From: an uncultured Bacteroidales bacterium
GTDB taxonomy: Bacteria > Bacteroidota > Bacteroidia > Bacteroidales > UBA932
Direction: 5' to 3'
DNA length: 42,029 nt
Assembly (NCBI GenBank): GCA_905233345.1
Contig: CAJODQ010000022.1
Location: 1-42,029 of the forward strand
Below, piece after piece: positions 1-42,029 of this stretch (within the stretch, counting starts at the first letter, position 1; every line of letters begins with the position of its first letter). The notes under the pieces were generated by a model. That model saw only the letters and a program-made list of their open reading frames with translations. It was not told the DNA's origin and ran no database searches. A program made the translations under genes and the position numbers.

Positions 1-49
1 CATGCGAACTCGCGATTAAATAACACTGATTTCAAAGAACTCTTATTCT

Positions 50-65
50 ACGGCGTTCGCGCCGT
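50..65 (-). terminator. Hairpin downstream of the BACON lipoprotein gene
   Basis: A perfect 6-bp inverted repeat (ACGGCG/CGCCGT) with a four-base loop lies about 20 bases beyond the stop codon of the leftward gene. The bases that follow on the minus strand are only weakly T-rich, so it is a possible rather than a convincing intrinsic terminator. Confidence 0.3.
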
Positions 66-83
66 GGCATAAAAACTATAAAA

Positions 84-2450
84 CTAACGAACTATTGTAT
101 TGGATAATGAAACGGTTAATAGACCTTCAGTATCATCATAATATAACCCGTACCACTCATTAAGCGATTTATCGGTACACCAATTATCGTTATTCTTCCA
201 ATTCGGACCTCCTGTTTCTTTATAAAACTTGATCAGATTTTCACGAAGCTCATAATCTTCACTCACATCCTGTCGAACGGAAACACTCACATCAATGTAG
301 CCACCGCTTTCAAGATAGCCCGTAACGATAATCGAGGCTGGTTCATGGCCCACTTCTGATGCATTGACATTTACCCAGAATGTGGTAGCTCTATAATTCC
401 AGGTTTCTTGTTGATCTATGGTGCACCATTCGGGCCATTGCGTAACTTTCCAAGATTTAATATTCTCGCTATAATCCACCTGCACAGGTTTCGAACCGCC
501 TTTTCGACCAAAGACCAACTCCTTCTCGGACAAGGCCATTTTATAGTCATGCTGTGTTATATACAACTTCACCGGGGTGATGTAATAGATATCGGAATTA
601 ACAGATCCTTTTACCGTTGCAAAACAGGATCGTTGCCCGTTCGGATGGTTTTCCGCAACCGACACCACAATGTGGTCATCAACCCTCCTCACATCACACC
701 AACTATGGTCCACAGTTGAATCGTCAATTGTCCACATAGCTTTGGAGGACACTTCCACAATATACTCGCTGCTGGAGCCCTGACATGTAACAAACTGAGG
801 ACTCAGCTTGATGTTCCATTCGTCACCGAGCGCAGGCGCGAGATCCTCCTTCAACACTCCGACCATGGCCAATTCTTCATCGGCCATTGTATTCAATATC
901 GAAAGTGCAGCCTGCAACTGATTCATTGTAAACAAGCCTTCGCTAAATGGTTTCCATTTAGGGAAGCCTTTCATAATATTGTAAGCAGTCATCCCGTTTT
1001 CTGCCCCTCGAACAGCACCTTGGCTGACATGGTAATCACTAAGTCTTTCTTGAATATTGAACCAGTCAGACTTGTATGTCTCAAACAAAACGGTAATTCC
1101 AAGATTTGCCAGAGCGCTAGGATTCAATGTCACGACAGAAAGGGCATTTCCGGTAAAATACGCCAACTTGAGCAAAGCCGACTTGACGATATGCTTTTGA
1201 TCCTCACTCAGAGCCTTTGTCATCACTGATGAGTTCGCTACAGCAGGAACTGACGACCAATCATCACCGGCTTCCAGTCCGATTAAAATATTAGCATGCC
1301 CATCGCTCATGATGGCCATATTATAAATGTTCTCGCCAGCCTTGACAAGCATCAGTTTCTTCCCCTCAGGCAAATCAATCAGGATGGAGCCATCTTTCCT
1401 GTCGAGGAGAAAAAAGAGTCCGTCAGCAATATCGTTCTCAACAGAATGATTGTAATACAAAGACTCATAGGTTTCTCCCTCCACTGAATGAACAACCCAA
1501 TATGAACCGTCCTCCAGCATGACAAGGGATTCGTTTCGCCCGGTGTCTTCTGACAAGTCGACGATCACGGCGGCCGGGTCCAGAGACATTTGCTCTATTT
1601 GGACAGTAGCACTCAAAGAACCGTCTTTTTGCTTGAAGGTAATGCTGCCCACTCTGTTTTCGTATGAATTATTCTCCGTTATATGAATGGAATAGACAGT
1701 GCTTGCAAGGCTCTTAGTCCCTGCTATCGAAATCCAATCCTGACATTCAGCCGGAATCACAGTGGAAAACTCCACATTGTATTTCACCTCCACTTCAATG
1801 GTCTGTGACTCATTGGAGAGATTATATTCGGTCGGCGTGACGAACAATCCTTTTGAACTATCCTGCTTGATGGTGATGGTTCCGCTCAGACCACCATTCT
1901 TCTGTTTCACCGACACCTTTCCCTCGCGGCCGTCGAAAGACTCATTCGCATCGATTTCCAGTATAATCTGCGATGTGGTCAACCCTTTCGTTCCAGCATA
2001 ATGGATCCAGTCTGCTTCGGACATCACTTCATACTCGACATTGGCTTTCACTTCGACGGCAAGCGTATGTTTCTCGTTTGACAGTTCGTAGCAGGGCGTG
2101 GTCACGAACAACCCTGAAGCATTTGACTGAGACACAGAAACAACTGTCACTTTTTCCTCACAAGTGAAAGTAATTGTGCAATTTCGCCCATCGTAATCAG
2201 GGTTGGCATCGCATCGGATGTTGATCTTGCTGCCGGAAACGTCTTCACCGGAAGCTGGTGAGACACTGCACCAGGATTGATCCGAACTGGCCGTCCAGGG
2301 TTTGTTGGCAGTCAAAGCAATCGTCGACGTACCTCCAGCATCGGGGAATTCAAGCGATGTCTGGTCTATGATCAGCAAAGTTTCTTTTTCACACGAAAGA
2401 ATGGCGAAAGCCACCCATAACAGGAGAACAAAAGGAAGGAGCCGCTTCAT
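84..2450 (-). CDS. BACON-domain lipoprotein ending in a partial leucine-rich repeat
   Basis: The 788-residue protein starts with a lipoprotein signal (hydrophobic stretch, then Cys20 followed by acidic and basic residues). It is therefore probably exported and lipid-anchored, perhaps on the cell surface. At least three tandem BACON-like all-beta domains occupy about residues 25-285, each with the recurring phrase pattern around 'W' and 'SVSQ/IKQ/IEQ'. An unrecognised middle part (about 290-555) follows, then two more BACON-like units (about 555-735). The last 50 residues match the capping start of Bacteroidota LRR proteins (KETGGPNWKNNDNW), but the protein stops after the first LRR strand. 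BACON domains are known as carbohydrate or mucin-binding modules; the ligand here is unknown. Base composition is AT-richer than the genes to the right. The abrupt C-terminus suggests truncation or recombination. Confidence 0.85.
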   Translation of the reverse strand: MKRLLPFVLLLWVAFAILSCEKETLLIIDQTSLEFPDAGGTSTIALTANKPWTASSDQSWCSVSPASGEDVSGSKINIRCDANPDYDGRNCTITFTCEEKVTVVSVSQSNASGLFVTTPCYELSNEKHTLAVEVKANVEYEVMSEADWIHYAGTKGLTTSQIILEIDANESFDGREGKVSVKQKNGGLSGTITIKQDSSKGLFVTPTEYNLSNESQTIEVEVKYNVEFSTVIPAECQDWISIAGTKSLASTVYSIHITENNSYENRVGSITFKQKDGSLSATVQIEQMSLDPAAVIVDLSEDTGRNESLVMLEDGSYWVVHSVEGETYESLYYNHSVENDIADGLFFLLDRKDGSILIDLPEGKKLMLVKAGENIYNMAIMSDGHANILIGLEAGDDWSSVPAVANSSVMTKALSEDQKHIVKSALLKLAYFTGNALSVVTLNPSALANLGITVLFETYKSDWFNIQERLSDYHVSQGAVRGAENGMTAYNIMKGFPKWKPFSEGLFTMNQLQAALSILNTMADEELAMVGVLKEDLAPALGDEWNIKLSPQFVTCQGSSSEYIVEVSSKAMWTIDDSTVDHSWCDVRRVDDHIVVSVAENHPNGQRSCFATVKGSVNSDIYYITPVKLYITQHDYKMALSEKELVFGRKGGSKPVQVDYSENIKSWKVTQWPEWCTIDQQETWNYRATTFWVNVNASEVGHEPASIIVTGYLESGGYIDVSVSVRQDVSEDYELRENLIKFYKETGGPNWKNNDNWCTDKSLNEWYGLYYDDTEGLLTVSLSNTIVR

Positions 2451-2493
2451 GGCTGGTTGCAGGTTTGTTCTGCCGGGGCCCGCCGAACTGGGT

Positions 2494-2587
2494 AAATAAA
2501 AAGAAAGTGTGGGCCATCTTATCTTCCCCGGTGAACTGGGCTCTGGACTGCCTCAAGGTCGGGGTCGATGAAGATCGCTCACACTTT
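2494..2587 (-). terminator. Long terminator-like hairpin with U-tract
   Basis: AAAGTGTG (2504-2511) pairs with CACACTTT (2580-2587). Inside, ATCTTC (2521-2526) pairs with GAAGAT (2570-2575), and CCCG pairs with CGGG. On the minus strand the stem is followed by CTTTTTATTTA (2493-2503). It lies between the predicted promoter and the lipoprotein gene, so it would end a small RNA or attenuate the gene. Confidence 0.5.
2544..2560. repeat. 17-base direct repeat, copy 1
   Basis: TGGACTGCCTCAAGGTC is repeated exactly at 3907-3923, on the other side of the ORF6N gene. In this copy it forms the end of a loop closed by CCCCG (2526-2530) and CGGGG (2560-2564). Confidence 0.8.
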
Positions 2588-2722
2588 GCTATGGCGTGAC
2601 CCGAGGGTCGACGGATAGCCAGTGCAAGCGTCTCGCCGATACCGCACCTTGATTCGAATGGTCCAGATTCAGTTCAAGCGGTACAAGCTAAACGCTTTCT
2701 ATGTTTGTCCTACAGGACTTTA

Positions 2723-2730
2723 CAAAGATA
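2723..2730 (-). promoter_or_regulatory. TAnnTTTG -7 box for the leader/lipoprotein gene
   Basis: On the minus strand this reads TATCTTTG, an exact match to the Bacteroidota -7 consensus. I see no good TTTG -33 element upstream. A rightward box (TATGTTTG, 2700-2707) faces it across the palindrome GTCC-TACA-GGAC (2708-2719). Confidence 0.45.
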
Positions 2731-2872
2731 ATGATAAATTTTATTTTCTTGTATAAGATTTTGCTTTTTTGCCGGATTGGTCCGGAAATATCTGCTTATC
2801 TTGTCGACAAAAATGAGAGAGATGTATGAACGTGATTCGAACGACCGTTGTATCCATTCAAAAAGATGACTT

Positions 2873-3817
2873 ATGCCTATGTCAAAGAAACAAACGATAA
2901 AGGTGTCTGACGAACAGGTTGCGAAAAGAAACCAGTTGAGTGCCCCAATAGAAAGGAGAATTTATATGGTCCGGGGCATTCAGATTATGATTGACCTCGA
3001 CCTTGCTTCCTTGTATGGCGTTGAAAACCGTTCATTAAGGCAGACTGTCAGGAGAAATATTGACAGTTTTCCTGAAGATTTCATGCTCAGGCTCACAAAC
3101 GATGAGGCAAACGCCCTGATAGCCAAAGGGGTGTCACAATCTGTGATACCCCCTGGATATAATACTGGCGGAGCGGAAATGTTTGCCTTCACCGAACAGG
3201 GGGTCGCCATGTTGGCCTCCGTACTCAAGAGTGCGAAGGCCAGAAAGATCAGTATTGAAATAATGCGTGCATTTGTCGCCATGCGCCAGTTCTTAATGTC
3301 TAACGCCCAGGTCTTTCAACGGCTTGACAGGCTTGAAATACGGCAATTGGAAACAGATAATAAGATTGAGCAAGTTTTTGCCATGATGGATGAAGGAAGC
3401 GAGGATAATAAACAATGCATCTTTTATGAAGGCCAAGTTTATGATGCCTATGACTTCGTCTGTAATCTTATTAAGGGCGCAACGGAACGCATTGTCCTTG
3501 TAGACAACTATTTGGATCATTCAGTTCTGACGATGTTGGACAAACGGGAACCCGGAGTTGATGCGACAATCTTTACGCAGAAAGCAGACGACCAGTTCAA
3601 ACTGGATATTGCCAAACACGACGTTCAGTATCCTCCTATCCCGATTTGGATCTTCAAGATGTCTCATGACAGATTCTTGATTGTTGACAATCGGGTTTAC
3701 CACATTGGGGCCTCCATCAAAGACCTTGGCAAGAAATGGTTTGCAGTGTCTCTTATGGAAGCCCAAGATGCTAACGCTATCATTACCCGGCTTCAAGAAG
3801 ATGCATTACCTATGTAA
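2873..3817 (+). CDS. ORF6N-domain protein with PLD-like C-terminus
   Basis: The 314-residue protein has an ORF6N DNA-binding domain at about residues 20-115 (conserved 'MVRGIQIMIDLDLASLYGV' and 'FAFTEQGVAMLASVL'). A short helical linker follows, then a C-terminal domain (about 190-314) with a single phospholipase-D-type motif HDRFLIVD, where Arg replaces the usual Lys of HxKx4D. ORF6N proteins are common on phages and mobile elements and in Bacteroidota accessory DNA. The function is probably DNA binding, and the PLD-like half may be catalytically dead. ATG at 2879 is an equally possible start. A 15-codon mini-frame (2822-2869) ends 3 bases upstream. The gene stands alone between two copies of a 17-base repeat, in AT-rich DNA. 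Confidence 0.85.
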   Translation: MPMSKKQTIKVSDEQVAKRNQLSAPIERRIYMVRGIQIMIDLDLASLYGVENRSLRQTVRRNIDSFPEDFMLRLTNDEANALIAKGVSQSVIPPGYNTGGAEMFAFTEQGVAMLASVLKSAKARKISIEIMRAFVAMRQFLMSNAQVFQRLDRLEIRQLETDNKIEQVFAMMDEGSEDNKQCIFYEGQVYDAYDFVCNLIKGATERIVLVDNYLDHSVLTMLDKREPGVDATIFTQKADDQFKLDIAKHDVQYPPIPIWIFKMSHDRFLIVDNRVYHIGASIKDLGKKWFAVSLMEAQDANAIITRLQEDALPM

Positions 3818-3906
3818 TGACGGAATTTTGAGTGTCTCAAAGATTCGTGTTTTTCAAAGTATCCCATGGAGAAATAATTCAGCTGCAAATCCCTGAACGA
3901 CAAGAA

Positions 3907-3923
3907 TGGACTGCCTCAAGGTC
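3907..3923. repeat. 17-base direct repeat, copy 2
   Basis: Identical to 2544-2560. Here the copy lies in a loop closed by CCCTGA (3891-3896) and TCAGGG (3922-3927). The stem differs from that of copy 1 but is equally well paired. It lies 90 bases after the ORF6N stop codon. Confidence 0.8.
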
Positions 3924-3929
3924 AGGGGA

Positions 3930-3954
3930 GGTGCCGGTCTTAATGGCCGGCACC
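3930..3954 (+). terminator. Hairpin terminator after the ORF6N gene
   Basis: GGTGCCGG (3930-3937) pairs with CCGGCACC (3947-3954) around a 9-base loop and is followed by ATTATGTTTTC. It fits an intrinsic terminator of the rightward ORF6N transcript. The rest of 3955-4069 shows only a short CGGG/CCCG hairpin at 3971-3982. Confidence 0.55.
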
Positions 3955-4069
3955 ATTATGTTTTCGGTGACGGGTGTTCCCGGATGGCCATTATTGTAAG
4001 GGTATCCTGCGGGGTTCCTTCGCGCACACGTCGGCACTGACAATCAACCCGTAATTCTAAAAAACGCCA

Positions 4070-5626
4070 TCAGTCGATTAGCTTCCGCCGGTCGAGGAAA
4101 CGGAAACCGGCGGCTTCGAGCAGGTGCGCGGGTAGAATCTCCGGCTCGCCGGCCAGGTCGGCGATGGTGCGGGCTACCTTGAGGATGCGGGTATAGGCGC
4201 GGGCCGAGAGGCCCATGCGATCCAGTATCTTTTCGAGCGTGCGGCGGCACTCGTCGGAGAGCTGGCAGTACTGCTCGATCTGGCGGGCGCCCATCGCTGC
4301 ATTTGTGTAGATGTCAGTTCCTGCAAAGCGCTCTGCCTGTACCGCCCGGGCCCTGGCGACCCGTGCCGCGATCACCGCACTCGACTCTTCCGGCGGCAGC
4401 GGCCCTTCTCCCCCCGACAGGCCCAACAGTTCCACGGCGGTCAGACTTTTGATCCATATCTGTAAGTCAATACGGTCCATCATGGGACCGGAGATGCGCG
4501 AGAGATAACTTTCGACAGCACCGCGCGTACATGTGCAGCGGCCGGCTTCATCACCGTAATAGCCACAGGGACAGGGATTCATGGAAGCCACCAGCATGAA
4601 ATGAGCCGGATAGTCCACTTTGTATTTGGCCCGGGAAATGGTCACCCGCCCGTCTTCGAGCGGCTGCCGCAGCGAATCGAGCAAACTGCGGCTGAACTGC
4701 GCGATCTCATCGCAATACAAAACGCCGTTATGGGCCAAACTGATCTCACCCGGAGCGGCGTTCTGGCCACCGCCGATCAGGGAAACGAGGCTGGCGCTGT
4801 GGTGCGGGGCGCGGAACGGACGCTCCTGCATCAGGCCTTCGCTCACGCGGGCGCCGCGCCCCGCCACGGAATAGATCTTTCCGGTCTCGATGGCTTCTTC
4901 GCGCGTCATCGGCGGCAAGATGGAGGGGAGACAGGAGGCCATCAGGCTCTTGCCGCTGCCCGGCGCACCAACCAAAATGAGATTGTGCCCCCCGGCTGCC
5001 GCGATCTCCATGCCGCGTTTGGCCAGGGGCTGGCCGCGGACCTGGCGGAAATCATTGCCGGAAGGCCGGAACGCAGGCCGCCCGGCTTGCCGGCGCACCC
5101 GCAGGTGTTCGCACTGTTCGCGATGGGTCAGCACTTCGATCGCCTCAGCCAGAGAAGAGACGCCATAGACCGCCAGTCCATCCACTTCGGCGGCCTCCCG
5201 GGCCGATTCGGCCGGAAAAATGCAGCCACCAAAACCCTCATCCCGGGCTTTTAATGCCACCGGGAGTACCCCGTTTACCGCCCGCACCCGTCCGTCGAGG
5301 GCCAGTTCGCCCATAATCAGGAATTTGTCGCAATCGACCAGGGAAACCTGCTCCGAAACAGCCAGTACACCCAGGGCAATGGCCAGGTCGTAGGCCGAGC
5401 CTTCTTTCCGGATGTCGGCCGGGGCCAGGTTGACCACGATTTTGCGTCCGGGAATATGAAATCCATAGGAAGTGAGCGCCGTGATGACACGTAAAAGGCT
5501 CTCCCGCACGGCGCTGTCGGGCAAGCCCACCAGATGGATACCGATACCGATGGAAAGATCGACTTCCACCGTCACCACGACCGCCTCCACACCGATGCAA
5601 GTCGCACAATAACTCTTGTTCAACAT
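4070..5626 (-). CDS. yifB: YifB/ComM-family Mg-chelatase-like AAA+ ATPase
   Basis: The 518-residue protein has the family's N-terminal domain of LonC/ChlI type (residues 1-170), a Walker A at 220-227 (GAPGSGKS), a Walker B near 295-301 (VLYCDEI), and the Cys-rich signature ASMNPCPCGYYGD. The C-terminal lid follows, so the length is normal for the family. ComM in other bacteria is a hexameric helicase that helps branch migration during natural transformation; the role in Bacteroidota is less clear. The start is set by the promoter box at 5653-5660: a frame-open extension to 5677 would begin upstream of the promoter. It appears to be a single-gene transcript between an intrinsic terminator on the right and a convergent gene on the left. 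Confidence 0.93.
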   Translation of the reverse strand: MLNKSYCATCIGVEAVVVTVEVDLSIGIGIHLVGLPDSAVRESLLRVITALTSYGFHIPGRKIVVNLAPADIRKEGSAYDLAIALGVLAVSEQVSLVDCDKFLIMGELALDGRVRAVNGVLPVALKARDEGFGGCIFPAESAREAAEVDGLAVYGVSSLAEAIEVLTHREQCEHLRVRRQAGRPAFRPSGNDFRQVRGQPLAKRGMEIAAAGGHNLILVGAPGSGKSLMASCLPSILPPMTREEAIETGKIYSVAGRGARVSEGLMQERPFRAPHHSASLVSLIGGGQNAAPGEISLAHNGVLYCDEIAQFSRSLLDSLRQPLEDGRVTISRAKYKVDYPAHFMLVASMNPCPCGYYGDEAGRCTCTRGAVESYLSRISGPMMDRIDLQIWIKSLTAVELLGLSGGEGPLPPEESSAVIAARVARARAVQAERFAGTDIYTNAAMGARQIEQYCQLSDECRRTLEKILDRMGLSARAYTRILKVARTIADLAGEPEILPAHLLEAAGFRFLDRRKLID

Positions 5627-5652
5627 CGTTCGTCCATTTTTGGGTTCTGCCA

Positions 5653-5660
5653 CAAAGATA
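5653..5660 (-). promoter_or_regulatory. TAnnTTTG -7 box of yifB
   Basis: On the minus strand this reads TATCTTTG, ending 26 bases before the ATG at 5626. It predicts a 5' leader of about 20 bases and decides the start codon. A CAA (TTG on the minus strand) at 5675-5677 is a poor -33 candidate because it is too close. Confidence 0.65.
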
Positions 5661-5680
5661 GAACGCACGAAATGCAATAA

Positions 5681-5710
5681 AAAAAACGGTTGAAAGATTA
5701 ACCGTTTTTT
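5681..5710 (-). terminator. Intrinsic terminator after the barrel protein gene
   Basis: AAAAAACGGTT (5681-5691) pairs with AACCGTTTTTT (5700-5710), an 11-bp stem with an 8-base loop. It has T-runs on both strands and lies about 50 bases after the stop at 5762. It separates the sigma-factor operon from the yifB promoter. Confidence 0.8.
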
Positions 5711-5761
5711 CTATTTTCCTGAAAAATGCGGGAAAGTTGAATCTCCAGAACGGGCTGATTA

Positions 5762-6973
5762 TCAGATCTTGAAACGAAGTCCAAGCTCGAAATTCGCCTG
5801 CAGCGGCTGCTGTGTCCGAATGCTCAACGGCTGTTGATTGTCGAAGAAATAGACCAGGCTCGGATCGAAATAGATGCCCATGTGCGGGATGAACCAGTAT
5901 TCGATACCGACACCGGCCTTGGCCGACCACTGGAGCCCTTTCACTTTTTCCGAAGCGACGTTGCTGCCAAACACATAGCGCTGGGCTACGCATTTCTCCG
6001 CGGTGCCGGCCACCGAGGCATATACGCCGAGGTGGGGCGTCTGAACGAAATGATAGGACAGTACGAGCGGAACGCCCACATAGTGCAGCTGGTTGTACGC
6101 ACCCTCATACAACACTTTCTTGTAGAGGATGTCATACTGCGACACCAGGTAGGAATAATTCACGCCCGTCGCGACCGAAAGCCTGTCTGTCAGCGGAAAA
6201 GCCACTTGCAGACCGAAGGTCAGCGGGGTGTAGAATCTGGCGGCATTGGCTTCGGAGATCGGCTCGATATCTGAGGTAGCCTGGCCCTTTCCGCTTTGGG
6301 AAGAGGCATGCGAGGCGCTGGGGATATAGAGCAGGTCTCCGTCGGATGCGACCGTGGTCAGATTGGATAATATAGAGATTTGTGATGTGAATGTGCGGGA
6401 ATGGGAACGTTCAGACGCTTCTTCGCGGGTCCAGAAATCGGCCGGGATTTCGTCTTCGGTGAGCAGGTGTTGCGGCTCGTCGGCTTTGGGATCGATGGCC
6501 TGCGGCTCGTCGACCGGCGTCGTGACGACAGGTTCTTCTACCGGCGTCACAACAGTGGGTTCTTCAGCAGCAGGTTCTTCCACCACCGGCGCTACCGTCG
6601 CTACAGGTTTGTTTACACGGGATGCCGCCACGGCCTGCTTCGGGAGGGCGGCAATCTGCTCCGCGATGGGAGCGATGTCAGGCGTTTCGAGGGCTCCGTC
6701 CGGGGCCACGACGGGAGCCACCACAGGCTCGACCGTCTCGGCAATCTGGACCGGAGCTTCGACCTGACCGTCGTTCCGGGGACCCCGGAAGACGAGCAGC
6801 GCAAGGGCCAGCACAGCAGCCGCGGCGGCCGCAGCCACCGTGAAGCGCCGGAACACGACCTTGCGACGGCGGCGCTCAAGCCCCTGGCTGATGCCTTCCC
6901 AGACATCAGGCGCCGGTTCGGTCACCCCTTCGAGGCGATCGCGCAGCCGCTGGTCAAAATCATCTCTTACCAT
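5762..6973 (-). CDS. Anti-sigma-like inner-membrane protein with outer-membrane beta-barrel domain
   Basis: The protein has 403 residues in three parts. A short charged cytoplasmic N-terminus (1-43, ending in an Arg/Lys cluster) leads into one transmembrane helix (about 44-63, Ala-rich). Then comes a Pro/Val/Glu-rich periplasmic linker (about 65-170) with repeated VEEP/VDEP units. The C-terminal half (about 220-403) resembles PorT-type outer-membrane beta-barrels, with alternating strands and a final FELGLRFKI. It overlaps the sigma-factor gene upstream by 14 bases, so the pair is co-transcribed. This arrangement is recurrent in Bacteroidota, where the N-terminus is thought to act on the adjacent ECF sigma factor. 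One chain that crosses both membranes is an inference from the domain order. Confidence 0.8.
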   Translation of the reverse strand: MVRDDFDQRLRDRLEGVTEPAPDVWEGISQGLERRRRKVVFRRFTVAAAAAAAVLALALLVFRGPRNDGQVEAPVQIAETVEPVVAPVVAPDGALETPDIAPIAEQIAALPKQAVAASRVNKPVATVAPVVEEPAAEEPTVVTPVEEPVVTTPVDEPQAIDPKADEPQHLLTEDEIPADFWTREEASERSHSRTFTSQISILSNLTTVASDGDLLYIPSASHASSQSGKGQATSDIEPISEANAARFYTPLTFGLQVAFPLTDRLSVATGVNYSYLVSQYDILYKKVLYEGAYNQLHYVGVPLVLSYHFVQTPHLGVYASVAGTAEKCVAQRYVFGSNVASEKVKGLQWSAKAGVGIEYWFIPHMGIYFDPSLVYFFDNQQPLSIRTQQPLQANFELGLRFKI

Positions 6974-7517
6974 GATATAACTCTTTTATCTTTTCTTGCA
7001 ACAGGCTCCGGGCACGGCTCAACTGGGAGCGGGAGGACTGCTCGGTGATGCCGAGCAGGACGCCAACTTCCGCGTGCGAGTAGCCTTCCATCACGAACAA
7101 GTTGAAGACGCTCCGCAGCCCGGCGGGCAGTCCGGCGACCAGGTCGAGGATCTCCCGCGTACTGATCTGCTCCAATACGCCATACTCCAGCACACCGCCC
7201 GTTTCCGGCACTTCGTCGATGTCTTCCGTGCGCCGCAGCACGTCCGTCTTGCGGAGGTGCATCAGCGAGGCATTGACGAAAATCTTCCGCATCCATCCCT
7301 CGAAGGAGCCTTCACCCTTGTAAGTGCCAATCTTGTCAAAAACTGTCAGGAAACCCTCCTGCAGTACATCTTTTGCATCCTCCCGGCCCAAGTACCGCAC
7401 ACACACCGGATACATCACCGATGCGTATCTTTCGTACAATCTCCGCTGGGCGTCCCTGTCTCCATGCGCGCAGCCGGAAATCAGTTCAGCTTCAGTATAT
7501 GGGAGTGTCTCACGCAT
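6960..7517 (-). CDS. ECF RNA polymerase sigma factor
   Basis: The 185-residue protein has the group IV sigma layout. Region 2 (about residues 20-90) carries DAKDVLQEGFLTVFDKI and EGWMRKIFVNASLMHLRK. Region 4 (about 125-180) has a helix-turn-helix around YSHAEVGVLLGITEQSSRSQLSRAR. It should redirect RNA polymerase in response to its membrane partner encoded immediately downstream with overlapping ends. A weak -7-like box (AACATTTG on the minus strand, 7548-7555) lies 30 bases upstream. The divergent TPR gene shares this 120-base intergenic region. The inducing signal cannot be read from the sequence. Confidence 0.93.
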   Translation of the reverse strand: MRETLPYTEAELISGCAHGDRDAQRRLYERYASVMYPVCVRYLGREDAKDVLQEGFLTVFDKIGTYKGEGSFEGWMRKIFVNASLMHLRKTDVLRRTEDIDEVPETGGVLEYGVLEQISTREILDLVAGLPAGLRSVFNLFVMEGYSHAEVGVLLGITEQSSRSQLSRARSLLQEKIKELYHGKR

Positions 7518-7582
7518 CGCTGCTCACTATAGATGCAGAAAGGGGATCAAATGTTGCGTCTTTCCGCGCAAAAAATTTTTGG

Positions 7583-7617
7583 TTTGTTTTTTGTTAGGGT
7601 TTTTACCACTATTTTTG
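7583..7617 (+). promoter_or_regulatory. Promoter of the TPR gene (TTTG ... TATTTTTG)
   Basis: TATTTTTG at 7610-7617 matches TAnnTTTG and ends 20 bases before the ATG at 7638. Two TTTG/TTG candidates (7583-7586 and 7591-7593) bracket the expected -33 spacing. The box rules out the longer reading frame beginning at 7533. Confidence 0.6.
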
Positions 7618-7637
7618 TAACGAATTTAGAAAAAAAG

Positions 7638-9284
7638 ATGGAGAGTCCAAGATTTTTGCGCAAGATTGTCTGCGCGATCGCACTCCTTTGCGTCACCATC
7701 GGCCTGCATGCGCAGTCCGCCAAGTATATCGAAGCCCTGAAATACTACCAGAACGGGGAGGTGGCCGAAGCCCTGCGCCTGTTCCGGGAGGAAGTGCAGG
7801 AAAACCCGGCCAACGACGCCGCCTGCTACTATATCGCCGCCATTTGCTCGAACGATCCGGATCAGCGCGCCGAGGCGGAAACCTGGCTCAAGCGGGCCAT
7901 CGAGCTCGACCCTGACAACTTCTGGTACCGGTACAATCTCGCCCTTTGCTACCTTCATACCGACCGTCCAGAGCTGGCCGTTCCGATGCTCGAACAGCTG
8001 ACGGCTGACTTCCCGAAAAAGACAGATCTCTACTTCGACCTGATCAACGTCTACCTGACGGACAACGATATCGAAAAGGCGCTGACCACCCTTGACAAAA
8101 TCGACGCAATCCGTGGAAAAAGCGAAATTGTGGGCCTGACCCGCACAGAGCTGCTGCTCAAGAAACCCGATACCAACCCCGACAGTGTCTACTGGATGCT
8201 GGGCGACTACTACCAGGAGTGCCGCACGCCCCGGCTGGCCAGCGTTCTGGGCGACTATTTCGCCAGCACCTACCGCGATTCCGTGGCCCTGCGCTATTAC
8301 GACGAAGCCCTGGAAATGGAGCCCGAATACACGCCGGCCTGGTTCGGCAAAGCCGGTGTCTACCAGATGCTTCGGCAATACGGCAATTTCTTCTCGAGCC
8401 TTTCGCACGTGATGCGCGATCCTTACGTGCAACCGGAAATCAAGGCCGCTCAGGTGGAGCAGCTGACCTCCAATCCGCAGTTCGTGCGGACCTTCTCGGA
8501 AGAATTCGACCAGATCATGCTCGACCTGCGCACCGCGCACCCCACCGACAGCACCATCAACGCCCTGATTGGCGGCTTTTGGTATCGGACAGGGCGGCCG
8601 GAGCTGGCCGTTGAGATCATGCGGCAGAACATGGAACAGCACCCGGAGAGTTTCGACGCCGCCATGCAGTTCCTCTTCCTGCTCTACTACCAGCAGTACT
8701 GGCCGACCCTCGCCGACAACGCTACAGTGGCCATCCAGCGCTTTCCGGACAGTCCCGACCTGCTTCAATTGCGGGCCATCGCGCTGTCGCAGATGAAAGA
8801 ATATCAGGAGGCACAGCAAGACTACGAGGCCATCCTGCGGATGCGCCCGAAAGACACGACGGTGCTGAAAGTCACCTATTCTTCGCTGGGCGACCTCTAT
8901 CACCAGATGGGCGATTCCAAGAACGCCTACAAAAACTACGAGAAGGCGCTCAAGATCGATCCCGACTACAATCCCGTGCTCAACAACTACGCCTACTACC
9001 TCTCCCTCGAGGGGAAAAACCTGAAGAAAGCCAAGGAGATGAGCCGCAAGACCATCACGGCCGAGCCTGACAATCCTACTTATCTCGACACTTACGCCTG
9101 GATCCTGCACCTGCTGGGCCAGGACATCGAAGCCAAGGCCATCTTCAAGCATGCCATGCTCTATGGCGGCAAGGACAGCAAGACCATTCTGGAGCACTAC
9201 GCCATCGTCCTGGAGACCCTGGGCGAGAAAGACCTGGCCAACATCTACTACAAGCAGGCGGCGGCCATGTCGGACGACGAATAA
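7638..9284 (+). CDS. Exported TPR-repeat protein
   Basis: The 548-residue protein has a signal peptide (residues 1-25, cleavage after LHAQ) followed by tetratricopeptide repeats along most of its length. Clear units include YIEALKYYQNGEVAEALRLF, AWFGKAGVYQML and LGDLYHQMGDSKNAYKNYEKAL. It is probably a periplasmic scaffold for protein-protein contacts; no catalytic motif is visible. The gene ends 9 bases before the EnvC-like coiled-coil gene. That coupling suggests a role in the cell envelope, as TPR and EnvC-like genes are often neighbours in this phylum. Start chosen from the -7 box and the signal peptide. Confidence 0.88.
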   Translation: MESPRFLRKIVCAIALLCVTIGLHAQSAKYIEALKYYQNGEVAEALRLFREEVQENPANDAACYYIAAICSNDPDQRAEAETWLKRAIELDPDNFWYRYNLALCYLHTDRPELAVPMLEQLTADFPKKTDLYFDLINVYLTDNDIEKALTTLDKIDAIRGKSEIVGLTRTELLLKKPDTNPDSVYWMLGDYYQECRTPRLASVLGDYFASTYRDSVALRYYDEALEMEPEYTPAWFGKAGVYQMLRQYGNFFSSLSHVMRDPYVQPEIKAAQVEQLTSNPQFVRTFSEEFDQIMLDLRTAHPTDSTINALIGGFWYRTGRPELAVEIMRQNMEQHPESFDAAMQFLFLLYYQQYWPTLADNATVAIQRFPDSPDLLQLRAIALSQMKEYQEAQQDYEAILRMRPKDTTVLKVTYSSLGDLYHQMGDSKNAYKNYEKALKIDPDYNPVLNNYAYYLSLEGKNLKKAKEMSRKTITAEPDNPTYLDTYAWILHLLGQDIEAKAIFKHAMLYGGKDSKTILEHYAIVLETLGEKDLANIYYKQAAAMSDDE

Positions 9285-9293
9285 CACACGACC

Positions 9294-10458
9294 ATGAAAC
9301 GCTGGCTCCTCTTCCTCTTTGTGCTTTTCGCCGCGACGGCCGCCTTCGGGCAGCAGGACGTCTCGAAGCAGAAAGAGCGCAAACGCCAGATCGAAGAGGA
9401 GATCAACTTCATCGACCGCCAGCTCAAATCAATCACCAGCAAGCAAAAAGCCACTACCGAGCAACTTTCGCTCATCCGCAAGCGCGTTACCAATCGCAAG
9501 TCAATCCTCAACGACCTCGACAAGCGGATCGCTGTCATCGACGATGCCATGACGCAGAAGCAGCGGGAGATCAATCGCCTCCAGAAAGAGCTCGACACGC
9601 TGGAGATCTACTACAGCAAGCTGATCTACAATACCTACAAGAACCGCGACTCGCGCGTGTGGTTCCTCTATATCCTGTCGAGCGAAAACATCGGGCAGGG
9701 CTACCGACGTTTTTCCTTCCTCAAGAGCCTGGCGGGCGAAGTCAGCAAACAGGCCGAAAAGATGCGCGCCAAGCAGGCAGAACTGGAGGAAGAGCGGACC
9801 AAGCTTGCAGAGATGCGGGCGGAAGCCAAGGCAACCCGCGCGGAGCGCGAGGATGAATATCGCAAACTCGTGGCCGAGGAGAAGAAGTCGAAAGACGACA
9901 TGAAACGTCTGGCCAAGAGCGAGAAGCAGTACCGCAGCGACCTGGCGGCCAAGAAAAAGGAGGTAGACCGCCTCAACAAGGAGATCCAGAAGCTCCTCAA
10001 GAGCACCGTAGCCGAACAGAAGAAAGACAAGACCCAGATCGACACGGCCCTCTCGGACGAGTTTGCCAAGAACAAGGGCAAGCTGCCCTGGCCGCTGAAA
10101 CAGGGCGTCATCGTGGAGCGCTTCGGCGTCCACAACCATCCGGTCTACACCAACCTGAAGCTGCCCGACAACCCCGGCATCACCTTCTCCACCACCAAGG
10201 GGGCCGACGTCTATCTTCGCAGGCGAGGTCCGCAAGATCATCGTCATGCCGGGCTATAACCAATGCGTCCTGGTGCAGCACGGCGAGTATTTCACCCTCT
10301 ATTGCAAACTCGGCAAAGTCAGTGTCAAGAGCGGCCAGAAGATCGAGACGGGCACCAAGCTCGGCACCCTCGAGACCGACGGCAACAACTCCACCCTGCA
10401 CTTCCAGCTCTGGAAGGGAACGGACAAACAGGATCCCGAAAAGTGGCTGACGAAATAA
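9294..10458 (+). pseudogene. EnvC-like murein hydrolase activator (coiled coil + degenerate M23), frameshifted
   Basis: The first frame (9294-10259) has a signal peptide ending in FGQ, then a long coiled coil (about residues 22-245). It enters an M23/LytM-type domain (FGVHNHPVYTNLKLPDNPG), then leaves register after GADVY. The rest of the domain (FAGEVRKIIVMPGYNQCVLVQHG ... TLHFQLWKG) continues in the next frame to 10458. The break lies near 10213-10217 and fits loss of two bases or gain of one. The metal-binding His and Asp residues of true M23 peptidases are missing, as in EnvC, so the intact protein would activate amidases at septal peptidoglycan rather than cut it. The break may be a sequencing or assembly error, because the downstream half is well preserved. 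Confidence 0.85.
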
Positions 10459-10483
10459 GCCGTCTGCGCCGGCGGGCGACCGG

Positions 10484-11617
10484 CTATTTCAATGCTTCCG
10501 GATTGTCGTACACCGGACCGGCGTAAATCTTCAGGAACAGTTCGCGGAGTTTGTCGGCATCGAGCGACGGATAGGCGGCGATGTCGTGCTCCATCTTGGA
10601 GATGAACTGCTCCTTCACGGCCGGGTCGTAGCAGCCCGCGAAGCGGGTGGTGCCGTTCAGCAGGTCGTAGGCCACGTAGTTGGTGTCCCAGAGGCGGTAT
10701 TCCCGCCAGACCTGCGCGTCGATCTGCGTGGCAATCGCCGCGATGTCTTCCCGTTTGAGCGGATCGCTGAAACCCGACACGTCGATCGGCGTGCCGAAGG
10801 CCAGGTGCACATTGCCTTTCTGCTGCGTGATGCCCGTGATGATGCTCTGCAGGTCCTCCCCTTTTGCCTTAACATAAGGCTTCCCGTCGAGCGTGCGGTA
10901 ACGCTCCACGGCCTTGAGGATATCGCAGGGCTCCCACTCGTAAGAAATGGACAGCGGGGTAATGTGCAGGGCTTCCACCTGAGCCTTATCGTTGCCGTTC
11001 ATCAGCAGCATGCGCACCAGCCCCGTTTCGGTGCGATCACGGCCGTCCTTGGTGCGTCCGTTGCGCTGGGCAATCCACAGCGAATCGCCGTGGGAAACCA
11101 CATAATTGATATAGTCCGACAGATGCATCGAGGAATGCAGGAAACTGCGGATATTGCTGGTCTTGCGGTCGGTGCGGAACATCTTGTTCGACATGCCGAA
11201 ATCGACCACGAACTGCGGCTCCATCAGGTTGCTGCCGAAGGTGATGTGGCAGGTCGGCTTGTTGTATTGGTCGAGGACGATCTGGTGCAGATAGGCATCC
11301 ATCACGATGTCGCGGTGATTGGACACGTAAAGAGTGCCGTAGGAAGCATCGATGTGCTCAGCGCCGGAAGAGGTGAAGCGGGTCATGGTCTTGGCCACCA
11401 GGGCACTGCACAGGGGCACCATCATCTCGTGCTGGAATTGCGCAATGGTACGGATCTTCCGCAGTTTCGCCCGGAAAGCATTCACATCAATATCCTCGTC
11501 CAGGAAACGAAGAGCGGGTGTCAGGATGGGATCGGAGGCCATCCGCTCCATCGCGGCGGGGATTTCCGAATCGTAGTAGGGACGGATATCGTCGAATTCA
11601 GGCGGCAATTGAATCAT
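10484..11617 (-). CDS. PlsC-type glycerol/lysophospholipid acyltransferase
   Basis: The 377-residue protein has an acyltransferase core with the variant motif NHRDIVMDA (His101, Asp107) in place of the usual HX4D. Conserved blocks FGSNLMEP, WIAQRNGRTKDG and LHITPLSISYEWEP follow. This is a Bacteroidota family of predicted 1-acylglycerol-3-phosphate acyltransferases that transfers acyl groups to a lipid acceptor at the inner membrane. There is no transmembrane helix. It is transcribed divergently from the aryl-polyene-like cluster with only 75 bases between start codons, so it may belong to it. A TAnnTTTG box ends only 4 bases before the ATG, implying a leaderless transcript or a start further in (Met23 or Met26). 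A weak GCCGG/CCGGC hairpin (10468-10484) separates it from the converging EnvC-like gene. Confidence 0.82.
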   Translation of the reverse strand: MIQLPPEFDDIRPYYDSEIPAAMERMASDPILTPALRFLDEDIDVNAFRAKLRKIRTIAQFQHEMMVPLCSALVAKTMTRFTSSGAEHIDASYGTLYVSNHRDIVMDAYLHQIVLDQYNKPTCHITFGSNLMEPQFVVDFGMSNKMFRTDRKTSNIRSFLHSSMHLSDYINYVVSHGDSLWIAQRNGRTKDGRDRTETGLVRMLLMNGNDKAQVEALHITPLSISYEWEPCDILKAVERYRTLDGKPYVKAKGEDLQSIITGITQQKGNVHLAFGTPIDVSGFSDPLKREDIAAIATQIDAQVWREYRLWDTNYVAYDLLNGTTRFAGCYDPAVKEQFISKMEHDIAAYPSLDADKLRELFLKIYAGPVYDNPEALK

Positions 11618-11621
11618 GGTG

Positions 11622-11629
11622 CAAAGATA
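11622..11629 (-). promoter_or_regulatory. TAnnTTTG -7 box of the acyltransferase gene
   Basis: On the minus strand this reads TATCTTTG, four bases upstream of the ATG at 11617. TTTC about 17 bases further upstream is a possible -33 element. Transcription would begin at or next to the start codon. Confidence 0.5.
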
Positions 11630-11671
11630 GCAATTCGCTTATGAAACATCTATTTTTTTATATAAAAGCGT

Positions 11672-11679
11672 TAAATTTG
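11672..11679 (+). promoter_or_regulatory. TAnnTTTG -7 box of the first biosynthetic operon
   Basis: TAAATTTG lies 13 bases before the ATG at 11693, in a strongly AT-rich stretch (11650-11692). It predicts a leader of under 10 bases for the five-gene operon 11693-20225. No clear -33 element. Confidence 0.55.
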
Positions 11680-11692
11680 TATTTTTAATGAT

Positions 11693-13390
11693 ATGACAAG
11701 AATTCTTTCAACCAATATTACTTCTCCCCTGGGCCTGACAACCGAGGAAAACTATGCAGCGGTCAAGCGCGGCGAAACGAGTCTGCAGCAGATGGACGGC
11801 TGCCTGGGTGTTCCGGGGCACTTTTGCGTCGGCATCTTCCCGGAAGACCGGCGCGCCGCCCTGCGGGTGGACGGGTTCAGTTGGTTTGAGTCGCTGGTGC
11901 TCCATTCCGTGCAGGACGCCCTGGCCCGCAGTGCCGTCGATCCGGCTTCTCCGCGGACGATCTTTGTCCTGGGCACTTCCACGGCCGGCATCGACGAACT
12001 GGGCGATGTTCCCGAAAAAGACAGAAACTATCTCGCGCCCGGCGTGGCCGTGAAGAAGGTCGCAGACAAGTTGGGCTTTGTCAACGATCCCATTACGGTC
12101 AGCAACGCCTGCATCTCCGGCGCGACGGCGCAAATGCTGGCCGACCGGCTCATCGCAGCAGGCGATTATGACACGGCCGTAGTCTGCGGCGTAGATATCC
12201 TCTCGGCCTTTGTCCTGGCGGGCTTCGAGTCCCTGAAAGCCCTGTCTCCGACCCCCTGCCGGCCTTTCGACATTGAGCGCCTGGGCCTCAACATCGGAGA
12301 GTGCGCGGCAACGGTCGTACTTTCCCAAGACCTTCACGCAGACGCAGCGGCCTGGTATATCCAGGACGGCTGCCTCAACAACGACGCATACCATGTCAGT
12401 GCGCCCATCCCCAGCGGCGATGGCGTACGCCGCGCCATCCAAAAGATCCTGACCCCGGAGCTGAAGTCCACGCTGGCCTGCGTCGCGGCGCATGGCACCG
12501 CGACCATGTTCAACGACCAGATGGAATCCAAGGCCATCGAAGGGGCCGGGTTGGGCGACCTCCTGACCACCACGGTCAAGCCGCACTATGGGCACACGTT
12601 CGGCGCTTCCGGCGTCGTCGAGTCCATCATCATGATGTGCGCGCTGGATGAGGGGCTGATTCCGCCCACGCCCGGTTTTGAGGAAATGGGCGTCAGCGGA
12701 AAAATCCGCATCTGCAATCAGCCCGTAGCAACCGACAAGAAAGCCTTCATCAAGTTGCAGTCCGGTTTCGGCAGCTGCAACGGCGCGATGATCTACACCC
12801 AGACGCCCGCACCGGCAACCGTTCCTGCAAAAGCGGACTGCCAGACGGTCAGGCGCGTTCGCATCACGCCTGATGGCTTGTGGGTGGATGACCAGGCAGT
12901 CCCGCTCGAAAACCGCGGTTCCGCCCTCGTCTCGGAAATATTCAAAAAATACCTGGCGGACGGTTCCCGCTTCTACAAGATGGACTTGTACAGCCGGCTC
13001 GCCTATGTGGGTACGAGCCTCCTGGCCAAGGATGCGCTGGAAGCTTCCGATCCGGAAGACCGGGCGCTGATTATTTTCACGCAGAACGGCTCCGTCCTGG
13101 CCGACCGGAAGCATCTTTCCACCTTCGCCAATCCCGAAGAGTTCTTCCCCAGCCCGGCGGTCTTCATCAATACGTTGCCCAATGTCGTCCTGGGCGAAAT
13201 CGCCGTCAAGAACTGCATCAAGGGAGAAACCACGCTGGTGCTGCTGCCCGACAGGAATGAAGCCGTGCTGCAGCGCATCATCGACGCGACCGTGTCGGCG
13301 ACAAGGCCGTCCGTGCTGATCTGCGGTTGGGTGGACTGCGACGCCGAAGATTCTTTTATTGCCGATCTTAAAATGCTGAAAATCCAATGA
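11693..13390 (+). CDS. Beta-ketoacyl synthase with C-terminal KS-like extension
   Basis: The 565-residue protein carries a FabF-type ketosynthase in residues 1-375 with the full triad: Cys140 (SNACISG), His267 (AAHGTA) and His301 (KPHYGHTFGASG). It should condense malonyl units onto the growing chain on a carrier protein. Residues about 390-565 are a second domain (SRLAYVGTSLL, FFPSPAVFINTLPN, VLGEIAVKN). I know this as a separate small '3-oxoacyl-ACP synthase-like' protein in flexirubin/aryl-polyene clusters. It lacks ketosynthase catalytic residues and may help pairing or chain-length control. First gene of a five-gene operon; overlaps the next by 4 bases. Confidence 0.85.
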   Translation: MTRILSTNITSPLGLTTEENYAAVKRGETSLQQMDGCLGVPGHFCVGIFPEDRRAALRVDGFSWFESLVLHSVQDALARSAVDPASPRTIFVLGTSTAGIDELGDVPEKDRNYLAPGVAVKKVADKLGFVNDPITVSNACISGATAQMLADRLIAAGDYDTAVVCGVDILSAFVLAGFESLKALSPTPCRPFDIERLGLNIGECAATVVLSQDLHADAAAWYIQDGCLNNDAYHVSAPIPSGDGVRRAIQKILTPELKSTLACVAAHGTATMFNDQMESKAIEGAGLGDLLTTTVKPHYGHTFGASGVVESIIMMCALDEGLIPPTPGFEEMGVSGKIRICNQPVATDKKAFIKLQSGFGSCNGAMIYTQTPAPATVPAKADCQTVRRVRITPDGLWVDDQAVPLENRGSALVSEIFKKYLADGSRFYKMDLYSRLAYVGTSLLAKDALEASDPEDRALIIFTQNGSVLADRKHLSTFANPEEFFPSPAVFINTLPNVVLGEIAVKNCIKGETTLVLLPDRNEAVLQRIIDATVSATRPSVLICGWVDCDAEDSFIADLKMLKIQ

Positions 13391-15111
13391 AAAAGATGAG
13401 TGGAACGATCTCGGTGACCGGCATGGGCATTCTCTGTGCCATCGGCAACAACCAAACGGAAGTGCTGACCTCCCTGCGGAACAAGGCATCGGGCATCGGC
13501 CGGATGAAGTATCTCCCGTCGGTCCATACGGATATCCCGGTCGGCGAAATCAAACTGTCGACCGAGGAAATGAAGCAGATGCTGGGGATTCCCAGCGAAG
13601 AGACGGTCAGCCGGACCTCCGTCATGGGCGCGATCGCCGTCCGGGAAGCCTTGCAACAGGCCGGCATCAACGATGTCTCCGGAAAAAGGGTTGCGCTGAT
13701 TTCCGGAACCACCGTGGGTGTGATGGATGTGACGGAGCAGGTTTTTGAGCAAACAGGTATCGATCCCGAACTGCAGGGCATGCCCCACAGTCATGAATGT
13801 GGTCAGAGCACCCTGGAGATCGCCCGGTATTCGGGCCTGCAGGGCGCCCGGTGCTGCACCATCTGCACCGCCTGCTCCTCGGCCCTGAATGCCATCATGA
13901 TCGGCTCCGAGATGCTGAAGAACGATGAGGTCGACCTGGTGGTCGCCGGTGGTTCGGAGCCCTTGAGCAAACTGCATCTGAACGGATTCAATACGCTGAT
14001 GATCCTGGACCGGGAACGCTGCCGCCCCTTCGACGAAACACGGGCCGGCTTGAACCTGGGCGAGGGTGCGGCCTACGTCGTGCTGCAAAAAGACGTACCG
14101 TGCGGCTTGGCTTATGTCCGCGGCTATGCGAACCGCTGTGACGCTTTCCACCAGACGGCAACTTCCAAGAATGGAGAGGGTGCCACGCTCGCCATGACTG
14201 GTGCCCTCCGGATGGCGGGATTGCAGCCGAAAGACATCCAGTACATCAATGCCCATGGCACGGGCACGCCCGACAACGATGCCTCCGAGAGCGCCGCGTT
14301 CAAACGTGTGTTCGGCGCTGATCTGCCGGACATGTCCAGCACCAAGTCCTATACCGGGCATACCACTTCCGCCGCCGGCTCTGTCGAGACGGTCATCTGC
14401 CTCCTGGCCATGGAGAATGACTTTGTGCCCGCCTCGCTCGGATGGCAGCATCCCATGCCGGACGGCGTCATCCCTTCCCCGGGACGCACGGGCGTCAAGC
14501 TGGACGATGTCATGTGCAATTCCTTCGGTTTCGGAGGAAACGATTCGTCCCTGATTCTCAGCAAATCCCAACCCCTGGCGGACGAACAGCCCCTGCTGGA
14601 CGAGTCCCGGATCCACGTCGCTGCACAAAGCACGGTTTCCAGCGAAGAGGAACTCAGCGGATTGCGGGAATTTCTGCCGCCCATGGAGACCCGGCGCATG
14701 AGCAAAATGATGAAAGCCAGCCTCTTGTCTGCCTTTACGGCCCTGCGGGAAGCCGGGATCGAGCGGCCCGATGCGATCATCGCAGCCACTGCGAAAGGAA
14801 TGCTTGAACTGAGCACCATCTTCCTGGAAGATATCGTCAACAACCAGGAACAACAGCTCAAGCCGACCGTGTTCATGCAGAGCACGCACAACACCATCGC
14901 TTCCGCCATTGCCATCCAGACGCAGTGCCACGGATACAATATCACCTACTCCCAGGGAGACGAATCTGCTGCCTGGGCCGTCCGGGACGCGAAGATGCTC
15001 CTGCGGAAAGGCGAAGCCCGGAACGTCCTGGTCTGCGCTTTCGATGAAGCACTGACGGAAGGAAGAACAAGCCGTTTCAAGGCGGAAAGTACGATTTATA
15101 CCCTTGCCTGA
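13387..15111 (+). CDS. Beta-ketoacyl synthase fused to a chain-length-factor-like domain
   Basis: The 574-residue protein has an N-terminal FabF-type ketosynthase (about 1-415) with Cys163 (CTACSS), His290 (NAHGTGT) and His325 (KSYTGHTTSAAG), all intact. The C-terminal part (about 425-574) contains RRMSKMMKASLLSA and MQSTHNTIASAIAIQTQCHG. Those phrases are typical of the beta-ketoacyl synthase chain length factor proteins (Ketoacyl-synt_2) found separately in aryl-polyene and flexirubin clusters. KS:CLF pairs set polyene length in those pathways, so this is a probable one-chain version. Met4 is an alternative start. ATGA overlap with the previous gene suggests translational coupling. Confidence 0.85.
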   Translation: MKKMSGTISVTGMGILCAIGNNQTEVLTSLRNKASGIGRMKYLPSVHTDIPVGEIKLSTEEMKQMLGIPSEETVSRTSVMGAIAVREALQQAGINDVSGKRVALISGTTVGVMDVTEQVFEQTGIDPELQGMPHSHECGQSTLEIARYSGLQGARCCTICTACSSALNAIMIGSEMLKNDEVDLVVAGGSEPLSKLHLNGFNTLMILDRERCRPFDETRAGLNLGEGAAYVVLQKDVPCGLAYVRGYANRCDAFHQTATSKNGEGATLAMTGALRMAGLQPKDIQYINAHGTGTPDNDASESAAFKRVFGADLPDMSSTKSYTGHTTSAAGSVETVICLLAMENDFVPASLGWQHPMPDGVIPSPGRTGVKLDDVMCNSFGFGGNDSSLILSKSQPLADEQPLLDESRIHVAAQSTVSSEEELSGLREFLPPMETRRMSKMMKASLLSAFTALREAGIERPDAIIAATAKGMLELSTIFLEDIVNNQEQQLKPTVFMQSTHNTIASAIAIQTQCHGYNITYSQGDESAAWAVRDAKMLLRKGEARNVLVCAFDEALTEGRTSRFKAESTIYTLA

Positions 15112-15112
15112 G

Positions 15113-15904
15113 ATGTCCGCCGATAACTGGTTTCTGAAGATACTCCTTTTCCCGGTGAAGGCCGTGAAAACGGTGCTGATCTTTCTTCTATACATCGTTT
15201 TCATGCTGGTCTTTGTGACGCCCGGCGCATTCATTTACCTGAAATGCGGAAAGCGGTCAGAAAAAAAGAAAGAGAATCTTCACAAGTTTATCTGCTGGTG
15301 CGCCCATTTCGGCATATCACTATTCGGCCTGTTCGGGAACAAATTTACGTTTGCGGGGCGGACGGATGAAGATTTTTCCCGCCCTGCCCTCATCACCTGC
15401 AACCACCAGTCGCACCTGGACCTGCTGGCCATGCTGGCCCTGACACCCAGGCTGGTGATCCTGACCGCAGACTGGGTATGGCACAATCCGCTCTATGGCT
15501 TCATCATCCGAGAAGCCGATTTCCTGCCGGCATCAAAGGGCCTCGATGCCATCGCCCCGCGCTTGCGCGAATTGGTTGACAAAGGATACAGCATTGCCGT
15601 GTATCCCGAGAGTACACGTTCGCTGGACGGCAGTATCGGCCGCTTCCACCAGGGCGCATTCTATCTGGCGGATCAACTGAACGTGGACATCCTTCCCGTC
15701 ATCCTCTATGGAGCGGGAAAAGCACTCCCCAAGCATGGCCGTCTGCTCAACCGGGGACCCATTCGGCTGGAAATCGATAAACGAATCACGCCGGAAGAAA
15801 TGAAGACCCATGGAGATACGTATATGGCCCAGGCTTCTTACCTGCGGAAATATTACATTTCCCGCTATGCCGAGGTAGCAGAAAAAGTCGAACAGGCACA
15901 ATGA
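15113..15904 (+). CDS. Membrane-anchored PlsC-type acyltransferase
   Basis: The 263-residue protein has an N-terminal transmembrane segment (about 18-42), then the acyltransferase motifs NHQSHLD (His98-X4-Asp103) and YPESTRSLDG. It should transfer the polyene or another acyl chain to a lipid acceptor at the inner membrane. The ATG directly follows the previous stop (TGAGATG). The frame is open upstream to a TTG at 15104, which I reject as the start. The next gene encodes the MMPL exporter. In other Bacteroidota an acyltransferase domain of this kind is fused inside that exporter, which supports a joint role. Confidence 0.88.
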   Translation: MSADNWFLKILLFPVKAVKTVLIFLLYIVFMLVFVTPGAFIYLKCGKRSEKKKENLHKFICWCAHFGISLFGLFGNKFTFAGRTDEDFSRPALITCNHQSHLDLLAMLALTPRLVILTADWVWHNPLYGFIIREADFLPASKGLDAIAPRLRELVDKGYSIAVYPESTRSLDGSIGRFHQGAFYLADQLNVDILPVILYGAGKALPKHGRLLNRGPIRLEIDKRITPEEMKTHGDTYMAQASYLRKYYISRYAEVAEKVEQAQ

Positions 15905-15917
15905 GGACATGCAAGCC

Positions 15918-18683
15918 ATGAAAATCACGGACATCTATGATTTCTTTTCCCGGAACCGGAGTATCCGGAGGATATCCCTCATCGTGCTCTCCGTCCTTTT
16001 TGCCGCTTTGCTGATCAAACTGGATTTCAGCGAGGACATCAGTGATTTCCTGCCGCTCGGGACGCGGGAACGGGAGCAGATGTCCATCTATCAAAACATC
16101 GCCGGTGCTGACAAACTGTTGATCCTGTTCTCCAATCCCGGGGATGCCGACCATACGGTCGAGGCCATCGACTGCTTCGTCAACACCGCTCTGGAACAGG
16201 ATACCAAAGGTTGGTGCGCGCAACTGAGCGCCCAGATCGACATGGACGCGATATCCGGTGTTTCAGACTTTGTCTATGAACATATTCCCTACTTTCTGAC
16301 TGAGCGCGACATCGCAAGGATGGACAGCCTGCTGGCCGAACCCGGGTATATTCCCGAAGCGCTGGCAAGAGACAAGCAGGTGCTTATGTTCCCGCACCCG
16401 GTCCTCGTCACGAAAAGCATCGCCCATGATCCGCTGGGGCTCTTCAGCCCGGTAATGGACCGGCTTCAGGCTTCCTCGAGCCAGGAGGGCTTTGAACTGT
16501 ATGACGGCTATATCTTCACGCCGGACATGAGCCGGGCCGTCGTGATGATGGATTCTCCCTTTGGAAGCAGCGAGACGAGCAACAACGCCAAACTCCTCAA
16601 CTACCTGGAGGATATCGCTCTGCAGATGCAGGAACAGTATCCGGACGTCAGCGTCGATCTGATCGGGGGTCCGGCCATCGCGGTCGGAAACGCATCCCGA
16701 ATCAAGAAGGACAGCATGCTGGCCATCGCCCTTTCCGTCATTCTGATCATCCTGATCCTGGCCTATTCGTTCAGCTCATTCCGGAACATCCTGCTGATCT
16801 TCCTGACCGTCGGATGGGGCCTGCTCTTTGCCCTGGGCGGCATGGCGCTGTTCCGCGACAGCGTGTCGATCATCGTCATCGGGATTTCCAGCGTCATCAT
16901 CGGCATTGCGATCAATTATCCCCTGCACCTGGTTTCCCACCTGGCCTACCAGCCGGACCGGCGGTTGGCGATGAAAGAGATTGCGACGCCGCTGGTGGTC
17001 GGAAATATCACGACGGTCGGCGCTTTCCTGGCACTCGTCCCGCTTAAATCGACGGCCCTGCGCGACCTGGGAATCTTCGCCTCCCTGCTCCTTGTCGGAA
17101 CCATCCTGTTCGTGCTCCTGTACCTGCCGCATTATGTGACCAGCAAGCAGGGAAGAAAGCGCCGAAACGGCCGTCTCATCGAATATCTCTCTTCGCTTTC
17201 GCCGGAAAAACATCGCGGCATCGTCGTCGGCACGGTCATCATCACCCTCGTCCTGCTGTATTTCAGTTTCCATACGGAATTTGATTCCGACATGGCGCAC
17301 ATGAACTATATGACGGCGAATCAAAAGCGGGAGATGCAGTATTTCGAGGACCTGATGACCAAAGATGTCTCGCATACGGCCCAGAGCCTGTATGTTTACG
17401 GGAGCGGCCGCACGTTTGACGAGGCCTTGCAAAACATGGAGCAGAACGTGGCGCTCGTGGACAGCCTGTCATCGGTCGGTTTCCTGACGAAGCAGAACGA
17501 AGTCCTGTCCTTCATGACGACAAAAGAGGAGCAAGCGCAGCGGCTGATGCGTTGGAGCCGTTTTGTCGATCGCCATCGCGATGAAATGACAGGGGTTTTT
17601 CAGGAAGAGGCCCGGAAGGCCGGCTTCGCGCCCGCTGCTTTTGCCGCTTTCAACCAATTGATCGCATCTACGTCGTCTTTTGCCACGCAGAACCTGGATT
17701 ATTTCGAGCCCCTGCTGCAGACCGTTTTCAGTCAGAATTTTGCCAGCTCCGAAGACAACGAAACAACCTATGTGGTGAGTCCGGTCAATATTCAGGCGGA
17801 AAGCCTGGAAGAAGCGAAAGCGATCTTCGGCGACCATTGTTTCGATATCGGCGGCATCAACCAATCCATGACCCGCAGCCTTTCCGACAATTTCAATTAC
17901 ATCGGATGGGCATGTTCCCTGATCGTGTTCATCTTCCTCTGGTTTTCTTTCGGACGAATTGAACTGGCCATCATCTCCTTCCTTCCGATGGCCATCAGCT
18001 GGGTATGGATCCTGGGCATCATGGCCTTGCTGGGCATCAAGTTCAATATCGTCAATATCATCCTGGCAACCTTCATATTCGGTCAGGGAGACGATTATAC
18101 CATCTTCATGACCGAGGGCTGCCAGTTTGAATATTCGCGGGAGCGGTCCATTCTCAAGTCATATAAGAGCAGCATCCTGCAATCAGGCGCCATCATGTTT
18201 GTCGGCATCGGCACACTGATCGTCGCCAAGCATCCCGCCATGCATTCCCTGGCGGAAGTGACCATCATCGGCATGTTCTCCGTCGTGCTGATGGCCTACC
18301 TGGTTCCTCCTTTCCTGTTCAATGTCCTGACCAGAAAGAACGGGCAGGTGCGCCCGCAGCCCATTACGTTGAAAACGCTCATCCTGGGGCAGCCCAAAGA
18401 CCTGGCCGCCCGCGTGCAAGGCCGTTATACCTACAAGGGAAAAGAGATCGAGCGCTGTGTACGGCGCCATCTGAACGAAAGCGCCGGAACGATCATCAAC
18501 CGGGATGTGGCGGGACAGCAATCCGTGGGCTACCGCGATGAAGGATACGGGGAGTTGGCCCTGCTGCTGGCCCTGTCGCATCCGGAAATAACCGTGGTGG
18601 CACACATTGCCGACGAAGAACGGCGGCAGATTGCCACCGTTGCATGCAAAGGTATCGTAGACAATATTATTATTCAAAGTTAA
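15918..18683 (+). CDS. MMPL-family RND exporter with C-terminal methyltransferase-like domain
   Basis: The protein of about 921 residues has two repeats of one helix, a periplasmic domain and five further helices, as in MMPL/HAE2-type lipid exporters. It probably carries the finished lipid-linked polyene out of the inner membrane, with the LolA-like protein in the opposite operon. The last 110 residues (from about PKDLAARVQGRYTYKG) look like a shortened class I methyltransferase. The stretch YGELALLLALSHP resembles the SAM-binding strand-loop-helix, but the glycine-rich loop is degraded (DEGYGE) and no catalytic residues are apparent. ATG at 15909 is also possible; I prefer 15918 because AGGA sits 10 bases upstream. 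Confidence 0.85.
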   Translation: MKITDIYDFFSRNRSIRRISLIVLSVLFAALLIKLDFSEDISDFLPLGTREREQMSIYQNIAGADKLLILFSNPGDADHTVEAIDCFVNTALEQDTKGWCAQLSAQIDMDAISGVSDFVYEHIPYFLTERDIARMDSLLAEPGYIPEALARDKQVLMFPHPVLVTKSIAHDPLGLFSPVMDRLQASSSQEGFELYDGYIFTPDMSRAVVMMDSPFGSSETSNNAKLLNYLEDIALQMQEQYPDVSVDLIGGPAIAVGNASRIKKDSMLAIALSVILIILILAYSFSSFRNILLIFLTVGWGLLFALGGMALFRDSVSIIVIGISSVIIGIAINYPLHLVSHLAYQPDRRLAMKEIATPLVVGNITTVGAFLALVPLKSTALRDLGIFASLLLVGTILFVLLYLPHYVTSKQGRKRRNGRLIEYLSSLSPEKHRGIVVGTVIITLVLLYFSFHTEFDSDMAHMNYMTANQKREMQYFEDLMTKDVSHTAQSLYVYGSGRTFDEALQNMEQNVALVDSLSSVGFLTKQNEVLSFMTTKEEQAQRLMRWSRFVDRHRDEMTGVFQEEARKAGFAPAAFAAFNQLIASTSSFATQNLDYFEPLLQTVFSQNFASSEDNETTYVVSPVNIQAESLEEAKAIFGDHCFDIGGINQSMTRSLSDNFNYIGWACSLIVFIFLWFSFGRIELAIISFLPMAISWVWILGIMALLGIKFNIVNIILATFIFGQGDDYTIFMTEGCQFEYSRERSILKSYKSSILQSGAIMFVGIGTLIVAKHPAMHSLAEVTIIGMFSVVLMAYLVPPFLFNVLTRKNGQVRPQPITLKTLILGQPKDLAARVQGRYTYKGKEIERCVRRHLNESAGTIINRDVAGQQSVGYRDEGYGELALLLALSHPEITVVAHIADEERRQIATVACKGIVDNIIIQS

Positions 18684-18689
18684 TAGATC

Positions 18690-20225
18690 ATGAAAACAGA
18701 AGAAATTCATTCTTTGTTAAGAGATGTTCTCCCGGCCGTCGATTTTGATGCCGACTTCCTTTTCACCGAACTCGATTCGCTGGGCATCGCAACGATTCTT
18801 TTTGTTTTATCTGCCAAATATCATGTACAGCTTGACTCCGAGGACGTGACGCCCCGGAACTTCAAGAATGTCGAATCCATCGCGAACCTGGTGCGCGCAA
18901 AAATGTCCCTGGAAAACAAGATCAAACAATATGCGTCAGCCACGCCGGACAAAGTCGCCGTCGTCTGCGGCGAAGACAGCATGACCTATGCGCAACTGTG
19001 GGACGCCATCTCCCGCAAGGCTGCCGAACTGAAAGCCGCGGGTCTCAAGCCGCAGGATCCGTACGTATTCCGGACCAACCAGAACATGGATTTCCTTGTG
19101 ACCTATTGCGCGGTCCACAGCCTCAAAGCCATCGCTGTCCCCGTGGGGCACGACGCATCTGAGGAAATGTTCCAGGCTGTCAAGCAGGAAGTGGAATCCT
19201 TCTCCTTCCCGGCCGGCATCGCCGATGCGCTCTTCACCACCGGAACGACCGGCAAGTCGAAAGGAGCCATGCTGTCTGAACTGAGCCTGACGTCCAGCTC
19301 CGAGAATTTTGTGGACCGTTTCCCGTTCAGTGAAAATCTTTGCTTTATCGTCAGCGGTCCGCTGAACCACATCGCCTCCCTGTTCAAGATCCATCCGACA
19401 CTCAGTGCAGGCGGCACCGTATGCATTGTAGACGGGCTCAAGGACATGAATGCCTTCTTCAAGGCGTTTGACCTGCCTTTCAAGGAGTTTGCCGCTTTCC
19501 TGGTCCCCGCCAGCATCCGGATCATCATGCAGTACTCCTATGAGAAACTGTGCTCCCTCGCTTCCAAGATCTCCTTTATCGAAACAGGCGCAGCGCCCAT
19601 TTCAAAGGATGATATGGAGCGGCTGAGCAAGGCCCTGCCCCATTCGCACCTGTACAATGGTTACGGTTCCACCGAGTTCGGCAGCGCCGCGGCCTACGAC
19701 TTCAACGACGGAAAGTACATGGAAGGCTGCATCGGGCGCCCCTATAAGAACGTCACCATCGAACTGGCGCCGGATTCGACCCTTGTGGTCTCCGGCCCGG
19801 GCGTCATGAGCGGCTATGTCAACGATGAAGAGAACACGAAGATCGTGCTCGCGGACGGGAAGATCCATACCTCCGACACCGGTTATTTCGACGAGGAAGG
19901 CCTGATCCACCTCACGGGCCGCGTCGGCGACGTGATCAATGTGGGCGGCTTCAAAGTCAATCCTATTGACGTTGAGAGCGTTGCATCTTCTTATCCCGGC
20001 ATCAAGGACTGCATCTGCATCGCTGCAAAACATCCGGTCATCGGCCAGGTATTGAAGCTGCTGGTCGTGACCGATCCGGCCACCTTCGACAAACACGCCC
20101 TGGCGGTCTTCATCAAATCCAAGATGGAATCCCACAAGGTGCCCACGATGTATGAGGTCGTCGACGCGATCAAATACACCTATAACGGCAAGAAAGACAG
20201 GAAGTCCTACAAAGAAGAGGGATAG
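18690..20225 (+). CDS. Acyl carrier protein-AMP ligase fusion (starter activation)
   Basis: Residues 1-72 form a carrier domain with the phosphopantetheine serine in DSL (Ser30). Residues about 75-511 are an ANL-family adenylating enzyme with FTTGTTGKSKG (182-192), YNGYGSTEFGS, HTSDTGYF, LTGRVGDVINVGGFKV and the C-terminal catalytic lysine near NGKKDRK. It should activate a carboxylic acid as the acyl-adenylate and load it onto a carrier, perhaps its own. In aryl-polyene pathways this ligase activates an aromatic acid such as 4-hydroxybenzoate or coumarate. The substrate here is unknown because no aromatic-acid supply gene is present. Last gene of its operon; its final 19 bases overlap the end of the opposing operon. 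Confidence 0.9.
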   Translation: MKTEEIHSLLRDVLPAVDFDADFLFTELDSLGIATILFVLSAKYHVQLDSEDVTPRNFKNVESIANLVRAKMSLENKIKQYASATPDKVAVVCGEDSMTYAQLWDAISRKAAELKAAGLKPQDPYVFRTNQNMDFLVTYCAVHSLKAIAVPVGHDASEEMFQAVKQEVESFSFPAGIADALFTTGTTGKSKGAMLSELSLTSSSENFVDRFPFSENLCFIVSGPLNHIASLFKIHPTLSAGGTVCIVDGLKDMNAFFKAFDLPFKEFAAFLVPASIRIIMQYSYEKLCSLASKISFIETGAAPISKDDMERLSKALPHSHLYNGYGSTEFGSAAAYDFNDGKYMEGCIGRPYKNVTIELAPDSTLVVSGPGVMSGYVNDEENTKIVLADGKIHTSDTGYFDEEGLIHLTGRVGDVINVGGFKVNPIDVESVASSYPGIKDCICIAAKHPVIGQVLKLLVVTDPATFDKHALAVFIKSKMESHKVPTMYEVVDAIKYTYNGKKDRKSYKEEG

Positions 20226-21130
20226 AGCGCGCCCAGCCAGTCCAGGAATTCCTTTTTCCATTCCCGGCATTCGGCGCTGCCTTTTTCCTCGCTGGCCCCG
20301 AAGCCGTGGCCACCCGTTTCATACTGGATGTATCGATGCGGGATGCCCTTCTGTGTCAAGGCCGAATCCAGCAATTCTGAATTCTGATATTTCACGATCG
20401 GGTCGTCCACACAGTTGACCAGAAACACGGGCGGGCAATTGTCGGGGATATGCTTCTCCAGTGAGAGCGAATCCCGCATGGCCCGGTCCGCAACCCTATT
20501 GTCCCCCAGAAGCCCGCGGCGGGAACGCCGGTGCACATAGGGCGGATCCATCGTTACAACCGGATACACCGGCACGACAAAGGCGGGACGCAGGTTCGCA
20601 TCGGTCTCAATGCCTGCAAGCTGCAGAAAATCGCTTTCGTTGAAGCAGGCGGCGGACATGACGAGATGTCCACCGGCGGAAAAGCCCATCATTCCGATTT
20701 TGTCCGGGTCAATGCCGTACTGTGCGGCATGCTCGCCCACATATTGCAGCGCCCGCTGAGCGTCCGTGATCATGTCCGGATGCCTTTTTCCGCGGAAGAT
20801 AAGCCGGACCGGCATGGCCACTTCCACATGCCCCGCCGTTCTGTACAACAGGACGAAAGCCGTGATGCCATGGTCACTGAGCCATTCCCCCACTTTCATG
20901 CCCTCCGTCTCCTGGTCCAGCCAATGATAGCTGCCACCCGGGCAGACGATGATGCTGATGCCATTGGGCGTCTCCGGCCGGAACGCATAGAGCATCACCT
21001 GGTCGCCATGGCGCATCTTCTCGCCTTCCCACAAAGCGACCGTATCGGCAGGCTGCGAAGCCGCCGGACAAGCGATGGGAAGGATCACCAGCCACAACAA
21101 ACACCAGAAAAAGGCTCTCCGTATATTCAT
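20207..21130 (-). CDS. Alpha/beta-hydrolase (BD-FAE-like esterase), exported
   Basis: The 307-residue protein has a signal sequence (Cys21 in LPIAC could make it a lipoprotein). The hydrolase core has an oxyanion loop CPGGSY, nucleophile Ser151 in GFSAGG, an acid near Asp242-243 (VDDPIVKY) and His275 (GGHGFG). The family includes xylan- and feruloyl-esterases and acyl-peptidase-like enzymes. As the last gene of the nine-gene leftward operon it may cut or tailor an ester of the product in the periplasm, or be a passenger polysaccharide esterase. The gap to the gene upstream is 11 bases. Confidence 0.85.
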   Translation of the reverse strand: MNIRRAFFWCLLWLVILPIACPAASQPADTVALWEGEKMRHGDQVMLYAFRPETPNGISIIVCPGGSYHWLDQETEGMKVGEWLSDHGITAFVLLYRTAGHVEVAMPVRLIFRGKRHPDMITDAQRALQYVGEHAAQYGIDPDKIGMMGFSAGGHLVMSAACFNESDFLQLAGIETDANLRPAFVVPVYPVVTMDPPYVHRRSRRGLLGDNRVADRAMRDSLSLEKHIPDNCPPVFLVNCVDDPIVKYQNSELLDSALTQKGIPHRYIQYETGGHGFGASEEKGSAECREWKKEFLDWLGALYPSSL

Positions 21131-21141
21131 ATCAGCGTATT

Positions 21142-21876
21142 TTATCGAATCAGTTTATGACACAACATGCTGGGATAGCCGTATACGATGGCCAGCACGC
21201 AGAGCAGCGTGTTCAGCACGCTGATGCGGAAAAAGTCGCGGAAAGGACGGAAACTCGACACCCGGTCTTCCGGATAGCAGACCCGGATGGCCACGGGCAC
21301 CAGTTCGATCCCTTTCCAGGCCGAGAACACCAGCAGCGTCAGCTCCGCCTCATAGCGGGATGTCAGGAGCCGAAGGCTTGGCAGCCGGTCGAGCGGATAG
21401 GCCCGGTAACCCGTCTGGGTATCGGGCAGGGAGTGCGCGGTCTGCGCCCGGAACCAGAAATTGGAGAAGCGGTTGGCGAAGGTATTGCCGCCCGGCATGT
21501 TCTCGGCTTCCAGGTTGCGGCTGCCCACGATCAGGGCGCCGGGATGCTGCGTGAGGGCCTCCACCAGCACCGGAATGTCTTCCGGGAAATGCTGGCCGTC
21601 GCCGTCGAGGGTGATGGCGTAGCGGAAGCCTTGCGTGCGCGCATACGTAAGCCCGGTGCGCAGGGCGTTGCCCTTGCCGCGGTTGCAGGGATGGGTCAAT
21701 ACGGTCAGCGGCAGATCGGACTGCGCCAGCAGCACGGCGGTTTCGTCGATACTGCCGTCGTTGACAACGACGACCGGGTAGCCCTGGGCCACGGCACGAC
21801 CGGCAACATCCAGGATGGTCCCGGCATTGTTGTATGTCGGGATGACGATGCAGATGCTACCGGCAGCGGCGTCCAT
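21142..21876 (-). CDS. GT2 family glycosyltransferase (DPM1-like)
   Basis: The 244-residue protein has the GT-A fold signature IVIPTYNNAGT near the N-terminus, VVNDGS (38-42), and the metal-binding DXD in LDGDGQH (90-96). The C-terminus has a hydrophobic segment suggesting membrane association. Such dolichyl-phosphate-mannose-synthase-like enzymes are standard members of aryl-polyene and flexirubin clusters, where they are thought to glycosylate the lipid anchor; the sugar donor is unknown. Its start overlaps the stop of the dehydratase-like gene (TAATG). Confidence 0.88.
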   Translation of the reverse strand: MDAAAGSICIVIPTYNNAGTILDVAGRAVAQGYPVVVVNDGSIDETAVLLAQSDLPLTVLTHPCNRGKGNALRTGLTYARTQGFRYAITLDGDGQHFPEDIPVLVEALTQHPGALIVGSRNLEAENMPGGNTFANRFSNFWFRAQTAHSLPDTQTGYRAYPLDRLPSLRLLTSRYEAELTLLVFSAWKGIELVPVAIRVCYPEDRVSSFRPFRDFFRISVLNTLLCVLAIVYGYPSMLCHKLIR

Positions 21877-22229
21877 TAGGGTTTCAGCGTCAATTTCATC
21901 CGGGAGCAGAGCGTCTCGCCGGACAGGATGTGCACCGACCAGACATCCGGCTGTTCGACCGGAAGCGGACGGGAATACTGGAACTCCAGTTCGGTGATTT
22001 CGGTCGGAAGGACAGGATAGACGAAACGGATGTCGGAGGCTTCCTCCACATCCAGGGCTTTCCCGACACTGGCGCCGACCAGTTCACAGGCCATCTGGAT
22101 CAGGCAGGCGCCGGGCGTTACCGGCATCCCTTTGAAGTGGGCCGCATAGATGGGGCTCTCGGGGAGCAGCCGGACCCGGGCCGATGTGGCCGAAATCAAC
22201 TGTACAGTATAGAGATAGTCTTTTAACAT
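21876..22229 (-). CDS. Hotdog-fold dehydratase, ApeI/FabZ-like
   Basis: A 117-residue single hotdog domain. The motif AHFKGMPVTPGACLIQMA aligns with HFPGxPVxPGxxxxEAMAQ of FabZ. The catalytic His is present (His31) but Gln45 stands where FabZ has Glu. It should remove water from 3-hydroxyacyl carrier intermediates to give the double bonds of the polyene. In studied aryl-polyene systems the dehydratase works as an ApeI:ApeP complex; the second hotdog protein here (23475-23915) would be the partner. Confidence 0.82.
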   Translation of the reverse strand: MLKDYLYTVQLISATSARVRLLPESPIYAAHFKGMPVTPGACLIQMACELVGASVGKALDVEEASDIRFVYPVLPTEITELEFQYSRPLPVEQPDVWSVHILSGETLCSRMKLTLKP

Positions 22230-22238
22230 AGGCTTGGT

Positions 22239-22832
22239 TTAGGGTTGCACGAAGATTTGGGGATCAAGGGCTTTTCCCCGGATGACCGCGCTGAATTCCA
22301 GCTGGGTTGTATCGCCGCCCTGCTCGGACAGCACCACGGAGCGCAATTCGCCCGTCCGGGCGTCGGTCAGCAGGGTGATGCGGTTGAAAAGCTGGCTCAG
22401 GTCGCGACGCAGGGGCTGCAGATCCACTTGCCAGCCCTGGGGCGAGGCATAGACCGTGACGACGAAATCCTCCTCATTGATCAGTCCTTTTTCGCCGAGC
22501 TTCTCGACATTGCGCAACAGGGTCTGCTGCCGCCGGTCACCTTTGTCCGTGCCGTTCATCACGAACAAGCTCTTCCAGGGCTGTTCCACTTCCCAGCGCA
22601 CCTTGTCGGGGTAGGCATAGGCGGCGTGACCGCGGCTCACGAGGTCTTCGGTCAGCATGGCGCTGTGGCGGGTCATCACGAAGCGGAACTGCAGGGTGGT
22701 CTTCAGGTCATTGGCCTGAAGAATGGTGGCGATGGCTTTGTCGCGCGCCGGACCTTCAAGCACTTGCGCGGTCTGCGCACGAAGCGGCAGGCAGCACAGG
22801 CTCAGGAGCAGGATCATGCAAAATCTTTTCAT
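22239..22832 (-). CDS. LolA-like periplasmic lipid carrier
   Basis: The 197-residue protein has a signal peptide ending at LRAQ and a LolA-type half-barrel (FRFVMTRHSAMLTEDLVSRG, YPDKVRWEV, VYASPQGWQVDL). Homologues of LolA are regular members of aryl-polyene clusters. They probably bind the lipid-linked polyene after the MMPL exporter and bring it to the outer membrane; this role is inferred from context. Spaced 7 and 9 bases from its neighbours in the operon. Confidence 0.87.
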   Translation of the reverse strand: MKRFCMILLLSLCCLPLRAQTAQVLEGPARDKAIATILQANDLKTTLQFRFVMTRHSAMLTEDLVSRGHAAYAYPDKVRWEVEQPWKSLFVMNGTDKGDRRQQTLLRNVEKLGEKGLINEEDFVVTVYASPQGWQVDLQPLRRDLSQLFNRITLLTDARTGELRSVVLSEQGGDTTQLEFSAVIRGKALDPQIFVQP

Positions 22833-22839
22833 GGCACTG

Positions 22840-23193
22840 TTATCTGACCATCAGCGCGGAGCCGGCCATGATGAGCAGGACGCCCAGCCACTGGCTCACG
22901 CTGACGTGTTCATGAAAGATCAGGATGGCAGCAATCGTGCCGAAAATGTAGCTGATGCTCGAAAGCGGGTAAGCGATGCTGAAAGGAAAGTGCTTGAGGA
23001 TGTACATCCACAGGACGGTTGCGACGCCGAAGAAGATGCCGCAGCCGAGAAACCACCAGTTGGTCAGCTGGGATTTAAAGAAGGCCCAGGACCAGCTGAA
23101 GGGACCGGATGCGGACAAGCCGAGTTTCAGCAGCACCTGGCCGCCGGCCAGGAAGAAACTCTGGATGATCGCCAGTGGTACGATTCGCCACAT
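22840..23193 (-). CDS. Small four-helix EamA/SMR-type permease
   Basis: A 117-residue protein made of four hydrophobic helices with the EamA/SMR pattern (GGQVLLKLGL in the first helix, PLSSISYIFGTIAAILIFHEH in the third and loop, WLGVLLIMAGSALM in the fourth). It resembles small multidrug-resistance and ArnE/ArnF-type flippases and would act as a homodimer or heterodimer. It may flip a lipid or a precursor for the pathway; the substrate is not evident. Confidence 0.82.
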   Translation of the reverse strand: MWRIVPLAIIQSFFLAGGQVLLKLGLSASGPFSWSWAFFKSQLTNWWFLGCGIFFGVATVLWMYILKHFPFSIAYPLSSISYIFGTIAAILIFHEHVSVSQWLGVLLIMAGSALMVR

Positions 23194-23201
23194 CTCCTGA
23201 A

Positions 23202-23462
23202 CTATTTCGTGCGGTGTTTCGACACGTAGTCAGCCATCACGGCCACCGACTGGAACACGGCTTTCCCTTCTGCCGGGTTGGAGAGCTTGATGCCATAGTT
23301 CTTCTCCATCAGCACGATGAGTTCCAAAACGTCGATCGAATCGAGGCCCAGGCCCTCGTCACCGAAAAGCGGAGCGTTGTCATCGATATCGGCCGGGGTC
23401 ATTTCCTCCAGGTTCAGTGCGCTGATGATCTGCGCTTTAATTTCTTCTATCAGTTCTTTCAT
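23202..23462 (-). CDS. Acyl carrier protein
   Basis: An 86-residue four-helix carrier with the phosphopantetheine attachment serine at Ser42 in GLGLDSIDVLEL. It carries the growing chain between ketosynthase, reductase and dehydratase. It sits beside the ApeP-like dehydratase and is one of two free carriers in this operon; a third carrier domain is fused to the ligase at 18690. Confidence 0.92.
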   Translation of the reverse strand: MKELIEEIKAQIISALNLEEMTPADIDDNAPLFGDEGLGLDSIDVLELIVLMEKNYGIKLSNPAEGKAVFQSVAVMADYVSKHRTK

Positions 23463-23474
23463 AGCTGTACTTTG

Positions 23475-23915
23475 TTATTCGTCAATCTCTTTGTCGCTGC
23501 TGGCGGTCTTGATGGCCGCCGTGGCGATGAGTTCATCCTGGCAGCGCACCTCCACCTCGGTCAGCGTGATGCCGAAGATATTCTCCCGGAACTTCACCGT
23601 GGTTTCGAGCAATTCACCGCACCGCGGATGCCGGTATACCTTGAGTTTGCGGACGCTGCCGATATAGCCGATGGTCACGGGAATGTGCAGGACGTAGCGG
23701 GCGATGTAGCCAACCCGCGCCGCGCTCGACTGGGCCATGTGCTCTACCAGACCGCCCGTCGCAAAACGGCCGTTCTCCACGAAGATGCCTTTTTCGGGAA
23801 TCCGGAAGGACGTGCGTGTGCACTCTTCCTCGTGGTGCAGGAGATGGTCCACGAACACGAAAGGCGGACGCTGCGGAAGCAGGTATTCGATCGGAATCTG
23901 GTCAAAAGGGATCAT
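23475..23915 (-). CDS. Hotdog-fold dehydratase, ApeP-like
   Basis: A 146-residue hotdog protein beginning with LLPQRPPFVFVD, the entry motif of FabA/FabZ-type enzymes, then TGGLVEHMAQ. The acidic catalytic residue is present (Glu58), but the usual active-site His position is replaced in the ENGRFATGG stretch. This is the mirror image of the other hotdog protein at 21876-22229, which keeps His but lacks the Glu. ATG at 23915 is the start; it overlaps the stop of the upstream acyltransferase gene as ATGA. An upstream in-frame TTG at 23921 is less likely. Confidence 0.83.
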   Translation of the reverse strand: MIPFDQIPIEYLLPQRPPFVFVDHLLHHEEECTRTSFRIPEKGIFVENGRFATGGLVEHMAQSSAARVGYIARYVLHIPVTIGYIGSVRKLKVYRHPRCGELLETTVKFRENIFGITLTEVEVRCQDELIATAAIKTASSDKEIDE

Positions 23916-24802
23916 TTCCAAAAATCATAAAAATTAAACCATTGCGTGGGATACTTGCGGACCACGCTTTCCAAACAGGTGGCGAATTCCTTCGCCATCG
24001 CCTCGGCGCGGACGCGCGCGGGCAGCGCCTCGTCGAGTTTCTCGCCGATCTGCCGGACGAAGACCGTGTAACGGCGCACGCTTTCCTTCATCACGAACAC
24101 GGCCACCATCGCAACGGAGCGCTGGGCCGCCAGGATGAAAGGTCCGGCCGGAAACGGGGCGGGATCGCCGAAAAAAGGGCAGGAGAACGTCTTTTGCGAT
24201 CCGAACACCCGGTCTCCCGGCATGCTCACGATGCCCCCTTCGCTCAGGATGGCATTCAGCGTGAACAGGTGGGACATGTCGTCGGAAACAGGCACCATCT
24301 CGACGTTCATCCGGGCGAACATGGCGGCGCGCTGTTGCATCACCGTATCGGTCTCGCCGGAGAACACCAGGGTCCCCATCTTTTTGACCGAGCGAAGCAG
24401 ATAACCCGCGATTTCGAAGTTCCCCGCGTGGGAGCCCAGCTGCATGAAGCCCGGCTCTGCTTCCGCCAGCCGCGTGAAAACCGGCATCTCGTCACTCTGC
24501 AGATCGAATGAGCGTCCTGCATACAGCGCGAAGCGGTCTACCACGACCTGCCCCATGCGGAATTCGTTGGCATAGACGCTGAAAAACGAAGCAAGCGGCC
24601 CCCGCCCGATGCGGTGCCGGAAAAAGTTGTAGGAAGCCTTGTAGCCGCGACGGTCAAAGAGCATATAGAACGGAATGACCGGAGCCATGCACGCGTATGC
24701 CAACGGGAGGGGCAGGAAGCGGAAAAGCTTCAACATAGCCCGCTGCATCCACGTAGTGCCACCGGTCGAGCCGTGCCATTTGCTATGGTCGTACTGCGTC
24801 AA
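23912..24802 (-). CDS. LpxL/HtrB-like acyltransferase
   Basis: The 296-residue protein has the family's N-terminal WHGSTGGTTW motif, a membrane segment (about 30-50), and the catalytic GSHAGNFE (His125-X4-Glu130) of lauroyl/myristoyl acyltransferases. It likely joins the polyene acyl chain to a lipid or sugar acceptor on the inner leaflet. The first ATG in frame would remove the conserved WxG motif, so I use the TTG at 24802, 6 bases after the carrier-protein stop, with AGAGG just upstream. Confidence 0.82.
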   Translation of the reverse strand: MTQYDHSKWHGSTGGTTWMQRAMLKLFRFLPLPLAYACMAPVIPFYMLFDRRGYKASYNFFRHRIGRGPLASFFSVYANEFRMGQVVVDRFALYAGRSFDLQSDEMPVFTRLAEAEPGFMQLGSHAGNFEIAGYLLRSVKKMGTLVFSGETDTVMQQRAAMFARMNVEMVPVSDDMSHLFTLNAILSEGGIVSMPGDRVFGSQKTFSCPFFGDPAPFPAGPFILAAQRSVAMVAVFVMKESVRRYTVFVRQIGEKLDEALPARVRAEAMAKEFATCLESVVRKYPTQWFNFYDFWK

Positions 24803-24808
24803 GCCTCT

Positions 24809-25042
24809 TTATCCGACTTTTTCCGTGATGTAGTCAACGAACTGTCCGAACGTCTTGATATCCTTGAATTCTTCCGATTTCATCTTGAAACCGAACTCGC
24901 GTTCCACGAATACCACGGTATCCACAACTTCCAGGCTGTCGATGCCCATATCCTCTTTCAGGCGGGCATCCGGGGTGATTTTTGCCGGATTGATTTCCAT
25001 CTCGTCGACCAGGAAATTCTTGATTCTTTCTTCGATAGTCAT
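24809..25042 (-). CDS. Acyl carrier protein
   Basis: A 77-residue carrier with the attachment serine at Ser36 in MGIDSLEVVD. First gene of the nine-gene leftward operon, with a -7 box about 50 bases upstream at 25091-25098. It probably serves elongation together with the carrier at 23202. Confidence 0.93.
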   Translation of the reverse strand: MTIEERIKNFLVDEMEINPAKITPDARLKEDMGIDSLEVVDTVVFVEREFGFKMKSEEFKDIKTFGQFVDYITEKVG

Positions 25043-25090
25043 TTCTGTAAAATTTAGATTTTTAGTATATTTTCAAAGTTATTAAGACGA

Positions 25091-25098
25091 CAAAGATA
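25091..25098 (-). promoter_or_regulatory. TAnnTTTG -7 box of the leftward biosynthetic operon
   Basis: On the minus strand this reads TATCTTTG, 48 bases before the ATG at 25042. It starts the nine-gene operon 25042-20207. The same ten bases (CAAAGATACT) recur at 25150-25159. Confidence 0.6.
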
Positions 25099-25128
25099 CT
25101 CATTATTATTTATAAATCCGAAAATTGC

Positions 25129-25158
25129 GTATCTTTGCGCGACTTAAACCAAAGATAC
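25129..25158 (+). promoter_or_regulatory. -7 box of the rightward KS-oxidoreductase-KR operon within an inverted repeat
   Basis: TATCTTTG (25130-25137) lies 28 bases before the ATG at 25166. It is the left half of a perfect 9-base inverted repeat, GTATCTTTG (25129-25137) and CAAAGATAC (25150-25158). The right half falls in the predicted 5' leader. The repeat could be a regulator site, an RNA hairpin, or simply a second leftward -7 box. Confidence 0.55.
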
Positions 25159-25165
25159 TGAACAC

Positions 25166-26389
25166 ATGGACAGACGTGTCGTCATAACTGGTATGGGTAT
25201 TTGGTCGTGCCTGGGAACGACCCTCGATGAGGTTCGTGACTCCCTGTACACCGGAAAATCCGGCATCATCCTCGACCCCGCCCGCAAAGAAATGGGCTTC
25301 CGCTCCGGCCTTACCGGCTACGTGCCCACCCCCGAACTGAAAGGTGAACTTCCCCGCTCCCAGCGGGTCTATATGCCCGAACCGGCCCAATACGCCTATT
25401 GCGCCACCCGTGACGCCCTGCAGCAGGCCCGCATCGATGCGGACTTCCTGGCGGCCAACGAAATCGGCATCCTTTACGGCAACGACAGTACGGCCGACGC
25501 CGTGTATAAGTCGGTTTCGACCATCCACGAGAAAAAAGATACGATGCTCTGCGGCTCGGGTGCCATCTTCCAGTCGATGAACTCCACCGTGACGATGAAC
25601 CTGAGTGTGATCTTCAAGCTCAAGGGCATCAACCTCACCGTGTCGGGTGCCTGCGCCAGCGGTTCCCACGCCATCGGCCTCGGCGCCCTGCTGATCCGCA
25701 ACGGCCTCCAGGACATCGTGGTCTGCGGCGGTGCCCAGGAAGTCAACGCAGCCGCCACCGGCTCGTTCGACGGCATTTCCGCCTTCTCCGTCCGCGAAGA
25801 CGCGCCTGAAAAAGCCAGCCGTCCGTTCGACCGCGACCGCGACGGCCTCGTCCCGGGCGGCGGTGCAGCTACCGTCATCCTCGAGAGCTACGAATCGGCC
25901 GTCCGCCGCGGCGCTCCCATCATCGCCGAAGTGCTGGGCTACGGCTTCTCGAGCAACGGCGAGCACATCTCCAACCCCAACGTCGACGGTCCCCGCCGTG
26001 CGCTGGAGCGCTCGATCCAACAGGCCGGCCTGGCCATCGACCAGATCGGTTACATCAACGCCCACGCCACTTCCACGCATGTGGGTGACACCAACGAGGC
26101 CAAGGCCATCTACGCCGTCATCGGCGACCACCGCATCCCTGTGACCAGCACCAAGAGCCAGACGGGACACGAGATGTGGATGGCCGGTGCCAGCGAGATC
26201 GTCTATTCCATTCTCATGATGAAGCACGATTTCATCGGCGCCAACATCAACTTTGAAAATCCCGACGAGGACTCCGCCAAGCTGTTTATCCTGCCTGAAC
26301 GGATGTCCTGCCACTTCGATACCTTCCTGTCGAACTCCTTCGGATTCGGCGGTACCAACTCTTCGCTGGTCATCCGCGACATCCGCTAG
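25166..26389 (+). CDS. Beta-ketoacyl synthase (FabF/FabB-type)
   Basis: A 407-residue ketosynthase with Cys163 (SGACASGSHA), His300 (NAHATSTH) and His335 (KSQTGHEMW), and normal family length without extra domains. It is the third ketosynthase of the cluster and the only one of plain FabF/FabB form. It may be the initiating or general elongating enzyme, like ApeR or ApeO in aryl-polyene systems; which of the two cannot be told here. First of a three-gene operon; the next start codon is 1 base after its stop. Confidence 0.9.
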   Translation: MDRRVVITGMGIWSCLGTTLDEVRDSLYTGKSGIILDPARKEMGFRSGLTGYVPTPELKGELPRSQRVYMPEPAQYAYCATRDALQQARIDADFLAANEIGILYGNDSTADAVYKSVSTIHEKKDTMLCGSGAIFQSMNSTVTMNLSVIFKLKGINLTVSGACASGSHAIGLGALLIRNGLQDIVVCGGAQEVNAAATGSFDGISAFSVREDAPEKASRPFDRDRDGLVPGGGAATVILESYESAVRRGAPIIAEVLGYGFSSNGEHISNPNVDGPRRALERSIQQAGLAIDQIGYINAHATSTHVGDTNEAKAIYAVIGDHRIPVTSTKSQTGHEMWMAGASEIVYSILMMKHDFIGANINFENPDEDSAKLFILPERMSCHFDTFLSNSFGFGGTNSSLVIRDIR

Positions 26390-26390
26390 C

Positions 26391-27416
26391 ATGGCCGGCC
26401 GGCAAGTCATCATCATCGGCGCCGGACTGGGTGGCCTGATGTGCGGAAGAATCCTCTCCCGCCAAGGCTACACTGTCACCATCCTGGAACAGGGCACACA
26501 AGCCGGCGGTGCTTTGCAGACTTTCGTCCGCGACGGCATCCGCTTCGATACCGGCTTCCACTCTGTCGGCGGACTGGAGCCCGGTGAGCCACTCGATCTG
26601 ATTTTCCGCCGGCTCGACCTGCGCAACCTTCCCTGGTTCCGCATGGAGCCCGATGAATGCATCGGTTGCGACGAGCCCTTCTTCCGCCTCTCAACGGGTT
26701 GGGAGGAGGAGCGCAAGCACGTGCTGGATCCCTACCGGCACAGTATCTGGCGCCTGAAGGGCGGTGGAAAAACCCTGATCGACGCGCTGGCGGAAGGCCA
26801 GCAGGTCCTGCTCCGCAAGAAGGTCACGGCCATCGAAGACCGGACGGTTTTCTGTGCCGACGGCAGCAGCTATCAAGGCGACGTTGTCATCTCTGCCATT
26901 CATCCGCAGGTGACGTTCCGCATGGTCCGGGACCACGTCCGTCCCTCCTACCTGCAGCGTCTCGATACCCTGACCAACGGTCCCGGCGCGTTCACCGTCT
27001 ATGCCAAGTTGCAGCCCGAAACAATCCGGCACATCCGGCACAGCATCTTTGTCGACAACGATTTCATGATCCACTTCGGCGATGAGGTCGAAAACGGCTT
27101 CGCCCTTTCGCTCGATATCGTAACGTTCCGGGCTTCTTCCGCTGAAGATCTCATCCGGAAAGCCGCCGTGCGGCTGCCCGGCCTGCCGGAAGCCATCGAG
27201 AAATACTGGACCAGTTCCCCGAAAACCTGGGAACGCTATACCGGTACGCCCGGCGGCACCGCCTACGGCATCCGTAAAAACAGCACCGCCGATTTCCTGG
27301 CTCCCCATACGCCGATTCCCTGGCTCTTCCTGACCGGTCAGAATCTGGGCCTGCACGGCATCCTGGGAACCTCCATTTCGGCTTTCAACACTTGTAACTC
27401 CATCTCCCTGCTATGA
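26391..27416 (+). CDS. FAD-dependent oxidoreductase (phytoene-desaturase-like)
   Basis: The 341-residue protein has an N-terminal dinucleotide fold (IIIGAGLGGLMCGRIL, then LEQGTQAGGALQTF) and a C-terminal FAD-contact stretch (LFLTGQNLGLHGILGTSISA), as in CrtI-type desaturases and related amine oxidases. Members of this family occur in flexirubin and related polyene clusters, where they may desaturate or isomerise the chain; the reaction has not been fixed by sequence. The start is the ATG directly after the ketosynthase stop. It overlaps the reductase gene by 4 bases. Confidence 0.85.
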   Translation: MAGRQVIIIGAGLGGLMCGRILSRQGYTVTILEQGTQAGGALQTFVRDGIRFDTGFHSVGGLEPGEPLDLIFRRLDLRNLPWFRMEPDECIGCDEPFFRLSTGWEEERKHVLDPYRHSIWRLKGGGKTLIDALAEGQQVLLRKKVTAIEDRTVFCADGSSYQGDVVISAIHPQVTFRMVRDHVRPSYLQRLDTLTNGPGAFTVYAKLQPETIRHIRHSIFVDNDFMIHFGDEVENGFALSLDIVTFRASSAEDLIRKAAVRLPGLPEAIEKYWTSSPKTWERYTGTPGGTAYGIRKNSTADFLAPHTPIPWLFLTGQNLGLHGILGTSISAFNTCNSISLL

Positions 27417-28141
27417 ACTACGCACTCGTTACCGGCGGCAGCCGGGGCATCGGCCGCGCAGCCAGCCTCCGCCTCGCAGCACAGGGCTTCGCCATCCTGA
27501 TCAACTATGTGTCCAACGAACAGAAAGCCCGCGAAACGGCCGACCTGGTCGCCGCTGCCGGCGGCACGGCCGAACTCCTGAAGTTCGACGTGGCGAACGC
27601 AGAAGAGACGGCCGCCGTGCTCGGCGGCTGGATGCAGGCGCATCCCGATGATTTCATCGAAGTGCTGGTCAACAATGCGGGGATCCGCCGCGACGGCCTG
27701 CTCATCTGGACAGAACCGGACGACTGGCACAAGGTGGTCAACACGACGCTCGACGGTTTCTACAATGTGACGCGCCCGCTCCTGCAGCCCATGCTGCTGA
27801 AGAAACGCGGCCGCATCATCAACGTCGCTTCGCTCTCCGGCCTGAAAGGCATGGCGGGCCAGACGAACTACTCGGCGGCCAAAGGCGGCCTGATCGCCGC
27901 CACGAAGGCGCTCGCCCAGGAAGTCGGCCGCAAAAAAGTGACGGTCAATGCCATCGCCCCGGGCTTCGTAAAGACGGACATGGTCGACGGCCTCGATGAG
28001 GATACCCTCAAGAAAGACATTCCGCTGCAGCGCTTCGGCGAGCCGGAAGAAGTGGCCGCCCTGATCGGCTTCCTCGCCTCCCCCGAAGCCGCCTACATCA
28101 CCGGCGAATGCATCTCCATCAACGGAGGGTTGTATTCGTAA
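27413..28141 (+). CDS. 3-oxoacyl-ACP reductase (FabG-type SDR)
   Basis: A 242-residue short-chain dehydrogenase with TGGSRGIGRA for NADPH binding, NNAG, the catalytic Tyr153-X3-Lys157 (NYSAAKGG), and FVKTDM and the C-terminal YITGECISINGG typical of FabG. It reduces the 3-keto group after each condensation in the polyene cycle. Last gene of the three-gene operon, overlapping the oxidoreductase gene by 4 bases (ATGA). A palindromic repeat follows. Confidence 0.92.
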   Translation: MNYALVTGGSRGIGRAASLRLAAQGFAILINYVSNEQKARETADLVAAAGGTAELLKFDVANAEETAAVLGGWMQAHPDDFIEVLVNNAGIRRDGLLIWTEPDDWHKVVNTTLDGFYNVTRPLLQPMLLKKRGRIINVASLSGLKGMAGQTNYSAAKGGLIAATKALAQEVGRKKVTVNAIAPGFVKTDMVDGLDEDTLKKDIPLQRFGEPEEVAALIGFLASPEAAYITGECISINGGLYS

Positions 28142-28162
28142 TTGCTGCGGGGCTTCCTTCTC

Positions 28163-28188
28163 GTCATTCCGGGCTTGACCCGGAATCT
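28163..28188. repeat. Dispersed palindromic repeat (ATTCCGGG-CTTGA-CCCGGAAT)
   Basis: A perfect 8-bp inverted repeat (28166-28173 with 28179-28186) between the convergent ends of the reductase and the nucleoside kinase. The sequence resembles the intergenic repeat whose accidental translation (IPGQARNDE and variants) is widespread in protein databases. It may also end transcription from both sides. Confidence 0.7.
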
Positions 28189-28191
28189 CAA

Positions 28192-29165
28192 TCAATAATG
28201 AAAACTGCTGCCGCCGATGAACTCCCGGATGATGGAGGTCGGAGGGATGTGACGGACATCGGCGGGGGTCATGGCTATGACGCTGCGGATCAGGCCGAGG
28301 AGGCGGCGCGCATCCGGGTAGGCGGGCGATTCTTTCGGAATAATCTGCAGCAGCGGTTCGGCGTAGCATTTCAGCATCGGAATCTCATAGAACAGGCTGG
28401 AGTTGAACTCGGCATCCGCCAAGCGCTTGTAGGGCAGGATGTAGCGCTCTTCGCCGAAACGGACGCTCGGCCAGCGCAGGATGGTCTCTTCGGCGTTCAT
28501 GCCCCGGAACTGGTTGTCGCGCACCATGCGGCGCAGCAGGCGGTAGTCCGCTGCCGACATGCGGGTCTTTTCATCGATGGACAGCGGTGTCAGCACGGAA
28601 ACGTATAGCTGGAATTTCTCTTCTTTATCGATCTGCGGCGTGAGGGCTGGATTCAGGCCGTGGATACCTTCCATGATCAGCACGTCGTTGTCGGTCAACT
28701 GTAAGAATTGTCCGACGAATTTGCGGAAACCCGTCGCGAAGTCGTATTTCGGAATCTCCACGCGCCGGCCCTGGAGCAGGTCTTCCAGCTGCTCGTTGAG
28801 GAAGGGCACGTCGAGGGCTTCCAGGCATTCGAAATCGTATTCGCCGTTTTCGTCGCGCGGCGTGTCGGCGCGGTTGCGAAAATAGTCGTCCAGTGAAATG
28901 ATGATGGGGTTCAGCCCGTTGACGCGCATGTGCATGGCCATGCGCTTCGACGAAGTGGTCTTGCCGCTGCTCGACGGCCCGGCGATCAGCACGAGCTTCA
29001 CGCCCGGCCGCGCTGCGATCTCGTTGGCAATCTCCGCGTAGCGGTGGTCGTGCAGGGTTTCCGACAGGTTGACCACGTAACGGATTTTTCCACAGGCGGT
29101 GGCCTCGTTGAGCGTACTTACGTTATTTTCGCGGAACAGGTTCCGCCACATCGACATTTCTTTGA

Positions 29166-29169
<4 letters not shown>
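28192..29169 (-). CDS. Uridine-kinase-like nucleoside kinase, short form
   Basis: A 325-residue P-loop kinase with GPSSSGKTT (64-72), SLDDYF, EGIHGLNPALTPQI and the C-terminal PPTSIIREFIGGSSF shared with Bacteroidota nucleoside kinases. It should phosphorylate a nucleoside such as uridine with ATP or GTP. Most homologues I know are about 550 residues, with an N-terminal TGS/threonyl-tRNA-synthetase-like part; that part is absent. The start at 29169 overlaps the uvrA stop (ATGA). An open extension to 29292 overlaps the end of uvrA and shows no family sequence. Confidence 0.85.
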
Positions 29170-31985
<2,816 letters not shown>

Positions 31986-31986
31986 G

Positions 31987-32622
31987 CTACGCTCCGTGCA
32001 GGAAAGGATTGGTAGCCCGTTCGTAGCCGATGGAACTGGCCGGACCATGGCCCGGAAGCACCATTACGTCGCCGTCGAGCGGCATGAGCTTGTGTTCGAT
32101 GCTGTGGATCAACTGCTCGTAGTCGCCGCCGTCATGGTCGGTGCGGCCGATGCTGCCGGCAAAGAGGGTGTCACCGGTAAACACAATACCGTCTTTTTCA
32201 TTGAGGAAGCACACGCCGCCCGGCGTATGCCCGGGCGTTGCCAGCACCTGCAGGGTCGTGTTTCCGAAAGTGATTATGTCGCCGTCCGCGATGTCGTGAA
32301 TCATGCCGGTGAAGGGTTGCCAGGAAAGACCCAGCTGGATACACCATTCACTCGAACGGACCAATATATCCTGGTCGTGGAGCCAGGCTTCCAGTTGCCA
32401 GGTCCGGTGTACATCTTCCAGGCCGAGCACATGGTCGAAATGGCCGTGGGTCAGCAGGATCTTGACCGGCTTGAGTTGGTTGTCCGCCACGAAATCCTTG
32501 ATGCGCTGCAACTCCCGTTCGCCGTAATTGCCCGGATCGATGATCACACATTCCCGGGTGTCGTCCCAGGCCAGGTAGCAGCATTCACGGAGCGGGTTGA
32601 AGTAGAAAGTCTTGATCTCCAT
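31987..32622 (-). CDS. MBL-fold metallo-hydrolase (glyoxalase II-like)
   Basis: A 211-residue metallo-beta-lactamase-fold enzyme with THGHFDH (58-64), the later ligands in [16 protein letters not shown] and LPGHGP. Length and motifs fit the YcbL/glyoxalase-II-like hydrolases; the substrate is probably a thioester but is not certain. First gene of the leftward operon with uvrA. The -7 box at 32642-32649 favours the start at 32622 over Met at 32640. Confidence 0.9.
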
Positions 32623-32641
32623 ATTTTTTCCTTCGAACATA

Positions 32642-32649
32642 CAAAAATA
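32642..32649 (-). promoter_or_regulatory. TAnnTTTG -7 box of the MBL-uvrA operon
   Basis: On the minus strand this reads TATTTTTG, 19 bases before the ATG at 32622. It lies 13 bases from the oppositely directed box of the deoxynucleoside kinase gene, so the two promoters overlap. Confidence 0.55.
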
Positions 32650-32662
32650 CGAAAAGAAGTTG

Positions 32663-32670
32663 TAATTTTG
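32663..32670 (+). promoter_or_regulatory. TAnnTTTG -7 box of the deoxynucleoside kinase gene
   Basis: TAATTTTG, 27 bases before the ATG at 32698. No clear -33 element; that region overlaps the divergent promoter. Confidence 0.55.
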
Positions 32671-32697
32671 TAAGGAAACCCGAAACGCACAGAGATT

Positions 32698-33312
32698 ATG
32701 CATATCGCGATTGCAGGCAATATTGGCAGCGGCAAGACCACCCTTACCCGGATGCTGGCCGGCCATTTTCACTGGACCCCGAAATACGAATCCGTTGAGT
32801 TTAATCCATATCTGGCTGATTTTTACAACGATATGGAGCGCTGGTCGTTCAACATCCAGATCTACTTCCTCAACAAGCGTTTCCTCGACGTGGTGGAGAT
32901 CAACAAGCACCAGGAAGTCATCATCCAGGACCGCAGCATCTACGAAGACGCCTGCATCTTCGCCCCCAACCTGCACAACATGGGCCTGATGTCGACCCGC
33001 GACTTCGAGAATTACTCCTCGCTCTTCTCGCTGATGGTCTCACTGGTCAAGGCTCCCGATTTGCTGATCTACCTGCGCAGTTCCATTCCCCATCTGGTGG
33101 GCAACATCCAGAAACGCGGCCGTGAATACGAAAGCAGCATCCGCCTCGACTACCTCAAGGGCCTCAACGCCCTCTACGAGGACTGGGTCACCCACTACAA
33201 AGACGGCAAACTGCTGATTCTCGACGTCGACAAACTCAACTTCGAAGAAAATCCCGAAGACTTCAGTACCATCTGCGACCTCATTGAGGCGCAGATTAAT
33301 GGACTTTTTTGA
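32698..33312 (+). CDS. Deoxynucleoside kinase
   Basis: A 204-residue member of the dNK/dGK family with an N-terminal P-loop (IAGNIGSGKTTL), the substrate-binding FNIQIYFLNKRF, the catalytic QDRSIYEDA stretch and the arginine-rich lid (KRGREYESSI). It phosphorylates deoxynucleosides, probably deoxyadenosine or deoxyguanosine, to salvage dNTP precursors. A single-gene transcript, divergent from the repair operon. Confidence 0.92.
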   Translation: MHIAIAGNIGSGKTTLTRMLAGHFHWTPKYESVEFNPYLADFYNDMERWSFNIQIYFLNKRFLDVVEINKHQEVIIQDRSIYEDACIFAPNLHNMGLMSTRDFENYSSLFSLMVSLVKAPDLLIYLRSSIPHLVGNIQKRGREYESSIRLDYLKGLNALYEDWVTHYKDGKLLILDVDKLNFEENPEDFSTICDLIEAQINGLF

Positions 33313-33398
33313 CGGGGCGCTGCCCCGAACCCCGCCGCTCCAGCCTTGCTATTGCGCATAGCCTTCCCTGCTCGGCTTCCGCTAGCGCCTGATGGCGC
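33313..33398. repeat. Two GC-rich hairpins between convergent genes
   Basis: CGGGGC-GCT-GCCCCG (33313-33327), a perfect 6-bp stem starting right after the kinase stop, and GCGCC-TGAT-GGCGC (33385-33398). Neither is followed by a good T-run. They may act as barriers between the converging transcripts or be dispersed repeats. Nothing coding is visible in this gap. Confidence 0.5.
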
Positions 33399-33409
33399 GG
33401 GAGGTGCTG

Positions 33410-34405
33410 TTATTTTTCAACGATTCCCATCAACTGACGGATCTCCTGCTTGGCGAGTTTCCAGCGGGGGATGTCGATCTTTGTGCCGATGACTTCGACG
33501 ACTTTGGCAGCGAGGGCGGAGCCCACTTCACCGCAGGTCTTCAGGGACATGCCGTTGGCGTGCGCATAGAGGAAGCCGGCCGCATAGGTGTCGCCGGCGC
33601 CCGTGGCATCCACGGCCTCGCCCGGCCAGGCATCGATGAAGTGAAACTCGTCGCCGCGCTGGATCATCGAGCCGTCCTTGCCGATCTTCACCACCGCAAT
33701 GTCTGCCATCTCCGACATGGCCTGCAGCGCCTCGCGCGGCGGACGGTGCACGAAGGCCGCTGCTTCCGTCTCGTTCGCGAAGACGATGTTTACGTAGTTC
33801 TTCACGATATCCTGCAGGAACACATTGTTCGACTCCACCACGTTGTAGGAAGCCATGTCGAGCGAGATGATCATGCCCCGCTCCTTCCCCATCTCCACGG
33901 CGCGGCGCACCAGATACTGGTTCTGGACCAGGTAACCCTCGATGTGCAGGTAGTCGTAACCCTCGAAATACTCCGGCTTCAGGTCGTCCGGCCCCAGCTG
34001 CAATGCGGCGCCCAGATAGGTGGCAAAGGTGCGGTCGGCGTTTGGCGCCGTGATGAAGACCATGGCGCGGCCCGAAGCCACCGTGCCCACCAGCAGATTC
34101 GACTTGATGCCGTTCTGCATCTGCGACTGGCGGAAGAGCGAGCCCAGTTCGTCGTCGCCCACCTTGCCGATATAGCCCGAGGGCATGCCCAGGATGGCGG
34201 TCGCCGACACGGTGTTGGCGGCCGAACCGCCGGCTACGTACTGCACGCCGATCTCTTTGAGGTCCGACCAGATGGTGTTGCCCGTCTTGGCGTCTACGTG
34301 CTGCATGCTGCCCAGCGGCAGGTTGTATTTCTTGAGGAGAGTATCGTCGGGAAGAACGGCCAGGATGTCGGTCAGCGCGTTCCCGATGCCGAGGATTGCT
34401 TTCAT
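33410..34405 (-). CDS. PfkB-family sugar/nucleoside kinase (adenosine kinase-like)
   Basis: The 331-residue protein has the ribokinase-fold signatures GGSAANT (59-65) and DATGAGDTYAAGF near 267-279, whose Asp is the catalytic base. The sequence is closest in feel to adenosine kinases of Bacteroidota, so ATP-dependent phosphorylation of adenosine or a related sugar is likely. Last gene of the amylase operon; its start overlaps the flippase-like gene stop by 4 bases. Confidence 0.88.
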   Translation of the reverse strand: MKAILGIGNALTDILAVLPDDTLLKKYNLPLGSMQHVDAKTGNTIWSDLKEIGVQYVAGGSAANTVSATAILGMPSGYIGKVGDDELGSLFRQSQMQNGIKSNLLVGTVASGRAMVFITAPNADRTFATYLGAALQLGPDDLKPEYFEGYDYLHIEGYLVQNQYLVRRAVEMGKERGMIISLDMASYNVVESNNVFLQDIVKNYVNIVFANETEAAAFVHRPPREALQAMSEMADIAVVKIGKDGSMIQRGDEFHFIDAWPGEAVDATGAGDTYAAGFLYAHANGMSLKTCGEVGSALAAKVVEVIGTKIDIPRWKLAKQEIRQLMGIVEK

Positions 34406-35421
34406 GCTACAGGATTGGTTTTCAGTTTTCTACGATAAAACGCCCAGCTGACGAGCGAGATGAGGCCGCAGAGCAGCATCTGCACGATCTGCGACTCGTG
34501 CGAAAGCGTGGCGAAGAGCAGGCCGGTCTCACGGTCGACTCCGTAAACCGGCATCAGGGTCATGGCCACAATGAAATGGTAGGCACCGAAGCCGCCCTGC
34601 ACCGGCACGATCCAGCCCAGGGAGCCCACCACCATCAGGAAAAGGGCATCCCAGCCGTCCAGCGCGTCAAACGCCGGCAGCGCCCGCATCGTCCAGAGGC
34701 TGCAGAGCCAGTAGCCGATCCAGATGATGAGCGTGTAGGCGAAAAAGCCCCATTTGTTCTTCATCCGGAAAGCCGCCGTGATGCCTTCGCCCAAGCCCTT
34801 GAAGAAGTTCAGGAAGGCAGCGCCGACCTTGTATCTGGCGATCTGCTCGCGGAAGGCGCGGATCAAAAACACCAGCCCCACGATGACGGCGATGGCGATC
34901 AGCACGATCCAGAACCATCCCAGTTGCATGTTGCCGGCCGCGGGGCGGAACATCTTCTCCACGATGAAGTCGCGGAAACGCCCGAAAAAGAGCAGCGGCA
35001 CGCCCGCCAGGAACATGCAGAGCATGTCCCAGGTCCGCTCGATCACCACAGTGCCGAGCGCCCCCTGGAAGGTCGTCTTGCGCGTCTCTCCCATCAAGCC
35101 GCAGCGCACCACCTCGCCCGAGCGCGGGAAAGCGATGTTGGAGAGATAGCAGATGGCATAGGCGTCGTAGGTCTCGCGCTGCGTGATGGGGCTCGTGCCG
35201 GGCGTGCGAATGGGCTGCAGCATGATGCGCCAGCGGTTGCCGCGCAGCCAGGTGATGATCCATTGCACCGCAATGATGGCTACGACCCAGCCCCAGCGGC
35301 ATTGCTTCATGTCTTCGAAGAAGGCACCCCAGTCCAGGCCGCGGAACGAGAAAAAGAGAAGCACTGCCACCAGGACCAGCAGCAGTGCATACTTCAGGGC
35401 TTTCTTCAGCTTCTCGCTCAT
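34402..35421 (-). CDS. Flippase-like membrane protein (UPF0104/LPG synthase TM family)
   Basis: A 339-residue integral membrane protein with about eight helices and the family's early motif (RGLDWGAFFEDMKQ ... WIITWLRGNRWRIML). The family covers the transmembrane part of lysylphosphatidylglycerol synthase and other predicted lipid flippases. The substrate cannot be told. It sits 3 bases after the nucleotidyltransferase gene and overlaps the kinase gene. Confidence 0.87.
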   Translation of the reverse strand: MSEKLKKALKYALLLVLVAVLLFFSFRGLDWGAFFEDMKQCRWGWVVAIIAVQWIITWLRGNRWRIMLQPIRTPGTSPITQRETYDAYAICYLSNIAFPRSGEVVRCGLMGETRKTTFQGALGTVVIERTWDMLCMFLAGVPLLFFGRFRDFIVEKMFRPAAGNMQLGWFWIVLIAIAVIVGLVFLIRAFREQIARYKVGAAFLNFFKGLGEGITAAFRMKNKWGFFAYTLIIWIGYWLCSLWTMRALPAFDALDGWDALFLMVVGSLGWIVPVQGGFGAYHFIVAMTLMPVYGVDRETGLLFATLSHESQIVQMLLCGLISLVSWAFYRRKLKTNPVA

Positions 35422-35424
35422 GGT

Positions 35425-36339
35425 TTATCCCCAGAGGTTGCGCGGATAGACGCCTTTTTCAATGAGTTCGCCGATCTTGGCCACCACGTACGGACGGTCT
35501 TCCTTGTAGGTGACACCGAACCACTTGGCATCGCAGTTGAGCACCTTGAAAGTGGCGTCGTTGCGCTTGATCAGCACGTCGGCCACATAGGGAATGAAGA
35601 ACTCCGCCTTGGGATTGACCTTGACGTCTTCGGAACGCAGGAAGGTCTTGAACAGTTCTTCAGACCAGCCGAAATAGTCGGGCGTGAAGCCCCAGAAATT
35701 CATCGAAACCAGGCTGTCTTCGGACACTTCGTGGTCTCCGGTCTTATCCGTGTAATACACCTTTCCGTCCGCCTTGCGCTGGATGGAGGTCCGCTCGGTG
35801 ACCGTGGACAGGCAGCCGTTGTCGTCGAGTTCGCACACGCCGCGCGACACGCTGCCGAATTCCGAAAGCGTGTTCTTGAGGTAGTAACCCACGAGGGCAT
35901 ACTTGCCCCGGCAGCCTTCGACACCACGCAGGAAGTCGGCAATGGCCACAAAACCTTCCCGGCCGTAGAAGTCGTCGGAGTTGATCACCGCAAAGGGCTC
36001 ATGGATCACGTCTTTGGCCATCATCACGGCATGGTTCGTTCCCCAGGGTTTCTCGCGGCCCTCCGGCACGGAAAAACCGTCCGGCAGGCAATCCAGTTCC
36101 TGATACACGAATTCCACGTCGATCTTGCAGCCGAAACGCTCTTTCGAATAGATCTTCTTGAAAGCGTCAGCGAACGAGTGACGGATGACAAAGACCACCT
36201 TGCCGAAACCGGCCTGGATGGCGTCGTAGATCGAGTAGTCGATGATGGCCTCGCCACACGGGCCCAGACCGTCCATCTGTTTGAGAGAGCCGTAGCGGGA
36301 TCCCATCCCGGCAGCCAGAACTAAAAGTGTAGGTTTCAC
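35425..36339 (-). CDS. Sugar-phosphate nucleotidyltransferase
   Basis: The 304-residue protein has the nucleotidyltransferase signature LAAGMGSRYGSLKQ (8-21) for nucleotide binding, and VINSDDFYG for metal binding. It should activate a sugar-1-phosphate with an NTP, or belong to the related phosphocholine/aminoethylphosphonate branch; the sugar is not clear. The start is GTG at 36339, as the conserved KPTLLVLAAG follows directly and no ATG lies upstream. It begins 12 bases after the neopullulanase-like gene, so it shares the operon with the GH13 enzymes. Confidence 0.85.
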   Translation of the reverse strand: MKPTLLVLAAGMGSRYGSLKQMDGLGPCGEAIIDYSIYDAIQAGFGKVVFVIRHSFADAFKKIYSKERFGCKIDVEFVYQELDCLPDGFSVPEGREKPWGTNHAVMMAKDVIHEPFAVINSDDFYGREGFVAIADFLRGVEGCRGKYALVGYYLKNTLSEFGSVSRGVCELDDNGCLSTVTERTSIQRKADGKVYYTDKTGDHEVSEDSLVSMNFWGFTPDYFGWSEELFKTFLRSEDVKVNPKAEFFIPYVADVLIKRNDATFKVLNCDAKWFGVTYKEDRPYVVAKIGELIEKGVYPRNLWG

Positions 36340-36351
36340 TTGTATCTGATT

Positions 36352-38193
36352 TTATTTGAATTCCAGGATCGCGGCTTCGCCCGGAGCTACGACAAGCTTG
36401 TCGCCGAGCCGGAAACGATCGCCGGTCATGATGTTTTTGCCTTTCTGCGCAAATTTAGCGGTTATTTCCGAGAAATGGGGCCAGTCGACCACATAATCTT
36501 TCTCTCCGCCGTTGAGAATGGTCATCACACTCTCCCCTTTCACAGTCCGGAAATACACGTACACGTTGGCGGCATCGGGCCGGAAGTGGATGAGATCACC
36601 CTCTGCCACGGCTTTCGAGCGCTTGCGCCAGGTGAAGAGGTCGGAAATATACTTGCGCAGTTCGATCTGCGGGCGTGTGAACTTGTTCCAGGGCATGTCG
36701 ACGCGCTCCTGCGAGTGGCCCACCGTGCCGTCGGCACTCTGCAGGCCGTACTCGTCGCCGTAGTAGAGCTGCGGCACGCCGCGCATGGTGGCCAGCATCG
36801 CATAGGCCATTTTGATCTTCTGCGTGTCGCCGCCCAGCGCGTGGGCCAGGCGCTCCGTGTCGTGGTTGCCGAGGAAGATCAGGATGTCGGAAGGATCGTC
36901 GTAGAGGCGGTCGAGCGCGAGGGAATTATAGATGCGAAGCATGCTCGGTTCCCAGGACGTGCCCTCGTCGGTCAGGGCGCTCAGGGTCGCGAACAGCAGC
37001 GGGAAGTCCATCACCGAAGGCAGATGGGAGTTGTAGCCGTCTTTCTGCTTGACGCCTTCCCAATAAGCGCAGGAGGCCACGTCGCCGAACCAGACCTCTC
37101 CCACGATGTTGAGGTTCTTGTACTCGTTGCGGATGGCTTTCGTCCAGGCGGCAATGCCGGCCTTGTCGGAATACGGGAAGGTGTCCACGCGAAGGCCATC
37201 CAGGTCGGCGAATTCAACCCACCAGACCGCCACCTGCTCGAGGTAGTGCCGCACGAGCGGGTCGGCCAGGTTCATGTCGGGCATCGTGGTGTCAAACCAG
37301 CCCTTCACGCAGCTTTCCTTGTCCACTTCCGCGGCATGAGGGTCGTTGTGCGTCGACATGGCGGCATTGGTGCGGATGAGTTTGTCCCCTCCGCGCTCCA
37401 GGTTCTCGGGATAGTTGATCCAGGTCTTGGAAGGCAGGTCCTCCATCCACCAGTGCGCCGTACCGCAATGGTTCGGCACCATGTCCATGATGACCTTCAG
37501 GCCCTTGTTGTGGGCCTGCTCCACGAAATACTGATAGAGCGTGTTGGTGCCATAGCGCGGGTCGATGCGGTAGTAGTCGGCGCAGGCATAGCCGTGATAC
37601 GAATAGGCCTTCTCGTTGTCGAAAGTCAGCGGCGTGGGCCAGATGGTGGTCACGCCCAGGCTCACCAGGTCGTCGAGATGGTCGATGATGCCCTGGATGT
37701 CACCGCCGTGGCGCCCGCCCAGGTTCTTCGGATTGGCTTTCTCGGCAGCCTCAGGCGAAGAATCGTTCTTCTTGTCACCGTTGGCGAAGCGGTCGGGCAT
37801 CAGCAGATACACGGCGTCGGACGGGCCAAACGACTCGCGTTTGGCAGAGCCTTCGCGTCGCTTGAGGATCTCATAATCGAAATCAAACTGGCGGCCGTCC
37901 GGGGTCAAGATGTTGAACGTATAGAACCCGGGCTCCAGGCGGTTGCCGATCTTCACCTCCACAAAGAGGTAGTTCGGATTGTCGGTCTCGACCACCTTGC
38001 CGACCGAAAGGCCCTTGACGGAGGCGTCGACCGTCACCTTCGAACCGGCGATGCGGTCGCCATGAATCATCAGCTGGAGATCTGTCTCCATGCCAATCCA
38101 CCAGCAGGGCGGTTCCACCCTGTCTATCTTCTCTGCCCGGAGCGTCGTCATACACAGCAGGGCTGCCAGCAGCAGCAGGATCTTATTCTTCAT
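36352..38193 (-). CDS. GH13 neopullulanase/cyclomaltodextrinase-like enzyme
   Basis: The protein of about 613 residues has a signal peptide (residues 1-22, cleavage near LRA), then the N-terminal beta domain of cyclomaltodextrinases (IDRVEPPCWWIGMETDLQL). A (beta/alpha)8 barrel follows with nucleophile Asp in GLRVDTF (about 334), acid/base Glu in VGEVWFG (about 365) and Asp in GNHDTE (about 443), then a C-terminal beta domain. It resembles periplasmic SusA-type enzymes that cut maltodextrins. ATG at 38193 overlaps the end of the upstream GH13 gene by 11 bases; ATG at 38211 is also possible. Confidence 0.9.
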   Translation of the reverse strand: MKNKILLLLAALLCMTTLRAEKIDRVEPPCWWIGMETDLQLMIHGDRIAGSKVTVDASVKGLSVGKVVETDNPNYLFVEVKIGNRLEPGFYTFNILTPDGRQFDFDYEILKRREGSAKRESFGPSDAVYLLMPDRFANGDKKNDSSPEAAEKANPKNLGGRHGGDIQGIIDHLDDLVSLGVTTIWPTPLTFDNEKAYSYHGYACADYYRIDPRYGTNTLYQYFVEQAHNKGLKVIMDMVPNHCGTAHWWMEDLPSKTWINYPENLERGGDKLIRTNAAMSTHNDPHAAEVDKESCVKGWFDTTMPDMNLADPLVRHYLEQVAVWWVEFADLDGLRVDTFPYSDKAGIAAWTKAIRNEYKNLNIVGEVWFGDVASCAYWEGVKQKDGYNSHLPSVMDFPLLFATLSALTDEGTSWEPSMLRIYNSLALDRLYDDPSDILIFLGNHDTERLAHALGGDTQKIKMAYAMLATMRGVPQLYYGDEYGLQSADGTVGHSQERVDMPWNKFTRPQIELRKYISDLFTWRKRSKAVAEGDLIHFRPDAANVYVYFRTVKGESVMTILNGGEKDYVVDWPHFSEITAKFAQKGKNIMTGDRFRLGDKLVVAPGEAAILEFK

Positions 38194-39553
38194 TTTCAAA
38201 TTCGCTTTCATCGCAGTCGCCGAAGCAGTCGCCGACGCTGAAAATAATATGATAGCCATGGGCCGGCAGCGTGAATTCGCTGTCGGTCGTCACCAGGTGA
38301 TTCTCTACCTTGAAGGTCACCACCTCGTCCGAGAAGTTGAACATGGCCAGGCACATGTCTCCTTCTTCTTCGCGCTCAAACGCGAACACCTGTTCAGGGT
38401 GATCGGTCGGCAGCACGGCCATCGTGCCGCCCCACGGGAAGGCCCAGAGGCAGGCGTGCAGGTCGCGCAGGGCGATGAGTTCCTTGTAGAGTTTGGTCAT
38501 CTCCAGCGGGTCGCGGCTCCAGTCGATCGGATCTTTCTCAAAGAATTCCAGCCGCTTGTTCAGACCGACCTCGTCGCCGTTATAGAGCATCGGAATGCCC
38601 GGGAGCATGAAGGTCAGCACGGTGAACTCTTTGAGCATGGGGCCGAACATTTCGAGGTTTGTGCCCGTCCAGGAGTTCTGATCGTGGTTGGAGATGAAGT
38701 TCATGGCCCAGGTGCCGGCCGGCATGCCGGTCGCATCAGCGTAGTTTACATAGAAGTCGGCCAGGTCCCCGGCGTTCTTCTTGCCGGCGGCCACATCATA
38801 CCACAGGTGCATCTGCTGCCAAGCATAATAGGCGTCGAACGCGTTCACCTGCAGGGCGGGCGTCTCGGCCTCGGCCAGGAAGAAGAGATCGTCGCCGCGC
38901 TGATCGCGGAAATCTGCAAAGGCCTTGTCCCAGAAATCGGTCGGAACCTCGGAAGCTACATCACAGCGGAAGCCGTCCACGCCGCGGTCGATCCAGAACT
39001 GCATCTGGCTCTCCATGGCGTCATAAACTTCGGGGTGGTTCACATAATCGAGGTGGGCGATGTCGGTCCAGTCGTACTGCGTGGCCAGGTTGCCGTCCTT
39101 GTCGAGGTGATACCAGTCGCGGTGCTCGCGCGTCCAGGCGTGGTCACGGCCCGTGTGGTTGGCCACCCAGTCGAGGATCACTTTGAAGCCTTTCTCATGG
39201 GCGGCGGCCAGGAAGTGATCGAAGTCTTCCTGCGTGCCGAACTCGGGGTTCACGGCACAATAGTCCTGCACGGCATAGTAGCTGCCCAGCGTGCCTTTAC
39301 GGCCTTCCACACCGATGGGATGGATGGGCATCAGCCAGAGGATGTCAACGCCCATTTCAGCGAGACGGTCGAGTTGCGGTTCAATGGCGGCAAAGGTTCC
39401 CTCGGGCGAGAACTGGCGCACGTTGACCTGGTAGATCACGGCGTGCTGCGCCCATTCAGGATGGATCACATGGGTCACATTTCCCTCCGGAGCGGCCTTC
39501 TTGCAGGCCACCAGGCAGAAGAGAAGGAGCAGGAAACTCAGAATCTTTTTCAT
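38183..39553 (-). CDS. GH13 alpha-amylase lipoprotein
   Basis: The 456-residue protein has a lipoprotein signal (LVAC, Cys17) and a single GH13 barrel. Catalytic residues: Asp in GFRCDVA (about 196), Glu in FLAEAE (about 227) and Asp in SNHDQ (about 290). The compact size and C-terminal beta domain fit a small maltodextrin-acting amylase. The C-terminus ends in an acidic run (CDESEFENEE). Spaced 9 bases from the next upstream GH13 gene. Confidence 0.9.
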   Translation of the reverse strand: MKKILSFLLLLFCLVACKKAAPEGNVTHVIHPEWAQHAVIYQVNVRQFSPEGTFAAIEPQLDRLAEMGVDILWLMPIHPIGVEGRKGTLGSYYAVQDYCAVNPEFGTQEDFDHFLAAAHEKGFKVILDWVANHTGRDHAWTREHRDWYHLDKDGNLATQYDWTDIAHLDYVNHPEVYDAMESQMQFWIDRGVDGFRCDVASEVPTDFWDKAFADFRDQRGDDLFFLAEAETPALQVNAFDAYYAWQQMHLWYDVAAGKKNAGDLADFYVNYADATGMPAGTWAMNFISNHDQNSWTGTNLEMFGPMLKEFTVLTFMLPGIPMLYNGDEVGLNKRLEFFEKDPIDWSRDPLEMTKLYKELIALRDLHACLWAFPWGGTMAVLPTDHPEQVFAFEREEEGDMCLAMFNFSDEVVTFKVENHLVTTDSEFTLPAHGYHIIFSVGDCFGDCDESEFENEE

Positions 39554-39562
39554 ATGTTCGGA

Positions 39563-41602
39563 TTATTTGATGATTGCATAGTAAACCGGGGCGACTTCCA
39601 CGCTCAGCTGGTTCTGCCCGTCACAGGTAAGACCGCACGGCAAGGTGAGATCAACCTTGCGGGGTTCCCGGGCCTTGTTGAGCACGACCACCACGGTCTC
39701 GCCCATGTAACTGCGGCTATAGGCCATGACGTCCTTGTCGGCGTACAGCAGCTTGTAGTCGCCATAGATCAGCGGCATCGACGCGTTGTGCAGATGGGCC
39801 AGGAATTCCGTCTCTTCGAGGGTCTTCTGTTCGTCCGGGGTCAGGCCGTCGAACTGCATCCAGCGGCGGTTGTCCGGGTCGTTGGCGCCGGGCTGGCCGA
39901 ATTCGTCGCCGTAATAGATGCAGGGGATGCCCGGAATCGTGAAGTTCATCGCGTGGAGCATCTTCAGGTAATCGTAGCCGATGGGGTCGGTCACTTTGAT
40001 GTCGCGGTGCCAGCCTGCCAGCTTGTCGTCCTCGCCCGGGCGCACGTCGCCGGTGACCTTGCAGATGTAGCGCGGGCGGTCGTGGTTGCCGGTGATATTG
40101 CCCATCAGGTGGTGCGAGCCGTAGACCGAAAGGTCTTCTGCGATGCGGTTCGAAAGGCCCTCGAAGGAACCCTTCTCCTTGTCGGTCGTTGCCCAGGTGA
40201 AGGTGTCATAGACGTTGAAGTCGAACTGCGCGTCCTGCATGCCGGGCTTCACATACGAGTTGATGAGCGAAGTCGAGCCGTAGGTCTCGCCGATCTGGTA
40301 GAAGGTACGGCCGGGGAGGCTGTCGAGGAGCTTGCGCGTGAGCATGCGCCAGTACTGCTCGGGCACGTGCTTGGTGGCATCGTGGCGGAAGCCGTCGAAA
40401 TCGAAGTGCTGCACCCAGTACAGCGCAGAGTCGGTGAGCTGCGCGCAGATGTCAGCCCGCTCCAGGTCGAGCGTGGGGATATGGTCGTCAAACCAGGTGG
40501 TCAGGCGGAATTCGTCGTAGAGCTGACGGTTCGGACGGCCGTCCGGCGTATCGGAGGGCGTGGTCCAGTCGGGATGCGCGGTCAACGTAGGGCTCTGGAT
40601 ATGCATATGGTTCGACACGTAGTCGAGGATCACGTTCTTGTTGTCGGCATGCGCCTTGTCGAGCAGCTCGCGGAGCTCCTCCTCTGTGCCGTAGCGCACG
40701 TCCACGGCCGTGGCGTAGTACGGCCAGTAGCCGTGATAGCCGCTGAACTTCGTTTCGGGATCGTGGATCTGGCCCCAGGCGGTGAAGGGGTTCTGGGTGA
40801 TGGGCGACAGCCAGATGGTGGTCACGCCCAGCTTGTCGAAATAGCCGCTCTCCAGGGTCTTCGTCACGCCGACAAGGTCACCGCCCCAATAGTCCACTTT
40901 CGGATTCACGAGCGGCGAGTTAAGCGGCATGTCATTGTCTTTGCGGCCATTCACGAAGCGGTCGATCATCAGGGAATAAAGCACCTGCGCATGCTTGTCC
41001 GTGCGCTTGAGCTCTTCGGTGCCGCGCACGACCTTGCCGTATTGGAGTGGCACGAGGATGTCGTTGCCGATGCCGTAGGCGTTGGCGGCGTAGGCGCGGA
41101 TGAAGGAGCGCTCCAGCTTGCGCGCGTTCCGCGGTACGGTAATCTCGAGCTTGCTACGGTCGATCACGCGGATGCCGTGCTCTTTGTCAAGCAGGGTGTT
41201 CTGCCAGAGCACCTGCACGTCGTCGGCTTGATTCTCGATCAGGATATAGAACTTGTCGTCTTTTCCGGGCACAGGAGCCGTGGTGATGAACGGAGCCTTG
41301 GCCGGATCAGCGCTCGCGAGTTTTTCAGGCAGTCGGTTCTTGAGCACCAATGCGGCTTTTTGGTCCAGTGCGGTGATCTCCAGATAGCGGAGCCAGGGAT
41401 CCGACACGGTCGTCGGGATTTCGAGTGTATCCATCGACGGAAGGGTCGGGAAATAGTCGCGCAGGATCACGACATTGGTGTCCTGCTCCAGCAGGCAGGG
41501 ACTCGCCAGCGGCGCGCTGTCGAACAGCGGCGCCGGTGCCACCTTCACGTGGCCACATCCCGCCGCCAAAAGTATCGTTAAGAAAAGAATCGCTTTACGC
41601 AT
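39563..41602 (-). CDS. GH13 alpha-amylase lipoprotein with N-terminal beta domains
   Basis: The 679-residue protein has a lipobox (LAAGC, Cys16). About 190 residues of beta-rich sequence, probably a starch-binding or cyclomaltodextrinase-N-like region, precede the barrel (from about VLYSLMIDRFVNG). Catalytic residues: Asp in GFRHDATKH (about 409), Glu in IGETYG (about 437) and Asp in GNHDRP (about 506). It is likely anchored to the outer membrane and acts on starch or maltodextrins. Start set at MRKAILFL; the frame runs open upstream into the previous gene. Confidence 0.9.
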   Translation of the reverse strand: MRKAILFLTILLAAGCGHVKVAPAPLFDSAPLASPCLLEQDTNVVILRDYFPTLPSMDTLEIPTTVSDPWLRYLEITALDQKAALVLKNRLPEKLASADPAKAPFITTAPVPGKDDKFYILIENQADDVQVLWQNTLLDKEHGIRVIDRSKLEITVPRNARKLERSFIRAYAANAYGIGNDILVPLQYGKVVRGTEELKRTDKHAQVLYSLMIDRFVNGRKDNDMPLNSPLVNPKVDYWGGDLVGVTKTLESGYFDKLGVTTIWLSPITQNPFTAWGQIHDPETKFSGYHGYWPYYATAVDVRYGTEEELRELLDKAHADNKNVILDYVSNHMHIQSPTLTAHPDWTTPSDTPDGRPNRQLYDEFRLTTWFDDHIPTLDLERADICAQLTDSALYWVQHFDFDGFRHDATKHVPEQYWRMLTRKLLDSLPGRTFYQIGETYGSTSLINSYVKPGMQDAQFDFNVYDTFTWATTDKEKGSFEGLSNRIAEDLSVYGSHHLMGNITGNHDRPRYICKVTGDVRPGEDDKLAGWHRDIKVTDPIGYDYLKMLHAMNFTIPGIPCIYYGDEFGQPGANDPDNRRWMQFDGLTPDEQKTLEETEFLAHLHNASMPLIYGDYKLLYADKDVMAYSRSYMGETVVVVLNKAREPRKVDLTLPCGLTCDGQNQLSVEVAPVYYAIIK

Positions 41603-41612
41603 AATATCTGGT

Positions 41613-42029
41613 TTATTGCAAAAATACCGCAGAAGCATACGCTCCCAGCGCCACGGCCCCGTTCGAGACCGTCACCGTGCCGTTCGAGACGATCAGTTTG
41701 TCGGTCTTATAATTGCTGAGCGGCAGCACCGGAGCGCCAGACCCGAAATTGTGGACCACCAGCACTGTCTGCCCTTCATGGATCATCTTCCACATGGCCA
41801 CGGCGGAATTCGGGCTGGTGAGCACCTCCATTTGTCCCTGCGCCAAGGCTTTCCAGCCATTGCGCGCCTTCGCGAAATTGCGGTACACCCGCAAAACAGA
41901 AGCGTTGTTCTGCTCCTGCGCTTCCACAGAAATGTCCGCGCTGAGCATCGCGTTGTCCACCTTTCCGTTCAACGCAGCGGAAGGGACGCTGCCGCCACGC
42001 GTCCACTTGATGGGCGCACGGACGTACTC
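41613..42029 (-). CDS. C-terminal end of a GH13 alpha-amylase (cut by window edge)
   Basis: The open frame continues past the right edge, and 138 codons are visible. EYVRAPIKW matches the end of the catalytic barrel in SusG-like amylases. It is followed by FRNFAKARN-type helix sequence (VYRNFAKARNGWKAL) and the all-beta C-terminal domain (VLVVHNFGS). It ends 10 bases before the next GH13 gene and is the most upstream gene of the operon seen here. Confidence 0.85.
   Translation of the reverse strand, partial: EYVRAPIKWTRGGSVPSAALNGKVDNAMLSADISVEAQEQNNASVLRVYRNFAKARNGWKALAQGQMEVLTSPNSAVAMWKMIHEGQTVLVVHNFGSGAPVLPLSNYKTDKLIVSNGTVTVSNGAVALGAYASAVFLQ

What the first reader, a model, noticed from the sequence alone, without database searches (positions are those of the whole stretch)
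11693..28141. Compact aryl-polyene-like cluster without an aromatic starter supply
Three ketosynthases, a ketoreductase, two hotdog dehydratases, two carriers plus a carrier-ligase, three candidate acyltransferases with the divergent gene, GT2, LolA-like, MMPL and permease genes match the aryl-polyene/flexirubin logic. No ammonia-lyase, chorismate lyase, DarB-type synthase or thioesterase is present. A phytoene-desaturase-like oxidoreductase and an exported esterase are in the operons. The starter acid and product may differ from known aryl polyenes.
Basis: partly seen in the sequence, partly recalled or inferred. Interest (0 to 1): 0.7.

Follow-up and report, generated by a model that had tools for sequence, protein, structure and literature searches.

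The report
Polyene pigment cluster, swapped starter module
A gut bacterium with close relatives in the rumen carries a gene cluster for a flexirubin-like polyene pigment in which the usual tyrosine-derived starter genes are missing and a different acid-loading enzyme, fused to its own carrier protein, appears to stand in, so the pigment is probably begun from another, still unknown acid.

Summary
This is an aryl-polyene/flexirubin-type cluster: KR passes NCBI's FlxB cut-off, most genes match the E. coli ape cluster, and dN/dS is low for all 18 genes. FlxA (tyrosine ammonia-lyase), FlxY, FlxJ and thioesterase genes are absent from the window. In the genome (89% complete) the only ammonia-lyase hits are HutH and a near-copy, and no UbiC, Rv2949c-like lyase or chorismatase was found. 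Among 47 Bacteroidales genomes with the cluster's ketosynthase, FlxA-type lyase is in 34 of 43 without the window's ligase (LIG, with its own carrier) and in 0 of 4 with it; it is in 0 of 56 further LIG-bearing genomes. The ketosynthase tree needs three changes between the two states, but one origin is not rejected (AU p 0.06). Best reading: LIG loads a free, probably aromatic, acid onto its carrier in place of FlxA+FlxY. A cluster without a starter-making gene is not odd in itself (E. coli ape has none); the missing source in the genome and the module swap are the new part. Acid and product are unknown. New variant of a known kind.

The parts
10484..11617 (-). divergent acyltransferase (PF01553, weak), found in FlxA-type and LIG-type clusters (AT_div)
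11693..13390 (+). KS1: ketosynthase with Cys-His-His and a C-terminal chain-length-factor-like domain (KS-CLF fusion)
13387..15111 (+). KS2: ApeO-like ketosynthase fused to ApeC-like chain-length factor (PF13723)
15104..15904 (+). lysophospholipid acyltransferase-like, ApeD-like (26%)
15909..18683 (+). MMPL/RND transporter, ApeM-like (21%)
18690..20225 (+). LIG: carrier domain (DSL motif) fused to an AMP-forming acid ligase; proposed starter-loading enzyme
20207..21130 (-). alpha/beta-hydrolase esterase (PF20434 BD-FAE) with an N-terminal signal-like stretch (read by eye); also in FlxA-type clusters
21142..21876 (-). GT2 glycosyltransferase, matches N-terminal half of ApeJ
21876..22229 (-). 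hotdog dehydratase DH1, ApeI-like (weak)
22239..22832 (-). LolA-like carrier; best NCBIfam model LolA2_flexi, under cut-off
22840..23193 (-). SMR/EamA-type small permease (ArnE/ArnF-like)
23202..23462 (-). ACP1, ApeE-like (54% identity)
23475..23921 (-). hotdog dehydratase DH2, FabZ-like
23912..24802 (-). LpxL-like acyltransferase, matches C-terminal half of ApeJ
24809..25042 (-). ACP2, ApeF-like (39%)
25166..26389 (+). KS3, ApeR/FabB-like ketosynthase (35% to ApeR)
26391..27416 (+). short phytoene-desaturase-like FAD oxidoreductase (341 aa; homologues in L114, L125, L127 about 500 aa)
27413..28141 (+). KR; passes NCBIfam FlxB flexirubin SDR cut-off (392.8 vs 340 bits)

Best explanation
This is an aryl-polyene/flexirubin-type type II PKS whose initiation module has been exchanged. 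In the FlxA-type Bacteroidales form, tyrosine is expected to be deaminated by FlxA to 4-coumarate, which FlxY activates (as shown for C. pinensis). Here LIG adenylates a free carboxylic acid and loads it onto its own fused carrier domain, as ApeH is reported to load 4-hydroxybenzoate onto an ACP without a CoA step. Two KS-CLF fusions and KS3 then extend it with malonyl-ACP; KR and the hotdog dehydratases make the conjugated chain; GT2, the acyltransferases, LolA and MMPL attach it to a lipid and carry it to the outer membrane. The acid is most likely aromatic (inferred). Its source is unknown: the environment, or a route not recognised here. Shown by sequence: gene content, LIG/FlxA exclusion in the genomes tested, conservation. 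Inferred: every enzymatic step, the acid, the product.
For: Homology to E. coli ape genes one by one; KR over the FlxB cut-off. A relative's cluster (G101) carries FlxA, FlxY and FlxJ, all over NCBI cut-offs, around the same core. FlxA-type lyase in the genome: 34 of 43 LIG-negative and 0 of 4 LIG-positive among the 47 genomes (of 198 drawn) with the cluster KS (Fisher p 0.004); 0 of 8 further LIG-positive family members and 0 of 50 genomes out of the 80 LIG loci; 60 LIG-positive genomes after taking out two duplicates. LIG has its catalytic motifs, a DSL carrier motif and an AMP-ligase fold (pLDDT 89.9; first Foldseek hit a feruloyl-CoA synthetase). A FlxJ/ApeB-type methyltransferase stays with LIG in G025, G055, G111, G222 and G256, which speaks for an aryl starter there. 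Low dN/dS on all 18 genes.
Against: LIG resembles ApeH only weakly (E 5e-5; best BLAST piece 27% over 62 aa), and sequence and fold do not tell aryl from alkyl, amino or dicarboxylic acids. FlxJ, the main aryl hint, is missing from the window and from all 80 LIG loci; those reach only 10 kb to each side, but six of them include KS3. No acid source was found. Counts are not independent: only three phylogenetic pairs, and one origin of LIG is not rejected (AU p 0.0615). The 56 further LIG genomes were picked by LIG, not by the core: 6 of 80 loci show no other cluster gene and 64 show three or more kinds (50 tested: 1 and 44); G205 has only a LIG piece and G292/G314 only KS1 beside LIG. None of 11 other genus members drawn has LIG. 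Nine of 43 LIG-negative genomes also lack FlxA. The ApeR Tyr said to stack on the aryl group (PMC8358021 passages) is Ile/Val in both types, so KS3 does not discriminate.
Confidence: 0.7

Rival explanations
1. The starter is a fatty (non-aryl) acid: LIG is a fatty-acyl-ACP ligase and the product is an alkyl polyene, not an aryl polyene.
For: No aromatic acid source found in the genome by PF00221, PF04345, PF01947 or TIGR04444; no FlxJ in the window; LIG's best NCBIfam hit is a long-chain-fatty-acid--CoA ligase subfamily, far under its cut-off (190.8 vs 476).
Against: Core enzymes match ape/flx; FlxJ-type methyltransferase kept with LIG in five relatives; first fold hit is a feruloyl-CoA synthetase, although fold alone decides little.
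Confidence: 0.15
2. The starter is ordinary 4-coumarate or 4-hydroxybenzoate made by the cell itself through an enzyme missed here (the second HutH-like copy acting on tyrosine, a divergent chorismatase-like protein, or a gene lost from the 89%-complete assembly).
For: A second HutH-like gene at a contig end; C. pinensis FlxA looked HAL-like at one specificity motif yet is a TAL (PMC3992019); TIGR04444-related proteins, all under cut-off, in 7 of 18 LIG genomes, including the sister L110.
Against: The second copy is 93% identical to the hut-operon enzyme, which passes the hutH cut-off and not the FlxA one (600 vs 539; 338 vs 700 bits); 37 of 50 LIG genomes have no PF00221 hit at all; seven of the eight TIGR04444 places are one family (38-46% to the L209 protein), and the two of these scanned have only an L-PSP/Rid domain in Pfam; that family was in no cluster locus fetched, and 11 of 18 genomes, G000 included, have no hit.
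Confidence: 0.2
3. The cluster is a degraded flexirubin cluster that lost its starter genes and no longer makes a pigment.
For: FlxA, FlxY, FlxJ and thioesterase are missing; the desaturase-like gene is short.
Against: dN/dS 0.013-0.276 over all 18 genes in two comparisons; same compact set in L110, L111 and L112 and, as far as its contig reaches, in L116; LIG itself kept in the 80 listed loci.
Confidence: 0.03

Closest known systems
Flexirubin cluster of Chitinophaga pinensis (flxA-flxY) and the FlxA-bearing Bacteroidales clusters seen here
   Same: KR (FlxB equivalog), several ketosynthases, hotdog dehydratases, LolA-like, GT2, exporter and acyltransferases; the FlxA-bearing clusters of G101 and G185 share nearly all gene kinds of the window except LIG
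   Different: FlxA, FlxY, FlxJ and thioesterase absent; no DarB-level hit in the genome; ACP-fused class I AMP ligase instead of the PaaK-like FlxY
E. coli CFT073 aryl polyene cluster (apeA-R)
   Same: ApeR, ApeQ, ApeO-ApeC, ApeE, ApeF, ApeJ (as two genes), ApeD and ApeM counterparts, weaker ApeI and ApeL; a ligase and no starter-making gene in the cluster
   Different: second KS-CLF (KS1), desaturase-like gene, esterase, ligase fused to a third carrier; no ApeA, ApeB, ApeG, ApeK or ApeN counterpart in the window; no UbiC found in the genome
Xanthomonadin (recalled: chorismatase XanB2 supplies 3-hydroxybenzoate)
   Same: aryl polyene begun from an activated free acid (recalled)
   Different: no FkbO/Hyg5-family chorismatase found in the window's genome

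Membership tests
Aryl polyene (Ape-type) cluster | ApeO-ApeC KS-CLF plus ApeR-like KS | tested here: met
   KS2 = ApeO 33% + ApeC 29%; KS3 = ApeR 35%; Cys-His-His motifs present
Aryl polyene (Ape-type) cluster | KR and two ACPs of ape type | tested here: met
   ApeQ 47%, ApeE 54%, ApeF 39%
Aryl polyene (Ape-type) cluster | ApeI and ApeP dehydratases | tested here: inconclusive
   DH1 to ApeI E 0.0016; DH2 without a match to ApeP; both hotdog-like
Aryl polyene (Ape-type) cluster | ApeH-like acid ligase that loads an ACP | tested here: inconclusive
   E 5e-5 only; class I AMP ligase with fused carrier
Aryl polyene (Ape-type) cluster | 4-hydroxybenzoate source (UbiC) | tested here: not met
   PF04345 0 of 14 genomes, 11 of them LIG-positive; PF01947 0 of 18; TIGR04444 none in G000; MAG 89.4% complete
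Aryl polyene (Ape-type) cluster | aryl polyene product | not testable with these tools
   needs pigment chemistry
Flexirubin cluster | FlxB reductase | tested here: met
   392.8 bits against cut-off 340
Flexirubin cluster | FlxA tyrosine ammonia-lyase | tested here: not met
   only HutH-type in the genome
Flexirubin cluster | FlxY acyl-CoA ligase | tested here: not met
   no tblastn hit to G101's FlxY in the window; no NCBIfam FlxY match for LIG among the 25 best of 97 shown. The rest of the genome was not searched for FlxY
Flexirubin cluster | FlxJ-family methyltransferase | tested here: not met
   no tblastn hit in the window; present in relatives. The rest of the genome was not searched
Flexirubin cluster | DarA/DarB dialkylresorcinol genes | tested here: not met
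   3 KASIII hits in the genome: a FabH-like one beside a FabF-like gene, and two in another operon, one of which scores 33.6 bits against the DarB cut-off of 550. DarA was not searched for
Flexirubin cluster | LolA2 | tested here: inconclusive
   75.3 bits against cut-off 125

The most novel reading that the evidence does not exclude
LIG-type clusters make a diet-begun pigment: esterases free plant hydroxycinnamic or benzoic acids in the herbivore gut, and the carrier-loading ligase uses that scavenged acid as the polyene's head group, so the pigment's chemistry depends on the host's fodder. Hints: a feruloyl-esterase-like gene directly upstream of ACP-ligase in G025 and in 3 of the 80 LIG loci, and in none of the ten stretches fetched around FlxA-type clusters; 33 of 80 record titles name a ruminant or horse gut site and 24 more bear RUG-type names (rumen genomes, recalled). 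Against: the window itself lacks that gene, its own esterase also occurs in the FlxA-type clusters G101 and G185, and habitat was not tested against a background.
Probability: 0.25. Interest if true: 0.7.

Novelty: new variant of a known kind. Interest (0 to 1): 0.5.

Why it matters
[quoted passage not shown] A natural exchange of the starter module around one conserved core would show that head-group supply is modular, predicts head groups other than the tyrosine-derived one in gut bacteria, and gives a sequence marker (ACP-ligase versus FlxA+FlxY) by which clusters can be sorted before any chemistry. Named isolates with the ligase module exist: Prevotella sp. ne3005 (L169, with transporter, esterase, desaturase and acyltransferase genes beside it) and Segatella baroniae B14 (L188, where only KS1 lies near it); neither genome had a PF00221 hit.

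Tried and rejected
Second HutH copy as a cluster-serving TAL: 93% identical to the hut-operon HutH and at a contig end, so not favoured. Classing lyases by PF00221 bit score alone (as in my notebook entry, which gave 39 of 43): it overcounted FlxA-type enzymes, since several at 510-550 bits are neither FlxA nor HutH. I therefore compared 89 places by identity to FlxA of G101 (45% or more = FlxA-type) and to HutH (stretches fetched for those without loci). The 13 places over 590 bits were not fetched and were taken as not FlxA by score (no FlxA-type place scored over 560). G152, G170, G168, G114 and G047 dropped out of the FlxA-positive set; the first three were relabelled on the tree. G046 counts as positive by two partial contig-edge pieces, G119 by a 46% match. 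Chorismatase (TIGR04444) as starter source: 7 of 18 genomes hit, all under cut-off, G000 none; of three proteins scanned, the one of Parabacteroides (L205) has the FkbO/Hyg5 N-domain, the other two only L-PSP. ApeR aryl-stacking Tyr as an aryl/alkyl test: not informative (one search was the same script stopped by an error). LIG pocket: no ligand coordinates at hand; fold and profile hits span oxalate, malonate, ferulate, succinylbenzoate and D-Ala ligases. C3 KASIII pair with a LIG paralogue (29-31% identity) as a starter or resorcinol locus: it lies in what looks like a surface-sugar operon (by eye) and has no DarB-level hit. Habitat enrichment: not claimed, since the 80 loci are the best matches to the alignment and the collection is rich in ruminant MAGs.

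Literature: the listings showed no paper whose title or abstract start describes an ACP-ligase replacing FlxA/FlxY; one search found no paper at all. Subscription papers are mostly not held, and the in vitro Xenorhabdus ApeH work was seen only as cited by PMC8253772.
Full report
What is there. They form three runs: KS1-KS2-AGPAT-MMPL-LIG (+), ACP2 to esterase (-), and KS3-oxidoreductase-KR (+), with a divergent acyltransferase at 10484-11617. LIG and the esterase overlap by 19 bases at their 3' ends.

What kind of cluster. KR scores 392.8 bits against the NCBIfam FlxB cut-off of 340. Against the E. coli CFT073 ape cluster (L204), KS3 matches ApeR (35%), KR ApeQ (47%), ACP1 ApeE (54%), ACP2 ApeF (39%), GT2 and LpxL the two halves of ApeJ (34%, 29%), KS2 ApeO (33%) with its C-terminal part matching the ApeC chain-length factor (29%), and AGPAT, MMPL, LolA and DH1 match ApeD, ApeM, ApeL and ApeI more weakly; LIG matches ApeH at E 5e-5 only; DH2 found no match. 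The C-terminal part of KS1 is also chain-length-factor-like (HHalign 95.7% against that of KS2), so the window has two KS-CLF fusions. Cys-His-His motifs are present in all three KS. The window has no tblastn match at E 1e-3 to ApeA, ApeB, ApeG, ApeK, ApeN, nor to relatives' FlxA, FlxY, FlxJ or thioesterase.

Is it alive. Against L111 and L112, which hold the same compact set, dN/dS is 0.013 to 0.276 for all 18 genes in both comparisons. L110 (LIG 95% identical, rumen MAG) has the same order, and L116 has it as far as its contig reaches.

Starter supply. PF00221 finds two places in the genome: HutH (C24; 600 bits against the hutH cut-off of 539, 338 against the FlxA cut-off of 700) beside hutI (over cut-off) and a hutU relative (under cut-off), and a partial gene at the end of C18 that is 93% identical to it. 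UbiC (PF04345): 0 of 14 genomes, 11 of them LIG-positive and G000 included; the E. coli control rang. Rv2949c-like (PF01947): 0 of 18. Chorismatase (TIGR04444): none over cut-off in 18; weaker hits in 7, not in G000. KASIII: three hits, a FabH-like gene beside a FabF-like gene on C51 (its frame is broken near the end in the assembly) and two on C3 in another operon.

Relatives. Of 198 genomes of the order, 47, the window's own included, have a cluster-type KS2 hit (E 3e-67 or better; the rest lie at about 1e-46 or weaker). Clusters such as G101, G185, G108, G099 and G034 carry a lyase beside KR-KS3. In G101 that lyase, a ligase and a methyltransferase pass the NCBIfam cut-offs for FlxA, FlxY and FlxJ (833/700, 702/520, 596/560 bits). 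A FlxY-like gene (54% or more to that of G101) is in three of the four FlxA clusters with the far flank fetched (G101, G108, G185; not in the 28 kb of G099) and in none of the 80 LIG loci, where the single hit is 29% identical and outside the cluster genes.

Exclusion. LIG orthologues (43% identity or more, E 3e-108 or better) are in 4 of the 47: G000, G025, G055 and G111. PF00221 places were classed by identity to FlxA of G101 and to HutH (89 places; the 13 over 590 bits by score only). FlxA-type in the genome: 34 of 43 LIG-negative, 0 of 4 LIG-positive; the nine LIG-negative ones without it are G148, G123, G178, G018, G152, G170, G114, G168 and G047. Fisher p 0.004. In the window's family 9 of 149 genomes have LIG, the window's own among them and none of the 11 other genus members; of the eight others six have HutH-type and two nothing. 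A scan of the genome collection gave 359 relatives of LIG, of which 80 were kept; 50 of the 80 genomes were searched: 13 have HutH-type, 37 nothing, 0 FlxA-type. Two genomes occur twice (equal contig lengths: L160 with G269, L162 with G303), giving 0 of 60 in all. Limits: the last two sets were picked by LIG and not by the cluster core. Of the 80 loci 64 show three or more other kinds of cluster gene within the stretch held and 6 show none (44 and 1 of the 50 tested); G205 has a LIG piece only, G292 and G314 only KS1 and LIG. MAG incompleteness lowers lyase counts; G025 (99%) and G055 (98%) have no PF00221 hit at all.

Independence. On a tree of the KS2 N-domain (57 cluster rows plus ApeO) LIG versus FlxA needs three changes, with G111 and G222 nested among FlxA rows by starred branches. 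There are only three independent pairs (median sign test 0.25), and the AU test does not reject one LIG clade (p 0.0615). Three switches are therefore likely, not proven. The tree is the quick kind, rooted on a very long E. coli branch.

The ligase. A carrier with DSL motif is fused to LIG in the window and in 19 of 80 loci; in 56 of 80 a separate carrier-like ORF lies beside it. The model is good (mean pLDDT 89.9). The first Foldseek hit is a feruloyl-CoA synthetase (E 2e-36), closely followed by oxalate, malonate, succinylbenzoate and D-Ala ligases, so the substrate class is not settled. FlxJ/ApeB-type methyltransferases remain in the LIG clusters G025, G055, G111, G222 and G256, which argues for a phenolic head group there. 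None was found in the window or in the 80 LIG loci, six of which include KS3, the gene near which it lies elsewhere.

Comparison with what is known. C. pinensis FlxA and FlxY were shown in vitro to make and activate 4-coumarate (PMC3992019, part 1 of 2 of the results section read). E. coli ApeH is predicted to load 4-hydroxybenzoate from UbiC onto ACP, on the strength of in vitro work with the Xenorhabdus enzyme (PMC8253772, passages). ApeO-ApeC and ApeR roles: PMC8358021, passages. LolA2 in flexirubin loci: PMC11885536, passages. A flexirubin-like cluster in Bacteroides xylanisolvens has been noted (PMC12940132, passages). So the core is known. The exchange of FlxA+FlxY for an ACP-ligase was not seen in the listings.

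Verdict. Observation confirmed; interpretation partly supported. It works like an aryl polyene/flexirubin cluster with an ApeH-like initiation. As 'flexirubin' it fails the FlxA, FlxY, FlxJ and DarB tests. New variant of a known kind.

Noticed in passing
L193 8154-18133 (G000:C3): Operon with two KASIII genes, SDRs, split transketolase-like genes, a LIG paralogue (29-31% identity) and a LuxE/LuxC-like protein beside what look by eye like surface-sugar genes; a similar set with a LIG paralogue in G055:C63 (L196). Function unclear.
   Followed up: partly
L002 / L195, end of G000:C18: Second HutH-like gene, 93% identical to the hut-operon copy, cut by the contig end beside an ExbB/TolQ-like gene (by eye).
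   Followed up: partly
L206-L212: Family of proteins of about 350-430 aa with a C-terminal Rid/L-PSP domain, distantly related to FkbO/Hyg5 chorismatase, in several LIG-type genomes; role unknown.
   Followed up: partly
L095/L083, L097 (G292, G314); L188: Loci with only KS1 and the ligase among the cluster genes sought; in G292/G314 they lie in housekeeping surroundings like the window's flanks. The rest of the cluster was not looked for elsewhere in those genomes.
   Followed up: no
L034 7534-8880; L151, L168, L183: Feruloyl-esterase-like gene (in G025 far under the NCBIfam cut-off) directly upstream of the ACP-ligase pair.
   Followed up: partly
L191 780-1618 (G000:C51): FabH-like reading frame broken near its end in this assembly, next to a FabF-like gene; may be an assembly error.
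   Followed up: partly
window 1-4000: Left end of the window is lower in GC (0.45-0.46 against 0.55-0.62 elsewhere) and codes for a large repeat-bearing surface-type protein and an ORF6N-like protein (names by eye, not scanned).
   Followed up: no
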